A stretch of DNA of 64,000 bases from Pelagomonas calceolata. Lineage: Eukaryota > Sar > Pelagophyceae > Pelagomonadales > Pelagomonadaceae. The stretch is taken from positions 3,968,001 to 4,032,000 of the forward strand of contig CAKKNE010000004.1 in the NCBI GenBank assembly GCA_918797485.1, read 5' to 3'. A program made the translations under genes and the position numbers. The notes beneath the pieces are model-generated. The model was given only the letters and a program-made list of their open reading frames with translations, searched no databases and was not told the DNA's origin. Below, piece after piece: positions 1-64,000 of the stretch. Positions within the stretch are counted from its first letter, which is position 1. The number at the start of each line of letters is the position of its first letter.

Positions 1-695
1 CAAACGTCGACGCATCCAACATACTGATCTCGTCGATGACCAACGTTTCACACGCGAGCCAGCGCTTCTTCGCTTTATAAGATGAGGCCACATGTCTAGC
101 CAAGTCCGCGGCACTTTCACCGGCGTGGCCGACGCCCGCGAAGGCGTGGATCGTTTGGCCGCCGATCTGCGTGGCCGCGGCGCCCGTCGAGGCCGTCACG
201 AAGACGCGGCGGCCGACGCGCTTCGCCGCCCGTATCGCCTCCTTGAGCGCGAAGGACTTGCCCGTGCCCTGCGTTTTACAAAATGAGTGTGCGGCCACGG
301 ACGCCGTTTTGGCATTCATAGCCCTCTCTTGCTCTCGCTCCGCGACTGGCCGCGACATACATCGCACGTATCTCGGGCAAAGCATGCGGCGGAGCTCTCT
401 CTCTTCGAGGATGGACGCCGGTTGGAACCGCGGACCCGGTGATGAAGCACGACGTGCCCTCCCTAGCTTTCGCGACGACGTCGAGCTGCTCGTCGCTCAG
501 TTTTGCCTTGGTCTTGCGGATGCGCGCGTCGATCCTTTGCAACTGCGACGCGCCGAGCGAGCCCATGAGGTGCGTCTCCTCGCGGTTCGCGCCGAGCGGC
601 CGCTTCTTCTCGGCGCCGCGGCGCATGAGGTCCGCGACGGAGACCTTGGCCTTCTTTTTGAGGGGCGGGCGCATCTTGTGGGTGAATTTGTCCAT
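1..695 (-). CDS. PIF1: PIF1-family DNA helicase, 5' part (runs off the window)
   Basis: ATP-dependent 5'-3' helicase of the PIF1/RRM3 family, expected to act on nuclear or organellar DNA. Exon 1 is 429-695 and exon 2 is 268 down to 1, continuing outside. Exon 1 ends in LSDEQLDVV...CFITGSA and exon 2 opens with GTGKSFALKEAI, so the intron (269-428, GT...CGCAG) splits the Walker A motif exactly before GTGKS. Exon 2 then shows motif Ia (TASTGAAATQIGGQTIHAF) and the Walker B motif LVIDEISMLD. The N-terminus is short and basic with KKKAK, so no clear organelle presequence is visible. The ATG is at 695. The family assignment is firm; the role among PIF1 paralogues cannot be told from the fragment. 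Confidence 0.9.
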
Positions 696-1099
696 CCTTT
701 TTTGTTGCGCGCCGCCGCGCGCGGTGCGTTTGTAGTGTAGTACGCGGCGCAGCGCAGCGCGCGTGGCGTTTGTGGCGCAGCGCCGGCGCGCGATGCGTAT
801 TGCAGCGCTGGTGCTCCTGGCACGGCTACAGCGTTATACGCGGCGCGTTTGAGCGCGGAAAGCCGCAATAGCCCCGCGCAGCGTATTATTTGAGTCCTAT
901 GACGCGTCTGCGTCCACCGCGGCCGTGCGCCCGGTGCAATCGGGCTCAACAGCGGAGATGGATGGTTCGGCTAGAGACTGTCCCGCTAGGCTCGTTCTTT
1001 TAAGCCGACTTGTACGCCAGTCGGGGCGCGCCGTCATCGCGCGCGGCGACCAAGACTACGATGTGGGAGACTTTAGACAGTAGGGGAGGCATGGACGAC
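696..1099. other. Intergenic, 404 bp
   Basis: Lies between the PIF1 5' end and the citrate synthase 3' end. It is rich in GCGC-type low-complexity sequence. I see no coding exon, RNA gene or copy of the 24-nt motif. Confidence 0.5.
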
Positions 1100-2716
1100 C
1101 TACTGCTTCTCGCAGAAGTCCTTGATGAAGCCCGTCGTGAGCGACTTGGGCCGCTCGAGCGGCAGCCCCAACGCGCGGTCCCAGAAGACCTGGCTGAGAG
1201 CCCCGATGGCCCGCGACACGCCGAAGAGGACCGTGTAGTACTCGTACTGCGTGAAGCCGTAGTGCCACAGGAGGACGCCGGAGTGGGAGTCGACGTTCGG
1301 GTAGGGATTCGCCGTCTTGCCGTGCTCCGTCAGCACGCCGGGCATGACCTTGTAGATCGTGTCGACGACCTTGAACAATTCGTCGTCGGGCAGGTGCTTG
1401 AAGGCGAATTCGCGCTGGCACGTGTAGCGCGGGTCCGTCTTTCTTAAAACCGCATGTCCGAAGCCGGGGATCACTTTGCCCGCATTTAGAGTTTCCCACG
1501 CGAACTCCGTGATGGTCTTTTCGTTGACCTCTCTGCCCTCGGCGTCGAACTTGGCCTTGAGGTCCTGGATCCAGCCGAGGACTTCCTGGTTGGCGAGGCC
1601 GTGTAAGGGGCCCGCCAGCGCATTTAAGCCTCCAACGTAGGCGTTGTAGGGGTCCGACAGCGTCGAACCGACTAAGTGGGTAGCATGGGCCGAGGCGTTG
1701 CCGCCCTCGTGGTCTGAGTGGATGACGAGGTACAAACGCATGAGCTCGTCGAAGCCCGGCGAGTCCATCCCCAACATTCGACAAAAATTTGCCGAGTAGT
1801 CCAGCGACGTGTCTCCTTTCAGCTGTTCACCGTTGAAGTAGGTGTTGCGGTAGACGCGCGCCGCGATCGGCGCGAGCTTCGCGATCACATCTAAGACGTC
1901 CTCGTACGTCGACTCCCAGTACTTCGTCTTGTGGACGCCATCCGAGTAGGCCTTGGCGAAGTTCGACTCGGTCTGGCACCTGCGTTGTTATGGTGTTTTT
2001 GTCGCTGGTGTGGTGGCGATGGCGTATCTTCCGCCGTCGACGCGATAGGGCTCGCATCGGTAGCGTACGCGTGAGGGCTCGCCCTCACGCCGCCGACGCG
2101 ATAGGAACGTCGCGTCGATGGCGTACGCGGACGGCGACATCGACGCGATAGGATCAAGAACGGAGACGATCATAACGAGGACGCCGCAACGATACGCCTG
2201 CAACCCGAGCGAGAACTGCGTCATCGGGTGCATCGTCTTCGGCAATGAATCGAGGAGCTGGGTGGCGTGGGCCGGCAGCGCCGACCGCTCGAAGAGCTCC
2301 GCGGTGAGGCCATCACATTGTTCCTTCGTCGGAATCTCGCCCGTGAGTAACAACCAGAGGATGGCCTCGGGCGTCGGCTCGCCGTCGCCGGCCGGGCCCT
2401 TGAAGGTCGGGAGCAATTCCTGGCACTCGGGGATCGTGTAGCCCCGGAAGCGGATGCCTTCCGCGGCGTCGAGGAGCGACGTCTCCCAGAGCATGCAGCG
2501 GACACCTCTTCCGCCACCAATACACTGGTCGACCGTGACCTCTCCCAGGACCTTCGAGCCGTGGTCCGCCTTCAATTGCTTCAGTTCCTCCTGCTTTTGC
2601 GGGATCTGGACTGTGAGGGTCTCCTTGAGCGTCGCATCGGGGGATGTTTGCGGGACCGCGCTCGCGCAGCGAAGTAATTGGGTCGGCCGCGCAGCGCGCA
2701 GCGTTCTTACTAACAT
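1100..2716 (-). CDS. CS: Citrate synthase, mitochondrial type
   Basis: Condenses acetyl-CoA and oxaloacetate to citrate, first step of the TCA cycle. Exons are 2196-2716 and 1100-1979, giving 466 residues, the usual length of the mitochondrial enzyme. The N-terminus ([19 protein letters not shown]) looks like a mitochondrial presequence. Active-site motifs are present: [12 protein letters not shown] (His), [14 protein letters not shown] (His) and [10 protein letters not shown] (Asp). The junction is phase 2: [15 protein letters not shown], which aligns with the animal ...LNSESNFARAY. The 216-nt intron (1980-2195) is rich in CTATCGCGTCG repeats (three copies) and the GTCGATGGCGT motif seen in other introns here. 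It is head to head with the small gene at 3092. Confidence 0.95.
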
Positions 2717-3091
2717 TTTTGCTTGTCTCGCGTTTCTTCTGGACTGCGAGGCTGTGGAAGGCTGGGAGCACAGACCAGGACCGCGCGGCGGGTCCCGGTG
2801 CGTGGGGTTTTCGCGCTCCAGGCGTGCCTCTACGGCTCTGCGGACTGTCTCCTCGCGCAGCGGTCCTTGAAAACTTCGACAAAACCCGTCAAGCCCTGCT
2901 TGTTGCTTGACCTTGACCAGCGGCCTCAGTTCCCGCGCACGGCACCTAACGAGTGCGTTCGAGCCGTCTTACGCCTCCGGCAGTAGCGCTGACGATCTGT
3001 GCGAAGCGACGCTCGCTCAATTGCTACCGCAGCCCCATCCGCCAGCTGAGAGCAGCAGCGCCACCCAGTTGAAACGCAGCGCTTAAGCACG
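2717..3091. promoter_or_regulatory. Divergent intergenic region, 375 bp
   Basis: Separates the start codons of citrate synthase (minus) and the small membrane protein (plus), so it must hold both promoters. No TATA-like box or 24-nt motif was recognised. Confidence 0.4.
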
Positions 3092-3521
3092 ATGGTGCGC
3101 GCAAGGACCGTCGCACTGCTGCTCTGCGCAGCAGCGATCGCCACTCTCGCGTACGCCGACGACGAGCCGTACGAGCCGCGGCCGGACGCCGACGCCGAGC
3201 CCGAGGAAGCCGCGGAGCCGGAACCCAAAATACCGGAGGGCCCGAAGTTCGACTACATGGACCCGGACACATGGTCCCCGCCGGTGTGGAATTATTCGCG
3301 TGTGGCGCACGACGTGGCGTCGATGACGTAGCGCCTCGAAGCTTTTGTCTCTACGCAGGTCCCAGCCGGCGCAGTACGTCTGGATGTTCGTGAAGCTCAT
3401 CGCGGCCTTCTCGCCGATCTGGGCGATCCTCGCCGTGCTCATGAGCGCGTGGGAGGACGAGGAGGCCGAGAAGCTGAAGCGGTCGAAGAAGGCGGACTTC
3501 ACCTTCGATAGTCCCGAATAG
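3092..3521 (+). CDS. Small secretory-pathway membrane protein, 114 aa
   Basis: I do not recognise the family. Exons are 3092-3273 and 3359-3521. The product has an N-terminal signal peptide (MVRARTVALLLCAAAIATLAYA), an acidic Glu/Pro-rich lumenal stretch (EPEEAAEPEPKIPEGP), one strong transmembrane segment (WMFVKLIAAFSPIWAILAVLM) and a short charged tail (EDEEAEKLKRSKK), so a type I topology is likely. The donor was chosen because the first eight intron bases (GTCCCCGC) nearly repeat the first eight of exon 2 (GTCCCAGC), and the next intron bases (CGGTGTGGAATTATT) resemble the introner end CTGTGTGGAAATCAA. A donor at 3319 is the alternative and would add about 15 residues. Confidence 0.7.
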
Positions 3522-3534
3522 ATAGCATAATTAT

Positions 3535-4495
3535 TTACACATCAGTCACGCCATCAATAGAGACGAACTTGCTCCCGTCGCGCGTCATGGGGAAGACGGC
3601 GTCCACCACCAATGGAGGGATGCCCCCGACGACGTGCGGGCAGACCCAGTCGGTCCAATTCTCGCCCACGGCCTTGCTGCCGACAGGCATCGCGCGCTCG
3701 TCTCTGACGATAATGCCGCACTGCTTCCGTAGAGCCGCGCGAGAAAAACGCAGGCAGACCCAGGGCGCTTCGGAGTCCTGGTAGAAGTGGTTCGCCGTCT
3801 CTATGAGTCGAGAAGGCACTCCGGTCGCGTGCGTGAAGCCCTCCTCATCAAAAGTCGGCGGGAAGTAGGCCTCTCCACTGGACTTGGCGGCCTCCCAGCG
3901 GGGCTGCTCGCACTGCGTTAGGGAACGTTGACGGCGTCGACGCGACCCCGAAGCGAAACGTCGCACCGACGGCATGGGCGTGACGCCATCGACGCGCATC
4001 GATGGCGTGGGCGTGACGCCATCGACCCCAAAACAAAGGACACGGACGCAAAACCATGTGGTACAGCACCTCGGGCGCGTCCTCGACCTTGGTATGTAAT
4101 GCCGCGAGGCGCTTGGCCACCCCGGAGCAACAACTCGCCTCCTCGCGCACGCAGCGGTCCGGGCGGAAGGCCGGGATGCAGACGGGGATGTACGACGTGC
4201 CCGCCTCGGGGAAGCGCGGCTGGAACCGCGTGCCCTTGTCGACGAGCGCCGTCTCGCCGGCCTTGAGCTCGACGGTCGACCCGTCCGGCAGGCCAAAGAC
4301 CAAGCGTCCGCTGCAGCAGTAGATCCACTCGTCGTAGCCGAGCGTCAGCCACGGCTCCTGGCCCGGCTGCGACACAAATACGCGTGCGAGGGACATGCGG
4401 TCGTCCTTGGTCGCAACATTACCAACGCACTCGTCGATGGCGAAGCTGTCGGTCTTGACGACGTTCGTGGCCTTGCCGACGACGGTGACTGTCAT
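3535..4495 (-). CDS. Cupin domain fused to DUF952 domain
   Basis: Exons are 4055-4495 and 3535-3912 (272 aa); the intron is 3913-4054. The N-terminal half is a cupin beta-barrel: SQPGQEPWLTLGYDEWIYC, then GLPDGSTVELKAGETALVDKG and RFQPRFPEAGTSYIPV. The C-terminal half matches the DUF952 pattern: VLYHM, WEAAKSSGEAYFPPTFDEEGF, HATGVPSRLIETANHFYQ, PWVCL and a final PHVVGGIPPLVVDAVFP. DUF952 is a small widespread domain of unknown function, normally a stand-alone protein of about 110 residues. The splice falls inside DUF952, between YHM and CEQPRWEAA. The reaction is unknown. The first ATG (4495) was chosen; upstream in-frame codons are non-ATG. Confidence 0.8.
3913..4054 (-). repeat. Intron with internal direct repeat
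   Basis: Intron of the cupin-DUF952 gene. It contains two close copies of a unit with GGCGTGACGCCATCGAC, and a GCATCGATGGCGTGGGC block related to the core of other introns in this window. No target-site duplication is visible, so if it began as an introner it has decayed. Confidence 0.5.
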
Positions 4496-4655
4496 TGTAG
4501 CAGTATGCGTCAGTGATAAAAACACGTGAAATGGATCGATGCACGCAGTGCAGCTTGCTAAGCCGTGCAGAAGGGATGCAAAGCTATTGCTTGCACAGCC
4601 TAGCGTTTGCGGGCTGTGTCACTGTGATGAATCAGCAGCCCGAGAGTTGAAGCCT

Positions 4656-4679
4656 GCTAGTGTGTTACAGGCCGCTAGC
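4656..4679. promoter_or_regulatory. 24-nt GCTAG...CTAGC intergenic motif, copy 1
   Basis: Begins GCTAGTGTGTTACA and ends CGCTAGC. It lies between divergent genes, 161 bp before the cupin-DUF952 ATG and 141 bp before the S1-protein ATG. Confidence 0.6.
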
Positions 4680-4819
4680 TCTGAGAGGCTGCAAGCGAGG
4701 CCATTTGCGCCATAGCGGTGCACCAGGCCGCTAGGATCGAGGCTCTGATACGCTCTCATCGCGCTGTCGACGCTGCGCGAGCACGACGGCGCGTGCTGCC
4801 GCGTTTGGTTAGTGCAACC

Positions 4820-6056
4820 ATGCACCGCAGTCTGCTGCTCGCCTGGTGCGCCGTCGCATTCGTGCCGCGACGACCGCAGCGAGCACCGCTTTTAAAATGT
4901 GCAGCGAAGCCAAAGCCGCAGCCTGAAACACGCGAGCTCGAAACGCTCAAGGTCGGCGAGCGCGTCAGCGGCCCGCTCGTCGGTAAGGTCTTCCAGGGGA
5001 AGAGAGGAGTGAAGGCTTTTCTGGACGTCGGATGCGTCGGCAACAACAAAAAGCGCATCAATGGCATGCTGCGCCTGCCGCACTACAAGCAGTGGCGCAA
5101 CGGCACGGACGCGTACAAGCGGCTCACAAAGGAGCTGCGGGACGCGCGGCGCGGGAAGAGCGTGACCGCCTACGTGGCCGCCGTGCATGCGGCGTCGCAG
5201 CAGTTGGTGTTGGAGCCCTTCGCGAAGCCGCGGCCGCCGTCGCTCAAGCTGTCGCCAAGCCGCGTGGAAAGTAGCTTCGTATGGGCAACGTCGCGTCGAT
5301 GACATGTGACGCCCACGCAGGTCGGAGCTCGAAATAGGCACGGAGCTGCGGAACTGCCGCGTCGTCGGCATGACGGCAAAATTCGCCTACGTCGACACAC
5401 CCTGCTTCCACGACGGCGCGCGGTCGACAAAACCAAAGAGGCGGCTGCGCGCGCGGCTGGTGCTGCCGCCGACGATAGCGTTGGAGACGGCGCCGGTCAA
5501 GGCCGCGTCCATCGAGCGCATTCTGCGGCTCGACGACCTCGTGACGTGCTACGTGCGACGGCCAGAACCCGCGAGCGGGCGATTGGAGGTCGGCCTCGAG
5601 CCCGCGTCCTCGGAAACGCTCGCGAGCGAAGCGAAGGCGCGGGACGGCCGCCGCCAGGCCCGCGCACGGCGCGCCGCCGTTACAAAACGTCTTGAAGTCG
5701 GCCAGCGCTTCCGAGGGTCAGTCGTGCGGCGCCTCGCGTACGGCGCGGCCGTCGACGTCGGCGCTACGGGGCCGGGTTTGGTGTTGCGGGGCGAACGAGA
5801 CCGCGACTTCGTCGGCGTGGGCGACCGCGTTTCTGTGGAGGTGGCGGCGGTCGAAGCGCGCGACGCGGGGCCGCCGCGGTTGACGTTGGAGCTCGTCGTG
5901 GAAGACGAGGAGGACGACGCGCCGGAGCCTCCAAAACCAGCGGCGCCGCGGACGGCTCGGCCCGAGCCCGAGCCCGAGCCCGAGCCCACGTCGATGTTCG
6001 ACGACCTCGACGACCTCGACGACATCGAGGCGAGCCTGGGTTTGGACGAGTATTAA
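4820..6056 (+). CDS. Plastid-targeted S1 RNA-binding domain protein
   Basis: Exons are 4820-5250 and 5321-6056 (388 aa). The N-terminus (MHRSLLLAWCAVAFVPRRP) is a hydrophobic signal peptide followed by AF-V-P, the ASAFAP-like cleavage signature of secondary red plastids, so import into the plastid is inferred. Three S1-like OB folds follow: LKVGERVSGPLVGKVFQ..., LEIGTELRNCRVVGMTAKFAYVD and LEVGQRFRGSVVRRLAYGAAVDVG. The tail is acidic (EPEPEPEPEP, DDLDDLDDIEASLG). S1 proteins of plastids act in translation or RNA maturation; which one is not decidable here. The donor at 5251 gives KLSELEIGTEL and leaves an introner-like GCGTGGAAAGTA in the 70-nt intron. A donor at 5290 would also keep frame. 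Confidence 0.8.
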
Positions 6057-6299
6057 AAAAATTAATTAAAATTCGAAAATATTCGGGTATTTTCTCGCGT
6101 TTTTTTGGTGAGAACGGCCATTGCTCGACCAGAGTCGTGTGTTTGCATGGTTTCGTATTGCATACAAGCCCGCCTTACTTCGCTGCATGCTGCTCCATAA
6201 ATAACTGACCCTGGGAGCGAGGCAGGCTCCCCTGTGCAACAGTGCACTGTGCTGCTCCTGCGCGGCACGGCTCTCAAATCCCGCGATTAACCAATAGCG

Positions 6300-7703
6300 A
6301 TGCCGAAAAGAAGAAGTAACAGCCCAAAGAAGAAGCAGCAGCCCAAGGACCGGTCGCGCAGCCGCTCGCGCGACGAGGAGAACAACGGCACCAGCAAGAA
6401 CAGCAATAATCGGCTGCTGTTCGCAGCGGTGCTCGGCGCCGTCGCCGCCGTCACGGCCTACTACTGGCGCAATGACGCAGAAGACACGCCGTGGCAGCCA
6501 CGGCCCTCGGACGCGTACGCACCGCTCAAGAAAATAAGCGGCGTGTTGATTGAGGACTTCGTGCCGCAACGAATTATAGATGAGCTACGATACCAACTCA
6601 TGGACGCCGTCAACGGGACGTGCGCTGCGCCTACCATGGTCTGTTTTGATCCAGCGCGCGTCGACGTAGCGACGGGCGAGGCGGCGTCGCTGTTGCCGCC
6701 GTGGCTCGCGAACGCGACCGCGGCCGAGGTCGTAGAACGGCCGGGCGCGTCGCACTGCGTCCAGGGTATCAAGGAGGCCGACGCCCACGCGGCGACGGCG
6801 TCCGTGAGCTTTGTGTCATCTCGAGACGAGTTCGTCGCGGCGAAGGCTGTAGAAAGAGCGGTCCAGTCCGCCGTGGGCCTGCCGGGGTCGCACGGGCTCT
6901 TCCAGCAGCTTTTGTATTATCCGGAGGGCGCGCCGGGCTACGCATCGCACCGCGATTGTAGGGATGACGCGGCGGCGGCAGCCGCCGCGGCCGGCGGCGC
7001 CGCGCCGCAGGAGCGCGCCTTCACGACTTTGCTCTACCTATCGGACAACGCGAGTGGCGACACCGATTTTCCTACGCTTCGCGTTTCCATAAAACCGCGC
7101 GCCGGGCTCTTCGTCGCGTGGCGGAGCCTGAAAAACAGCAAGTGCGACCCCGCGTCGACGCACGCCGCGGGCCCAGTTCTCGTCACAGACGCGCCGAAGC
7201 TCGTGCTACAGCGATGGTACGAGCGCACTCCCTACCTACCGGGGCCGAACGCCCACGGCGAGCCCTGGACGCGCTGTAGCCTCGGCGAGGACGGTTCTGT
7301 TGATAGTTGTCGCACGTACTGCGCCTCGCAAAGGGCGCGCGCGGCAAGCGACGCCCTGCGCTTCGGCATGGAGGCCTTCACGGCCCACAAGTCCGGTCTA
7401 GACCCCGATGCGCGCGCGGCGGCCGTCGAAGCATTATCGGACGCGCTCTCTTTGCTTCCGGGCCTCTCGCTGGCCCAGGTCCTGCTGGCCCACGCGCTCT
7501 ACGACGGCGCCGAAATTGATGAAGCGCGCATCTGCGATTTGTGTGCCCGGTTCCTCGCCGACTACCCCTCTCTCAAAGGGGTCTCCGAGGACGCGGAGGT
7601 CATGCTCGAGGAGCTACAGTGCGACGGCGGCCTCGTCGAGCGGCACCGGTCCCTCGCGCTGCACGAGATCGCCGCGGCGCGCGGGCGGCCGCGAGCGGCC
7701 TAG
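6300..7703 (+). CDS. Prolyl 4-hydroxylase-like 2-oxoglutarate/Fe(II) oxygenase, membrane-anchored
   Basis: 467 aa, no intron. A basic Ser/Arg-rich cytosolic tail is followed by one transmembrane helix at about residues 39-56 (LLFAAVLGAVAAVTAYYW), giving a type II protein of the ER/Golgi. The P4Hc fold spans about 200-310. Visible ligands are H217 and D219 in ASHRDC, H288 in ASTHAAG and the 2-oxoglutarate-binding K300 in APKLVLQRWY. LLYLSDNASGDTDFP is the conserved core strand. Cysteines after the domain (WTRCSL, DSCRTYC) suggest a lumenal disulfide-rich tail such as a ShK-like knot. The role is probably hydroxylation of prolines in secreted or wall proteins; the substrate is unknown. An Ala run (residues 223-232) interrupts the domain. 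Confidence 0.85.
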   Translation: MPKRRSNSPKKKQQPKDRSRSRSRDEENNGTSKNSNNRLLFAAVLGAVAAVTAYYWRNDAEDTPWQPRPSDAYAPLKKISGVLIEDFVPQRIIDELRYQLMDAVNGTCAAPTMVCFDPARVDVATGEAASLLPPWLANATAAEVVERPGASHCVQGIKEADAHAATASVSFVSSRDEFVAAKAVERAVQSAVGLPGSHGLFQQLLYYPEGAPGYASHRDCRDDAAAAAAAAGGAAPQERAFTTLLYLSDNASGDTDFPTLRVSIKPRAGLFVAWRSLKNSKCDPASTHAAGPVLVTDAPKLVLQRWYERTPYLPGPNAHGEPWTRCSLGEDGSVDSCRTYCASQRARAASDALRFGMEAFTAHKSGLDPDARAAAVEALSDALSLLPGLSLAQVLLAHALYDGAEIDEARICDLCARFLADYPSLKGVSEDAEVMLEELQCDGGLVERHRSLALHEIAAARGRPRAA

Positions 7704-7728
7704 TTGTTTATAAATTATGTTGTGGGAA

Positions 7729-9005
7729 TTATATCTTCGGTAGCGCGCCGGCCGCCTTGTACACATTGACGAGGGCCTTGGCCCCCATTCGTTTCTTCTT
7801 CGTCTTCTTCTTGGGCGTTTTTGCAGGTTTGCAGGTCGGATGCCTGTAGCTGACGCTCCCGTCCGATGCTTTGGTCCCGACGCGGTCGCCATCGATTTTG
7901 TTGCCACACACAAAGCAGCTCGGCGCGTAGAGCGCCACCCAGCAGGGCTGACAGAACAGATATCCATTTTCCTCTTTTTTTCGCGCGTCGCCGGCGAGCG
8001 ACGTGCCGCACCCGCTGCACAGGAAGCAGGCTTCATGATACTTGCCGAGTTTGGGAACCTCGACGACGGCGCCGCCCCGGATGATCTTGGCGCAGCCGCG
8101 GCAGGTCCCGATGTCCCACTGTGTGGCGACGTCGGTCCGCGCGACGCGCGGCGGCGGGCCGTTCGTTTGCCGGGCGGCGATTGCGTCTTCATCGTCGTCG
8201 AAGCCCACGCAGAATTCGATGCACACAACAGTGCCAAAGGTCGCGTGCGCCCCCGCCCGCACGGCCGCCGCCTTCCACCGCGGATCGAAGACGCAGAGTC
8301 TATGGCCCCTATCCCGCACCTGTGTGAAAATCAAAATTTTACGGCACGTTCGTGCTGACGCGTCTACCTGCACGCCATCGACGCGACGCCTGCTCGATGG
8401 CGTGGCGGTGCCGGTTCCTCACCGCTCGACGGAGCCAGCACGGCCGCGCCGTCGCTGTGATATGACTTTGTGAAGAATTATCGGGTGCACCCGACACACT
8501 GGTTGATTTCCACACAGTCCCACACGCCATCATCAACAATGAGGTCTTCCACCACCTGAGCGCCCGTAGTAGCGCGCCCATACCAAATACACTCGCCGAC
8601 GGCTCCCTTCCACTTCCCGTAGCGCGTGGCCCTGTCCTCGGGCCGCGAGTCGTCGCCGCCGCGGTGCGACGCGACGCCCGCTCCGCCCACGTCGACCGCG
8701 TGGTCCTCGGCCGCGAGCTTCAGCCCTACGCCGGCCTCTGCGAGCGGGCACGCGGCCTCGCACTTCTGGAGCCATTGGATGGCGTCCTTGACCGCCGAGG
8801 CGCCTTCCTTGGTCTGGCGCGGCCGCGCGTTGCCGGGCGGCTGGTAGGTCTTGCCTTTGTATAGCGATGCACGCGTCGCGAGTCTCGTCGCGACGTCACT
8901 AGGAGCCAACCGTGCGGCCGACAAGGCGTCAAGAACTTCGGCTTCGAGCGTCTCCCAAGGCTTGTCGGCCGGTACTGTCGAGGTGTTGTCCACTGCTGGC
9001 ATCAT
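7729..9005 (-). CDS. CAP/SCP domain fused to a LIM zinc-binding domain
   Basis: Exons are 8526-9005 and 7729-8319 (356 aa). The first 210 residues form an intracellular-type CAP domain: LEAEVLDALSAARLAPSDVA, the paired helices, VVEDLIVDDGV then DRGHRLCVFDPRWKAAAV, AHATFGT and CIEFCVGF. The C-terminal 130 residues hold a LIM domain: CRGCAKIIRGGAVV..., YHEACFLCSGCG, YLFCQPCW, plus another CFVCGNKI pair. The tail is Lys-rich. No signal peptide is present, so it is probably cytosolic and acts in a complex rather than outside the cell. The 206-nt intron is an intact introner element; splicing at the target-site copy restores DDGV-RDRGHR, the family consensus. It is tail to tail with the P4H gene (25 bp apart). 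Confidence 0.85.
8320..8517 (-). mobile_element. Introner element A (198 bp) forming the CAP-LIM intron
   Basis: Ends are the inverted repeats CTGTGTGAAAATCAA and TTGATTTCCACACAG. It is flanked by 8-bp copies TCCCGCAC (8312-8319) and TCCCACAC (8518-8525). On the gene strand the donor GT lies in the first target copy and the acceptor CAG is the element end, so excision removes the element plus one target copy. The interior closely resembles element B at 11774, in the opposite orientation relative to transcription. Confidence 0.9.
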
Positions 9006-9171
9006 GATTTGTTCTCCCTCAGCTCATAATGTCAGGGCTGCCCTGAGCGATGGTTCGGCTGCCTTGAGCGGTGCACAGCGTGTCAGCAGTCACGAATGAA
9101 TGCCAGGATGAAATCGGTTCCAATGTGTACGAGTGCTACGCCGCACTGCAATGGTCAAGCTCTCCGTGAGT

Positions 9172-9195
9172 GCTAGTATGTTTGATACGCTAGAC
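9172..9195. promoter_or_regulatory. 24-nt motif, diverged copy
   Basis: Reads GCTAGTATG ... GATACGCTAGAC, weaker than other copies. It sits between the divergent CAP-LIM (ATG 9005) and GGCT (ATG 9348) genes. The rest of 9006-9347 shows nothing else. Confidence 0.4.
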
Positions 9196-9347
9196 TGTCT
9201 CTTCTGCGGCTAAGGCGCAAGTCTGTACAGGCCACCCAAGCATTGGCGGCAGCGTTCGACGCAACACCTACGTCACGCCAGCAACGCGACGCCGCGCTGG
9301 CGTCCGCAGCACTACTTACGCTGGCTTTGGTGCGCAGCACACGAGCC

Positions 9348-10502
9348 ATGGCCGCCATGACGACCGGGAGCCAACCCAAGGTGCTGGTATTCGGCTACGG
9401 CTCGAACGGAGTCGCGCAGCTTAGAGCGCGCTGCGCAAATCCAACGTTAACGCTGCGGCCGGCGCGCCTGCCCGACCACGCGCGGGTCTTCTGCCTCCGG
9501 AGCCCGCGCTGGGGCCAAGGTGGCGTCGCGTCGCTGGCGCCGGCCCCGAACCAGCACTGCCTCGGCAGCGTCGCCGAGCTTTCAGTGAAGGAGAAGGAGC
9601 TGCTCGACAAGTTCGAGAAGCCGGCGTACCGGGACGTGACCGTAACCATAGAGGTGCGGGGCGACGACGGTGCTTACATCCAAAGGCAAGCCATAGCTTA
9701 CGTCGGCGGTAGTGGTGAAGACGCCTTCACGCTGCCCTTCACGACGCCGCCGTCCGAGGCGTACCTCGTGGCGATCCGGTCCCACCTTAGGGACCACTGG
9801 GACGACGTCGATCAGATCGACGTGCGCTGCGCGGCGCGCGGCGCCGTCGCCCAGTGGAGCTACCCGTACCAAAACCCGACGCGCCTGGACCTGGCGTCGC
9901 TCTGCGTCGAGGTCAACGCGCGGCGCACGGCGCCGTGGACGATGCCCGCCGCGATCCGGCCGCGCTGCACGGCGCTCGTGGAGGCCGGCCTGACTACGAC
10001 GGCGGAGGTCGCCGCGGCGCTCTGCGACCGGCGAAGCGCGTTTTCCGCCGTGGACTGGGACGACGACGGCCTCCGGGCGCTGGCGCAGGTGCCGCTGCAC
10101 CGCGTTTTTGTCTACGGGAGTTTGTTGACGGGCCTGCACAACGCCGGCCGTCTCGCGGGAGCGCGCCTTCTCGGCACCGCGACGACGTTTGATGAATACG
10201 CGCTCCGGTCGGCGGGCGCCTACCCCTACGCCGTCGACGGCGCGGACGCGCCGGGCCTCTCCACCACCCCACTCGCCGGCGAGCTCTACGTCTGCTCGAC
10301 GGACCAGCTCGACCGCCTGGACGCGCTCGAGGACCACCCTTCTTATTATCAGAGAAGACGCGTACGGCTTCGGGGCGACGACGCCGAGGCCTGGATGTAT
10401 GTGCTGCGCGACGCCGGCGCGCTCGCAGAAATCCGGGCGCGGCCCGACGCCTACGCCGACGCGGCGGGCGACTGGCGCGCGTTTTTGGAGAGAAATAATT
10501 AG
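9348..10502 (+). CDS. Double gamma-glutamylcyclotransferase-like protein
   Basis: 384 aa, no intron. Two GGCT/AIG2-like beta-barrel modules are visible. The first opens with VLVFGYGSNGVAQLRARC and contains CLGSVAELSVKEKELLDKFE, like the glycine-loop and acidic part of ChaC/GGCT. The second opens with VFVYGSLLTGLHNAGRL and contains GELYVCSTDQLDRLDALEDHPSYYQRRRV, the pattern of gamma-glutamylamine cyclotransferases including the Glu before HP. The family releases 5-oxoproline from gamma-glutamyl amino acids, amines or glutathione, so a role in glutathione or peptide turnover is plausible. The two modules differ enough to have separate substrates. The ATG at 9348 is the first in frame; upstream sequence stays open only from a TTG. 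Confidence 0.8.
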   Translation: MAAMTTGSQPKVLVFGYGSNGVAQLRARCANPTLTLRPARLPDHARVFCLRSPRWGQGGVASLAPAPNQHCLGSVAELSVKEKELLDKFEKPAYRDVTVTIEVRGDDGAYIQRQAIAYVGGSGEDAFTLPFTTPPSEAYLVAIRSHLRDHWDDVDQIDVRCAARGAVAQWSYPYQNPTRLDLASLCVEVNARRTAPWTMPAAIRPRCTALVEAGLTTTAEVAAALCDRRSAFSAVDWDDDGLRALAQVPLHRVFVYGSLLTGLHNAGRLAGARLLGTATTFDEYALRSAGAYPYAVDGADAPGLSTTPLAGELYVCSTDQLDRLDALEDHPSYYQRRRVRLRGDDAEAWMYVLRDAGALAEIRARPDAYADAAGDWRAFLERNN

Positions 10503-10513
10503 ACTTGTGTTAT

Positions 10514-10894
10514 TTACAGACGCGTGAGCGCGACGTTGTCCCTGTACTCCTCTCGAGCACTTTCGTCGCGGAGGATCGATGTGCGGACGACGTCGCCGAG
10601 GATGGCGCGGAGCCGATCGGCCGAGAGGGCTCCGCTCTCCGACATGGACGCAAGCGCGGCGGCCCGGAAGCGCTCGGACTCCATGAAGTTGAGAAACCGC
10701 GAGTCGCTCTCCCACGTCTCCTCGAGGAATTCGCGGAACACCGCGGATGCGATAGCGGCGTCGGGCGCGGGCAGCGACGCCTCGAAGCGCGCCGCGCGGG
10801 CTGCCAAATTAGGCGTGCCGACGAACAGGAGCATGTCGAGGCGGCCCGGCCGCACGACGGCGGAGTCAAAGGCTGCCAATCTGTTGGTTGCGAG
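10514..10894 (-). pseudogene. Extra copy of the AAA ATPase last exon
   Basis: Encodes ATNRLAAFDSAVVRPGRLDM through NVALTRL-stop, very like exon 4 of the AAA gene 500 bp upstream (11399-11773), with scattered substitutions and an intact frame. No AG acceptor sits at the homologous junction (…CCACTCGCAACC) and no other AAA exon accompanies it, so it is read as a relic of tandem duplication. Use as an alternative terminal exon is possible but not supported. Confidence 0.6.
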
Positions 10895-11398
10895 TGGGTT
10901 GATATGGATGACGCCGCGTTGCTCGCGGCCGTTCACGACGTGTGGCGTTGGAAGGGATCGCGAGGAGATGTTTGGAAAACGAAGCGAGCCAATAAAATAG
11001 GCCTATCCTTAGGCCGCGCTCGAGTTCGTTGCGTTCGACCTCGCCGTCACCGTTGCAATATAATAAACCCCACACCGAATCTCCATCAATACGCCGCTCC
11101 GGCGGGACGACTCTATTGACACTAGGCCGACGGCGAGCGGGCAAGTGGCAGCGTTGATTTACCTTCAAATGAACGCCGTCGACGCGACTTTGTACGCCGC
11201 ATTATTGCTTGATGGCGTGGAGGTGCTTGCACGACTCACAGCACCGCTCCGACGCCAAGCTCTTCGAGGACGTCGCGGCGCTGGGGAAGTAGACGGGCTC
11301 CTCGTCTCTCTCTAGCAAGTAACTACGTGATACTGTGATCTACACCGACCGGGGTAAAAGAAACAACAGGGCGTGACGACTGTATATACTTGCTAAGA
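10895..11398. other. Relic-bearing spacer, about 500 bp
   Basis: On the minus strand around 11000-11110 an EF-hand-like loop is readable (CNGDGEVERNELERGL) without a full gene. On the plus strand 11250-11294 reads HRSDAKLFEDVAALGK-stop after a CACAG, preceded by intron-like sequence with GCTTGATGGCGTGG. These look like decayed ends of genes or exons; I cannot assemble a gene. Confidence 0.35.
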
Positions 11399-13863
11399 TT
11401 ACAAACGCGTAAGCGCGACGTTGTCGCAGTACTCCTCTCTGGCACTTTCGTCGCGGAGGATGGAGGTCCGGACTACGTCACTGAGGACGGCGCGGAGGCA
11501 GTCGGTTTTCAGAGGACCGTCTGCGAGCGACGCAAGCGCCGCGGCCCGGAAGCGTTCGCTCTCCATATAATTCAAGAAGCGACTGTCGCTTTCCCAGGTA
11601 TCCTCGAGAAATTCGCGGAACGTCGCGGCCGCGGCCGCGTCGGGCCCAGGCAGCGACATCTCAAAGCGCGCCGCGCGAGCGGCGACGTTCGGCGTACCCA
11701 CGAAGAGCAGCATGTCGAGGCGGCCCGGCCTTACCACGGCGCTATCGAACGCCGCGAGTCGGTTCGTCGCGACCTGTGTGGAAATCAACCAGTGCGTCGG
11801 GTGCCAACGCGGCCGTCCTGGCTCGGTCGAGCGATGAGGAACCGGCACCGCCTCGCCATCGAGCAGGCGTCGCGTCGATGGCGTGGAGGATGATGCGATG
11901 ATTCAGCACGAACGTGCCGTAAAATTTTGATTTCCACACAGGTCGCGACGAGAAAGATGCTCCGCTCCGCCCGTCGCAGATCGTTCAGCCGCGTCAGCAT
12001 CGCCGTCGTTAATATGCGCGACTCCATACCTAGGCCTGGCGTCGTCCTGTCGAGGCAGAACTCTTCAATTTCGTCGAAGAGAATCACACAGTCTCTCAGT
12101 CGCTCCAGGCGATCGAAGACGTAGGCCATGCGCGACGCGATGTTCGCGAGACCGTCTTCGAGGAACACGGCCGTGTCGATTACAACGAAGCCGTAGCCGA
12201 GTGCCGCGGCGACGCTTTCAGCGGTCGTGGTTTTCGCCGTGCCAGGTGGACCGAACAACACCGCGCTATAGGCTGTCGGCGAGAGCGACCCGCTCTGCGT
12301 ACGTGGTTCGATGATGCGAGACCGTAAAATGTCCTTGAGCGAGTCGCTCGCCTGTATGGACACCGACGAGTGAGTGTCGGCCGCGCGTCAACGGCGTCGA
12401 AGGACCTTGAAGACACAGACAACATGCCATGTCCGAATCCAAGAGCCCTTCGAACACCGTCGCGTCGGGGGCCTTGCCCTCGCGCCCGCCGAACTCCGCG
12501 AGGATCCTTTTGTTCAGCAGGTCTCCCACGACCTTGGACGCGGCACCCGCGCACTGGAGCGCCTGCGCCGTCGACCACGCGAGCGGCGCGCCCGAGCCCT
12601 CCTCGAGGTGGTCGCTCCGCCAGCCGCCGCCGCCGCGGTCCTGCCGCTCGAGCCAGGCGCAGGTCCGCTCGATCTTCGCCACGTGCGGCCGGAACGCCGC
12701 GCGCGGCAGCGGCAGCGCCAAAACCGTCGCGAGCGCGTCGGGGCTGAAAACGAAAGCGTTGCCAACGTCCTGTGTGCACGACCGCGCGTCGCGTCGACGA
12801 ATGTTGCATGGAGAAGGCCCCTCACTGGACGCCATGTCGTACGAAGGACCGTCGCGACCGCACGAATATTTTTTGGCCCGGAGCCCATGTTCCGTCGTCG
12901 CCTGTGCGTAAATCAACCTGTGGAAAGCGTCGCGACAATTTGATTTATGCACTGGTCCTCGCGCTGCGCCCCGAAGAAGACGTCGAGCGCGCGCGCGCAG
13001 AGCTTGAGGTTCGGCGCCTCGATGCCGTCTCTATCTCCATCGCCGTCGCAGCGGACTTCGTCGCGCGTCGCGAACGCATTGATTTGATCCCTAGCGGCGC
13101 CCACGGACGCGTACGTCGCGAGCGAATACGCGACGCGTGTCGCGTCGGCCGGCTCGCCCATCGAGTCGTAGGCCAGCTGGCGGCAGAGTTCGTCCCGTGC
13201 CACCTGAAACGATCTTTTCAGCGCGAACGCCATGGCCATTGAATCGATGCCAAGGAATTCCACTAAATCCGCGTCGGCGACGTCGAGCAGCGCCCGCGTG
13301 AGCCAGTACGTCAGGTAGCTCGACAGCTTCTGCCGCCTCCAGTCGCGAAGGTGCGGCCGGCAGGCCAGCAGCGCCTCGACGGCGCCCGCCAATCGGTCCG
13401 TGCACGGCGGTCCCACTGCGGCGCGCGCCAGAGCCGAGACCACCAGCGGCGCCTGCAGCAGGTCGTCGGTCCGCCAGGGCGCCTCCGCTAATGCTTTCGT
13501 CACCGCTGGAAATTCGTCCAGCGCGTCGGCGTCCAATAAAGCACCAATGCAGATGGCGCTGCTCGTCACGGAGTAATTGCGCGTCACGCCGGGCTCCAGC
13601 GCGAACGACTTGAGCTCCGTGTCGAAGAAGCCCCGCAGTTTCGGCACCACTCCATCGTCCAACGCCGCGAGCCGCCGCTCCAGCGACGCCAGGTCGTCGA
13701 ACGAATCAAGAGCAGCGGCTGCAGCGTCGTCGTGCGCGTGGCGAACTGGCAAACGGTTTGCACCCAAAGGCTGTGTCGCACTGCTGCGCGGCGCGATGAG
13801 GCCGGTGGCGGTGCTGGTGAGCAGGCCAGCGATTACTGCGCGAAGAACACGTGCTCCCAGCAT
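11399..13863 (-). CDS. AAA ATPase with alpha-helical N-terminal region (four exons)
   Basis: Exons are about 12937-13863 (3' limit uncertain), 12428-12769, 11950-12351 and 11399-11773; about 680 aa. The AAA module lies in exons 3-4: Walker A FGPPGTAKTTT, Walker B CVILFDEIEEF, sensor/second region FLVATNRLAAFDSAVVRPGRLDM. The GK is written AK, so the Walker A glycine is replaced but the lysine is kept. The N-terminus is hydrophobic with RAVIAGLLTSTATGLIAP, compatible with organelle targeting. The middle (about 60-420) is helical and Ala/Leu-rich with no family I can name. Intron 3 is introner element B. Intron 2 uses a GC donor (GACATG-GCATGTTG) if frame is kept. The first splice is unsettled. 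Confidence 0.75.
11774..11941 (-). mobile_element. Introner element B (168 bp) forming AAA intron 3
   Basis: Perfect terminal inverted repeats CTGTGTGGAAATCAA / TTGATTTCCACACAG and a perfect 8-bp target duplication GTCGCGAC (11766-11773 and 11942-11949). Splicing from the GT of one copy to the terminal CAG restores ATC TTT CTC GTC GCG ACG AAC (IFLVATN), the conserved AAA sensor strand. This is the clearest insertion in the window. Confidence 0.95.
12902..12954. mobile_element. Candidate 53-bp minimal introner remnant
   Basis: Begins CTGTGCGTAAATCAA and ends TTGATTTATGCACTG, inverted like the introner ends. Flanks are GTCGTCGC (12894-12901) and GTCCTCGC (12955-12962), 7 of 8 identical. It lies at the exon 1/intron 1 border of the AAA gene and makes that junction ambiguous. 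Confidence 0.55.
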
Positions 13864-14352
13864 GTTGCCTCTGGTGCTGCTGCTGCAAAAATGGTTGCCA
13901 ATGCGCAGCAGTTTTAAATTGCAACTACCCCACCGCTTCCTACCCTCTTGTCCGCTTCCACTCCAGCGTTTGGACGTTATGCAGCTGGTGAATTTACTGC
14001 GAGTAATGTGATGCTGCTCACGAGTTAGGCCAAAGTGCGGGTTAACAAGCGCCGGACCAGACGCGTGCCTGGGGCCTGCCAGGCTGTCGCCGGCCGAAAG
14101 ATGCAGTGGTGCTCCTCGAATCTGGCAGAAAACTCACTAGGCTCGGGGGCAGCCCAAAATCGTGCAGCGCGCGACCAATTGGTGGCTGCCCACCGGCCAG
14201 GTGCTCCGCACCGGTACCAGGCATCAGTGGTGCTCCACCGTCGGGCGAACGAGTGTAGGCGCACGAACCTGCAGCTGCCCGCACCGCACCAGGGCACACA
14301 AACAAAAAGCCTTGGGCAGCGGACAGCTCCAGACCACTCGTAAGCGGCCAGG
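13864..14352. promoter_or_regulatory. Divergent intergenic region, 489 bp
   Basis: Holds the 5' regions of the AAA gene (minus) and the CFAP46-like gene (plus). It has CAG/CTG-rich stretches. There is no 24-nt motif and no RNA gene that I can see. Confidence 0.4.
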
Positions 14353-17300
14353 ATGCTCCACCGCACGCTGCGCCACGACTTCGCCGAGTCGGAAGGACTG
14401 GTAGACAACTCGCGGAACTTGGATCCGATCGTCAGGCGGGAACAGCGCCAGAAGGCCGCGGAGCTATGTAGGACGACGTGGGCGAAGCTCCAAAAAGCAA
14501 GGGAGCAGGCCATGTTAAAGTCGGGGCACACGAGCAACTTCGGCCTCAACTCCGGCGAGTTATTAGTATTAGCAGCAGAATGCTGCGCGAAGAACGGGCT
14601 CTTTGATGATGCTAGAGACTGCGCCGAGGAATTTTTTGTGGACGACTGCGCGACTTCTCAAGGGTCCCAGGATCAGTTTTTGTGTCGCGCGAAGTTCGTG
14701 CAGGCCCAGGTCGAGTGTAACAATGCGAAACCTCTACAAGGCGCCGACGGCGTCAGAAGGAGGCGCCTCGCGTGGGGTTATGTGTTAGATGCATTGAAAA
14801 TTGCCACCGACGAGTTAAACAGACCGAGGTACGACTTTCTGGTCTACAATGCTGCTGTTGTATTATGGGACATTATTTATCCTCTACTAAGGGACGGCGC
14901 GGCGCGCTACGCCGTCATGCCGCTGCAGACTTTATGTGATGCGTTGGAGGAGGTCGACGACCAAAAGGATCTGGACTTAAGAGTAAGGTATCAAAGAGCA
15001 TTGGGGCTGTGCTACGACGACGCCGAGGAGGCATCCCTCGCGGGGCAGTGCCTCACGAAGGCGAAGGAACTCGCGCAACGACGATGTACGATAGCCCAGG
15101 AGGAAGTCGACGCGTCGACCACTTCGTTAGAAGAGGCCTCCCAAGCTCTAGAAGCGGCTAAAAATGAGAGACTCGCGCTGGACAACGAGGACGAGGACGA
15201 AGTAGTGGTAGAGGACGCGCCCGCGCCCGCGCCCGCGCCGGGCGACGTCCCGGAGGACGACGCGACGACGGCGACGGAGGCCACCCTAGATACGGCGCAG
15301 CGCGACAGTATGGCCGAGTACGAAGCGCGCGAGAAGCGCAAGTCCGACCTCGAGGACGCGCGCAAGGCGAAGCGCGAGAACGCGCTCGCGAAAGCCGACG
15401 CCGCGGTCCTCAGAGCGGAACAAGCGCGGAGCGACGCCGAGGTGCGCCAGACCAAAGCCATGGAAGTGACGAAGGTCGAGCGGACGAAATTGGAGGACGT
15501 GTTAGTGCACTGCGTTCACGTGGGGGTCGACGTGAAGTCGGACGTCGACGGTGACATGCGCGCGAAATCATTGGTGGACATTCAGGGCGTGAAGTCGGCT
15601 CTAGGCACGGCGTCGCCCAAAGATTCGTTGGCATCGTTGGTCACAATCCTAGGCGAGCTCGGCGTCGAGGCTCCTGGTAGTACACCTGTACCTTCGGACA
15701 ACGAGGAGGAGGAAGAACCAGAAAAGGCCACTTTGGCCACGGAAGCCGCCGAGGGCGTCGCCGACGCCGGCCGCTGCGCGTTGCGCGTCGCGGACTTTAG
15801 CGACGAGGGCGCCGACTTCTCGAAGAGCGAATGCGTAGCCTTGGCGCGCCGATGCGCGTTACGAGCAGGCCACGCCAAGGACGCGCCGCCCCACGCGCGC
15901 ATGAAGCTGGATTTGCTCAAATGTTTATTGACAGCTAGAGAACTCGACGACCAGGCGTGCGTACCTCTAGCTTCCGTGAAATCTGGCGGCGAGAAGCGCA
16001 AACCTCTCAAGGAGGACGCCACAGCCGCGCAGAGGGAAGCCGCGGAGGCCGCGGATCGCAAGCTCGAAGCTGCGAGAAGGGAGAAGCTGCGCGGGAGAGA
16101 AGTGGATGCGGCGAGACTAGCGAGAAGGGTCGAGGCCCTGAAGCTCCTAGATAGGACATTGTTAGCTGCAAAAAGACTGGATGCGGCAGACGTCATCGAA
16201 GAGGGCTGCGTCGCCGCGTGGAACATCGGGCTGCCGCTGCTGGAACCGCATCTACGAAAGCACGTGCACCGCACGTTCTCGCTGGCTTCGTCCCTACTCG
16301 AAACGTACCAGTCTCCATTAGTTGAACTAAGGTCGAAGCTCCACTTCGAGGTGGCGCGCTGCGAATTAGCCATGGATTACATCGCCAAGGCCGCCGCGGA
16401 GGTCGAGAAGAGCCTGGGCACGGACTACGGCGCCATCGACGACGAGCTGGTGCAGAAGAAGCTCCCGGAGGAGGCCTGGGAGGAGGGCGACCCGACCGAG
16501 GAAGCGGACGAGCCGGACGAGGTCCAGGTGGCCGACGCCGATCCGTCGCGCGAAGCGCATTATCAACTGAGGCCTCTAGATCGGTTCGTCGCGCCGCTCG
16601 GGCACCGCTTGGAGCTGAGGAGCAACATCTACAAGGAGCCCGACACTATTGAAGATAAAGCTATGTTACTGATGGACCACGCGTTGGATGCGCACGACCC
16701 TAGACTACAGAGGAGGATGCTCAGCCAGGTCGCCGACCTGCTGCTGAGCGCCGAGGATTCGTCTACGGAACCGCCTCCCCCCGTCGTAGGCTGGGCCGCC
16801 GCCTTCGCGGAGCTCGCGAACGACTCTAGTGAGATGGTAGATGTCGAGGGCGAGGAGGTCCCGGGACCGGCCTGGGGCGCGCCGAGGAGCGCCTTGTCAT
16901 ACGCGTCCGCCGAGGCCGACGGTTCGACGGAAGAGCCTTCACAAACACCGGGTGAGAACAAGATGAAAAGGGCTGCCTTGTGGGCGCAGCTCCTACAAAT
17001 CGCGTGGGAGAAGCATCGCGCCACCTCTCGCGAGTTATGTCAGCAGGCTGCTGCGTTGGTTTTGAGGGACGCCTGGCCCCTGGACACGCATCGGTTGTAC
17101 GTCATCCAGCAGGTCGAGGCCCAATACGCGTTAGCTGAGAGCTACGTTGATGAGCTCACAGAAGTGGCTACAGCGACGGCGCGCCACGCGGCAGATGATA
17201 AAACAGCGCAAGCGCCGCCGGCGTGGCTCGCGCTTGGTGTAGATGCCAACAAAGTGGACGCTCTCAAAACTGACGAAGACGAGGAGGACGACGAGGACGA

Positions 17301-20300
17301 CGATGATGAAGAGGAGGACGAGGACGAGGACGACGCCCCCGTAAAAAAGAAGGTATCCGTCGTGCACCGAGAGGCGCCGCAAAGATTAAACGCGTTGAAG
17401 CGATTGGTGCTGGGTGCGCTGATCGGTGGCATCAAGCGCGCGGAGCGGCTGGGTATTGATTCTTTGTGTCGGAACGGTGTCGCGCGATTGTGGAACCTGC
17501 ACATGCACATCCTCCAATCGAAGCAGTACGACTGTCTACTCGAGGAGGTCGTCGGCGCGCTGGAGCAGGGTCGGGAGGTCCTGGAGCGTATTGGTAGTAA
17601 GGATGCGCTGCTCGGCGCGCAGCTTTCCGAACTCATCGCGCGGTGCTATGTACAACAAGGGAAGAAGGACCCCGCTGCTTCTTTATGCGCCCAAGCGGCG
17701 TCGGCCTACGGTCTGGAATCACCCTTGATCGTCAAGAATTTGGTCGAGCTCCATGCTTTGCTCAAGGACGCGGCGCCTTCACCACCGTCGCAAGGCGCGC
17801 CTTCGTCGCCTAGAGCAAACACGGAGAGGATTGAGCGTACTGGTGTGGATGATTTAGCCTTAACTGCGGAAAGGGCGGCCTGCTTCTTTGATGTGCTAAC
17901 GCGCCTCGAGAAGTTAAGTCGACTCGCGAAGGGTGATGATGTAACGGGCCTGGGCGGGGCCCGCGAATTGCTCGAAGAATCTTTAAAGAAGGACGCCAAG
18001 GCCGCTGCTACGAGAAGGAGCGCCGCGGACAAGGCGAGAAAGGCCGCGGAACGGCAGGCCTGCCCTCCCTCAGACCACGACCTGTGTCGGTTGGCCCTGG
18101 GCGACGCTTCTCGGGAGCAGGACGCCGACGCGTTGATACTCAGAGTAGAATTATTCGCGCGCATCGCGGAGCAAGCTTTAAGACTTGATCATACCGATGA
18201 GGTGCATCGTAATGTCGCAAATGCCATCGCGCTCCTCCCGCCGCCCCCGAGACCCGCCGCCACGAAAGATGATATTAAAGCACACGACGAGTCCGAGTCA
18301 CGGTGCGTCAAGGCAGATGCTACACAAGAAACTCCTTTCGACGCAGCCAACACGCCGAGTAAAGCGTGGCGCTGGGGTTCCGTGGCGGAGCTGGCCCGGG
18401 GCGGTGCCATCCAAGAACAGGTGGCGCCGGGCCAGGACAAGTCCACCCAGGACAACCTGTATGCTGCTGCATTATCTCATTTCGTGCGCGCCGCGCGCCA
18501 CGCCGTTGCTGCTCAAAGCTATCCCGAATTGGTGGTGCGGAGCGCGGAAGCGATGTGGAACTGCTCGCTTCACTTATCTGGTTCGAGTGTTTCTAGAAGG
18601 TTGGCGCGATCGTCTCTTAGATGTATCTTGGCTTGTATGAGGGAATCGGGCATCGTCACAGCGGCTTCGTTGCAGGTCGAGGCGAACCTCCTAGGCTTGC
18701 TCCTGGAGTGCTTCACGGACGACGGCCACTTCCAGGCGGGCCTATCCTACGTCGATCGAGCTTTGAAAGATCTGAACGCGAGGGAGACAGGTGAGGACGA
18801 CTCGAAGCCCGCAGAAAAAGTTTTGAGGAGGGTCATGCTGGAAGGGAGAGTCAAGTTCCTGTCTCGGTTAGGAAGAAGCTCGGGCGCGGGCCTCAAAGTC
18901 GAGGGCGACGCCGCGGCCAAGGCCAACGTCTGGGCGACGCTGGCGCGGACGGCGGCGAACCCCGTGCAGCAACTATCAGCCTATCAAAAATGTTTGGACT
19001 GTGTGAATGGTCGATTCGAACGGGTCGAATACTTGGTAGAGCTGGCGGAGTGGCTCGTGGCGCAAAGAGCATCAAAAAACGACGCTCAAACATCATTGGA
19101 GACTGCTGTCGATTTGCTGCTGGAGGTCGAGGGAACTGCGCCCCCACTGTCACATGGGACACAAACAGGATCGCAGTACGGCTCCCACATCTCCGGCACG
19201 ACGACCCGAAAGACGACGACGCGCGCGTCACAGTCGAGTCGTCCGGGCACCGGCCACTCGCAGCGATCAAAGACGTCGCGGAGCGGCACGAGCGTGCACT
19301 CCGGGTCCTCCGCTGGTGGTGTTAATCGTATGCCCGGCGCCCCGAAGCATCTGGGCGCGACGCACTACGAGTTACTCGTAAGGGCGCTCGCGATGCTCGG
19401 CGAGCTCGCCACAAATTTCAACGATCGAAGGAGGTACTTGTTATTAGGAGCCCACTACGCCACTTCGTTATATAACCTCCATGTCCGAAGCGCGAACTCC
19501 GTCGCGCACAAGGAACATAAAGACGCGGCGCGGGCCGCGCGGAAGGCCGGCGAAGAGTATGCAATGCCGGAGGGGCCCAAGTTTTCTGGTGTCGAGTCGT
19601 TATGTGATTGGGCCTCTCTCGAGATATCAAGTGACCTCCTCGACCACTGCCGCCGGGCGCAGCACCAGAAGCGCCAAGCTAGAAACGTTTTGTCTCAAAA
19701 GACATGCCACAAAGTGCCCCTCACGGCCCACCACCTCTGTGCTCTGAGTGACGGCCTGTGCGACCTGGGCTACACGGCCCAAGCGTTAGCACCCACCGTG
19801 TGTTTACAATTAGTTGGTTACCTCGCGACGACCCACGAATCAACACCGGCCTTGGCCGTGTTAGGTGGTTGTAGACGCGCTCGATTGCTGCTGGAGTTGG
19901 GAGCCACACAAGCAGCTTTGAAGCAGCTCCGAGCGTTGGGTGGCCTGGGCTTAACATCGAAGAACGAAGCCGAGGCCCCCGACGCGACCGACGTCGAAAG
20001 ACTGCTCGAGCAGCGCAAGACGACGGAACCGGTCAAGAAGCCGGAGGCTACCGAGTGGAAAGTGAGAGGATTGGAAACAAGACATATCTGGTGCGCCATT
20101 GCCTCGGAATGTGTAAGTCTAGAGCAGCCCGCGGCCGCCGCGACGTACCTAGCGGGCGCGTACAAGCACAACGACGCGTTCGACGATCGGAAGGGGGCCG
20201 GGCGGTGTGCGGAAGTTGCCGCACACATAGCGTATCAAAAAGGCGAGTTCAAGGAAGCTGTGATGCTGGTGATGGCGGCGCAGCACGCCGTTGGGAAAAC

Positions 20301-23265
20301 GGGCGACCTGAGGACCTGGACTAGGACTTGTTTACATTGCGTCAAGTACCATCTTTGTGATGGTAATAAGAAAGCGGCGAAGGCCTTGCTTGTGAAAATA
20401 ACGGCTTTGGTGCGCAGTGCCTGTACGAAAGAAGATAGTCCGTTAGATAGCACGGTCTGCTGGGCGCAGCTCGAGTTGTTACTAGCTCGGTTGGACGCGG
20501 CGGAAGCCCACGAGAAGCAGGAAGCGTCGAAGGACGCCGTTGCGAGAATACACCGCGTCTTGCATGCCTTCGACGGTGTATCTGGAGGTGCGGAGCCGCA
20601 CCCGCTCTATCTCGACGCAATTGGTTTCTTAGCGAGATTGCAGAGTGGAGATGAAGCTCTAGAGACCATGGAGCGCGGCTTGAAGGGCGCGTCCCAACTC
20701 TACGCGGCGAGCTGGCCGTCAAATGATACGCAGACGTCTCGGTTGATATCGCCGCCGATCGCCCGTCGCTGTGCTTCATTATCCGTCGCTGTAGCAAGGG
20801 CGCGTCTCGAGCTCGCCAAAGCTAAGGGCGAGCACCTCTCGCAGACGCTGGCCGCGGCGCAAGTCGCGTCGAGCGGGGGCTCCTGCGTCGACACGTGGCT
20901 GGCCGAGACGAAGACGCCCGACGCGAGCGAGGCCGCGGATCGGTTGGAAGCGCCGCAGCTGGAGCGGGCCGTCGCTTTAGCGTGTGGCGCTGCTGAGTTA
21001 TGTGGAAGGAGCTGTCCTAGTGGTGGTGTCGCGTCTCTTGCAGTACTCGGCGAGGCCTTCGCCTTACGCGCCGGGTTCCTGGGGCGCTTCGACGAGGCCT
21101 GGGACGACGCCCACGTCGGTTTGCCCATTGTCATTGAAAAGGAAGTCGTCGAGGGCGAGGAGGTGGACGAGGAGGCGCCGAAGGAAACAAAACACGGCGA
21201 CTACGTCGCCGCGCCCATTGCCACGACGCCGCAGCTGCCCTGCTTCAAGGAGGCGGTCTCTTCCAACGCTAGTGGTGCTTTGACGGAGCTCGACGAAGCG
21301 CACGCCGTCGACGGCGCTCGTAGTGACCTCGAGGCGAACGACGCGGCCGACGCCGAGATCGCGGCCGCGGTCGCGCAGGCCCGGGCCGACGTGGCTGGAA
21401 CTGAGCCGGCGGAACCTTCAACACCGGACGCCGCGGCCGAGGCCGCGCGCCGGGCGGGCATCGCGGCACTATCAAATGCCGTCGCGTTCGGTCTGAAGCG
21501 GGGTCGCTTCGACGACGTCGGGCGGGCGAGCTGCGCGCTGGCGGAGACGTACGGCGTGGCGCGACCCCTAGATTGTGCGTGCGCGTTATTGCTCTCGCAG
21601 TCGTGCACGTCGCGACGGTTCCTGGCCGGCGTCTACCGCAAGGCGCTGGGGAGACGGGGTGTGAGCCGCCAGGCGGGCCTCGCGCGGTTGCTCGCACGGT
21701 GCGGCGGGCTCTGGGGCTGCGGCGCGGACCAGGGCAGCGACGACGGCGGGTTCGGGCTGGGCGCCTGCGACGACGCGCTGGGAGGCGGCGACCTGGAACT
21801 GGCGCCGTCGACGGCGCCGGGCGCGGCCTGCGACGCGGGGCGCGCCTGCGGCGTCGTGCCCTGGCTGAACGGCGGAGCGCTCGTCGCTGGTGCACCGCCT
21901 TCATTGATCCTGGCGCGGCCCCACGAGTACCCGGCGGCGGCGGCGGCGCGGCGCCACCTCGCGGCGCAGAGCGGCGCGTGGCGGCGCCTGGATCTCGGGA
22001 GCCAGCCGTCCGTGCACGAGTGCCTCGTAAGTTGCGGCGCGCAGCCTCTCTACGTGCTCTCGATCACGCTTTCGCCCGACAAAGACGTGCTGTACGCGGC
22101 TTTGGTTCGATGCGGCGACGGCGGGCCCGCGGAGGCGCGGGCCGCCGTGTCGCGCGTGCAGCTGACGACCGAGGCGCAGTCCGAGCTCGACGACCTGACG
22201 AAGGCGACGGCGCAGTGGCGCAAGACCGCCGAGCGGCAGTTGATGCGCTACGCCGACGACGCGGGCCCCGAGGGCGACTTCGTGGGAGGCGCGACGCCGG
22301 GCGACGAGGAGAACGCCGAGCCGAATACTGATGAAAACAAAGACGCGCTCGACACGGACATGGAGTCCTTCTTGGCACGGACGCAGAAATGGCTCGCGCC
22401 GCTCTTCGCGACGCGCCAGATGAGCGGGGCATTAAGAGCATTACAGGGCGAGCCGGCGGGGCTGGTGTTGCTGCTGGATCCTATTCTCCATTCATTACCG
22501 GTCGAGGCGTGCAAGGAGATCCGGGACACGCACCTCGGCGTGGCGCGCGACTTCTCGATACACGCGTTATTCGGAAGGCGCGCCGACGCCGCCGTCTGCG
22601 AGGCCGGGGACACGGCTTTTGTGGTGGACCCGCGGCGCGAGGATACGGGCTCGTCTTGCACGGACAAGCCGCGGCCGACGGTGCTGGAGAACTTCGCGCG
22701 CTATCGCGAGAACCCGAAACACATGGGGGGCTACAGCGAAGGCGTCGCCGGGGATGATCATATTGCCAAGGACGACGAGGTCCAGGAGCTGTTGCAATCT
22801 CGAAAATCGGGAGGCTACGTCTTCTACGGTCCTGGTAGGGCGGGCCCGCCGGCAGCCACGCTCGCGACGCTGTCGTGCGAGGGCGTACGCATGGCGCTGA
22901 TCGTCGATCGGGCCGATTCGGATTTGACCCAGCGGCGGCGGTCGAAGCAGGCTTCGGCCAAGACAAAGACCGACTTTTTACTCGAGGGACCGCTCGAGAC
23001 CGCTGCCCTGTATTGTTTAGCTGGAGCGGGCTCAGTCTTGATGAACCAGTGGGCCACCTCGTTCCACGCGAATCGGTTGTTGCTCGACGAGGTCCTGGCC
23101 GGTATCGGCGAGGGCGGCCTGACAATCGCCGAGGCGCTCCAGCGCTTCGGCGCGGCGGACGCGCTGCCGGGCGAGGAGGTCGACGAGGAGGCGCCGAAGC
23201 GGTTGAAATCGCGAGTCTCCCTCTGCCCCGCGCTGTACGGCTTGCCGACCATCAAGATGAAGTAA
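14353..23265 (+). CDS. CFAP46: CFAP46-like flagellar central-pair protein, 2970 aa
   Basis: One uninterrupted frame of 8.9 kb. The N-terminal third is helical TPR-like repeats (GELLVLAAECCAKNGLFDDARDCAEEF; LCRAKFVQAQVE; RVRYQRALGLCYDDAEEASLAG), as in CFAP46/TTC40. A charged coiled coil follows (about 250-380), then many TPR-like blocks. An acidic run lies near residue 980, and a Ser/Thr-rich linker (SGTTTRKTTTRASQSSRPG) near 1620. The C-terminus has LVLLLDPILHSLPVEACKEI, DFSIHALFGR and ETAALYCLAGAGSVLMNQWATS, matching the conserved CFAP46 tail that resembles a CHAT-like fold. In Chlamydomonas FAP46 is part of the C1d projection of the central pair that tunes beating. Length fits the family (about 2700). 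Assignment is by pattern memory. Confidence 0.8.
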   Translation: MLHRTLRHDFAESEGLVDNSRNLDPIVRREQRQKAAELCRTTWAKLQKAREQAMLKSGHTSNFGLNSGELLVLAAECCAKNGLFDDARDCAEEFFVDDCATSQGSQDQFLCRAKFVQAQVECNNAKPLQGADGVRRRRLAWGYVLDALKIATDELNRPRYDFLVYNAAVVLWDIIYPLLRDGAARYAVMPLQTLCDALEEVDDQKDLDLRVRYQRALGLCYDDAEEASLAGQCLTKAKELAQRRCTIAQEEVDASTTSLEEASQALEAAKNERLALDNEDEDEVVVEDAPAPAPAPGDVPEDDATTATEATLDTAQRDSMAEYEAREKRKSDLEDARKAKRENALAKADAAVLRAEQARSDAEVRQTKAMEVTKVERTKLEDVLVHCVHVGVDVKSDVDGDMRAKSLVDIQGVKSALGTASPKDSLASLVTILGELGVEAPGSTPVPSDNEEEEEPEKATLATEAAEGVADAGRCALRVADFSDEGADFSKSECVALARRCALRAGHAKDAPPHARMKLDLLKCLLTARELDDQACVPLASVKSGGEKRKPLKEDATAAQREAAEAADRKLEAARREKLRGREVDAARLARRVEALKLLDRTLLAAKRLDAADVIEEGCVAAWNIGLPLLEPHLRKHVHRTFSLASSLLETYQSPLVELRSKLHFEVARCELAMDYIAKAAAEVEKSLGTDYGAIDDELVQKKLPEEAWEEGDPTEEADEPDEVQVADADPSREAHYQLRPLDRFVAPLGHRLELRSNIYKEPDTIEDKAMLLMDHALDAHDPRLQRRMLSQVADLLLSAEDSSTEPPPPVVGWAAAFAELANDSSEMVDVEGEEVPGPAWGAPRSALSYASAEADGSTEEPSQTPGENKMKRAALWAQLLQIAWEKHRATSRELCQQAAALVLRDAWPLDTHRLYVIQQVEAQYALAESYVDELTEVATATARHAADDKTAQAPPAWLALGVDANKVDALKTDEDEEDDEDDDDEEEDEDEDDAPVKKKVSVVHREAPQRLNALKRLVLGALIGGIKRAERLGIDSLCRNGVARLWNLHMHILQSKQYDCLLEEVVGALEQGREVLERIGSKDALLGAQLSELIARCYVQQGKKDPAASLCAQAASAYGLESPLIVKNLVELHALLKDAAPSPPSQGAPSSPRANTERIERTGVDDLALTAERAACFFDVLTRLEKLSRLAKGDDVTGLGGARELLEESLKKDAKAAATRRSAADKARKAAERQACPPSDHDLCRLALGDASREQDADALILRVELFARIAEQALRLDHTDEVHRNVANAIALLPPPPRPAATKDDIKAHDESESRCVKADATQETPFDAANTPSKAWRWGSVAELARGGAIQEQVAPGQDKSTQDNLYAAALSHFVRAARHAVAAQSYPELVVRSAEAMWNCSLHLSGSSVSRRLARSSLRCILACMRESGIVTAASLQVEANLLGLLLECFTDDGHFQAGLSYVDRALKDLNARETGEDDSKPAEKVLRRVMLEGRVKFLSRLGRSSGAGLKVEGDAAAKANVWATLARTAANPVQQLSAYQKCLDCVNGRFERVEYLVELAEWLVAQRASKNDAQTSLETAVDLLLEVEGTAPPLSHGTQTGSQYGSHISGTTTRKTTTRASQSSRPGTGHSQRSKTSRSGTSVHSGSSAGGVNRMPGAPKHLGATHYELLVRALAMLGELATNFNDRRRYLLLGAHYATSLYNLHVRSANSVAHKEHKDAARAARKAGEEYAMPEGPKFSGVESLCDWASLEISSDLLDHCRRAQHQKRQARNVLSQKTCHKVPLTAHHLCALSDGLCDLGYTAQALAPTVCLQLVGYLATTHESTPALAVLGGCRRARLLLELGATQAALKQLRALGGLGLTSKNEAEAPDATDVERLLEQRKTTEPVKKPEATEWKVRGLETRHIWCAIASECVSLEQPAAAATYLAGAYKHNDAFDDRKGAGRCAEVAAHIAYQKGEFKEAVMLVMAAQHAVGKTGDLRTWTRTCLHCVKYHLCDGNKKAAKALLVKITALVRSACTKEDSPLDSTVCWAQLELLLARLDAAEAHEKQEASKDAVARIHRVLHAFDGVSGGAEPHPLYLDAIGFLARLQSGDEALETMERGLKGASQLYAASWPSNDTQTSRLISPPIARRCASLSVAVARARLELAKAKGEHLSQTLAAAQVASSGGSCVDTWLAETKTPDASEAADRLEAPQLERAVALACGAAELCGRSCPSGGVASLAVLGEAFALRAGFLGRFDEAWDDAHVGLPIVIEKEVVEGEEVDEEAPKETKHGDYVAAPIATTPQLPCFKEAVSSNASGALTELDEAHAVDGARSDLEANDAADAEIAAAVAQARADVAGTEPAEPSTPDAAAEAARRAGIAALSNAVAFGLKRGRFDDVGRASCALAETYGVARPLDCACALLLSQSCTSRRFLAGVYRKALGRRGVSRQAGLARLLARCGGLWGCGADQGSDDGGFGLGACDDALGGGDLELAPSTAPGAACDAGRACGVVPWLNGGALVAGAPPSLILARPHEYPAAAAARRHLAAQSGAWRRLDLGSQPSVHECLVSCGAQPLYVLSITLSPDKDVLYAALVRCGDGGPAEARAAVSRVQLTTEAQSELDDLTKATAQWRKTAERQLMRYADDAGPEGDFVGGATPGDEENAEPNTDENKDALDTDMESFLARTQKWLAPLFATRQMSGALRALQGEPAGLVLLLDPILHSLPVEACKEIRDTHLGVARDFSIHALFGRRADAAVCEAGDTAFVVDPRREDTGSSCTDKPRPTVLENFARYRENPKHMGGYSEGVAGDDHIAKDDEVQELLQSRKSGGYVFYGPGRAGPPAATLATLSCEGVRMALIVDRADSDLTQRRRSKQASAKTKTDFLLEGPLETAALYCLAGAGSVLMNQWATSFHANRLLLDEVLAGIGEGGLTIAEALQRFGAADALPGEEVDEEAPKRLKSRVSLCPALYGLPTIKMK

Positions 23266-23285
23266 GTACTTCAGTAGATAATGTG

Positions 23286-24467
23286 CTAGCTCAACGAGTT
23301 ACTCGCAAAGATATCTGGCTCGACGAGGAGCCAGAACGCCGGCTCGGTATTGCACCACAGCCTGACGTTTGGGTAGGCGTCGGCCACGACGAAGAGGCCG
23401 TCGCGCGACGTGGCCGCATCGAAGCGTCGCCACGCGGCGTCGTGCGTCTCGAATCCTTCGCCACGCGTTGCCCGACCGACTGCGCCCCACACGGCCTGCG
23501 TGCACGAGAAGTGCACCGCCGACCCGTCGCCGAGATATGGTGACGTTCCCGCGTCGCGCGCCTGGTGCGCTAATAGTCCGTTGTCCGCAGACTCGTACGC
23601 CGCGCGCATCATATCCACAAGGTCACTTACGTCGCCGTCGAGGGCCAGCGCGTAGATCGCAAACGCGTCGTGCCACGAGTTGCGTCGCCGCGTGCCCGGG
23701 AACGGACCTAGATGGTTGATCGGCCGCTCACCACTTCGGTAGCCGAAGTCGTCGCGGAGCGCAGTCGCGGCCGCCGCCGCCGCAGCTGCGGCGCGGTCGC
23801 CTCCGAGCCGCCTGCACGCGAGGATCGCCATGGCTTGGTCGACGGAACGCCAATACTCCTGGCCGTCGGCGACGGCGCCGCGGCGGAAGCGGCCGAGCTT
23901 TTCGTCGAAGAATAGATCTAGGAATGTCTCCCCCATCTCTCCTATCCTGTCGTCGTCTGCGTCCTCGTTCAGCAACGAGTAGAAGATGACCGCGGCCGCA
24001 TTTGAGACGCAGCGGCGATCTCGCGAGGGCTCGTAGAAACCAGGCCGCTCGCCACCGCTTTCGACCGCCGCATCCGGCGTTTTCCAGATGTCCGAGGCCG
24101 TGCGCAGCCGGAATCCATCGTCGTAGTTAAGGTCGTAGAGCGAGTCACCGAGACGTTTTGCTGATGACCTCAACTCCTCCGCAATAGCCTTGCCAACCGG
24201 GCCGTTACCCATACGCCGCGCCGCCAGTAGGTGCGCCGCGCCGAAATGTGCGTTATGCCAGACGCCTTCGCCTGTCAGACCGGACTCGCGGTCGTACAAA
24301 TCCTCGAGCAGGTCGAGAGGTCGTTTACCGCTCGTCTTACGTTTCACATTGCTGAGCAATCGGAGGCTGCGGTCGAGCTCCCAGGTGCTTGCTGCTGGCG
24401 CAAGCGCCAGCGCCCTCCAGTATGCAGGCACTGTGAGTGCTGCCAAATGAATGAAGCATCGATGCAT
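23286..24467 (-). CDS. Predicted (alpha/alpha)6 glycosidase-like protein, 393 aa
   Basis: No close family recognised. Helical repeats with aromatic/acidic loops recur: GEGVWHNAHFGAAHLLAARR, EYWRSVDQAMAILACRRLGG, RRNSWHDAFAIYALALDGD, SADNGLLAHQARD, FSCTQAVWGAVGRA and CNTEPAFWLLVEPD. This rhythm of WH/SVDQA/WHDA/EP signatures is typical of six-hairpin toroids such as glycosidases, epimerases or terpene cyclase-like folds. A short hydrophobic start (LAALTVPAYWRALALAPAAS) may be a signal peptide. A run of ten Ala interrupts one helix. Substrate and reaction are unknown. It is tail to tail with the CFAP46-like gene (20 bp). Confidence 0.5.
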   Translation of the reverse strand: MHRCFIHLAALTVPAYWRALALAPAASTWELDRSLRLLSNVKRKTSGKRPLDLLEDLYDRESGLTGEGVWHNAHFGAAHLLAARRMGNGPVGKAIAEELRSSAKRLGDSLYDLNYDDGFRLRTASDIWKTPDAAVESGGERPGFYEPSRDRRCVSNAAAVIFYSLLNEDADDDRIGEMGETFLDLFFDEKLGRFRRGAVADGQEYWRSVDQAMAILACRRLGGDRAAAAAAAAATALRDDFGYRSGERPINHLGPFPGTRRRNSWHDAFAIYALALDGDVSDLVDMMRAAYESADNGLLAHQARDAGTSPYLGDGSAVHFSCTQAVWGAVGRATRGEGFETHDAAWRRFDAATSRDGLFVVADAYPNVRLWCNTEPAFWLLVEPDIFASNSLS

Positions 24468-24585
24468 GAGACGTCACCTAGCACAGATGCGCCACTCCTG
24501 CGCTCGGAAAAAAGCGTCGCGTCGTGCTGAATCGATTTGTGCGCGCCACCAGCCGCTTGCAAATTGGAGACTTGCTTGCTTGCTT

Positions 24586-24607
24586 GCTAGTGTCTTACAG
24601 GCCTAGC
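24586..24607. promoter_or_regulatory. 24-nt motif, copy 2 (22 nt)
   Basis: GCTAGTGTCTTACA then GGCCTAGC, preceded by a GCTT repeat. It lies 119 bp before the glycosidase-like ATG (24467) and 4 bp past the SDR stop. Confidence 0.6.
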
Positions 24608-24611
24608 GCAC

Positions 24612-25598
24612 TCAACAACAGGTCTCTCCCGACATGATCCCCGGCAGCATGTCCGGCGAGATGTCGAGGATCGCGCCGGTCACCATGGAGGCGCTCTCGC
24701 TGAGCAGGTGGACGACGGACGCGGCCGTGTCCTCGGGCCGCAATATGCGCCCCGACGGCGACGCCGCGTCGGCCTCGGCCAACCAGAAGCGGTTCGTCGC
24801 GCTCTGGCCGCGGTCCTCCGCGTCTGTCAGGCACCATCCCATATTGACCTGGTTGACGCGAATCCCATGCGGTCTCAACTCTGCGGCCGTGTTTTTCGTA
24901 AAACAAGCGAGAGCTGCCTTCGAACACGAATAGGCGAGGATAAAGGGCGCGCCGCCATGAGCGGCACAAGAACCGATGTTAACGACGGCGCCGCGCGCCC
25001 GCCGCTGCTTCAGGTGGCGCGCGAGCGCTTGCGTGAGCAGAAACCTGTGCGCGAATCAAGCGGTGAGTCGGGTTCGCTGACGTCGCGTCGATGGCGCGTG
25101 ATTTTTGCGCGCTGGTCTAGACGGCGCCTTGACATTAGTCGCCATCATCTCGTCCCACAATTCTGGAGTCGTGGTCTCGAGGTCGCCGCGCGGGAAGCAC
25201 GCCGCCGCCGAGTTGACGAGGAGGTCGACCGAGCCGAACTCTGCGACGGCTGCATCCATGATTTTCTTTGCCGCCGCCTCGCCGTCCGCGAGATCGACGG
25301 CTACGAAGGCCCGCGCGCAGATCTCACACGACGGGACTCCCGATGGACCATGAGCGGCTACTACTTCGCGTGCGATAGTGTCCAAGGTCTCCCCGCCACG
25401 CGTGGCATTCCTCCCCGTGACGAGAATGCCTCGCGCGCCCGCTCGGGCGCAGGCGATAGCAATGCACCTGCCCAGGCCACTCGTGCCTCCGGTGATAATG
25501 ACAGCCTTGCCCTCTAACGATTTGTCCACTCGGAGCGTCGAGAGCGGCGGACGACCATCGGTGGTCTTTGAGAGCGGCTGCTGCTGCATCGCGGCCAT
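24612..25598 (-). CDS. Short-chain dehydrogenase/reductase (SDR)
   Basis: Exons are 25123-25598 and 24612-25044 (302 aa). Classical SDR Rossmann features: VIITGGTSGLG (TGxxxGxG), VDLLVNSAAACF (NNAG position), catalytic Ser in VNIGSCAAHGG, YSCSK as the YxxxK pair, and RVNQVNMGW after it. It is likely NAD(P)-dependent; the substrate cannot be inferred. The C-terminus ends in GETCC without a peroxisomal or ER signal. The 78-nt intron (25045-25122) starts GTCTAGAC-CAGCGCGCAAAAATCA, which fits a decayed introner (target copy plus terminal repeat), and the splice restores NVKAP-FLLTQAL. The upstream TTG-initiated extension was rejected in favour of ATG 25598. Confidence 0.9.
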
Positions 25599-25712
25599 CG
25601 CTGCGCACGGCTCGGTTTCGCAGCAGTGGCGACTCGTAGACGTCAAAATTAGTGGTTTCGCAAGCGAGACTGATAATTAGAGCAGTGCAGGCCTTTGGCG
25701 TGCTGCCTGTTT

Positions 25713-25736
25713 GCTAGTGTCTTACATCACGCTAGC
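25713..25736. promoter_or_regulatory. 24-nt motif, copy 3
   Basis: GCTAGTGTCTTACA ... ACGCTAGC. It lies in the 230-bp divergent spacer between the SDR (ATG 25598) and the 2-oxoglutarate oxygenase (ATG 25829), about 100 bp from each. Confidence 0.65.
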
Positions 25737-25828
25737 CTGAGCCGCCGGGCGGAACGCAAGATCTCGAGTGTTTACGACATCCCTGGGGCATCTCTGCGCT
25801 GCTCGATAGCAACAACAGCACTTGAAGT

Positions 25829-26650
25829 ATGGCGGCGACCATCTCGAGGCAGCTCGATGCCTGCAACCTATCCGACATGCCAGACAAGCCAGCAACAGAG
25901 GCTTCTGCGGACTCACATGGCACCATGCCCTTTAGCACGGCTCAGAGCAGCGCCGTCCAATACATCCCGTCGTTATTGGACAGCGAAGACATCGCCGCGG
26001 TCTTTGCGTTAGGCGCGGAAATGAGCGACGAGCTCCAATGGGTCAATTTCGACCATTCGAGCGCGGTCACGTACCTGCATCGAGGCGACATGTTCGGCCA
26101 GCGCTGCCCAGTGGTCAAAGAAAAGCTCCGCCTGGCGGCCGTCGCCGCGGAACGCGCCCTCTACGGTAACGGGAAGCGACGGAAGCTCACGTTCCGCTGC
26201 GTCGAGCTCCACCGGTCGACGAGGAACGGGGGCCTGCCGGAGAAGGAGCACTACGACCGCGGCTCCGTCGTCACGGTCGACGTGCGGCTCTCGCCCGAAG
26301 GCGCGTTCTCGGGAGGGGAATTTAGAACGGTTGAAGCCGACGGGTCCGTCAAAGGCCACGGCGCGTCGTTCGCGCAGCCTGGAAACGCGATGGCCTTCGC
26401 GTCGCACAAGCGGCACCACGTCGCACCTGTCGAGACCGGCGAGCGCTTCGTGCTGGTCGCTGAGTTTTGGACGGGCGAGGCGCGCGTGTGCGGTCACCGA
26501 TGCACGCAGCGGCGCGGCCTCTGCGACGCGATGCTGGTCCGGGCCGACGAGGCCCAGGCCGTCGCGACGGACTGCTTCTTCGCGCTGCTCGACGCGGACG
26601 CGCTCGAGGCGGTCCACTCGCTTGATGACGACTCGAGCGGCTGCGAGTAG
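25829..26650 (+). CDS. 2-oxoglutarate/Fe(II)-dependent oxygenase, 273 aa
   Basis: P4Hc-type double-stranded beta-helix: H141 and D143 in KEHYDRGSVVTVDVRL, SGGEFRT, PGNAMAFASHKRHHVAPV with the distal His at 196/197, and R206 in GERFVLVAEFW as the 2-oxoglutarate anchor. The N-terminus (1-40) is polar without a signal peptide, so the enzyme is probably cytosolic or nuclear. The substrate is unknown. The C-terminal 60 residues (CGHRCTQRRGLCDAM... ALEAVHSLDDD) lie outside the fold. It converges with the repeat protein at 26688 (37 bp between stops). The ATG at 25829 is the first in frame. Confidence 0.85.
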   Translation: MAATISRQLDACNLSDMPDKPATEASADSHGTMPFSTAQSSAVQYIPSLLDSEDIAAVFALGAEMSDELQWVNFDHSSAVTYLHRGDMFGQRCPVVKEKLRLAAVAAERALYGNGKRRKLTFRCVELHRSTRNGGLPEKEHYDRGSVVTVDVRLSPEGAFSGGEFRTVEADGSVKGHGASFAQPGNAMAFASHKRHHVAPVETGERFVLVAEFWTGEARVCGHRCTQRRGLCDAMLVRADEAQAVATDCFFALLDADALEAVHSLDDDSSGCE

Positions 26651-26687
26651 TAGTAAGAGGCCTATTTTAGACGAGGGCGAAGCGAAC

Positions 26688-27725
26688 CTATTCCTTCTGG
26701 GGCGAGGCCGACTCGCTCTTCTCGGCGAGCGAGGCCTCGGCCATCTCGCGCATGGCCTTGACGCGCGCGGCGCGGTCGCGCTCCTTCGCGTCCAAGTCGC
26801 GCTGGGCGTAGGCGAGCTGCCGCTCGGACGGCTTGGCCTCCGTCCAGTCGAGCGGGTTGTGCGTCTTCTTCTTGGACCAGGCGCCCTTGTTGATGGCCGC
26901 CTGGGCCCGGTTCTCGTTGTACATGTTGACGGCCTGCGCCGAGTAGTCCGTGTAGCCCGCCGTCTTGAGCTGGAAGCCGCCGATGATGTCGTTCTGGCGG
27001 CGCGCCGACGGCCCGCGGTGGCCCCAGGCCATCGGGCTTCCGGCCGTCTTGCCCCATCCAGACTTATTGCGCGCCGCGGCTTCGCGATTCCCAATATACT
27101 GCTCCATGCCCTCGCGCGCCGTACTGCCGACCTGCTCCTGCTGGATGGACTTCTGGGCCACGGGCTCGTCGGTCCAGTGGATGGGGGACCCCTGGTCGGA
27201 CTTCCAGCCCGCCTTGTTCTTCGCCGACGTCTCCATGTTCTCGCGGTACATCCAGATGCCGTTGTCGTTCGCGTGCCAGGCGCCGACCTCGCGCTGCGCC
27301 GTCTTGCCCTCGAACTGCTTGCGCTTCTGGATGCCGAACAAGGCCCTTTTCTGCGCCGACACGGGCACCTTGAGGGGGAAGACGCCCTCACATTTTCTAT
27401 TCTTGGCGAGCAGCTCGCTCTTGACCTTGTTGCCATAATTATAACACTCGCGCAGCTGCAGCTTCGTGTAGGGCTCGGGGTTGTCGCCTCTGGCCCCGCC
27501 GAGCTTCCACTTCGACGAGGCGCCGCCAATTTCATAGAACTCGGGCGCTTCTTGATTATACGAGCCGCCTCCGGCGTAGGGCGGCGGCCGCGCCTCGGCC
27601 CAGGCGCCCTTGTTCTTCTTCGCTTGAATACAATTCGCGTTGTACTGCGCGATGAGCTCCTCCTTGAAGCGCGGGTCGTCGGCCGTGAAGAGGGGCTCGT
27701 CGGCTATTTTGAGGGAAGTGGCCAT
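26688..27725 (-). CDS. Protein with four Y-x2-N...A-x2-NK-x-GW repeats, 345 aa
   Basis: Family not recognised. Four repeats share the scheme Tyr, Asn, Ala, NK(G/A/S)(A/G)W, then Pro and W-T: YNANCIQAKKNKGAW; YRENMETSAKNKAGW...SPIHWTDE; YIGNREAAARNKSGW...SPMAWG; YNENRAQAAINKGAW...HNPLDWTEA. The C-terminus is a charged helix (LDAKERDRAARVKAMREMAEAS). Repeats with spaced aromatic and Asn residues and no enzyme motif suggest a structural, perhaps microtubule-associated, role; this is inference only, though the window also holds flagellar genes. A shorter paralogue with a nearly identical N-terminus lies next to it at 28146. Confidence 0.75.
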   Translation of the reverse strand: MATSLKIADEPLFTADDPRFKEELIAQYNANCIQAKKNKGAWAEARPPPYAGGGSYNQEAPEFYEIGGASSKWKLGGARGDNPEPYTKLQLRECYNYGNKVKSELLAKNRKCEGVFPLKVPVSAQKRALFGIQKRKQFEGKTAQREVGAWHANDNGIWMYRENMETSAKNKAGWKSDQGSPIHWTDEPVAQKSIQQEQVGSTAREGMEQYIGNREAAARNKSGWGKTAGSPMAWGHRGPSARRQNDIIGGFQLKTAGYTDYSAQAVNMYNENRAQAAINKGAWSKKKTHNPLDWTEAKPSERQLAYAQRDLDAKERDRAARVKAMREMAEASLAEKSESASPQKE

Positions 27726-28145
27726 GGTCGGTTTCTCCCGCCGCTGGGCTGCCCTTTTTTGTTAGATTGCCGCCGGTGCTCACGCTACGGTACTACGAGG
27801 GGCTGCTTGGATGCGATGCGCTATTAGTGGCGCCGGACGAGCCTATAGAGACTCCCGCACAAGCCGCGCTGCGGAGAGCAATGGCCTAACTAGAAGCTAC
27901 CGGGCCGTGAAAAGCGCCCCGGCCGCGTGTCGCTCTCTCGCTTCGACCCCGGCGACGGCGTTCGACGCCTCCTCCACGCCGTCGCCGCCGTCGAAGCGGT
28001 TTTTCTCAGTAGTGCACGCGCGGCTAGGGGGGCAGAAGACTCCGGCGTTCCTATAGACGTCCACGCAGGCTGCTCTCCCATGTAGGCCATCGCCGCGGAT
28101 CTCGTCGCAGGGGCGTGCCACAGAAAAGAAGCCTAGGATGATTAC
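27726..28145. other. Intergenic, 420 bp
   Basis: Spacer between the two paralogous repeat genes. Short open frames exist on both strands but none has recognisable protein character. No motif copy. Confidence 0.4.
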
Positions 28146-28706
28146 TTACGCCCGGCCCATCTTCCGGTACGCGCGCGCGCGGACGTTGCCCTCGAACCAC
28201 AACCCGATGATGCCCCGCGCGTCCTCGTCCGGTTTTACAGGAGGCTCCTTGGCCGGCTCCTCGTCCTCCTCCGTCAACTCTGGTTGAGGCGGCGCCCAGA
28301 CGTCGGGCGGCAGCAATTCGGACGAGCCCTGCACGATCTCCGGCTTCGCTGGGGTAATAACCTCCTCTTCCACCCCCTCTTCTTCGACCGATGCCTCCTC
28401 CACAATGCCGTCGGCTAGCCGCTGCTCCGCCAAAGAATCCTCGGCGAGCTGGACCATCGCCGCGACGCGCTTCCTTCTATCCGCCTCGGCGCGCGCCTCG
28501 GCCTCGGCGACGCGCTCCAGCTGCCGCGGCGCCGGCGCGGCCTCGGTCCATTCAATCGGGTTGTGCGTCTTCTTCGTCGCCCAGCCCGACTTATTGACCT
28601 TGGCCTGGGCGCAGTTCGCGCTGTACTGCCAGATCATCTCTTCCCGGAAGCGCGGGTCGTCGGCCGTGAAGAGGGGCTCGTCGGAGATCTTGAGGGAGGT
28701 GGCCAT
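28146..28706 (-). CDS. Short paralogue of the NK-x-GW repeat protein, 186 aa
   Basis: The first 30 residues (MATSLKISDEPLFTADDPRF...) are nearly identical to the gene at 26688. It has a single repeat that joins the start of repeat 1 (YSANCAQAKVNKSGW) to the end of repeat 4 (ATKKTHNPIEWTEAAPAPRQL), so the three-repeat middle is missing. The following helix (AEARAEADRRKRVAAMVQLAEDSLAEQ) matches the C-terminus of the longer gene. A new acidic tail follows (VEEEGVEEEV..., ELTEEDEEPAKEPP) ending in GIIGLWFEGNVRARAYRKMGRA. ATG 28706 is chosen by alignment to the paralogue. Function unknown. Confidence 0.7.
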   Translation of the reverse strand: MATSLKISDEPLFTADDPRFREEMIWQYSANCAQAKVNKSGWATKKTHNPIEWTEAAPAPRQLERVAEAEARAEADRRKRVAAMVQLAEDSLAEQRLADGIVEEASVEEEGVEEEVITPAKPEIVQGSSELLPPDVWAPPQPELTEEDEEPAKEPPVKPDEDARGIIGLWFEGNVRARAYRKMGRA

Positions 28707-29057
28707 CGTGTGTGGTGCTTGGTTGCCTTTTGGTCGCCGGCGTGCAGTGCTCGTAAGGGCTGCCTTTGGGTCGCTGGCGTGCGTTTCGATGGCTTGCTCC
28801 TCGCTTGCTCCTGGCGAGCGGGCAGGGCCTCTGGGCGTGTACAAAGGCGCTTCTCCGGTGGCCGCTGCAAAGGGCAGCCTCTCTCACGGGAATCCCTCTA
28901 GCCTCGGCAACATCGCCCTGGATCCGTAGTGGACGCGGCGACGGCGTCGTGGGATGGTCAGGACCACTCGCCGGCGCCGCTCGGAAGAGCCGGGACCCGC
29001 GCCCGACCGCGGCCGCGTCTAGAAAACCCCATAAGAGTCCACGCATAGACTTCCACA
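28707..29057. other. Intergenic, 351 bp
   Basis: Upstream of the short repeat gene. It contains an imperfect direct repeat built on GGTCGCCGGCGTGC / GGTCGCTGGCGTGC (about 28731-28790). No coding exon seen. Confidence 0.35.
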
Positions 29058-29897
29058 TTATGACGGCGCTTCGTCGTCGTGATCAGCGACGTCGACGCCC
29101 GCGAGCGCGTCGTTCACGCGGAGCGGGTCCTCGTCGGCCTCGAGCAATGCCAGCGCCACGCGCGCCAAATTCCGCGCGTCGTCGGCGCCGCAGTGCAATC
29201 TACCTTCGAACTGGAGCTTGTGGTGGCGCAGCATCGCCAGCAAATTCGCCCGTCTCGAAGACCGAGGCTTCTTCCGGCCGTTCCTATCATCGGCATTCGC
29301 ACGTTTCGCCTTGAAGACTTTCTCGAGGTCCACCCACCGGTCCAAGTAGGCCCCGGGCTTGTACAAACCCTTCCTTCTACATTCCACGTCCAAAAAATGG
29401 TCGAGGTCCCAGCCATCGGTCGCGAACGCAAATTTTGTAAAGTCGTGCGTCGCGCCCCCGCCCTCCACCAAATCTTTGGAGCGCAGCCACGCATCTAACT
29501 CATGTAATACGGTATCGATGGGTTCCGCATCATCAACTAAAGCTTGGTCGATGCCCGTCAGACCCTTGCAGAAGTCCGTGAGGGTTGCGTTTTCTGTTGG
29601 TCTTACATAGCGATGGAAGGTATCGACGATCTGTTTCGTAGAAGTGTCCACCAATACGACCGGAAACTCGATGACCTCGTGCAAATAGGACCACGTGTTC
29701 TCTTCGCAGGTGCACTCAAAATCTAAAACGCCTATTACTTTTGGCGTAGGGTCTTGCGGTGGTGGTGGTGGTGGCGGCGCTCTGGGTCGCTGGCGCTGCT
29801 TGCTTCGTTGTCCTCCTCGGGACTTGACTCCCGCCAATCGGGCGCCTTTCGGGGTGAGTGCTGTGATTGCCGTCGCGGTGAGGAGGGCGAGGCGCAT
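29058..29897 (-). CDS. ERI1-type 3'-5' exonuclease (DEDDh)
   Basis: 279 aa, no intron. ExoI motif VIGVLDFECTCEE, then HEVIEFPVVLVD, FHRYVRPTENATLTDFCKGLTGI, ExoII-like FATDGWDLDHFLDVEC, and ExoIII HCGADDARNLARVAL with the His of DEDDh. This is the ERI1/PRNP-interacting exonuclease pattern, which trims 3' ends of histone mRNA, 5.8S rRNA or small RNAs. The N-terminus (MRLALLTATAITAL) is a possible signal peptide followed by a basic, Pro-rich linker (APPPPPPPQ), so an organelle or ER location is possible. A Lys/Arg insert (DDRNGRKKPRSSRRAN) sits before the last helix. A 24-nt motif lies 262 bp upstream. Confidence 0.85.
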   Translation of the reverse strand: MRLALLTATAITALTPKGARLAGVKSRGGQRSKQRQRPRAPPPPPPPQDPTPKVIGVLDFECTCEENTWSYLHEVIEFPVVLVDTSTKQIVDTFHRYVRPTENATLTDFCKGLTGIDQALVDDAEPIDTVLHELDAWLRSKDLVEGGGATHDFTKFAFATDGWDLDHFLDVECRRKGLYKPGAYLDRWVDLEKVFKAKRANADDRNGRKKPRSSRRANLLAMLRHHKLQFEGRLHCGADDARNLARVALALLEADEDPLRVNDALAGVDVADHDDEAPS

Positions 29898-30293
29898 GGT
29901 GTCTGACTTTGCACTCGTCGATCGATGCGCGAGCGCTTATATTGCAGGCTTGTCCTGTGAGTCTGCACTCGTCGATTCTGCGAGCGCTTGTGCAGCACTC
30001 GGTTGCAGTGGCGTGCTCTTTGAGCCCTCAAGCGCTGCGACCGCGTGTTCTTTCGCTTTGTAGCGCCTCTATACGACAAATTACTCGTCTCGGCCGAGTT
30101 CTGGCGCAGGTAATCACAGACCGCGCTGCTGTAGCGCTGCAAAGTCTGCACCTTGCTTGCTAGTGTCTTACACCGCTAGCTCGCGCGTTCCTAGACGCGT
30201 GGGAGCCATGGAAGCCGCGCCCCGGGGACGGTACCCCCTCAAATGCACCGCGGCTGAACCCCCCGTGGCACCAGACAGTCACATTCTACTCAA
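29898..30293. other. Intergenic, 396 bp, with direct repeats
   Basis: Contains two copies of a GCACTCGTCGAT...GCGAGCGCTT unit (about 29912-29939 and 29963-29990) and one 24-nt motif copy at 30159. It is the 5' region of the ERI1-like gene and the 3' region of the Rieske-like gene. Confidence 0.45.
30159..30180. promoter_or_regulatory. 24-nt motif, copy 4 (22 nt)
   Basis: GCTAGTGTCTTACA then CCGCTAGC, again preceded by GCTT repeats. It lies 262 bp before the ERI1-like ATG. Confidence 0.6.
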
Positions 30294-30884
30294 TTAGTCC
30301 CCCTGCATCAGCGACGACGACGACGGCTTCGTCGCCTTTGCAAAGACGGGTGACCCAAGATCCAAATACACGTCGCCGTCCTTGACGTCCGCGCGCACCG
30401 CGAACTGCGTTCTTGCTTTATTCGTGGTCGGCGCGCCCCGCGCCAACCCACCGACCCAGCCGCTCACTCCCTTTCTTTCCACAACTCCTCCCGGCTCGCC
30501 ACTTACAAGATTGTACGTCTGGCCGCACAAACAACAGGCCACCGCGGGATCAGCCGCCGCGCTTCCGCGAAGGTCGCCCTTGTCGAGCTCCCAGCCGCAG
30601 CACCCGCAGTCCCGCTCCAGCACGAACAAGCGCTCGTTGAGCGTCGCGGCGCAAAATTGCACGGTGCCAGCTTCGCCCATTTCCAGCGACCAGCCCTTGA
30701 GCTTGCCGTTCTCCGGCGGCGTGATGCCGGGGACTTTTGTTAATGTGACCTTCCTCGCTTTATTCTTCTTCTTCTTGCCCTCGCTGAGGAGCCGCCGCTT
30801 CATGGTCATCGTTCGTCTGACGGTAAAGCCGTCGCAGACGAGGGCGGCGCCGCAGCATAGCAGTGCGGTGACGGCGGGTCGCAT
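30294..30884 (-). CDS. Rieske-like / paired-CxxC plastid protein, 196 aa
   Basis: The N-terminus (MRPAVTALLCCGAALVCDGFTVRR) is a signal peptide followed by GF, which fits the plastid import signature of stramenopiles. The core has DCGCCGWELDKGDLRG and, 18 residues on, CCLCGQTYNLVSGEPGG. The spacing and the WELDKG / TYNLVSGEP flanks are those of Rieske-like [2Fe-2S] domains, but the usual His of CxH and CxxH are replaced by Cys, so metal binding may be zinc or an all-Cys cluster. The C-terminus (FAVRADVKDGDVYLDLGSP) is a typical final beta strand pair. Role unknown; a thylakoid or stromal redox partner is plausible. ATG 30884 is the first in frame. Confidence 0.7.
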   Translation of the reverse strand: MRPAVTALLCCGAALVCDGFTVRRTMTMKRRLLSEGKKKKNKARKVTLTKVPGITPPENGKLKGWSLEMGEAGTVQFCAATLNERLFVLERDCGCCGWELDKGDLRGSAAADPAVACCLCGQTYNLVSGEPGGVVERKGVSGWVGGLARGAPTTNKARTQFAVRADVKDGDVYLDLGSPVFAKATKPSSSSLMQGD

Positions 30885-31256
30885 CCTTGCGGGCGTGCTA
30901 TGTGCGGCGATGTCGCGTAGGCGGCGTGAGGGCTAGGTTGCAAGCCTGGGTGGCACTGCTGGCGCTCCGTCCCTGTGCCGGCGCTGCGCTTACTCTTCAG
31001 TCCAGGAGCTGTGTTTCGAGTCCTTACGACGTTCCCAACTCGGCAGCTCGTAGCTGCAGCGGTGCGGCGCGTATGCAGGACCAGCTCTCTGCAGCTGCAG
31101 AGCCAAAGCTTGCAACCAGGGCTAGGCAATCCTGCCCGCGTGCTACCTAAACCGCAACACAAACACACGTAGAACCGCTGAGCAGCAAACCGTGCAGCAC
31201 CAGCCACGGACAGAAGCGGCACGCGCGCGCAGCAGCAAAACCACCAAGCACCAGAT
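30885..31256. promoter_or_regulatory. Divergent intergenic region, 372 bp
   Basis: Lies between the Rieske-like gene (minus) and AFG1 (plus). CAG-rich. No motif copy or RNA gene seen. Confidence 0.35.
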
Positions 31257-32993
31257 ATGCTGCTCCGCCTCGCGCGCCGCCGCTGCGTGCAAAGCCTACG
31301 CCAGGCCTCGACGGGACCGATCGCGGCCTACAACGCCCTCGTCGACGCCGGGAAGATCAAGCGCGACTCGCACCAGCTGAACGCGCTCGTGCCGCTGCAG
31401 CGGCTCCACGACGAAATTATAGAGACGGGCTACGCACCCTCACCGAGGCAAGCCAAGGCAGACAATGAAGAATCATCAAACGGCCTGATGACGAAGTTCG
31501 CCTCCTTCGCGCAGTCCATGGGCGTCGCAATAGGAGGCGATACAAACAGGCCGTCGGGCGCGGCGGGGCCCGTGGTCTCCACTTTTGGAAGCAGCTACGC
31601 CCAGGAGAAATTTGTAAAAAAAGAGGAATCGGAAGTCATCAAGGAGGCCCTCCAGTCAAAGGCACCCCAAGGCGTCTACGTCCATGGCGGAGTGGGAACG
31701 GGAAAAACTTTTTTGATGGACATGTTCTTCGACGAAATTTTTTGTAGCAAGCAGCGCGTGCACTTCCATGAATTTATGTTAGATGTCCATCGTCGTTTGC
31801 ATGAGCTGAAGGGGGCAAATGAACCTCTTAGACGAGTCGCGGACGACATCGTCGATAGGGGGTGGCTCGTGTGCTTTGATGAGTTCCAGGTCACGGACAT
31901 CGCTGATGCATTGGTCATGAAGCAGCTGTTTGAGGAGCTGTTCGCTGCGGGTGGCGTTGTTGTGGCTACTTCCAACAGAGCACCTTGTGATTTGTACGCT
32001 AATGGCATACAACGACAGTTATTCCTACCTTTCATACCCTTGTTGGAGGCGAGATGTATTGTGCATAGTATAGAGGACTCGAAGACCGATTACCGCTTGG
32101 CGATCGGCAACACGTCCGAGTCGGCGCATATCTATCTGCAGGAGGGCGATGACCAAGGTTGGAACGAGGCCCAGAGAAGACTCATCGGAAGGACGCCTCG
32201 AATCGTGAAAGTCGAGTTGAAAACGGCATCTGGGAGGTTGGTGAAAGCGCCCCGAGCGGACCTGAATGCAAGGGCCGCGTGGTTTTCCTTTGACGAGCTC
32301 TGTGGTGGCAACACGGGCGCCTCGGATTTTCTGTGCTTGGCCGGGGCTTTTGATGTCATCTTTCTTGATCAAGTCCCGACGCTGGACATGCGGGATTTAA
32401 ATAGAACAAGAAGATTTATTACATTAATTGACGCGTTGTACGAGGCGAACGTCATCGTCGTCATCCGAGCTGCTGCAGAACCATCTAGGTTGTTCGTGGC
32501 GGACAAGAATGCTGTACTAGATGAAGGGCATGGCGACCTCATCGGCGACGCGACGTATCTCCACAAGGGCGCGCGCGACGAGGCCTTTGCCTTTGATCGT
32601 ACCGCGTCTCGAATCATCGAAATGGGCTCGACGGCCTACTTACGACGAGCTCGAAATGCGCGGTCGAAACGCGTCGGCGACGTTTTACTCGCTGTGGACG
32701 ACGACGTCGACGTCGACGCTTTGTTTGCGGCAGCGGACGTCGACGGCTCGGGCAAGCTTGATGAACAGGAGTTCACGGCGCTGCTCGAGGAACTGTCGGA
32801 GAAGACGCGGGGCCACCGCAACGTGTCTCGCTTGGAATTTGAATTGGCGCGCGGGTCGCTGGATGCCAATAGGGACGGCTTGATTGATCTGAGTGAATTG
32901 CGTGAGGAATTTTATCACCGAAAGCTCAAGGACGCGTCGGACCGACTGTTTCTGGACCGGTCGGGGGAGCTCGTCGCCGGCGCGCCCGCCTGA
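31257..32993 (+). CDS. AFG1: AFG1/LACE1-type mitochondrial ATPase with C-terminal EF-hands
   Basis: 578 aa. A mitochondrial presequence (MLLRLARRRCVQSLRQAS) is followed by the AFG1 ATPase: YVHGGVGTGKTFLMDMFF (Walker A, 144-151), VHFHEFMLDVHRRLHEL, VCFDEFQVTDIADALVMKQLF (Walker B), GVVVATSNRAPCDLYANGIQR and FLPFIPLLEARC. AFG1 assists turnover of mitochondrially encoded or oxidised inner-membrane proteins. The last 90 residues carry two EF-hand loops, DVDGSGKLDEQEF and DANRDGLIDLSEL, with standard Ca ligands at 1, 3, 5 and 12. That fusion implies calcium control of the ATPase, an inference. An insert at 66-120 (EESSNGLMTKFASFAQSMG...) is also unlike yeast AFG1. No intron. Confidence 0.92.
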   Translation: MLLRLARRRCVQSLRQASTGPIAAYNALVDAGKIKRDSHQLNALVPLQRLHDEIIETGYAPSPRQAKADNEESSNGLMTKFASFAQSMGVAIGGDTNRPSGAAGPVVSTFGSSYAQEKFVKKEESEVIKEALQSKAPQGVYVHGGVGTGKTFLMDMFFDEIFCSKQRVHFHEFMLDVHRRLHELKGANEPLRRVADDIVDRGWLVCFDEFQVTDIADALVMKQLFEELFAAGGVVVATSNRAPCDLYANGIQRQLFLPFIPLLEARCIVHSIEDSKTDYRLAIGNTSESAHIYLQEGDDQGWNEAQRRLIGRTPRIVKVELKTASGRLVKAPRADLNARAAWFSFDELCGGNTGASDFLCLAGAFDVIFLDQVPTLDMRDLNRTRRFITLIDALYEANVIVVIRAAAEPSRLFVADKNAVLDEGHGDLIGDATYLHKGARDEAFAFDRTASRIIEMGSTAYLRRARNARSKRVGDVLLAVDDDVDVDALFAAADVDGSGKLDEQEFTALLEELSEKTRGHRNVSRLEFELARGSLDANRDGLIDLSELREEFYHRKLKDASDRLFLDRSGELVAGAPA

Positions 32994-33081
32994 CGCCGTC
33001 GACGCGGCCTCTCACCACATCGCCCGTCGCCCGGCGCCTATTGTTCAAGTTGTGTTGTGCGCAAGTCTAAGACTTAGTTTT

Positions 33082-34200
33082 TCACCCTACAAGCGCGCAG
33101 AGCAGCGGCTCCTGGAATAGCGAGGGAGAGAAGTGCTCCCTCAACGAAGCAGCAACCATTGCAGAATAGCCCTTGTCCGGCGGCGCCGCCGCACTCCCGT
33201 CGGGCGCGAACGTATCTGACACGTTCGCCAGCAGCGCACAGGTCCCGGCGTCGCACCGCGCGACCTCCCAGCTCTTGTGCATGGCCGCGACCCAGTCCTC
33301 GGACCCCGGTTCGGCCCCGGACAATTCCGCGGCCGCCGCGCGCTCGTCGTGGTTTATGCCAATTTCATCGTCGAGGCCCCCATCAGACGCGAAGAAGACC
33401 ACATTGGTCGCTCCTGGTTCACTCAAAGGAGAGTCCCTATAAGCTCGGACCCGCGGAAAGACGGCACCTAGCCGTTGCGTGGCCACCTTCAGGTACTGCC
33501 TCGACCGTTGATCGGCCAGCGAACCCAGAACAATTGTGAACACCAGCAAGCCCTGCTGCGGCGTTAAAGCTTTCTTTGAAGCGCTGAGAGCAGATTTGCC
33601 AAGGAAGCGCCACGTCGCACTACCCCACGGATCCCCTGCATCGATCACGTCGATGTTCAATAAATCATAGGGCGGGCCCCTTTTGCGTCGCACGTCGTCG
33701 GCGCGCTTTCTTATGAATCTCAAACCTTCCTCCACTAGCGTGGTGCCTCGTGTGACCCCAAAATGCGTCTCTGCTAGTTTAGCTACTCTGCCATCGATTT
33801 CTACAGCATGGACACTGAGAGAGGTATTGCGCCAGTATTGTGCTACGGAACCACCACCCAAGCCCACGACTAACGCATTCCTAGCTTTATCTCTGAGAGA
33901 AGAAGCTGTTCTTTGGACGACCCAGCCCCGAAAGACCGCCTGCTCGGGCGCGCCTATGCGCTGGACGCCAATGACACCACCATTGTTCACGAGGTACCGC
34001 AGATCGCCCTCTTCCACGACTCGAGGTGCGCCGCACGACCTTGTTGTGGAAAAGAGCGTCGCCGCGCCCGCTATTATTGCTGCCGCTAGTATGGACTTGA
34101 GCGGTAGTCCTGATGGTGGTGGGGCGTCGTCTTTCGTTTCTGTTGTCTGTTTGTTCTTGCTTTTGCTCTTGCCGCCCTTTTTCTTTTGTTTTTGTGGCAT
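33082..34200 (-). CDS. Membrane-anchored spermidine-synthase-fold methyltransferase-like protein
   Basis: 372 aa. A Lys-rich start (MPQKQKKKGGKSKSKNKQ) precedes one hydrophobic segment (LPLKSILAAAIIAGAATLF). The domain has NALVVGLGGGSVAQYWRNTS (nucleotide loop), VHAVEIDGRVAKLAETHFGV (acidic strand), and YDLLNIDVIDAGDPWGSATW, matching the spermine/spermidine synthase and METTL13-C-terminal fold. The aminopropyl-transfer Asp pair is not convincing, so a methyltransferase or non-catalytic member is as likely. The C-terminal 100 residues with CDAGTCALLANV are outside the fold. A non-ATG 15-residue extension exists and was rejected. A perfect copy of the 24-nt motif lies 176 bp upstream. Confidence 0.75.
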   Translation of the reverse strand: MPQKQKKKGGKSKSKNKQTTETKDDAPPPSGLPLKSILAAAIIAGAATLFSTTRSCGAPRVVEEGDLRYLVNNGGVIGVQRIGAPEQAVFRGWVVQRTASSLRDKARNALVVGLGGGSVAQYWRNTSLSVHAVEIDGRVAKLAETHFGVTRGTTLVEEGLRFIRKRADDVRRKRGPPYDLLNIDVIDAGDPWGSATWRFLGKSALSASKKALTPQQGLLVFTIVLGSLADQRSRQYLKVATQRLGAVFPRVRAYRDSPLSEPGATNVVFFASDGGLDDEIGINHDERAAAAELSGAEPGSEDWVAAMHKSWEVARCDAGTCALLANVSDTFAPDGSAAAPPDKGYSAMVAASLREHFSPSLFQEPLLCALVG

Positions 34201-34737
34201 CGCTCTGCGCGCTAGCTGCACTCGACACCCTGTTGCAGCCGGCAAGCTCTGCCCCGACGACAGATTTCGTCCAGCGGTTGCGGCACTGATCGAGCGCCTT
34301 TTTATGTTGTCTCACCGTGCGCAAATGCTGCAGCGGTGGCGTTGTGGTCGTTTTTTGCTCCGGCCCTCCCCGTGAGCTAGCGGCCTGTAAGACACTAGCA
34401 ACAAGCCGCGTCGATCATTCGGGTTTTAAACCGGAACAAGGCCTCGGGACACGTGCAACACGAGTCCTACGGAGCAAATCAGGCGTCCATCGCCCAGCGT
34501 CAATAACTCTTGATTTTGCTGACTGGAGTTTCATTGCGCTCGCCACCCACGCGCCGCCGCCGCCCGGGAGAACGAACACTCCCGCCCGCGTTGTGGCTTA
34601 TAGCCGGAGACGAGACCTCTCGTCGCGGGGCGCCGCTCAAGTATATCTGCTGTCAAAGGAAGGCCGATTAAAAGCTAGCGCGGACGGTCCGGGCTCGCCA
34701 CCGCCCCAGGACTCGTCAGTAGTTGCTCCTCGTCGAA
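34201..34737. other. Intergenic, 537 bp
   Basis: Divergent spacer between the spermidine-synthase-like gene and the small gene at 34738, with a 24-nt motif copy at 34376. A frame on the plus strand is open from 34317 to 34862 but has no internal ATG and no protein character. Confidence 0.4.
34376..34399. promoter_or_regulatory. 24-nt motif, copy 5 (inverse orientation)
   Basis: GCTAGCGG ... TGTAAGACACTAGC; its reverse complement equals the commonest form of the motif over all 24 positions. Confidence 0.65.
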
Positions 34738-35261
34738 ATGAAACGGGAGAACTCGAATCTCTGCTGCGAAACAACCTTGGCCGCTCGGCCGGGTCAACCC
34801 GCGGCGCCAAAAAAGTAAACTCACCCTTTAATGGCCACGCCATCGCCGCGACATCTCCCTGAAAAATCCAGAGAGAGACGTACGCTTCAAGCGCCACGCC
34901 ACCGACGCGCGCAGGCCAACTCGCCGCGCTCGAGCGCTGGCTCGAGCTCAACAGCGGAAGCTTCCGCCAGTGGCCGGGCCTCGTGGACGTCGCCTGGACA
35001 AGAATAGCGGGCCGCGACTCCGTCTGCCTCAAGCTCACGTACGAGTCGCACGTCGCGCTCGAGCAGAACTACGACCGCTGGGTCGCGGCGGCCGAGATGA
35101 TGGAGCGGAGCTTCCTGTCGCGCGCGCCGAGCGAGCCGTCGGTGAGCGCCCAGAACTCGCCGACGCCGTCCCCCAAATCGGCGGCGCCGGTCGGGGCCCC
35201 GTCGGCGGCCGACCAGCTCAACATGGAGTCGCCGAGCGCCGCGTACCGGACGCTGGTCTGA
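34738..35261 (+). CDS. Small two-exon protein, 133 aa, unknown
   Basis: Exons are 34738-34792 and 34915-35261, recovered because exon 2 reads as convincing protein back to an acceptor (GCGCAG): GQLAALERWLELNSGSFRQW, VDVAWTRIAGRDSVCLKLTYE, HVALEQNYDRWVAAAEMMERSF, then a Ser/Pro-rich tail (SAQNSPTPSPKSAAPVGAPS). The donor in frame, GTCAACCC, repeats the start of exon 2 (GCCAACTC) in six of eight positions, as expected for an old introner insertion. The helical core plus disordered tail suggests an adaptor or scaffold subunit; no family recognised. Further upstream exons are not excluded. Confidence 0.6.
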
Positions 35262-35635
35262 CACGTCGCGCGGAGCTCCCATTCCCACGCCCTGTGCAGA
35301 GGCTTCTGTTGTCTACCCTTTTGTGGTGGTCCCCGTTGGCACCCCCCGCCGCCGACGTAATTATTTATATCGATTTGCTGAGGCCCGCGCCGATGGCGTA
35401 TGGGCCTGCCGCAGGGTCCGGGCGGCTCAGTCCGGGGCGGTGGTCGTCTTTATGAGGACACGCTGAATGACGCGGTGGTGGCGTAGACCTCCGCGGCGGG
35501 CGACGGCGCGGTGGTACGCCATCGCCGCGACAACATGCCCCGGTACCACTCTAGATAGAATGGACAGACGATCATTATGTCAGCGAGGCGATGGGGGGTA
35601 TGTCAATAATGCAAGTGTCAACAGAGAAGGATCAA
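35262..35635. other. Tail-to-tail spacer, 374 bp
   Basis: Lies between the stops of the small gene and the F-box/LON gene, unusually long for a convergent pair here. I see no gene in it. Confidence 0.4.
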
Positions 35636-36454
35636 TCAGACGTCGAGCGTGTCGTCCGTGTCCGACGCCGGCTCCTGGCCGCGCAGTATCTCCTGGACGC
35701 GCTCGTGCGTGAGCCCGAGCTCCTGCATCGCGTCCGGGTTCTCCACGAGCAGCTCGAGCAGCTGGCGGTGGCTCGGCGACAGGCGCATCCTGCCGCCGCC
35801 CTCGTCGTCACTATCGGAATAGTATTCCGAGTCGTCGTCGTCTTCGGTCACCGGCGGCGGCGGCGCGCTACATACGGGCAGCTCCTCGACGTCGGCCATT
35901 GTTAATTGAGGCGCATTTAACATGTCCGGCACGGGCTCGCGCCACAGCTTTCGTAGCAAACACCGCGCGACCGGGAAGACGCTCAAATTCGCCCTTCCGT
36001 CCGGCAGCAACTGGACGTTTCTAGCTTCGCAGACCCAGCTGAATTGCGGGCTTCGGGGGTGGACTAAAGGAGCGTTCGTGCAGAACACGAACAGGCCGCC
36101 GTGGTCCTCGGCCGCGATCCGAATCAACCACTTGTAGCGCGGCTCGAAGAAGTGGAGGTCCGTCCTTCTCCCTACCTCGAGGTAGGCCGACATGGCGAAG
36201 ATGGGCACTCGTTTGCGTAGTATTTCCCTCTCCCTCAACGCATAGTGCGCGCGCCAGTCGTTTCCCGCCTCCGTCCGCCACTCGTTCAGCTGCCTTCTAC
36301 CTCTCCACCTTCGTTGACACACGGGCTCCCACACCGAACCGCGGCCGGCGACTTCGCGCGTGCGCCGCCCGCACGTCCTCAAAACATCGAGCTCGCGCGC
36401 GTCGAGGAAGCCGCACGTGTGGGCGAGCGGATCATCACCTAGGATCGCGGCCAT
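35636..36454 (-). CDS. F-box and LON-substrate-binding-domain protein
   Basis: 272 aa from ATG 36454. Residues about 5-45 (DDPLAHTCGFLDARELDVLRTCGRRTREV) form an F-box-like helix set. From residue 80 the sequence is KRVPIFAMSAYLEVGRRTDLHFFEPRYKWLIRIAAEDHGGLFVFCT, the PUA-like N-terminal domain of Lon protease (also in cereblon), continuing to LPDGRANLSVFPVARCLLRKLW. The tail has an acidic run (EDDDDSEYYSDSDDEGG) and a UBA-like helix trio (HRQLLELLVENPDAMQELGL). The arrangement suggests an SCF substrate receptor that may use the LON domain for recognition. The frame is open 69 codons further upstream without an ATG (LASKLLKQAFSKLRLK), so an earlier exon may exist. Confidence 0.7.
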   Translation of the reverse strand: MAAILGDDPLAHTCGFLDARELDVLRTCGRRTREVAGRGSVWEPVCQRRWRGRRQLNEWRTEAGNDWRAHYALREREILRKRVPIFAMSAYLEVGRRTDLHFFEPRYKWLIRIAAEDHGGLFVFCTNAPLVHPRSPQFSWVCEARNVQLLPDGRANLSVFPVARCLLRKLWREPVPDMLNAPQLTMADVEELPVCSAPPPPVTEDDDDSEYYSDSDDEGGGRMRLSPSHRQLLELLVENPDAMQELGLTHERVQEILRGQEPASDTDDTLDV

Positions 36455-37125
36455 GCCCGTCTCGGCTTGCGCGGCGGTCGGCTCCTGGTCGTTTTGCGGC
36501 TCCTTTGTTTTGAGGCGGAGTTTGGAGAACGCCTGTTTCAGCAGCTTGGATGCCAGCTTTTTTTTACACGCGCTCTCTTCGCGTGCGTCTTTTGGTGCAG
36601 CGCTGGTTGCCTCTGCGCGGTACCAGGTATCGTCCGCGGTGTTACGCTGCGTTTTATGCAACGTGAGTGAGCGACGAAGCTATACACGAGCTATTGGGAT
36701 GTGATGCGAGGCATGCCGCGGGCTGACAGGACACGAATTTGGAAAATCACCATACTACGCATCATTGGTCCGCTCTACTGCCACGGCTCGCTCAACGAAA
36801 AAGAAAGGTCGCTGCGTACGTGAAGCCGCTTGTGTCTCGCCGCGCGCGGTCCGTCGCGTGTGCACTCTCCGGCGTTCAGTCGGCCGAGTGGCGTGAACAG
36901 GGACACAAGACGACATCTCGGAACCCGCAGGAACACCACTGGTCCGCGGCAGACGACTCGGATTCAGCCTGTCAAAACAGGTTTTTGCTTTTCACCGATT
37001 TGGAGGCGCAGACGAGGCAGCTGACTGCCTATCCACCGCCACGCATCGCCGTCGAGGCCTGCGAACGCTGCGTGACGATACTTCCATCGCTGCGGCGCCA
37101 GCAGACGAAACCGCAGCATCTCCAG
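36455..37125. other. Divergent intergenic, about 670 bp
   Basis: Between the F-box/LON gene and EEFSEC. It includes the open upstream extension of the former. I see no separate gene. Confidence 0.4.
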
Positions 37126-37282
37126 CCCAACTCTAGTCCCACAGCGAGGCCCTTTGCTGGCGCTAAACGCCGTCGACGCACCCAACTCTAGTCCCACAGC
37201 GATTGCTGGCGCTAAACGTCGACGCACCCAACTCTAGTCCCACAGCGAGGCACTGTTGCTGGCGCTAAACGCCGTCGACGCA
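37126..37282 (+). repeat. Three tandem repeats abutting the EEFSEC start codon
   Basis: Copies at 37126-37180, 37181-37226 and 37227-37282 (55, 46 and 56 bp). Each starts CCCAACTCTAGTCCCACAGC, has GCTGGCGCTAAACG and ends CGTCGACGCA. The last base is 2 nt before ATG 37285. Each copy contains TCCCACAG, a potential splice acceptor. Confidence 0.85.
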
Positions 37283-37284
37283 CC

Positions 37285-39370
37285 ATGGGCAAGAAAGAAA
37301 AGGAAGCGGACAATGAACCACCTCCATTGAATCTAAATATCGGCGTCATGGGCCACGTCGACAGCGGCAAGACGTCGTTGGTCAAAGCGCTCTCGACGAC
37401 GCTGTCGACGGCATCCTTGGATCGGGCCCCGCAAAGTCAAGCAAGGGGCATCACCCTCGACTTAGGCTTCTCAAGTTTCAGAGCACCGCTCCCAGAACAC
37501 CTAGAAGGTGATGGCGATTTACAGTTCACCTTGGTGGACTGCCCGGGCCACGCGTCACTGATACGAACCATAATTGGCGGCGCCCAGATCATCGATGCGA
37601 TGGTTTTGGTGGTGGACATCATCAAGGGCGTGCAGCCCCAGACCGCCGAGTGTCTCGTGATTGGCGAGATCACGACACATGACCTGATAATAGCCCTGAA
37701 CAAGGTGGACCAGATCTCAGAAGAGGAGCGACCAGCTGCTATTGAGACGGCGACGAAGAAGTTGAGGAGGCAATTACAATCGTCAAAGTTCCGGGACGCG
37801 CCCGTCGTCGCGTGTGCGGCCTGCGTCGGCGGCGAAAAGGTCGCGGCGGTCGGTCGGAGCGAGCTCAAGAGCGAGTCCATCGGGCTGGATGAGCTTGTTG
37901 CTACATTACGGAAAAGGGCGAGGGTGCCGAAGAGGGATACGGACGGCCCGTTCTTCTTCGCTATTGATCATTGTTTTCCGATCCGCGGCCAGGGGACGGT
38001 GGTGACGGGCACGGCGCTGCGGGGCCAGTGCAGGGTCGGCGACAGCGTGGAACTCCCCGCGTTGGGATTGGAAAAGAAGGTCAAGTCCATGCAGATGTTC
38101 CGGCGGCCGGCCAAGGCCATAAGATGTGGCGATAGAGCTGGCCTATGTCTCGCGCAGCTCGACGCCGCGGCGATAGAACGAGGCGTCGTCGCCGCGCCGG
38201 GAAGCGTCCCGGGTCTGACGGCGGTCTTAGCTCTCGTGCGGAAGGTGAGGTTCTTCCGGGGAAGGACGGATACGGAACGGACCTTCCACGTCACGCTGGG
38301 CCACACGACGACCGTCGCGACGGCCTATTTCTTCGGGGCCGCTGAGTTAAACGATACGGCCGTCCCGAAATTCGACTCAGAGCGAGAATACGTCTACCAA
38401 GAAAAACTAGAAGATAGGTTGCAGTGGTGCTTGTTGAAATTTGAAGCTAAAGTAAGGTGTCAATTAGATGCGTTGGTCATCGGGTCCCACTTGGAAAGCG
38501 ACGCGGCCATGGCCGACGCGTGTCGGATCGCGTTCCACGGTCGACTCGTGGAACGGGCCGAGGGCGACGCTATTGGGGAGAAGATTCGACTCTATAAGCT
38601 GAAAAGAAAAGTAGGGTTGGTGGCGAAGCTCGGGGACCCCTGTGTGAGTACAAATGGGGACATGGGTGTTAGAGATGTCGTCGGCAAGGACTTATTTGCA
38701 AGGGAGACGAACATGGCGCAGTTCGTCGGGTGTAGTACAGTGTCTTGTGTCTCTTCGCGTCGATGGCGTCTTCATGAGACGACGTCGCCTCGACGCCGTC
38801 GACGCGCCACATTGATCACCACGCAGGCTCCGGATCCAGGCCGAGACGGGCGAGGTCGGCAAGCTGTCCTCGGCCTTTGGCAAAGGGGGCAAGTTCCGCG
38901 TGCAGTTCGAGGGCCCGACGGACGTGCAGCCCGGCGGTAGACTATATTTAGTATACAAGAAGTACGCCTTTTCGTCGTCGAAGGCGCTGCACCAGGACGA
39001 CGACTGCGTTGTTCCTGCTGATGAATTAGTAACGCCAGGCAAACCTCCGAAGAAGAAAGTTGTCGAACCGCCGCCGCCGCCACCGTCGTCCCCGAAGAAG
39101 ACGGAAGATGTGCGCGAGGGCCTCGTCGAGCGCCTCAAGGGCGACCCCCTCGACAGCGGTCGGTACCGGACGGTCATCGTCGAGGGCCTCTTCACGGCCG
39201 AAGAGGACCAGAAGCAGTTTGTTGGTAGGGTCGTGACGTTCGCGAACGGCGACGAGGGCGTATTAGCGGGGCCTTTTGGGAAAGCGGGCAAGTCGAAAGT
39301 GGATGTGGAAGGGGCGGGGACGGATGCCGCGGTGGGTGCATCGGTGACGCTGCGGCTGCCGGCGCGGTGA
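37285..39370 (+). CDS. EEFSEC: Selenocysteine-specific elongation factor
   Basis: Delivers Sec-tRNA to UGA codons marked by a SECIS element. Exons are 37285-38729 and 38827-39370 (662 aa). GTPase motifs: G1 GVMGHVDSGKTSL, G2 ARGITLDLGFSSF, G3 VDCPGHASLI, G4 ALNKVDQIS. The short gap between G1 and G2 and GITLDLGF are specific for SelB/eEFSec, not EF-1A or EF-Tu. Domain 2 has FAIDHCFPIRGQGTVVTGTAL. Domain 4, unique to eEFSec, includes LKFEAKVRCQLDALVIGSHLE, FHGRLVE and, after the splice, LSSAFGKGGKFRVQFEG. The 97-nt intron ends ATTGATCACCACGCAG, close to the introner end, and holds GCGTCGATGGCGTC. A Pro-rich linker (EPPPPPPSSP) lies in exon 2. Confidence 0.95.
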
Positions 39371-41043
39371 GGTATTTATTTGGTTTAAATGTTTTAGTTT
39401 TAACTCTGTTGCCTCGTCGATGGCGTCAACTAGTCACTTCGATGGGCGCGGGGTGCTCAGGCTCAGGCTAGTTACGTCGCAGGGTTCCCCGTACCCCTCC
39501 CGCTCCGTCCTAGTGTGTCGATACGCTAGATCACTAGGTCTTGCGGCGCGCCAAATTACACCAGCGATTAGCGCCGCCATCTACCGTCCAAATGGTACAT
39601 CATATCAACTCCAGCCCACTTTTCATCCACAATCGACGGAACCGGAGCCGACGGCCCGCGCTCGGAGGGCGGGAAAAGAATTCTACTAGACAACTCTCGC
39701 GTTTATGTTCGTTTCCTTCCGTTTGTTAGTGGTAGAGTCCATCCAGCCCGCCTCAACATTTACTGAGCCCAGTCTCCTGATCCGTACGAGCCGCGGGATT
39801 CGGCGACTTTGGTACCGCGCGTTTACATCAAGCCGAGTATCAGGGCTAGACCCGCGAATATCAGCGACGCCGCCACCCAGATGGACCATAACGCCGTTGT
39901 TCTATTCACGATCGACCGACTTGCCCGTTCTCCGCGGACGACGGTGCGTACGCGGGGCACTGAATTGGCCCCAGACCGGTGGATTATAAAATAAATTTGC
40001 GTTTCAGGCGCTTCGGTTGCGGGACGGGCCAGCTAATCGGCCTCAGCGTGTACTACATTGCTCAGAGACCCAAAGATGCTCGGCGCGGGTTGTCGGTCTC
40101 GCGAGCCCACGATCTGGTTTAAACGGGCAAACTGAGTGGATCTGCGGCCATCAGCCCGTGTACCATCACCATGGACCATGACGCGATCATTTGTTTCATG
40201 ATCGACCGACTTACGCGAGGTCCAGATCAAGATGTTCACATCCCGAGCGTGGGCAGCCCAAAGTACCCTTCTCGCGGTGTAGATGGCATATACTTGTAAT
40301 TGACTATCGGTGGGGTAGCATGGGGTCCAACGAGACCGCTACGGCGACTACTGGGGGCCCTCGGGTAATTGGCGTTTTTGACGGGAACGGGGCGCCATCG
40401 GGGCCAAATTACTTACTTTTTTTGGATACAGATCGGCTCCAGAACTCCCTCTGGGGTAGGTCTGGTAGTGGGTAGTCGCCTGTGCCGCAAACGCCATCGA
40501 TGCGGCGGCCTAGTGCTCTCGGAGAGCCCTGGAAGCAAACCAGGCCAAAAGATGGCTAAACCGAGTGGTCTGCTGAGAGAATTCGACCAAAAATGATTGA
40601 AGCGGCGGCGTATGCGGTGTAGGCGATTGCACGTGTATAGTACCGACCCTAGGCGACCCCAGGGACACTTATTGGGCAGGGATTGACAGGATTCAACCGG
40701 TGCGGCCGCCTTGGACCGTGGCGGCTCCTCAGCCGCGAATTAAAAAATTTCCTTTTTCGGCCCCCGGTACGTGTCCCATTGATCTCTTTGGACCAGTAGC
40801 GACCCGAACGGTGCTCAGACGACTGCATGTCGCATGTTGTATTCGAAAGCTAGTGTGTCTATGGAGCAAACTGTAAGAATTGTTGGAGGCTTGTTGGGCT
40901 AGATTTACCGCGCATTGTTGGCTAGAAAAGACACAGGAAGCTGTCACAGCGCCAAACGTCGCAGCGAACCTCGAAGAAGATCCATCGCTGCTACACCGGA
41001 CGTCTCCGCCGAGCGCGGGTCATCAGCGTGAAAGGCTGTGAAA
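39371..41043. other. Gene-poor region, 1.67 kb, with a diverged repeat
   Basis: Longest stretch without a gene, and visibly less GC-rich. Two related blocks, about 39880-39921 and 40174-40214, share ATGGACCAT-ACGC and CGATCGACCGACTT. Motif-like GCTAG blocks occur at 39510-39529 and 40849-40860. Short frames show no protein character. Possibly a decayed insertion; family not recognisable. Confidence 0.5.
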
Positions 41044-42277
41044 ATGCGCCTCATCCTCATCACGAGCCTCGCAACGCTCAGCGCAGCAGTCATTACGCCG
41101 GGCGCCGACAAATTGGTCGACGACGCGCTCGACGGCTGCGACGCGTTGCTGGTCAAACAGCTGCGAGCCGAGCGCGACGCCGCCTACAAAGCAAGGGACG
41201 ATGCCGTCGCGGCGAAGGACGCCGCCGAGGCGACCGCGCAGCGCCTCGCCACCGACGAGGCCGCGAAGGCGGCTCAGGAAGCGCGTAGCGACTGCGAGGC
41301 CGCGTCGGTGGCGGCGTTGGAGAAGGCGACCGCCGCGTCGACTTCGGCCCTCGCCGCGTGCGAGGCGTCTTCGGCTGCCGAGCTCGAGAAGGCGACCGCG
41401 GCGTCGGCTGCAGCCCTCACCGCGTGCGAGGCTTCGTCGGCTGCCGAGCTCGAGAAGGCGACCGCGGCGTCGGCCGCGGCCCTCAAGCAAGCCACCGACG
41501 CGAGCGCCGCGGCGACGAAGGACGCGAGCGCGCAGCACGCCGCCGCGCTGAAGGAGGCGACCGACCGGATTGAGGCGCTCGCGCGCGAGAAGGCGTCACT
41601 TGTTGACGAACACGACAGAGCGCTCGCCGCGAAGGATGAATATTATGTTGCGGCCCACTCCGGCGCGCTGGCCGCCAAGGACGAGCAGCACCGCGCGGCC
41701 GTCGAGAGCGTCGAGGAGCTCCTGAACTCGAAGCACGAGGCCGTGCGAGCGTCCCTGGAGCGACGGCTGAAGGACGACACGGAGGCGCTGGCGAAGCGCC
41801 ACGCCGAGGAGCTCGCGCGCGACGCAGAAGAGGACGCCGTGGAGCTCCAAGAGGCGGTCACCGCGGCCATCAAATCGCAGAACGAAAAGTAGGCTCTCCG
41901 CGTTCTCGACGGGGCCTTCACATAGATGCGAAGTCGCGGCGATGGCGTGCTGGTGAGTAGATGTACTCTGGACGCCATCGTTACGATGTCTTTCACGCAG
42001 GCACGCGCAAGTCATCGAGGCCGAGCTCAAGCGCCAGGAGAGCGACTTCCTCGTGTGGCACGGAGATGAACTACGACGGCGACGGCCGCACAACCGGCTC
42101 AAGAAATTAGTGGGATCGATCCGCAAGGGCAACGCCGCGAAGGACCAGAAGACTCTATCGTTCCGGCGAACCGAGGAGGGCGCCGAGCCGGACGTGCAGG
42201 TGAGCCAGGAGTCGCCGCCGTCCGAGCCGAAGAAGAAGGGGCTCTTTCGCCGAATCTCGAAGAAGTCTAAGGAATAG
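41044..42277 (+). CDS. Secreted or membrane-anchored Ala-rich coiled-coil protein, 373 aa
   Basis: Exons are 41044-41888 and 42001-42277. A signal peptide-like start (MRLILITSLATLSAAVITPG) is followed by a nearly continuous Ala/Glu/Lys coiled coil. Residues about 75-155 hold three near-identical units of about 24 residues built on CEASSAAELEKATAASAAAL. Exon 2 continues the coil (HAQVIEAELKRQESDF) and ends in a basic tail (GLFRRISKKSKE). The intron (112 nt) has GCGATGGCGTGCTGG and GACGCCATCG blocks like other introns here. Function unknown; a structural or surface protein is most likely. It ends 2 nt from the stop of the minus-strand gene at 42280. Confidence 0.7.
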
Positions 42278-42279
42278 TA

Positions 42280-42903
42280 CTAGCACTTCCTACGCAAGAA
42301 GAGGAACGGGTAGTGGTTCCCGCATGGATCGCCCGTCTGCCGCCGGACGTGCTCGAAGCCATTCTCCACCATCCACCTCCGGCCGAACTCGGGCCAGCAC
42401 CGCGGCCCGCTGCCCGTGAAGACGTCTCCGAGTAGGTCCGTGATGAACAACACGCCGCCGCATTTCACGTGGCGGCCCAGGTTGTCGAACGCGACCCGCC
42501 AGAGCTTGAGCGCGCACGCGTCGGGTGCCTGGAGCGCGGCCTTGCGTTCCGCGGCCGTCTGCTTCTGGTGTTCGTTGAACATGTTCTTGTGGCGCCGCGC
42601 GAGTTGCTGCTTGAGTTCGAAGCGATTGCGGACTGTGAGGCGCCTCTGCGCCTTGGGACAGAACTCGTCGAGGCGGTCGGCGGTTTTTCTCGGGACGGTG
42701 TGGTGGATGCCCTCGGCCTGGAAGACGACGTCGAACGTGCATTTCTGACAGAAAGGAAGCGGATCCAACCATGACCAATCGAAGATCAACGACCCGCGCT
42801 CCGACGCGACGCGCGCCATCGAACAATCGTAGAAGCCGAACGCCACGAAAGAGGAATTTAATACAGCACCACGGCCAGCCCCGGCGGGAGAAAGGAAGTT
42901 CAT
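42280..42903 (-). CDS. Unknown protein, 207 aa, with 5' end inside the 184-bp repeat
   Basis: Family not certain. Cys/His-rich parts occur (PFCQKCTFDVVFQ, GIHHTVPRKTADRL, PDACALKLWRVAF). The end (LGRHVKCGGVLFITDLLGDVFTG, FGRRWMVENGFEHVRRQTGDPCGNHYPFLFL) resembles the last strands of a class I methyltransferase. A normal methyltransferase would need about 100 residues more at the N-terminus. The first 18 residues, MNFLSPAGAGRGAVLNSS, are encoded by the left copy of the 184-bp repeat, so the gene looks truncated and capped by repeat sequence. It may be a chimeric new gene or a relic. Confidence 0.45.
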   Translation of the reverse strand: MNFLSPAGAGRGAVLNSSFVAFGFYDCSMARVASERGSLIFDWSWLDPLPFCQKCTFDVVFQAEGIHHTVPRKTADRLDEFCPKAQRRLTVRNRFELKQQLARRHKNMFNEHQKQTAAERKAALQAPDACALKLWRVAFDNLGRHVKCGGVLFITDLLGDVFTGSGPRCWPEFGRRWMVENGFEHVRRQTGDPCGNHYPFLFLRRKC

Positions 42904-43031
42904 AACACCGGAAAGAACCTGAGAGAGGCAGCGTCGCAACCTGGTCCTGCGCGCGCGGGGTTGGGCGGGGAGGGGCTGGTGGGTGAGAGCGCGTTGGCCA
43001 TGGCAACCCGAATTTTGTGCTTTTATCTATT
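42848..43031 (+). repeat. 184-bp direct repeat, left copy
   Basis: Starts AAAGAGGAATTTAATACAGC and ends GTGCTTTTATCTATT. It is identical by eye to 43619-43802, offset 771 bp, in the same orientation. The left border falls inside the minus-strand gene at 42280. Confidence 0.9.
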
Positions 43032-43618
43032 TGTTGCCTTCGGCATATAAGTCCCGGACGTAACACGTTCTCCGGTTCCTGAGGAAGTAGAGAAACGTAT
43101 TCGCCACGAGAACCTTTGAAGATGAACTTGTTCAGGACGGCAGGAAATGGCGGCGCGGCGCGTCTGACAACGCCTCGCATTCGAGACTTGCTCCGCAAGC
43201 CCACACGGCAAGCGGCATCCGACCTCCAGCCATACGCCTAGGCGAAGCTGACAACGTCCCGCATTCGCGACTTGCTCCGAAGGTCCATATGACCGACGGC
43301 GTCCGCATATCTCAGCCTAAACCATCCCTAAGAGCATGGAGCACGGACGGCGCACGGACGGCAGCTAACGGGGTGTAAACGAAGAAATCCGAGCAGCAAA
43401 CGCGTTGGTATCAGAGGCTTCGAGCGTGGCGGAACCACCAGGCTAGGAGCCCGGGTATGCGCGTCGTTCGTCGCCAAGAGCGTCAAGATATTTACATTTG
43501 TTTGGGTCAGCTTCTTGGGAGGTCGAAACCCCTATCGCCAGCTTAAGACCCACCCTCTGGTTCGCACCTTGCCCGTCCTCCGGAGAGCGGCTAGGCGGTC
43601 CCCCTCAAGAGCACCCCA
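43032..43618. other. Spacer between the 184-bp repeats, 587 bp
   Basis: Holds a short minus-strand coding relic (about 43029-43108, VLVANTFLYFLRNRRTCYV ... AEGNK-stop). It also has an imperfect tandem pair around CATTCGAGACTTGCTCCG (43178) and CATTCGCGACTTGCTCCG (43263). No complete gene. Confidence 0.45.
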
Positions 43619-43802
43619 AAAGAGGAATTTAATACAGCACCACGGCCAGCCCCGGCGGGAGAAAGGAAGTTCATAACACCGGAAAGAACCTGAGAGAGGC
43701 AGCGTCGCAACCTGGTCCTGCGCGCGCGGGGTTGGGCGGGGAGGGGCTGGTGGGTGAGAGCGCGTTGGCCATGGCAACCCGAATTTTGTGCTTTTATCTA
43801 TT
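43619..43802 (+). repeat. 184-bp direct repeat, right copy
   Basis: Second copy of the repeat at 42848. Its right border joins the MYND finger of the next gene in mid-motif (…TATT|GTGACGC). No target-site duplication or terminal inverted repeat is visible. Confidence 0.9.
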
Positions 43803-44842
43803 GTGACGCAACTTGCCAACACGACCACTGGCGCCGCGGCCATAAGCAGATTTGTAAAAGAATCCACCGCGGCGGCAACGCGGAACAGTATAATGCCGAC
43901 AAAAAATACAAGGAGGCCGTCGCGACCGCGGTCGAGGCGTGCGCCGACGACACGAAGGGCCAGACGTGCTACATCTGCACGCAGGCCCTCCATTGGAAGA
44001 CGAAGGAGGGGCTCGTGCGCGGGTGTGCGTGCCGCGGGACGGCGGGTTTTGCGCACGTGTCGTGCTTGGCGGAGCAGGCGAAGATTTTGTATGCGGAGGC
44101 CGAGGAGAACAACTTGGGGGCCAAGGCGTTGGATGATCGGTGGCGGCGGTGGAACACATGCAGTCTGTGCGAGCAAAAGTACCACGGCGCCGTGCGGGGC
44201 GCGCTTGGGTGGGCGTGCTGGAAGACGTACGTGGGACGGCCCGAGGGGGAACTGCTGATCAGTGCGATGAGGCAGCTTGGGAACGGTTTATCCGTCACAA
44301 AGCACCAGGAGGACGCGCTGTCCGTGGAAGAGGCTGAGTTGTCTATGCTGCGGCGCCTTGGCGTATCAGAACACCACGTACTCACCACGCAGGGCAATAT
44401 TGCGGTCACGTATGAGAAACTCGGACGGTATGAAGAGGCCTTAAATATGTTTCGAGACGTATACTCTGGAGAGTTGAAACTCCATGGCGCGGAGCGCGAA
44501 GAGACCCTCCGAGCAGCGAACAACTACGCGCACATCCTTGTTAGACTAGAGCGCTTCGAGGAAGCAAAGGCACTGTTCCGCAGAACAATACCCGTGACGA
44601 GACGTGTTCTCGGAGATAATCATAGACTGGCGCTTAGAATGAGGTCGAATTACGCGGAGGCGTTCTTCAAGGACAACGGCGCCACGCTCGACGAGCTTCG
44701 CGAAGCCGTGACGTCGCTTGAGGAGACGAAACGGATCGCGAGGCGCGTGTTCGGCGGCGCGAATCCGATCGTAGTGGAGATAGAGAGCCATCTGCGACGA
44801 GCCACCCTCCGCGCCCGCGAAACGCCGCCGAGCAATGGGTAA
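43803..44842 (+). pseudogene. MYND/RING-CH/TPR protein, 5'-truncated
   Basis: The frame begins inside a MYND zinc finger: CDATCQHDHWRRGHKQICK is the second half, the first Cys pairs are missing. Next comes a RING-CH (C4HC3): CYICTQALHW..., GCACRGTAGFAHVSCLAEQA, NTCSLCEQKYHG. Then TPR units of the kinesin-light-chain kind follow: TTQGNIAVTYEKLGRYEEAL, RAANNYAHILVRLERFEEAK, RRVLGDNHRLALRMRSNYAE. This architecture is a large family in pelagophytes; RING-CH suggests E3 ubiquitin ligase activity. The frame is open leftward into the 184-bp repeat but has no ATG before residue ~150, so it is probably a truncated copy unless an unseen exon supplies the start. Confidence 0.65.
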
Positions 44843-44864
44843 CTACAAATATTACACCACAACA

Positions 44865-45674
44865 CTAGCCCCGCCGGTACAAGACGCCGTGCCCCTTCGG
44901 CCGCGCAAGGTCCGCGTCCAGCTCCCCGTCCGCGCCAATAGCGTCGAAGTAGCCCCCCAACAAAAACGCCGTCGGCCCGCCATAGATGTTCTCCATGTGC
45001 GGATCATACAACCGGCGGAACAGAAAGCGGAAGTCGAAGGACACGCGCGTGATGCCCGAGTCGTTCGCGACTGTATAATGGCGGCACCGGTTGCCCCAGA
45101 ACAGGACCGCTTCTCCATAATTCACCGCGAAGGGCGCGTAGTCGCCGATGCCCGGCGCCGGCTCGCACCACAGGGAGTTCGAGCCGCCGCATTCTACCAA
45201 AGGCAGCCACACGTTCAGCTCAAATTCCGAATGGCCGTAGTCCGCGTCGCAGTGGGGTCTTCCAGTAGGATTCGGCGACGGCGCGTGGCAGCGGAAGCTC
45301 GGCTCGCGCTGGAAGACGAGGCCATCCTCACATAACGTCGAGCCGTGCCGCGCGCAGACCTCCCGCACGTGCGGCAGCACGACCTCTTGGAGGAACGAGA
45401 GGTACGCGGCGAGGATGCGCTCTCGTACATCCGGCGACCGCGTCGTCCACTTCCGCAGCCACGGCGCGCCGGCGCCGCGGCTCCCGCCGCGGCTGCGCCC
45501 GTCCGTCGCCGGTTCCAACGTTTGTAACGCCTCGACGCCCATCGCGTCGACGACGGGACTCCGCCAGTCGTGCTCTTGCGTGTCGTACGTCAACGTGCGT
45601 TGGGTGCGCAGCTCGGCGAGCGCTGCGCGATCCTCCGGCGTCAACGCGTCGCCGGCGGAGGCAAGTGCAGCCAT
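44865..45674 (-). CDS. Phytanoyl-CoA dioxygenase/StrG-like oxygenase, 269 aa
   Basis: Non-haem Fe(II)/2-oxoglutarate oxygenase fold: PTGRPHCDADYGHSEFELNV with HxD, CRHYTVANDSGITRVSFDFR with the distal His and the 2-oxoglutarate Arg, and the intervening LWCEPAPGIGDYAPF / GEAVLFWGNRC. The SFDFR end and ELNVWLPL strand recall the StrG/PhyH group, which hydroxylates small molecules or lipids. The N-terminal 100 residues are helical (LTPEDRAALAELRTQRTL; DVRERILAAYLSFLQEVVLPHV). No targeting signal from ATG 45674. Substrate unknown. Its stop is 22 bp from the stop of the MYND gene. Confidence 0.75.
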   Translation of the reverse strand: MAALASAGDALTPEDRAALAELRTQRTLTYDTQEHDWRSPVVDAMGVEALQTLEPATDGRSRGGSRGAGAPWLRKWTTRSPDVRERILAAYLSFLQEVVLPHVREVCARHGSTLCEDGLVFQREPSFRCHAPSPNPTGRPHCDADYGHSEFELNVWLPLVECGGSNSLWCEPAPGIGDYAPFAVNYGEAVLFWGNRCRHYTVANDSGITRVSFDFRFLFRRLYDPHMENIYGGPTAFLLGGYFDAIGADGELDADLARPKGHGVLYRRG

Positions 45675-46001
45675 GCTCTCTGCAAGCCTGCTCAGCACTG
45701 GCGGCAACGCGAGTCGGTGCCGGCACCAATGCGACGGGCAGTCTATGCAGAGCACTTATATGCTTCAACTGGCATAAACGCGCAGCACTAGCGCTCCCAT
45801 GCAGGCCTGCATGCCGCTCAGCTGCAGCACAGCACCTGCTGGCTTTAGTGCAGCGAGCCCGCGGAGCCATCGCGGCTGCATCAAACTGAGCTCGGGCGTC
45901 GCATAGATCATAAAAAAGCAGCCACAAGCAGCGTCAGCGCGCGGCAGCGACGCACACGCGCTGGGACAGGCAGCCTGCACGCTGCACCCAAAACAAGAGC
46001 C
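45675..46001. promoter_or_regulatory. Divergent intergenic region, 327 bp
   Basis: 5' regions of the StrG-like gene and the METTL21-like gene. CAGC-rich. No motif copy recognised. Confidence 0.35.
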
Positions 46002-46763
46002 ATGCTGCTCCGCCACGCGCGCCGCTGGTGGCCCCTCGTCGTGCTTAGGAGGGCCTCGGCGCTGGCCGCCAACGAGCAGTGGACCAAGGTCGACGTCGGC
46101 GGCAAGACGGCGAAGCTCCGCGTCGACTACTTCGACACTCCGATGAAGCAGCCGAAGGCGAAAAAGGGGAAAATAGCGGACCGCACGGGGTGCCGGCCGT
46201 GGCCCGTCGCGCGGCCGCTGCTGGCGCATCTGTGTGCGGATGTCATTCCGGACCTGGAACGCGACTTGGGCCGGCCGCCACGCGTGCTCGAGCTCGGAAG
46301 CGGCGTTGGTTTGTTGGGCGTCGGGTTGGCGATGACGACTGATTGCGACGTTACCTTAACCGATCCTGATATCGAGACGAACTTCTCCGACGGTACCCGC
46401 ATGTCGACGCTCGAGTGGCTCCAGCGGAATATCGAGCTCAACGTGGACTCGAAGCGCGCGCGGGCGAAACGCCTGGTCTGGGGCAGCGTCGACGACGCGA
46501 GGGCGCTCCTGCGCGACGGCGGCTTCGATCTGTTGGTCGGGAGCGACTTGTTGTACGACACCGCGAACTACGGCCCGCTCGTCGACTCGATCGTGGCCCT
46601 CGCGCCGGCGCGCGGCGCCGTCCTCGGCTACGTGACGCGCCACGGCGCCGAGGGGGACCTCGCCGAGCTCGCGGCGGCGCGCGGCTTCGTCGCGGAATCG
46701 ATTCCGCTCGTCGGCGAGGGCCTCACGAAGGCCGCGACGGCGACAGCGCTGACGAGGCGTTGA
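46002..46763 (+). CDS. METTL21-type (NNMT-like) methyltransferase
   Basis: 253 aa. Class I SAM-dependent methyltransferase with RPWPVARPLLAHLC, VLELGSGVGLLGVGLAM (SAM loop), VTLTDPDIET (acidic strand), STLEWLQRNIELNV and FDLLVGSDLLYDTANYGPLVDSI. The (D)LLYD signature and the W/N helix are those of the METTL21/22/18 group, which methylate lysines or histidines on chaperones and ribosomal or elongation factors. The N-terminus (MLLRHARRWWPLVVLRRASAL) is Arg-rich and likely a mitochondrial presequence, so the target may be a mitochondrial protein; this is inference. Confidence 0.85.
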   Translation: MLLRHARRWWPLVVLRRASALAANEQWTKVDVGGKTAKLRVDYFDTPMKQPKAKKGKIADRTGCRPWPVARPLLAHLCADVIPDLERDLGRPPRVLELGSGVGLLGVGLAMTTDCDVTLTDPDIETNFSDGTRMSTLEWLQRNIELNVDSKRARAKRLVWGSVDDARALLRDGGFDLLVGSDLLYDTANYGPLVDSIVALAPARGAVLGYVTRHGAEGDLAELAAARGFVAESIPLVGEGLTKAATATALTRR

Positions 46764-46931
46764 TTGGGTAATTGTCCTGTGATCTAGTTGCCTACTGCGC
46801 TCGGTGGGGGTCAATCAGATTGCGACGAAGTGGGCCTTCATGCCGCGCCATCCGCCGTCGCGGCTGTGATTTTGAGGCGGCGCGGCTGCCCTTTGATCTT
46901 TCGACGCCGGCGCTCCATCAACGAAAGCATC

Positions 46932-48155
46932 ATGCTTGCCGTGCAGCGGTCCCCGCCCGCGCCGACGCGCTTGCTGCCCTGGTCTCTGCCGAGTGACACC
47001 TGGGCCTCGCCACCGAGAGGTATTGGTTTCGTGCCGGTCGAGTCACCGCCGCGCACCGTTCAGGAGTACGTCATGCAAGCAGCGAGGCCCTCGGCGCCGG
47101 AGCCGCAACCGGTGCTCGACGCGCCGTCGCACGACCTCCGCGAGGGCAGCGATGAGGTGGACGCGGCCGCCGTCGCCTTAAGGCAGCTCGAGTCCATCGT
47201 CCAAATGCCCGAGCCGCCGCCGCCGAAGGCGCTCACGCGACAGAATTCTGCGCACGTGGTCGAGAAATTCCGGGAACGCGGCGACGTGAGCCGGGAGGAG
47301 ATCACCGAGGCCATGCGCGAAGAAAAGCACACGCAGGCGTCGTACGGGCAGCTCGGGGGCATGATGTCGGGCCTGCTCGGTCCCAACACGTTCCGCGCCG
47401 ACTACGCCACTACGCGGGTTGCAGGGCGGAGCCGGTGCAAGAAGTGCCGCAAGCTGTTCGCCGCGGGCGACGTCCGCGTCGGCAAGCGGCCGCCGCGCGT
47501 GCGCCAGGACGTCCCGGCCGTGCGCGTCCACTGGTACCACCCCGCCTGCATCTTCAAGTCGTTTGAGCGTGCGGCCTACAAGACGAAGACCCTCGAACGC
47601 GTCGGCGACGTCGAGGGGTTTGACAATCTGCAGGACCCGGACCGCGCAGACCTCGCGGCGCGGATTGCCGCCTGGAGCGCGCGCCGTGCGGCGCAATTCG
47701 CGCACTACAATCCGAAGAAAGGCAAAGGCAAGAAACGGAAAGTAACGAGCCTGCCCGACAATTTGCCGTCGATGGTCGATGACGAGGCGGGCTTCCGCGC
47801 GGCCTGCGGCCTCCTCGCCGCGGGCCTCGAGGCCGATGCGCCGCTTTCGAAGAAGGCAGGAGTCCTCGGCTTCCTCGCGCGGAAGAAGCGGCGCTCCGAC
47901 CCGGTACCCTTGCCGAGCGCCGAGCGCCGATCTGCGCGCGCACGGACGCCGAAGGTGATCTACGACGCCCCGGACAGTCGATGCCCGGCAAAAGGGGGGC
48001 CGGGCTGCTGCCCGGCCAGGGCTAATAATGCTCGGCCGAGCGCCGAGGCGCTCAAGCTGCGGGAGGAGCTCGAATCCTTGAAGAAGGAGAACGCGAAGCT
48101 TAAGGCGCCCGCCCTCTGCGCCGAGGACGCGTCGCTCCTCGACGCGCTCCTCTAG
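46932..48155 (+). CDS. PARP-type zinc-finger protein, 407 aa
   Basis: The centre holds RSRCKKCRKLFAAGDVRVGKR, then VRVHWYHPACIFKSFERAAYKT and DVEGFDNLQDPDRADL: the CxxC...HxxC nick-sensing zinc finger of PARP1 and DNA ligase III. No PARP catalytic, BRCT or ligase domain follows. The rest has a Lys-rich patch (KKGKGKKRK), a second Cys cluster (CPAKGGPGCCPA) and a C-terminal leucine-type coiled coil (LKLREELESLKKENAKLKA). A role in DNA-break recognition or chromatin is likely. ATG 46932 was chosen; the frame is open 48 codons further upstream only from TTG. Confidence 0.75.
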   Translation: MLAVQRSPPAPTRLLPWSLPSDTWASPPRGIGFVPVESPPRTVQEYVMQAARPSAPEPQPVLDAPSHDLREGSDEVDAAAVALRQLESIVQMPEPPPPKALTRQNSAHVVEKFRERGDVSREEITEAMREEKHTQASYGQLGGMMSGLLGPNTFRADYATTRVAGRSRCKKCRKLFAAGDVRVGKRPPRVRQDVPAVRVHWYHPACIFKSFERAAYKTKTLERVGDVEGFDNLQDPDRADLAARIAAWSARRAAQFAHYNPKKGKGKKRKVTSLPDNLPSMVDDEAGFRAACGLLAAGLEADAPLSKKAGVLGFLARKKRRSDPVPLPSAERRSARARTPKVIYDAPDSRCPAKGGPGCCPARANNARPSAEALKLREELESLKKENAKLKAPALCAEDASLLDALL

Positions 48156-48189
48156 CGCGCTCGCCCCCCTGTTTCCTACACATGTATTA

Positions 48190-48585
48190 CTAGAAGAACC
48201 CCTTCGCGTGAGCGTTGTCGCGGAAGCCCGCCCGCCGCAGCGACCGATTGTGGCGCGCGACGGAGTCGGGGTCCATGTTCGAGCCGTCCCAGTTCGACCA
48301 CTTGGCTTTGTCGCGCTCCCGCGCCGCGTCGACCTTCTCGCCGTTTCGATAGACGATGCTCGTCCGCCCTTTTTGCGAAGCGGGCCGCCGCGGCGTCGTC
48401 ATGCGCAGGTACGCGATGCGACCGTCGAAGGCGTCGACCAAACGCGCCGCCTCGGCCGGGTCGGAGACGTCTCGGAAAAAGGCCAGCTCGGACCGCGCTT
48501 GTTGTATGGCTGCGCCCCTCTGCTGTTTGGGCATGGCGGCCACGACGCGCAGGAAGGCGCGGTAGCTGTGGAGAGCCGCACTCAT
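48190..48585 (-). CDS. LYR-motif family protein, 131 aa
   Basis: The start ALHSYRAFLRVVAAMPKQQR matches the Complex1_LYR helix (here SYR for LYR), followed by FRDVSDPAEAARLVDAFDGRIAYLRM as the second and third helices. LYR proteins are small mitochondrial matrix adaptors for complex I/II/III assembly or Fe-S transfer, usually bound to acyl carrier protein. The C-terminal half is basic and unlike known members, with KWSNWDGSNMDPDSVARHN and a final GFRDNAHAKGFF. The subfamily is undecided. It converges on the PARP-finger gene with a 34-bp gap. Confidence 0.6.
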   Translation of the reverse strand: MSAALHSYRAFLRVVAAMPKQQRGAAIQQARSELAFFRDVSDPAEAARLVDAFDGRIAYLRMTTPRRPASQKGRTSIVYRNGEKVDAARERDKAKWSNWDGSNMDPDSVARHNRSLRRAGFRDNAHAKGFF

Positions 48586-48911
48586 TTATGTGACGAGGTG
48601 TGTGCCGGCAGCGCGCTTTTGGCTACTCGGTGGCAGATGCTGCACAGCAAGAGATGATTAGTGGTGCGCCGGCAGCGCGAAATTGGTACTCCCGTGGCAC
48701 GCTTCGATAAATTCCGCACCGCAAGAATGCTTAGCGATGGTCTGCACTTTCGTACGACGGGTACGACGTCAAAAAGCTGGCGCTGCGGCAAAAAATCCAG
48801 CTAGCGCACTTGACACACTAGGCATCCCTAGGCTTTACGCCTCCGTGCCTTGTCTAGCCCTTGTCTAGCCTAGCCTAGCTACCCGAACAATCAAGACGCT
48901 TAGTTTTGGTG
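48586..48911. other. Divergent intergenic, 326 bp, with tandem duplication
   Basis: An imperfect tandem pair starts GTGTGCCGGCAGCGCG (48599) and GTGCGCCGGCAGCGCG (48664), about 65 bp apart. A 24-nt motif copy follows at 48800. A TAGCCTAGCC run precedes the F-box gene. Confidence 0.5.
48800..48822. promoter_or_regulatory. 24-nt motif, copy 6 (inverse, diverged)
   Basis: GCTAGCGCACTTGACACACTAGG; 90 bp before the F-box ATG 48912 and 215 bp from the LYR ATG 48585. Confidence 0.5.
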
Positions 48912-49727
48912 ATGACGGCCCTTTACGTATTGCCGCGCGATGTTCTGGCGCGATGCCTAGAGTTTTTGCCCTTTGATCAAGCCCTGGAGGTAAAACAGGT
49001 CTCAAAAGTAGTGAGGTCCGCGGCGCGGCGGGCTCTGACTGGCCGGTGGCGGTCGATAATGTTCGTGGAAGAGCAGGGCCTCGACCTGATTGAAAATTCA
49101 ACGCCAAGCGAATGGTCCGAGCCTCGACGAGTCGAGGTGCGCCGGGCGCTGGCGACGTTTCGGGCTGCGTGGGAGCTCGACGCCGGCCTGGTCGTCTTTG
49201 AGATTGCCCAGTGGTCCGACGAGTGTTATAGGCGCTTTCTCGCGCTCGTCGAGCCAAACATCGATGGTTTGTCGAGGGTCGTCGCCGCCTGCGAACGCAC
49301 CTACTGCTTCAAGACTAACTCTATCGCCAATACTTACCGCGGGATTCACGTCCCCTACCGCGTCGCTTGGCCCGGGGACATGTTGCTCGCGTGGTCAGAA
49401 CGCGTAGGCCGCCAGCTGAGGCTCCTCGTGGACGACGATATGGACGAGGAGCTCGTCGAGCAGGGCCTCTATATCAAGGATTCGGACGAAGGAGGATATT
49501 GGGGGCGCAAATTATTTGGTTCGGGGCTGGGGGAGTGGGCGGATCCGGAACTCGCTGCGTATTTCGTTTTCCATCTCGTGGAGCGCTTGCCGGAGCCTAC
49601 CGGCTTCGAATTCGTTGATTTCGATGATTACTGGGACTGGTCGGCCAACTGGTGGGATCGATACAAGTCGTCCGATTTCCTGAGTACTGCGCAGGAGATT
49701 ATAGCCCGCGAGAGTCAGTGGCCATAG
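48912..49727 (+). CDS. F-box protein, 271 aa
   Basis: The N-terminus (LYVLPRDVLARCLEFLPFDQALEVKQVSKVVRSAARRAL) is a clear F-box: Leu-Pro start, LxFL, and the R/W region with RWRSIMF. The remainder has no repeats of the kelch, LRR or WD type. It has acidic and aromatic segments (EIAQWSDECYRRFLALVEP; FVDFDDYWDWSANWWDRYKSS). Likely an SCF ubiquitin-ligase receptor with an unrecognised recognition domain. F-box proteins occur three times in this window (35636, here, 55437). Confidence 0.75.
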   Translation: MTALYVLPRDVLARCLEFLPFDQALEVKQVSKVVRSAARRALTGRWRSIMFVEEQGLDLIENSTPSEWSEPRRVEVRRALATFRAAWELDAGLVVFEIAQWSDECYRRFLALVEPNIDGLSRVVAACERTYCFKTNSIANTYRGIHVPYRVAWPGDMLLAWSERVGRQLRLLVDDDMDEELVEQGLYIKDSDEGGYWGRKLFGSGLGEWADPELAAYFVFHLVERLPEPTGFEFVDFDDYWDWSANWWDRYKSSDFLSTAQEIIARESQWP

Positions 49728-49783
49728 AGCCTCCCCGCATAAGGCAGTTAGTTAGTTGGCTTAAACAGAAACTCATACCTAAT

Positions 49784-51082
49784 TCACCGAAACCCACGCC
49801 TCCGTCGCCGCCGCAGCGCCGCCCGCGCCGCCCCGCCAGGGCTAGCCGGGACCGCGTCGCGCTCGCGAAAGGTCGGCGTCGCCCGGATGTCGCCGCCGCC
49901 GGCCTCGATCGCACGAATCAACTCGCCGACGACGGCGCGGTTCGCCACGCGGAAGTAATACGCGCCGGCGTCGTGAGCCACGCGTACCAGGCCCGTGCCC
50001 CTCGCGTCGTAGTCGACGCCGCTCACGTTGCTTAGCGCGGCAGAAGCCTTCCAACCGTCGGCGTCGAGGGCCAGGCGGCGTCCGACGCGCAGCATTGCCC
50101 GCCGCGACGTCGCGGGCAGCCCGTCGCGCCCGAGCTTGAACCGCTCGGCGTCGTCGCGCCCGACGAGCTCGACGGCCCACTGCGCACGCGGCGAGTCGGG
50201 CGGTGTCGCGGGCGCCTCGACGGGCTCCGGTTCCGCTGGCGGCGGCGGTGCTATCACAGGTTCTGCCGGCGGCGGCGGCGCTATCTCAGGCCGTGCCGGC
50301 GGCGGCGGTGGGACTGGCGGCGGTTTCGCCGCGGCCGCGCGCCGCAACTGCTCCGCCTCAAGCCGCAGCGCCTGGAGGTTCGCCCGAAGCAACGCGACCT
50401 CGACGGCGCGGTCGTCGGGACTGGGCGCCACGGAGGCGGAGTCGGTTAGCCTCGGTCGCCTCGCGGACGGCAGGTCCAGGAGCGTCTCCGTCGCCGACGC
50501 GACGAGCTTCGGCTGTCGCAACGACGGCGAGACCACGGCGGCCGCGGTGCGGGCGTCGTAGAAGCGCTCCAGCGGCGTCTCCGGGCGCAGCGCGTCGCGC
50601 TCGGCGGCGAGGACGTCCAAGGCCTTTCGCGCGGCGGCGAGGTCGGACTCGAGCGCCGAGGTCCGACGCGCGGCGTCGGCCCGCTCGGCGCCGCGCGCGG
50701 CCGCCTCGGCACCGAGCCGCGCCGACAGCTCCGCGGCGGCCGCCTCGGCGCCGTCGGCGCGCGCGGCCGCGGCGCGCAGCTCCTCGCACTCGCGACGCAG
50801 GCGCGGGACCTCGAGGTTCGACGCGCGCAGGCGGTCGACGTCGTCCATCAGGTGCGCCGCCCGCGCCGCCATGGACGCGAGCCGCGCTTCCGAGGCCAGC
50901 GACGACGACGACCGGCGCGACGGCGACGCCGACGACGGCGTCGACGCGGCGGGGGACGTGAGCGGCGTCGGGTGGTCCGCCGCCTCGGGTGTCGCCTCCC
51001 AGGCGCTCCGCGGCGGCGCCGTCGTGGGCCCCTCGTCCGGCCAGGCAGCCGTCGGGCCCGCGGGCCACGCCTGCGCGCGCAT
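49784..51082 (-). CDS. Coiled-coil and poly-proline protein, 432 aa
   Basis: Not recognised. From ATG 51082 a Ser/Pro-rich head is followed by a coiled coil (ARAAHLMDDVDRLRASNLEV...LRRECEELRAAAARAD; ESDLAAARKALDVLAAERDAL). A Pro-rich stretch (PPPVPPPPPARPEIAPPPPAEP) resembles SH3, WW or profilin ligands. The C-terminal domain of about 130 residues (WAVELVGRDDAERFKLGRDGL, GTGLVRVAHDAGAYYFRVANR, VGELIRAIEAGGG) looks like a folded beta/alpha unit. The end is Arg-rich. A cytoskeletal adaptor is conceivable, not shown. Confidence 0.6.
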   Translation of the reverse strand: MRAQAWPAGPTAAWPDEGPTTAPPRSAWEATPEAADHPTPLTSPAASTPSSASPSRRSSSSLASEARLASMAARAAHLMDDVDRLRASNLEVPRLRRECEELRAAAARADGAEAAAAELSARLGAEAAARGAERADAARRTSALESDLAAARKALDVLAAERDALRPETPLERFYDARTAAAVVSPSLRQPKLVASATETLLDLPSARRPRLTDSASVAPSPDDRAVEVALLRANLQALRLEAEQLRRAAAAKPPPVPPPPPARPEIAPPPPAEPVIAPPPPAEPEPVEAPATPPDSPRAQWAVELVGRDDAERFKLGRDGLPATSRRAMLRVGRRLALDADGWKASAALSNVSGVDYDARGTGLVRVAHDAGAYYFRVANRAVVGELIRAIEAGGGDIRATPTFRERDAVPASPGGAARAALRRRRRRGFR

Positions 51083-51519
51083 GGCTGCCCAATGCCCTAC
51101 GCGAGGCTGCCCACGAGGCTCTATACGTGCAAGCACGCTGCCCACAGCCCGCTGGGCAACGGCAGAGCACGTCAACGACGAGTAGCCCGCCGCAAGCGCC
51201 GAGCTCGGCGGAGAGCGCCAAGTTCGCAAAGGTGCCGCTGCGCGCGACGGTGTATGTGACTCGTCGCGAGGATCGGTCTCTGCGCGCGAAGAGACGTGCC
51301 GCAGGGACTCGACAGGCTCGCTCGACTGGGGAGCTAGCGTTGTAAGACACTAGTTTGAGCTCCATAGCGCCGGCAGCTGAGCCGGTCCAAGTGCTGCCCG
51401 GGCTGCGCTACCTGGCCGAGCGGAGCGTCCGCCGCCGAGACCCCATCCAAGGGCAGCTATCTGAACCCCTCACCCAGCAAAAGGACCAGGCAAAGACCAA
51501 TCAATACACCTAGGCCATA
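51083..51519. promoter_or_regulatory. Divergent intergenic region, 437 bp
   Basis: 5' regions of the coiled-coil gene and the WD40/EF-hand gene, with a 24-nt motif copy at 51333. The minus-strand frame is open upstream from a TTG, without protein character. Confidence 0.4.
51333..51353. promoter_or_regulatory. 24-nt motif, copy 7 (inverse, 21 nt)
   Basis: GCTAGCGT then TGTAAGACACTAG; 167 bp before ATG 51520 and 251 bp from ATG 51082. Confidence 0.6.
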
Positions 51520-54500
51520 ATGTCGGGCGCCTACAGAAGTAGAAGGGGCGCCTTCAAGATAGGCACGATTAATGACGATACCGAAAGTAGCGAAGATGAG
51601 GAAACAATCGATTCCCGGCCGCCGACGCCGCGCGCACGCTATAGCGTGGCCAAACGGAATGCGGAGCAGCTAACTCTACAACTACTGACGCATCTGGAGA
51701 GACACAAGATCGATGCTATGAGGAGAAAGTTCGAAAAGAACAGCTTGAAGGTGGACATGCTGGATTTTGTCCGTATTATGCGAAGTGCCCTACCGAACTA
51801 CATCGTAAGAAAACCAGGAGAAAAGAAGAAGAAGAAGTCAGCTGCGGAACTAGCCGGTCTGCGAATTTTGGATGATGAAGAGGACCTCCTGAGGAACTTG
51901 TTGGAGTTGTACCGAGAGATAGATGTGAACGGCGACGGCGACATCGAGTGGGAGGAGTTCATCCGGTTCATCGTTGACAAAGCGCAAGTCTTCAAGGAGA
52001 TGGATAAACTGGATAAAATACCCCATTACGAGCACATCGAGCTACCGGCGGATCGAGATGTGCGTTTGAAAAAGATAAAGGAGGGTACGTTGACCGGAGC
52101 GCCGCCACCGCCGAAGCACCGGAACATGATCGAGACCATCGTACGCATCCCGGAGCAAGGGCTGATGGCCGTCGCGGAACAACATAGTCCCATCGTGCAG
52201 TTCTACGACGTCACGACGGGCGCGAAGAAAGAGGCATGGAAGTTTCGGGCGGCGGCCGTACCCCTCGCGATGACGTACATTCCGGAGGAGCAGTCCTTGA
52301 TCATGACCTGCTCCGACCAGTCCATGGCGCAGTGGCAGCTCGGGCAAGGGTCTGGTGGTTTCAAGTTCCGCGAGAAGGCGCGCTGGGCGACGCCGGACCC
52401 GATCATGAGTTTAGCGTGGTCCGACGGGCAACGATTGGCCTTCGGCGGGTGTTCCAATGGCGATATTGAAGCGTGGGACATCTCGAGGCAAGAACGGGCC
52501 ATGTCGTTGTCTGGACATCGGGACATCGTGTTGGATGTCTTACATGTCCCTTACTTAGATACAATTGTATCTGGTTCTTTAGACCGAACGGTGCGCGTCT
52601 GGGACCCCTTCACGGAGCAGATGACGGCGAATTTACAAGGCGGGCACACGAAGGGTGTGAACTCACTCACGTACAACGGCGAGCACCGGTTCTTGATTAG
52701 TACAGGTTTCGACCACGACGCCTTTGTATGGTCTCCATTTGCTACTTGTCTCTTGTACCGCTTACAAGGCCACAAAGCCGCGCTCATGAACTGCCACGCC
52801 GTCGAGGGCACTCATGAATTGATCACGGCGGACACGACGGGCGTGTTGAAGTTGTGGGACCTGCGAACCTTCGGCTGCGTCCAGACCTTCCAGACGGAAC
52901 ATACCAAAGGCGATCTCAATGACATGACCGGCTTCCAGGCTCTGACCCATGTGAAGCTGAAGGCTAAAGATCCTACCCAGGACAAGCCCGACTATAGAGT
53001 TATATGTGCGACGAAAAATATATTTTTCTTTGATCAGTATCGGACACGAGTGGACCCCGTGACCGACGACCTGCCACCTAGGATCATGCTCCTGAACGAT
53101 CTTAATCTCACACTATTTATCTCATCGTTATGTACGGTGAAGATCTGGGATTTGATATTGGGCACGCGGAAGAACACCTTTCACAACATTACGGACTCTG
53201 ACATTACGGCGGCCTGTCTCGATGACCGCCGACGGAAGTTTTTTGTAGGAACCGCAGAAGGCCGCATGAGCTGCCACAACTACGCGAACGGTGCCTTGAT
53301 GAAGAAATTCAGTAAGATCAACGGTAGGGTCATTGCCATGAGGTATGACCATGGGCGGAAGGCTGTCATATGTGCATCGTTACAAGGAAGAATCATTATC
53401 TACGACGAAAAAGATATCGAGCACTGCTATCCACTGAGAACCTTTGATGAACCATATCAACATAGACAAGAATTAAGTCATGTGGTGTTACACGAGGGCG
53501 GCGGGCTGTGCGCCACGACCGCGGCCGAAAGTGTGGAAGGTATTCGGTTCTGGGCCTCGGACCAGGCGTCGATCGATTCGCAGCTGTGTACGCGGGGCCA
53601 GGTCATCCTGAATATGGGTTTCCTGGAGCCCTATCCCTTGCTCTGGGTAGCTACGTCCGATGGAAGAGTGAGAATCTGGGGCTGCCCGACGCGGAACGAG
53701 AAGACGGGCAAATTGGACACGACGAAAGTGAATGGCTGCTGTTTATTATCATTTGCGAACCGACCACCGGACGGAAGTTGTTACGAGTTCCTGCCGGAGG
53801 AGCACGATGGTGTTAAGTCGCCGCACCAGCCGCGGCCGACCTTGTACCCGTCGTGGCGAGAGAGGCGAGACGATTGTACCTATGGAGAACCGACGGAATA
53901 CACAGGCTTACCGGAAGGCGTCCAGGAGCACAACGTGCCCGTCGCCGTGGCGCAGTTCGACGCGTTTTCGGGCCACTTGTACCTTGGAGATGAACTAGGT
54001 AATGTGAGGTGCTTCGACCTCTCACTAGTTATAAGGTTATTACAGGACGGCATCCCGGACGCGAAATACGGTGTCAAGACGTCGAAGCAGGCACCTTTGT
54101 ACAAAGAAGCACATACAGACCTAGGAGAGAACTGGAACCGCGAGTCCACGTCGGGGTTCTACGAGCCGGTGTTTGCGGCGGATAAAATAGAAGAGCCCTG
54201 GAGTCAGGTGGAGGAGATCCTGGGGGAGGACTGGCGCTCGGAATTCCCGGAGGAGACTTCGAACGAAGAGGCCATCTGCGCACCTTCAGCGCTGCAGAAC
54301 TATCACGTGCTCGCGCCGGAGAACATCCGGGCCTACGAAGTGAAGTATCGACGAGCCTCGGCGGACGACTCTCCTAGAAATTGGCAATTGGAAGATATAC
54401 TGCGGAGCGAGCGACGTTCAGTTGGAGGTACTGATTTCCTGCAAGGGCCCGCCGGCGCGGCGCCTCTACTCCCATCGGAACTAGCGCGGTTCTGCTGGTC

Positions 54501-55164
54501 CGTGGAGTACGCCCATGAAGATGCGGTTTTGGCGTTAGTTTGCGCCCGGGACCCGGCCTGTGTTTTGACTTCTGGATTGGACAGATGCGTGAGGATGTGG
54601 TCGCATAGTGGTTCATTTAAAGGCGTCCTCCTACAGGGCTACACGCCAGGTATGCGGTCGCCCTTCTGGAGTTTGGAGGTGGATGTGGCCGCGAGAGAAG
54701 CGCGCGACGACGCCGAGGCCAAGCGCGTCGCGGCGGACCTGATGGGCGACAGCGACTCGTCGCAAACGCCGATCGTGGTATCGAAAATCGAGGAGGCGCG
54801 GGCGTTGGATGAACAAATACAGGAGCCGGAGCTGTCGCCTCGACTCGCGGCCGTGCGCGGGGCTCTCTCCGAAATCCAGGCCATGGGCACGGTTGATGTC
54901 GACGACCCTATATTATCACCGCCGGGGTCGCCCGCGTCGTCGAGGAGAGCACTGACGCCGAAGGCGTCGGTCTTCACGAGCGCGTCGACCGGACTCTTCG
55001 AGGGGTCGAGCATGCTCGACTCGAAGCCGATGACGGCCGCGTCGCACGTCTCCGTTGCGTCGAGACCGAAGTCGTCCTTCGACTCGATCACGGCGAACCT
55101 GAAGAAGCTGCCGCCCGAGGCGCAGTCGGCGCTGGACGAACTGACGCAGGCGCTGCACCTCTAA
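51520..55164 (+). CDS. CFAP337: WD40 and EF-hand flagellar protein, CFAP337/WDR49-like
   Basis: 1214 aa, no intron. The N-terminal helices (QLTLQLLTHLERHKIDAMRRK, VDMLDFVRIMRSALP) lead into a canonical EF-hand loop DVNGDGDIEWEEF near residue 130. WD40 repeats follow from about 200 to 1050, for example AMSLSGHRDIVLDVLHV...SGSLDRTVRVWD, LQGGHTKGVNSLTYN, LQGHKAALMNCH...TGVLKLWDL, VATSDGRVRIWG and LALVCARDPACVLTSGLDRC. EF-hand followed by a long WD40 array is the WDR49/EFCAB8 (CFAP337) layout, axonemal proteins of motile cilia. The C-terminal 200 residues are acidic and Ser-rich. A role in the flagellar axoneme is inferred, with support from the CFAP46-like gene. Confidence 0.8.
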   Translation: MSGAYRSRRGAFKIGTINDDTESSEDEETIDSRPPTPRARYSVAKRNAEQLTLQLLTHLERHKIDAMRRKFEKNSLKVDMLDFVRIMRSALPNYIVRKPGEKKKKKSAAELAGLRILDDEEDLLRNLLELYREIDVNGDGDIEWEEFIRFIVDKAQVFKEMDKLDKIPHYEHIELPADRDVRLKKIKEGTLTGAPPPPKHRNMIETIVRIPEQGLMAVAEQHSPIVQFYDVTTGAKKEAWKFRAAAVPLAMTYIPEEQSLIMTCSDQSMAQWQLGQGSGGFKFREKARWATPDPIMSLAWSDGQRLAFGGCSNGDIEAWDISRQERAMSLSGHRDIVLDVLHVPYLDTIVSGSLDRTVRVWDPFTEQMTANLQGGHTKGVNSLTYNGEHRFLISTGFDHDAFVWSPFATCLLYRLQGHKAALMNCHAVEGTHELITADTTGVLKLWDLRTFGCVQTFQTEHTKGDLNDMTGFQALTHVKLKAKDPTQDKPDYRVICATKNIFFFDQYRTRVDPVTDDLPPRIMLLNDLNLTLFISSLCTVKIWDLILGTRKNTFHNITDSDITAACLDDRRRKFFVGTAEGRMSCHNYANGALMKKFSKINGRVIAMRYDHGRKAVICASLQGRIIIYDEKDIEHCYPLRTFDEPYQHRQELSHVVLHEGGGLCATTAAESVEGIRFWASDQASIDSQLCTRGQVILNMGFLEPYPLLWVATSDGRVRIWGCPTRNEKTGKLDTTKVNGCCLLSFANRPPDGSCYEFLPEEHDGVKSPHQPRPTLYPSWRERRDDCTYGEPTEYTGLPEGVQEHNVPVAVAQFDAFSGHLYLGDELGNVRCFDLSLVIRLLQDGIPDAKYGVKTSKQAPLYKEAHTDLGENWNRESTSGFYEPVFAADKIEEPWSQVEEILGEDWRSEFPEETSNEEAICAPSALQNYHVLAPENIRAYEVKYRRASADDSPRNWQLEDILRSERRSVGGTDFLQGPAGAAPLLPSELARFCWSVEYAHEDAVLALVCARDPACVLTSGLDRCVRMWSHSGSFKGVLLQGYTPGMRSPFWSLEVDVAAREARDDAEAKRVAADLMGDSDSSQTPIVVSKIEEARALDEQIQEPELSPRLAAVRGALSEIQAMGTVDVDDPILSPPGSPASSRRALTPKASVFTSASTGLFEGSSMLDSKPMTAASHVSVASRPKSSFDSITANLKKLPPEAQSALDELTQALHL

Positions 55165-55436
55165 GATTTTCGTGTCCTATGAATCCTGTCTCTCTTACGG
55201 TGCTGGGACTAGTTGGCGGCGCGCGCGTCGCCGATTTATCGGCGGCGGGCACGTGGGGACTAGTACTTCTTTTTCTAGTGTCTTACAGGCCGCTAGCTGA
55301 CGCGGCCGAGGCTAAATATTTACCAAGCTCCTTTGCTTAGAGCTAGGCCGCCTAAACCACCAAGCCACCGCGGGTTCTTATTAGCATTTCCTCTCGCTCT
55401 TGCGTCACACCCGCGCCGCCTCATAATTAATCAAAT
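55165..55436. other. Intergenic, 272 bp
   Basis: 3' end of the WD40 gene and promoter of the F-box/kelch gene; contains a 24-nt motif copy and otherwise nothing seen. Confidence 0.4.
55275..55297. promoter_or_regulatory. 24-nt motif, copy 8
   Basis: CTAGTGTCTTACA then GGCCGCTAGC, 140 bp before ATG 55437. Confidence 0.65.
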
Positions 55437-56783
55437 ATGGACCGTTTGCCTGCCGAGATGGTCAAAATAATTGCGGCGCACGCCGGTTTTTTCGACCGCG
55501 CTAAGATCACTGTATGCAACAAACAACTCTCTCAAGCGTGCGCGACCGTGAAGAGCGACGTCCTCGTCATAATTCAGATGGGCGGCGCCGAGACGTACGC
55601 GGGCGACGGCGCGTTATGGCGGCGCTGCGCCGACGCGCCCTCCGTGTTGAACGATGGCCATCATGCGCTGAACGTGGGCGGCAAGATGTGGCGGATTAGA
55701 CCTAGAATTGCGCACACGGCTGCAATTGAGTCGTTCGATCTCAGAAGGAACATGTGGCAATCTGCTGGCTGGATCGATGCACTCAACGGCCGTCGTGACT
55801 ATGGCTGTTGCGTGTTAGGTGATTGCTTGGTTTTCGTCGGCGGCGTCACGGGTCGCTACCGAGAGGGAACTTTAGTAACTTTCTCCGACGTAATCAAACT
55901 CGATCTGGAGACAGGAGAGGGCGAGATGATGGCCCCGCTTCCGGAGCCGCGAGGCGATCCCGTGTGCGGTGTCTGCGATGGCAGACTGTTCGTGCTCGGA
56001 GGCTTCTGCAGCGACCCGACAGAAATGGACGATCCTGAGTTCAGAGAGGAGCACGCGACGGTGCGCGTCCTGGAACAGCGGGACGGTCAGGAGGACGTGT
56101 GGTCGGCGTTCACGACGCTCCCGCCGGCGCTGTGTCGGCAAGGCGGATTCGGAGCGCCGTTTCGCCAGCGACACACGGTGTTTCGGGACCATCGTATTTT
56201 CGTTATTGGTACTGCGACGGAGGACGAGGCGGACGACTGGGACGTGCGCATCCTTGACGTTCGTACGAAGACCTGGTCCACCCTCGATGCCACAACCAGC
56301 CCGCACTGGCGGGTTAGAAACTTTATTTCGGATTCAATGGATGATATCTTTCCAAGGTCACGCATGTGCCTGGGCACCGTGTCTACGAGGGGTGGGCCGT
56401 CGACGAGGCTCGGCCCGGGGCACATGCATGCGATCGACTACCGCGGAGACATCGCCGTATTTGACGCTGGATCTGACGACGACGAGGACCTAGATAGACC
56501 GGGTGTTCACGTTCTGAGCGAAGACACGTGGCTGCCGACCGGCGGGCGCCTGGGCTTTACGACGTCGCGCGACCTCCCGGAATGGGCGAAGAGCCGTTAT
56601 GTGGTTGACGAGGTGACAGTAGCCGCGCCGCCGTCGTGGCTGGCTGCGATGCCTGATTGCCTTTCGATGCCGGCTTTCAGCGACGATTCGCACGGCCAGG
56701 TTGATCTACTAGGCCAACCTTGGCACTACATCTGCAGAATGAGCCTCGTCGTCTCCGAGCGGGCGTGCGTCGTCAAGGCCTAG
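55437..56783 (+). CDS. F-box/kelch-repeat protein, 448 aa
   Basis: An F-box-like start (MDRLPAEMVKIIAAHAGFFDRAKITVCNKQLSQA) is followed by kelch-type blades: GRRDYGCCVLGDCLVFVGGV, VIKLDLETGEGEMMAPLPEPR, CGVCDGRLFVLGGF and QRHTVFRDHRIFVIGTATED...WDVRILDVRTKTWSTL. Each has the GG and W spacing of a kelch propeller. Probably an SCF substrate receptor. The C-terminal 120 residues (GDIAVFDAGSDDDEDLDRPG...) hold at least one more blade and an acidic loop. No intron. The converging gene at 56815 ends 31 bp away. Confidence 0.75.
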   Translation: MDRLPAEMVKIIAAHAGFFDRAKITVCNKQLSQACATVKSDVLVIIQMGGAETYAGDGALWRRCADAPSVLNDGHHALNVGGKMWRIRPRIAHTAAIESFDLRRNMWQSAGWIDALNGRRDYGCCVLGDCLVFVGGVTGRYREGTLVTFSDVIKLDLETGEGEMMAPLPEPRGDPVCGVCDGRLFVLGGFCSDPTEMDDPEFREEHATVRVLEQRDGQEDVWSAFTTLPPALCRQGGFGAPFRQRHTVFRDHRIFVIGTATEDEADDWDVRILDVRTKTWSTLDATTSPHWRVRNFISDSMDDIFPRSRMCLGTVSTRGGPSTRLGPGHMHAIDYRGDIAVFDAGSDDDEDLDRPGVHVLSEDTWLPTGGRLGFTTSRDLPEWAKSRYVVDEVTVAAPPSWLAAMPDCLSMPAFSDDSHGQVDLLGQPWHYICRMSLVVSERACVVKA

Positions 56784-56814
56784 GCTAGCCCAAGTAGTAA
56801 GTACACAATCATCC

Positions 56815-59430
56815 TTACGCCGCATGCACCGCCGGCGTCAGCCGCTCGTCGACGTCGAAGACCACCACCAGGGCCATGTGGTCCGACGGGAAGCGGTCGT
56901 TCGGCAGCCACGAGCCCCGGTTGGCGTCGATGGCCGCCCTGAACGCGCCCTCGAAGACGTCCTCGGGCATCGCCGCGAGCTTCGCGGCGTCCTCGATGTC
57001 CTCGGGCGCGATGTAGTGCTTGCGCTTCGCCGCCTCGCGGACGAACGTCGCGTCGTCAAACAAGACGCGGCGCTGCCGCGCGACGCGCACTCGCCTTATG
57101 ACGTCTTCGCCGTCCGACTCATCATCTTCATTCTTCGGAGGCGGCGCGAACTGACGCAGCCGCGGCACCGGCAGGTAGGCGACGGGCCGCAGCACGTCTT
57201 TTGAGAGAAAAATATAATCAACACAAGCCGTGCGGCGCTCGGCCGTCATCGTGTACGGCGGCTCGGAGCCCGCCGCCTGATTATAAGCCGAAAACAATCC
57301 TAAACGATTGTGTTCGGGCGGCTTGTTTATCACAGTTTCGGGCTCGTCCAATGATATCCTTTCTTTAACGTGGGGCTGCGCCGCCGGCGTAAGGTACTTC
57401 GGGTCCATCTTGAAGGGCGGCGGCCGGTTGTGCGACATGCCCGCACTGGCGGCGCGTTCCGGCGAGATCGCGAGGCGCTTCACACAGACTTGTGCTGTAG
57501 CGTTCGACACGTGCGTCGGCTCCGCTTCTACAGGGTGCGCGATCTTCCCTCCACAAATAGCGCAGTTACATAACGCTCTCACTTGCTCGCAGGTCCGCGA
57601 GTAGGCTGGTGTGGCGAACCTCGCGTTATGTCTCGGTGAGATGCCCGTCTTGGACGAAAAGGGGTGGTGCTTCTGGTCGTAATCAGCAAACTCCTGCGCT
57701 CGTAACGCCTCGTCCGTCGTCGCGAACCTAGCTTGCTGCCTCACCTCATGATCCGCCGACGCGAGGCGCGGGTCGATATCACCGTTATCCAAGGCTACCT
57801 TGACCTGTTCAAGTAACGCGAGCTGCTCGACGGCACTCTTCGCGCGCGACGCCTCTCTTGCAAAATTCTCATCCACCAGATTCGCTTCGCGAGCCGCGGC
57901 CACGGCGTGTTGTAATGAAAGCGACTCGCCGACGGCGTGCTTTCTTGCTACTTCCGACGGTCCCAACAACAATCGCGGCACGTCGGGCCCGCAGACCCGC
58001 AACTGCCTTAAATCTTCGGCGACCGTCAAGGGGTCCGCCTCCATTTCAGGTGCGGGCGCCGGCGCCTCTTTATCAAGGTCGTAGTAGTCGGGGATGTTTG
58101 CGCCATAAGCTTTTGTGGCGAAGGGCGCGGACGGTTCTGAGTAGGCGCCTAGTCCCAGCGACGACTCGCCCGCCACTCGAAACTCGTAGGCCACACCACT
58201 ACACAACCCGGCGACGACGTGCCTATATCTAGGGTCGCGCACGGTTCTTTTCTTCCTAGTTCCTGGCCTCAACACCGTAGTGTAGTGCGTACAAAGGTGC
58301 TCGTCCAAAATAAGGGGTTTGGACCATCCTAAAGTCGTATTCCCGCCAATCCGGTGCTGCACGTAGTAGCGCTCGACCGGCGGGTCCAATTTGGACGCAT
58401 CTACCACAGCAGGAAGCCAATATAAGACGGCCGTCGTCGGCGACTCGCCCACGTCACCCAACCCGATGCCGTCGGGCTCCAGCGTCGGGGGCGAGGGCGG
58501 CGGCCGCGGCGGCGCCGGGATCGGGAGCGGCCGGCCCGTCTCGAGCAACGCGTGCGCTTCTGAGTTGGGAGCGCCATGTAAGGTACAGCACAGGACCACG
58601 GGGTGCTGGAAGTCGCGGTTGAACTGCTCGATTTGCTCCGTGAGGTATTTTGTTTGTGTCCCGCGCACCGACTCTTCGGCCCGCCAGTTCGTGACTAATT
58701 CCCGCATCTGCTCGTCGCTCACGACGTCCCAGTCCTCGGCCGTCGGCTCGTACTGGTCGCCGGCGTGGCCGCCGGCGAGTTGCGTGCACGCTACGACTAA
58801 GGCAGCATCGTGTGTTGCATTGTTGAAGGGCACCAGATCCAAAATCATGGCGATTTCATCTCGAGCCGCACATCTGACCGCCGTCGACGCTCTTTTTGCT
58901 CTCTCTGCCGCTCTGTGTAGTTCAATGACTTCACTCCTTACTAATTGGAAGTGCATGCGCTTCCATCCGATCAGCACCCCATCCAGATCCTCGCTGATCA
59001 GATCCTCCTCGGCGTGGGCCTGGGACTTTTGTCGGGGCGCGTACATCGTATCGAAGCCCGCGGCGTTGAGGCCGGGCAGCCAGAAGCCGTGGTAGTCGTC
59101 GACGTCCTGCAGGCAGATCACATCGCATTCGTAGGACACTATTTCAGATAGTAATCGCTGCCTCCGGAAGCTCCAGGTCAAGGAAGACGGATGCGACTTA
59201 CTGTGCATGCCGTCGGCGTTGCATCTTCCCAGAACATTGTACGAGACAACTTTGACGCGCGACGGCGCCGTCTCGGGCGCGTCGGGCAGCCAGCAGAGCT
59301 TTCTCTCAAGGTCCGCATCGGGGTCTACAACGACGGGCTCCTCCGCCTCCTTCGGGGGCAGGAGCTCCGGTGGCAGCTCCTCGTTCTCGAAGCGCGCCTT
59401 CTTCAGCATGACGCGGTCGAGGAGGCCCAT
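56815..59430 (-). CDS. Degenerate CCR4-type EEP domain protein with inserted fibronectin III domain
   Basis: 871 aa, no intron. Residues 55-290 and 750-871 make a split endonuclease/exonuclease/phosphatase fold: VKVVSYNVLGRCNADG, SYECDVICLQDVDDYHGF, then at the end ACVDYIFLSKDVLRPV and FPSDHMALVVVFDV. Between them, at about 340-470, is a fibronectin type III domain (TTAVLYWLPAVV, YYVQHRIGG, GVAYEFRVAGESSLGLGAYSEP), then long helices. Several usual catalytic positions differ: LQE reads LQD, the GDFNS loop reads CTLHG, and ANTHL reads ACTQL. SDH is kept. Activity is therefore doubtful; a scaffold or RNA-binding role is likely (inference). The EEP assignment rests on motif order. Confidence 0.75.
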   Translation of the reverse strand: MGLLDRVMLKKARFENEELPPELLPPKEAEEPVVVDPDADLERKLCWLPDAPETAPSRVKVVSYNVLGRCNADGMHSKSHPSSLTWSFRRQRLLSEIVSYECDVICLQDVDDYHGFWLPGLNAAGFDTMYAPRQKSQAHAEEDLISEDLDGVLIGWKRMHFQLVRSEVIELHRAAERAKRASTAVRCAARDEIAMILDLVPFNNATHDAALVVACTQLAGGHAGDQYEPTAEDWDVVSDEQMRELVTNWRAEESVRGTQTKYLTEQIEQFNRDFQHPVVLCCTLHGAPNSEAHALLETGRPLPIPAPPRPPPSPPTLEPDGIGLGDVGESPTTAVLYWLPAVVDASKLDPPVERYYVQHRIGGNTTLGWSKPLILDEHLCTHYTTVLRPGTRKKRTVRDPRYRHVVAGLCSGVAYEFRVAGESSLGLGAYSEPSAPFATKAYGANIPDYYDLDKEAPAPAPEMEADPLTVAEDLRQLRVCGPDVPRLLLGPSEVARKHAVGESLSLQHAVAAAREANLVDENFAREASRAKSAVEQLALLEQVKVALDNGDIDPRLASADHEVRQQARFATTDEALRAQEFADYDQKHHPFSSKTGISPRHNARFATPAYSRTCEQVRALCNCAICGGKIAHPVEAEPTHVSNATAQVCVKRLAISPERAASAGMSHNRPPPFKMDPKYLTPAAQPHVKERISLDEPETVINKPPEHNRLGLFSAYNQAAGSEPPYTMTAERRTACVDYIFLSKDVLRPVAYLPVPRLRQFAPPPKNEDDESDGEDVIRRVRVARQRRVLFDDATFVREAAKRKHYIAPEDIEDAAKLAAMPEDVFEGAFRAAIDANRGSWLPNDRFPSDHMALVVVFDVDERLTPAVHAA

Positions 59431-59780
59431 TGTTTTTGTGGTGCTATCGGCTGCCCTGTCTGCGGTTCATGGTGTTGTGATCTAGGCTGCCCTGTAGCTA
59501 GACGTACGCCGCTCGGGCTTGCGTATGATCTCGGCTGCCTGGCCCGAGGTACGGGCGCGCCTGTCTGACCGTATGTGGCGCTCACCAACCTCGCTTAGCC
59601 CCAACGCCGCCGCCGCTAGCGTCATGTAAGGCACTAGCCTACAAGCTGTGTTTTTGCTGAAGTCTGTGCATAGCTCGAAATTAGAGTGTCTGAGGTACCT
59701 GAGCGCACGTTCTCAGCCCAGACGTCCAGTCTGATTTGTTCGTTTGATCTGTGAGCCCTTTGCGGCCGCGTACAGCTCTG
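59431..59780. promoter_or_regulatory. Divergent intergenic region, 350 bp
   Basis: Promoters of the EEP/FN3 gene and the secreted-protein gene; includes a 24-nt motif copy at 59615. Confidence 0.4.
59615..59638. promoter_or_regulatory. 24-nt motif, copy 9 (inverse)
   Basis: GCTAGCGTCATGTAAGG then CACTAGC; 185 bp from ATG 59430 and 143 bp before ATG 59781. Confidence 0.65.
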
Positions 59781-60419
59781 ATGCTCTCCCTGCTGTTTTT
59801 GTGCTCTGCTGTCGCGGATGCATTGAAATTCGACGGCGGAATCTCGCTTTCGCAACTCAAAACGCCGGCATTACTCGTTGACGTCGACGAGCTGCCCGGC
59901 GGCGTCGAGGCGCTGCCGCACGCACCACGCGAGCGACGAGAGGCGCTGCGAGACGCGCTATTTGTGCATGCGCGCGTCGTGGCCGCTGGCAAAGAGCGAG
60001 CCGGCTTCTACAAGGGCCGAGGAGCGCCGCTGGCCGAACTCGACGTCGAGCTCGCAGGCGATGCATATCTCGCGACGGGCTTAAACAACAATTGGTCCTA
60101 CGACAACAGCTACTTCTGGGCGCGCACGCTCGGCTCCGGCGCGCGACGGCCGGCGCCGGGTATTGGGTTGGACGCAATAGGCGACCGGACGGCGGTCCGG
60201 TGGCTCCGCGACGACGAGCCTGGAGCGCCGCAGACCGGCGACGGCAAATTCAGCGAGTGGGCGGAGTTTCTCGACGTCGGCGACGAGGTGGATTTGGTGC
60301 CCGTCGACGTCGATGCGTGGTTAGACCAGCACGACGCCGCCTACCTCGTGACCAGAGAAATGCGACCACCCGGCGCGGACCCGCTCGTCCGAGCAGAGCC
60401 CTGGGTAATCACAAGTTAA
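59781..60419 (+). CDS. Secreted protein, 212 aa, unknown
   Basis: Signal peptide MLSLLFLCSAVADA. The mature part has TPALLVDVDELPGGVEALPHAP, ALFVHARVVAAGKERAGFYKGRG, AYLATGLNNNWSYDNSYFWART and VDLVPVDVDAWLDQHDAAYLVTREM. It has no Cys pairs beyond the signal peptide, no membrane helix and no repeats. The fold looks alpha/beta; no family recognised. Its stop is 2 bp from the stop of the recycling-factor gene on the other strand, so their 3' UTRs must run through each other. Confidence 0.55.
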   Translation: MLSLLFLCSAVADALKFDGGISLSQLKTPALLVDVDELPGGVEALPHAPRERREALRDALFVHARVVAAGKERAGFYKGRGAPLAELDVELAGDAYLATGLNNNWSYDNSYFWARTLGSGARRPAPGIGLDAIGDRTAVRWLRDDEPGAPQTGDGKFSEWAEFLDVGDEVDLVPVDVDAWLDQHDAAYLVTREMRPPGADPLVRAEPWVITS

Positions 60420-60421
60420 AG

Positions 60422-61168
60422 TTAGTCCTGGCGCGTCTCGATGGCCTTCTTCTTCTCGTCGGCCAGTTTCGTAATTTTTTTCGAGGCCTCGTCGACCATC
60501 TCGTCGATCGCGCTCTTCTTCGCGCGGACGTCGTCCTCGGAGACGCCTCCGCTCGCCTTCTTCAGCCGGTCGTGCGCGTCCCTCCTATGATTCCGCGCGC
60601 GCTTCTTCGCCTCCTCGGCGGCGGCCCCGGCGGCCTTGGCCAGCGCGCCGCGCTGCTCCTTCGACGGCCGCGGGATCGGCACGACGACGTCGCCGCCGGA
60701 CACGTTCGGGTTCAGGCTGAGGCCCTCGATGTCGGCCACGGCCTTGGCGACGGCTGGCGCGAGCTGCGGGTCGAAGCACGAGATGCGCACCAACGTGGGC
60801 GACGCGACGGCGACGTGCGCGACCGTGGCGAGCGGCTGGCGGTCGCCGTAGGCCTCGACCGCGCACGCGTCGAAGAGCTCCGCGTTGACGTCGCCGCCGC
60901 GCATGGTTTTCAGAGTTGTCTCGAGCTGCGTTATTGTCTTGTCGAGGCCCGCTATCAGGGGCGCGTCGAACAGCTCGGCGAAGATGTCCACAGCGTCATC
61001 CGTCGCGGGCGCCGCCTCCACGGGTTGTTTGCCTTTCCCTTTTTTTTTCTTTTTTGCAAAACTGCGCTGCACCGTGGTGACGACGGGCGGTCGCCGCTGC
61101 AGACGCTGCAGACATGCGGCTGTTCGCGTCGAATGTTGCAGCAGGCGTGCCGTGCGTGCGAGCAGCAT
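60422..61168 (-). CDS. MRRF: Ribosome recycling factor, mitochondrial
   Basis: 248 aa. Presequence MLLARTARLLQHSTRTAACLQRLQRR, then a Lys-rich linker and the RRF fold. The long helix starts TITQLETTLKTMRGGDVNAELFDAC, domain II has YGDRQPLATVAHVAVASPTLVRISCFDPQL, and the hallmark PIPRPSKEQRGALAKAAGAAAEEAK...RNHRRDAHDRLKKA ends in GVSEDDVRAKKSAIDEMVDE. Together with EF-G it splits ribosomes after termination. The His/Arg-rich tip (RNHRRDAHD) that contacts rRNA is intact. The Lys/Arg presequence points to mitochondria rather than plastid, where a second RRF is expected. Confidence 0.93.
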   Translation of the reverse strand: MLLARTARLLQHSTRTAACLQRLQRRPPVVTTVQRSFAKKKKKGKGKQPVEAAPATDDAVDIFAELFDAPLIAGLDKTITQLETTLKTMRGGDVNAELFDACAVEAYGDRQPLATVAHVAVASPTLVRISCFDPQLAPAVAKAVADIEGLSLNPNVSGGDVVVPIPRPSKEQRGALAKAAGAAAEEAKKRARNHRRDAHDRLKKASGGVSEDDVRAKKSAIDEMVDEASKKITKLADEKKKAIETRQD

Positions 61169-61449
61169 TGTCTGGAAGGCAGCACTCGAGTGTTATCGAT
61201 CTCAAGAGCTTGCAGGGCGTGCCAAGCTGTTTTTGCATTATTTGTGCTATCTAGCGAGACAGAGGTACTAGAGCATAGCCGGCGCTGGACGGCGCTGTGC
61301 TGGTACTGCGTGATTACGTCGCGAGAACAAGCTTGGGTGAGCGATGGGGTTCAGGCATCGTGCCCGACGACGGTACTGAGCGCGGGCAGCCGAACGAACC
61401 GCTGCGTAACTCATACAGACCACCTACGCCACCGACGCGTGAGTAAACG

Positions 61450-61893
61450 ATGAACGAGGGCCGCCTCAAGGAGTGCTGGGAGCGGACGAAGGACAACGGC
61501 GTACTGTGTCGGGCGGGGTGCATCATTTGCATCATGGCCCCGTGCATCGAGCCGTGTCTGTTCTGCTGCCCCGCGGGCGAGCCCATTAAAATTGAACGGG
61601 AGGATCCGAACCGTCCCGACTGGCTCGTGAAGATCCCGAACCCGGACTTCCCGAAGAAGGCCCTGTGGGCCATCGACGAAGGGGCCTGTAGGGACTGGGA
61701 GATGGGCAAGGACATGAGCAAGTGGGAGCGCAAGTACGCCCCTAAAAAGGAGGTCAAGATCGCACCAGAGCCGGAAGAAAAAGAAGATATTTCGAAATTA
61801 TCGCATTACGAGCGGCGGAAGCGCGCGATCCAGGCCGGGCATGAATTAGGAGTGAACGAGGGCGCGACGGACGACCAGGTAACGAGTGGGTAG
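61450..61893 (+). CDS. Small Cys-rich N-terminus protein, 147 aa, unknown
   Basis: The start MNEGRLKECWERTKDNGVLC is followed by a hydrophobic Cys cluster (AGCIICIMAPCIEPCLFCC). This could anchor the protein by palmitoylation or form a short membrane insert. The rest is soluble: REDPNRPDWLVKIPNPDFPKKALWAIDEG, DWEMGKDMSKWERKYAPKKE, and a charged helix (DISKLSHYERRKRAIQAGHELG). Tryptophan and Pro are frequent. No family recognised. An ATG preceded by AAACG fits a start context; an upstream exon cannot be excluded. Confidence 0.55.
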   Translation: MNEGRLKECWERTKDNGVLCRAGCIICIMAPCIEPCLFCCPAGEPIKIEREDPNRPDWLVKIPNPDFPKKALWAIDEGACRDWEMGKDMSKWERKYAPKKEVKIAPEPEEKEDISKLSHYERRKRAIQAGHELGVNEGATDDQVTSG

Positions 61894-62023
61894 TTTTCAC
61901 TTTATCCCGGGTCCTTCCTTCGCACGAGTACTTAGAACGTGCGTCGCGCGGGGGGAGCGCGGGGAACTGTTGGCTGGGATCGGTCCAACGGGACTTGGGG
62001 GGATAGGGCTCAGCCGCTCAGCC

Positions 62024-62365
62024 TCAGCGCGTCTTGCGCTTGCTCTTCTTCTTGCTCTCGCCCTTGTACGCGGCCTTGAAGAGGCCGGTACCTAAAACGG
62101 CGCCGAGCGCGGGGCCGGCCCAGTAGACGGCGATGGTCGCGGACTTGCCCGCGACGACGGAGAGCATGCTGACGGCGGGGTTGAATGCGCCGCCCGAGAC
62201 GCCGCCGACCGTCGCCGCGGCGACGACGACGGCGAAGCCGATGGCGATGCCGAAGTAGTCGTTGTCCTTCGTGTCGTCGACGGTGGCGACGGAGAGCACC
62301 GTGAAGCAGAGCAGCGCCGTGCCGACGAACTCGACGAAGAGCTTCTGTTGGAGCGACGGAGCCAT
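62024..62365 (-). CDS. Half-size aquaporin (single MIP hemidomain), 113 aa
   Basis: QKLFVEFVGTALLCFTVLSVAT is an aquaporin TM1/TM4-type helix, FGIAIGFAVVVAAATVGGVSGGAFNPAVS the next helix plus the NPA half-helix, and ATIAVYWAGPALGAVLGTGLFKAAY the third helix with the WAGPALGA signature of TM6. This is one complete hemidomain; full aquaporins have two (about 250 aa). The tail is basic (KGESKKKSKRKTR). Such a protein would need to dimerise to form a pore, or may be non-conducting. No first half is seen in 800 bp on either side, and the gene is bounded by ATG 62365 and a clean stop. Confidence 0.8.
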   Translation of the reverse strand: MAPSLQQKLFVEFVGTALLCFTVLSVATVDDTKDNDYFGIAIGFAVVVAAATVGGVSGGAFNPAVSMLSVVAGKSATIAVYWAGPALGAVLGTGLFKAAYKGESKKKSKRKTR

Positions 62366-62719
62366 CAGTGTGGTTTTAGAGCTTTCTGGGCTTGTGACGA
62401 CGGTGAAGCGCGGGCGATTTTGCGCGCGCGGAGGTTCTCGATAGCTTTTTGCTGAGACTGTTTCTACTTTCCGGCTTTCTCGTGGCTAGCGAGCGAGCGC
62501 GGGCGACCGGCAAATGAGTGAATAGATGCAACGACGCGATGGACGCGCGCGGGCGATGTTTTGCGCAAGCACGTGCGCCCAAAAAGCCCAGTGAGAGTGG
62601 CATGAATGGTGAGCCCCAGCTCGGGGAGACGCCGCATTTATACAACAGGCGCATTAGTCGCGCACTAGATATTGACAAACTCATTAGTTCACACAGCAAG
62701 AGAGAATCGAGCGACAGTC
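62366..62719. other. Intergenic, 354 bp
   Basis: 5' of the half-aquaporin and 3' of the selenoprotein gene. No additional exon or missing aquaporin half is seen on either strand. Confidence 0.4.
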
Positions 62720-62779
62720 GCGCGCGGGGTCGGGCGCCCGGAGTTTCGAGAACCTCCGGGCGCCGTCATGGACGCGCAC
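62720..62779 (-). promoter_or_regulatory. SECIS-like hairpin after the selenoprotein stop
   Basis: On the gene strand: helix I GTGCGCG pairs with CGCGCGC. Inside it ATGAC (62765-62769) faces CGAC (62729-62732), giving the UGAN/NGAN quartet. Helix II is 11 perfect pairs (GGCGCCCGGAG / CTCCGGGCGCC) with a 10-nt loop GTTCTCGAAA. The loop's A run is on its 3' side rather than the usual 5' side. It starts 8 nt past the stop codon. Confidence 0.65.
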
Positions 62780-62787
62780 CACGTCGC

Positions 62788-63411
62788 TCACTTCTCGACG
62801 CTGACGGCCTCGACGCCGACGACCGTTTCTATTTCCGGCAGGGCGGCGAGCAGCTCCTCCGTCGGCGGGTGGTCGCCGATCTCGGCCTCGGCGTGGGCGT
62901 AGTACGGCTTGCCGCCCGTCTGTACCACATAGACGCCGCCGTGGACAAATCCCTCGCCGTCCAAATTACCTTTGTCGTCCTTGGCACGCTTGGCATTCTT
63001 GGAGAGGCGCGACCACGGGTTGGCAATCTTGGCCAGGACCGACGCCAGAGAGCTCTTGTTGGCCTTGCCGCCGCCTAAGGCGTTGTAGAACGCCCGCGGC
63101 TCGTCGAGGTACACAGGCGCGTCGGGCCAGCAGTAGTCACGGAAGGCCTGGACCTCGCTTACCTCTGCCCCGTGAAATGTTTTGTCCTCCTTGACGATGG
63201 CGTGTAGCTGAGCGCCCTTCGCCTCGAAGTCGCTCTTCCGCGCGTAGACCCGCTTGGCCTCCGCGCGGCAGATATGTCAGCCGGGGCGTCGCGCGACGAA
63301 GATGACCGCCGACGACTTCGCCCAGAGCTCCGACGCGGCGAAGGTGCTCTTGTGGCCCGTGAGGTCCACTAATAGAGCGCTGCCCGGCGGCGCGAGGGGG
63401 GCTTTCACCAT
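62788..63411 (-). CDS. SELENOU: Selenoprotein U (PRXL2/FAM213 peroxiredoxin-like), in-frame UGA
   Basis: 207 aa counting Sec. From ATG 63411 the frame runs SALLVDLTGHKSTFAASELWAKSSAVIFVARRPG, then UGA (63277-63279), then HICRAEAKRVYARKSDFEA to stop 62788, with no other break. RRPG-x-x-x-C-R is the active site of the PRXL2/SelU thioredoxin-fold family, where human FAM213A has Cys and fish SelU has Sec at the UGA position. So UGA encodes Sec45, paired with Cys48. Downstream AFRDYCWPDAPVYLDEPRAFYNALGG is the family's second conserved block. It is likely a thiol/selenol reductase in redox control. A SECIS-like hairpin lies directly after the stop, and EEFSEC is encoded at 37285. Confidence 0.88.
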
Positions 63412-63851
63412 GCTGCTAAGCGTGCGGGCGGAGAGGACGCGCGCCGTGACGGTGTGAGGCAAGTTCCCAGAGTGTCGAGCTGTGGCACCGGACGGCAAGA
63501 CAGGGCGCAGCCGCAGCGGTGCTCTACAAGCCGTGGAGGTCTCCTAGCAGCGGCGCGGTCACACAGAGCCCTGCACTCTGCTGTGTTCGCAATGCAAAAA
63601 AAAACGCGTCATTGATAATCGCGCTAGCGTCATGTAACACACTAGAAAATCAAGCCAGCTGCTAAAAACGAGTCGTAGCGCGCTGACGCAGGTTAGCGTT
63701 GCACGAAGGACGCCCTAGAGGGACCTCATCTTGTAGACTTGCCCCATACGGGAATTACAATTGTCTCCGACCGCCGTAGCAGCAGCGCCAGCAAAGGCTC
63801 TCCGACAGCCACCAAGAGAGCAAGCCGCGCGCGATCGTACGCATCCACACT
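63412..63851. promoter_or_regulatory. Divergent intergenic region, 440 bp
   Basis: Promoters of the selenoprotein (minus) and an EF-hand gene (plus), with a 24-nt motif copy near the middle (63623). Nothing else seen. Confidence 0.4.
63623..63645. promoter_or_regulatory. 24-nt motif, copy 10 (inverse)
   Basis: GCTAGCGTCATGTAACACACTAG, 212 bp from ATG 63411 and 207 bp before ATG 63852. Confidence 0.6.
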
Positions 63852-64000
63852 CATGGCGGCCGACGACGAGAAAACCGTGATAAAACAACTCCTAGACGCC
63901 GACGCCGACGGCAAGCTGACCTTCGAGGACGCGAAAGCGATCGCCGCCAAGATGGCCGCGAGCGCCCGGAAGCGAATCGTGACGTTACTCGACGAAGACG
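63852..64000 (+). CDS. EF-hand protein, N-terminal fragment (runs off the window)
   Basis: Starts MAADDEKTVIKQLLDADADGKLTFEDAKAIAAKM. DADADGKLTFED is an EF-hand loop with acidic ligands at positions 1, 3, 5 and 12 (Asp in place of Glu). The fragment continues ASARKRIVTLLDED, probably leading into a second hand. Nothing more can be said about length or function. Confidence 0.7.

Follow-up and report, generated by a model that had tools for sequence, protein, structure and literature searches.

What role does a short, nearly palindromic sequence play when it recurs in spacer after spacer between the genes of an alga? The question is raised by a 64,000-nucleotide stretch of the genome of Pelagomonas calceolata (hereafter the window), in which a first-pass annotation had listed a 24-nt motif, GCTAG...TTACA...CTAGC, and regarded it as a major promoter element or factor site of the lineage. 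The species, a tiny alga, is described as one of the most abundant eukaryotes of the ocean (PMC9481584; PMC13284251), and the assembly of strain RCC100 is reported to hold six nuclear contigs of 32.4 Mb with 63% nuclear GC, together with one plastid and one mitochondrial contig (PMC9481584). The window has a GC content of 62%, and its long open frames with Pfam matches include a flagellar CFAP46 protein and a eukaryotic selenocysteine elongation factor; a scan with bacterial settings found no tRNA gene in it.

Anatomy and abundance of the element

The element is present as described in outline, but not as one fixed 24-mer. It is bipartite and made of two unequal halves, GCTAGTGTSTTAC and CGCTAGC, which are separated by a spacer of 0-6 bases (usually 4), lie on either strand and span 20-26 nt in total. 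The left half reads (T)T-GCTAGTGT[C/G]TTAC and the right half CGCTAGC-T; the earlier description of conserved outer GCTAG/CTAGC and inner TGTSTTACA needs amending, as the inner TGTSTTAC is part of one half only. Copies were collected with an iterated gapped weight matrix, retaining hits from 13 bits up and counting those of at least 18 bits, in a 314-kb sample composed of the window, C1:1.0-1.2 Mb and C2:2.00-2.05 Mb. Among the 58 copies counted, the spacer measures 4 bases in 35, 3 in 9, 2 in 7, 0 in 4, 5 in 2 and 6 in 1. The halves are rarely solitary: matches fell within hits for TAGTGTCTTAC in 27 of 27 cases, for AGTGT[CG]TTACA in 30 of 31, for CTAGTGT[CG]T in 43 of 51 and for CCGCTAGC in 31 of 37.

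All eleven good copies of the first-pass annotation were recovered with scores of 21-37 bits, one of them shifted by a single base (55274), while its two partial copies met different fates: the one at 39510 is a variant, palindromic around a TCGA core, and the one at 40849 is a left half only, which gave no hit (Table 1). The variant represents a palindromic sister class with the core RTCGAY. Its pattern, CTAGYRTRTCGAYANNCTAG, has 93 and 91 matches on the two strands genome-wide, against none for the control; among the matches listed the strands mostly share the same places, which gives about 95 sites in the genome.

Table 1. The element and its weaker forms in the 64-kb window, with predicted gene context and weight-matrix score
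Feature	Position	Strand	Context	Score (bits)
Element copy	4656..4679	+	Divergent spacer	35.5
Element copy	9172..9194	+	Divergent spacer, upstream of GGACT-domain gene (Pfam)	21.1
Element copy	24586..24607	+	Same-strand (--) spacer	26.2
Element copy	25713..25736	+	Divergent spacer	36.7
Element copy	30159..30180	+	Same-strand (--) spacer, upstream of RNase_T-domain gene (Pfam)	35.7
Element copy	34376..34399	-	Divergent spacer	36.7
Palindromic variant, core TCGA	39509..39530	+	Same-strand (++) spacer of 1,681 bp	17.4 (under 18-bit count cut)
Element copy	48800..48822	-	Divergent spacer	26.9
Element copy	51333..51354	-	Divergent spacer, upstream of WD40 (WDR3-like) gene (Pfam)	31.5
Element copy	55274..55297	+	Same-strand (++) spacer, WD40 and Kelch genes either side (Pfam)	34.8
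Element copy	59615..59638	-	Divergent spacer	32.7
Weak copy, absent from the first-pass annotation	61250..61272	-	Divergent spacer	13.3 (14.3 without spacer penalty; under 18-bit count cut)
Element copy	63623..63646	-	Divergent spacer	33.5

Such an abundance is far from chance. In the whole genome scanned (32,445,274 bases in 8 contigs) the strict 24-mer occurs 776 times (382+394 on the two strands), and the same pattern read backwards 0+0 times; the loose palindromic pattern GCTAGN{4,16}CTAGC is found at 3518 places, against 796. The 314-kb sample has 58 hits scoring 18 bits or more, against 0 in three order-3 Markov simulations, and 64 scoring 13 bits or more, against a mean of 1.3. Scaled by length, 58 copies in 314 kb correspond to about 6,000 in the genome; if the strict form is used for the scaling, with 11 copies in the sample out of 776 in the genome, the total is about 4,100. 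We thus estimate all copies at about 4,000-6,000, and the gap between the two scalings implies that the sample is somewhat copy-rich. A 409-kb stretch of contig C1 (G000:C1 2,518,527-2,927,312) holds no strict copy, against about one per 44 kb among the C1 matches listed, and may coincide with a low-GC centromere-like region. Neither the strict nor a looser pattern had a match in viral contigs, a set that may lack records very close to the window's genome.

The information carried by the element amounts to 31.3 bits, or 29.6 after spacer uncertainty, for the 58 copies, and to 29.8 and 27.9 bits, respectively, for the 64-hit set. About 14 bits are enough to single out 4,000-6,000 sites, and the roughly 30 bits of the element are twice that. 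Factor sites usually carry less, and neither this content nor a spacer length that differs by as much as 6 bases would be typical of a single rigid dimer; the twofold excess raises the question whether two recognisers share the element.

Placement between divergent genes

Genes were called with our own seven-state coding HMM, trained on the same DNA and built without an intron model, so that gene edges are approximate; its strand agrees with all 8 frames of the window that have Pfam matches, out of 18 frames scanned, the other 10 being unmatched. By these calls, none of the 64 hits lies in the 238,734 coding bases of the 314-kb sample. The original statement that the copies lie between genes holds, and the opposite case that it had envisaged, copies equally common in coding DNA, is contradicted by a count of zero in 239 kb.

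The distribution among spacers is markedly uneven. Copies of at least 18 bits occupy 40 of the 70 divergent spacers in the sample (57%, a share that may exceed the genome mean in a copy-rich sample), 16 of 112 same-strand spacers and 1 of 69 convergent spacers. Counted as copies, 41 lie in divergent spacers, 1 in the 69 convergent ones and 8 in each of the two same-strand classes (54 and 58 spacers). The window agrees with the earlier remark that the motif is often found in divergent spacers, 8 of its 11 good copies being divergent and 3 same-strand. A role at convergent 3' ends was rejected on the single copy in 69 such spacers. Because convergent spacers are short (median 90 bp), the comparison was redone at 150-600 bp, where 35 of 57 divergent spacers hold a copy; the share is lower both in convergent spacers (1 of 17, P 5e-5) and in same-strand ones (14 of 58, P 7e-5).

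Within divergent spacers, the element is central and mostly single. Its relative position has a median of 0.51 and a standard deviation of 0.14, against 0.29 for a uniform distribution, and its mean distance from the spacer's middle is 50 bp, against 111 bp for random placement, a value that none of 20,000 draws reached. The median distance to the predicted gene edge is 211 bp. One copy is present in 39 divergent spacers, two in 1 and none in 30, although two or more would be expected in 8.4; of the 30 without a copy of at least 18 bits, 10 have a weak copy, defined as one that outscores 99% of the coding controls (more than 4.0). Placement follows no rule of orientation: 36 of the 58 copies lie on one strand and 22 on the other, and in same-strand spacers the element has the orientation of the genes in 7 cases and the opposite one in 9. 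Genes with and without the element (62 and 48 genes) do not differ in codon bias, GC3 or gene length, and no link to expression level, as judged by codon bias, was seen.

Poly(dA:dT) tracts close by are a feature of general-regulatory-factor sites. An A5 or T5 tract lies at most 40 bp away from 21 of the 41 divergent copies, against 7.4 for random positions (at most 15 in 1000 draws). The tracts are nevertheless not denser in spacers with the element, at 2.49 per kb in divergent spacers with it, 2.17 per kb in those without it and 2.71 per kb in long convergent spacers.

In the 314-kb sample, two further words recur in spacers. One of them, GGCTGCCC/GGGCAGCC, is present in 24 of 70 divergent spacers, where 4.6 were expected. 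In spacers with the element GGGCAGCC faces outward 24 times and inward 9 times (P 0.014), and in those without it 13 and 10 times (P 0.68), which weakly supports GGGCAGCC as an outward-facing companion word of the element. The word ACGCCATC/GATGGCGT, found in 47 of the 181 same-strand and convergent spacers (4.6 expected), probably marks introner elements; among same-strand spacers of at least 150 bp, the element occurs in 2 of the 20 with ACGCCATC, taken as introner-like, and in 13 of the 46 without it.

Conservation in a diverged relative

A motif scan of the genome contigs of 84,980 prokaryote species returned four contigs, all of them in metagenome-assembled genomes labelled bacterial. These contigs (L034, L035, L036 and L037), filed under Spirochaeta or a proteobacterium, are 80-96% identical to the window's genome over matching blocks, and we take them to be misfiled or chimeric pelagophyte nuclear DNA, wholly or in part. 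The MED672 bin, like the two bins with ERR5990xx names, presumably comes from Tara Oceans. Contigs L035 and L037 (Spirochaeta MED672) show synteny with the alga, their main blocks being 80-94% identical to it in DNA; L039 and L043 share the bin of L035, and L036 comes from another bin, with one matching stretch of 339 bases. Contig L034, which is 90-96% identical to the alga at 2043-3615, was excluded from the conservation count.

The relative has 11 copies of at least 18 bits on these contigs, of which 10 were compared irrespective of spacer class: five on L035, two on L037 and one each on L036, L039 and L043. For nine of these ten, the orthologous stretch in P. calceolata has a counterpart scoring 18 bits or more; the sample is small and was found through the motif itself, and the base rate of a copy in any divergent spacer is 57%. 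The exception is L035:461, opposite which only a degenerate CTAG-CTAG remnant is left. Alignment superposes the copies in five of the nine cases (L035:4290, both on L037, L036 and L039), and L036, being nearly identical throughout, adds little to the evidence. At L035:2202, L035:7635 and L043 the copies occupy the same stretch, were displaced by insertions or deletions and were paired by us. At L035:5352 and its counterpart L048:226, the two lineages carry the copy in opposite orientations at the same place, with 22 of 23 bases alike when turned. A template switch between inverted arms can flip the sequence they enclose, and would account for this single case.

In the eight pairs of like orientation, the motif is identical at 170 of 185 positions (92%, a value inflated by the recognition of counterparts through a matrix match), while the 40-bp flanks agree at 199 of 320 (62%) and 144 of 320 (45%) positions, over an unrelated baseline of 0.38. 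A second conserved block (GATTCATGCGTGCA...CTAGCGCT...) lies on one side of the element at L037 ~2770-2827 and in its orthologue L051, in a spacer otherwise diverged. In addition, a repeat of about 130-160 bp adjoins two of the five copies on L035 (299-455 and 2050-2173); it recurs many times in the window's genome (39 of the 47 matches listed) and is absent beside the P. calceolata counterpart of one of the two L035 copies. With the contigs of this relative, conservation can now be tested in pelagophyte metagenome bins.

A candidate organiser of divergent promoters

The element occupies the middle of more than half of the divergent spacers sampled and has persisted in a related alga whose surrounding DNA changed, so it probably serves as a landing site from which two promoters are set up together. 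We propose that it is a DNA site in the middle of divergent promoters, where a bound factor would open the chromatin between two outward core promoters, and give this reading a probability of about 0.6. A sequence-specific factor, either a single long recogniser or a pair of proteins bound next to each other, would bind the element and, together with the A/T tracts, keep the spacer free of nucleosomes; the open spacer would then serve both core promoters at once, in the manner of the yeast factors Reb1, Abf1 and Rap1. The absence from sampled coding DNA, the near-absence from convergent spacers, the centring, the singleness, the A/T tracts and the retention amid diverged flanks all fit such a shared-promoter organising site, and our working model is that the element may act like a general regulatory factor site. 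Several points weigh against it: 30 of the 70 divergent spacers have no copy of at least 18 bits, genes with and without the element are alike in codon bias, GC3 and length, the information content and the variable spacer are unusual, A/T tracts are not denser where the element is present, and the orthologue sample is small. The first-pass proposal of a major promoter element or factor site thus gains support from the lack of coding copies, the tie to divergent spacers and their middles, and the conservation in a relative; the word promoter in it we infer from position and conservation. A broader version would have the centre of most divergent promoters in the genome marked by a single lineage-specific factor, or by a two-protein complex that reads both halves, with the element as a near-universal single-site organiser of bidirectional transcription that carries twice the needed information and can flip in place without loss; this version is tentative, and we place it somewhat short of an even chance.

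The same features would also suit an insulator or roadblock between divergent genes, whose factor would mainly block transcription or activation invading from the other promoter rather than open a promoter. Its central position, mostly one copy per spacer, the lack of an orientation rule and the rarity in convergent spacers agree with this, and Reb1 has been proposed as a roadblock that limits divergent non-coding transcription (PMC7618759). Yet 16 of the 58 copies lie between same-strand genes, where an insulator would not be needed barring unseen antisense starts, and we consider this role unlikely, even if sequence gives no means of telling it from promoter opening. The element could instead be an initiator-like core promoter proper, with the basal machinery firing both ways from a near-palindrome that is central to more than half of the divergent spacers examined; the median of 211 bp to the predicted gene edges would then imply long 5' UTRs for both genes, which makes this quite improbable. 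Core promoter elements, moreover, are not known to carry as much information as the element's 30 bits.

Thousands of similar copies with inverted arms, in either orientation, call to mind a mobile element or repeat (a tiny MITE, an introner end or a preferred insertion site) that gathers in insertion-tolerant divergent spacers, and both the copy inverted at the same place in the relative and the repeat beside two of the five L035 copies could be read that way. However, target-site duplications of 3, 4 or 5 bases were found at 0 of 58 copies and those of 2 bases at 4, against 2.7 expected; the flanks 9-48 bases away are unrelated, with none of 1,653 copy pairs reaching 60% on either side. Copies also hold orthologous places in the relative with mostly diverged flanks, and single central placement is unlike random insertion. 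Lacking target duplications and shared flanks, a transposon origin is disfavoured and very unlikely. The slimmest chance goes to an RNA hairpin formed by GCUAGUG and CGCUAGC within 5' UTRs or unstable upstream transcripts: its arms can pair with one G-U and its loop varies in length, but in 25 of the 58 copies the outer bases do not form a standard pair and no compensating pair is seen, same-strand spacers show no strand preference, and the site sits in the middle of divergent spacers and not close to one gene. The hairpin was disfavoured on the lack of compensating arm changes and of a strand rule, and Rfam at its gathering score gave no match in the window, L035 or L037.

The earlier statement that no description of the motif was known agrees with literature searches on pelagophyte and stramenopile promoter motifs, in which none was found among the papers listed. 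Term searches for 'motif', 'promoter' and 'palindrom' had no match in the main text of the paper on the P. calceolata genome or of two subsequent studies of the species; the five papers that contain one of four literal motif strings concern, by title, neither the P. calceolata genome nor its promoters, and no promoter-motif description was found among the matches listed for nucleosomes and methylation in Aureococcus. With its 30 bits and its presence in more than half of the divergent spacers sampled, the element offers a handle on promoter organisation in a compact stramenopile genome, and could serve as bait for its putative factor and as a marker for promoter annotation.

In animals, sites for ZNF143, NRF1, GABP, BANP and DREF (DRE) are common to head-to-head housekeeping genes. 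The TRTCGAYA core of the palindromic variant seems to us reminiscent of DRE, and the main class, by our reading, has no ZNF143, NRF1, GABP, BANP or DRE core. Within pelagophytes, introner elements are described as introns of about 210 bp (PMC9481584). They share with our element the same genome and a high copy number, but the latter measures 20-26 bp, is intergenic and has no target duplications.

The closest known systems are the sites of Reb1, Abf1 and Rap1 in yeast, to which we take the element to be unrelated in sequence. According to one yeast study, polyadenylation-site regions from which divergent transcription units start are enriched in the Reb1 motif; the study also carries the proposals that Reb1 recruits remodellers and so creates nucleosome-depleted regions, and that Reb1 and Abf1 arrange the nucleosomes lying between two initiation complexes (PMC7618759). 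Rap1, for its part, is described as repressing divergent starts whatever the orientation of its motif (PMC6602560). Like these sites, the element lies between divergent genes, follows no orientation rule in its placement and has A/T tracts nearby, the tracts being weak evidence of kinship since A/T-rich motifs also occur in the random control group of the yeast study (PMC7618759). Unlike them, it is longer, at about 30 bits, tolerates a spacer of 0-6 bases and belongs to a stramenopile alga, not a fungus.
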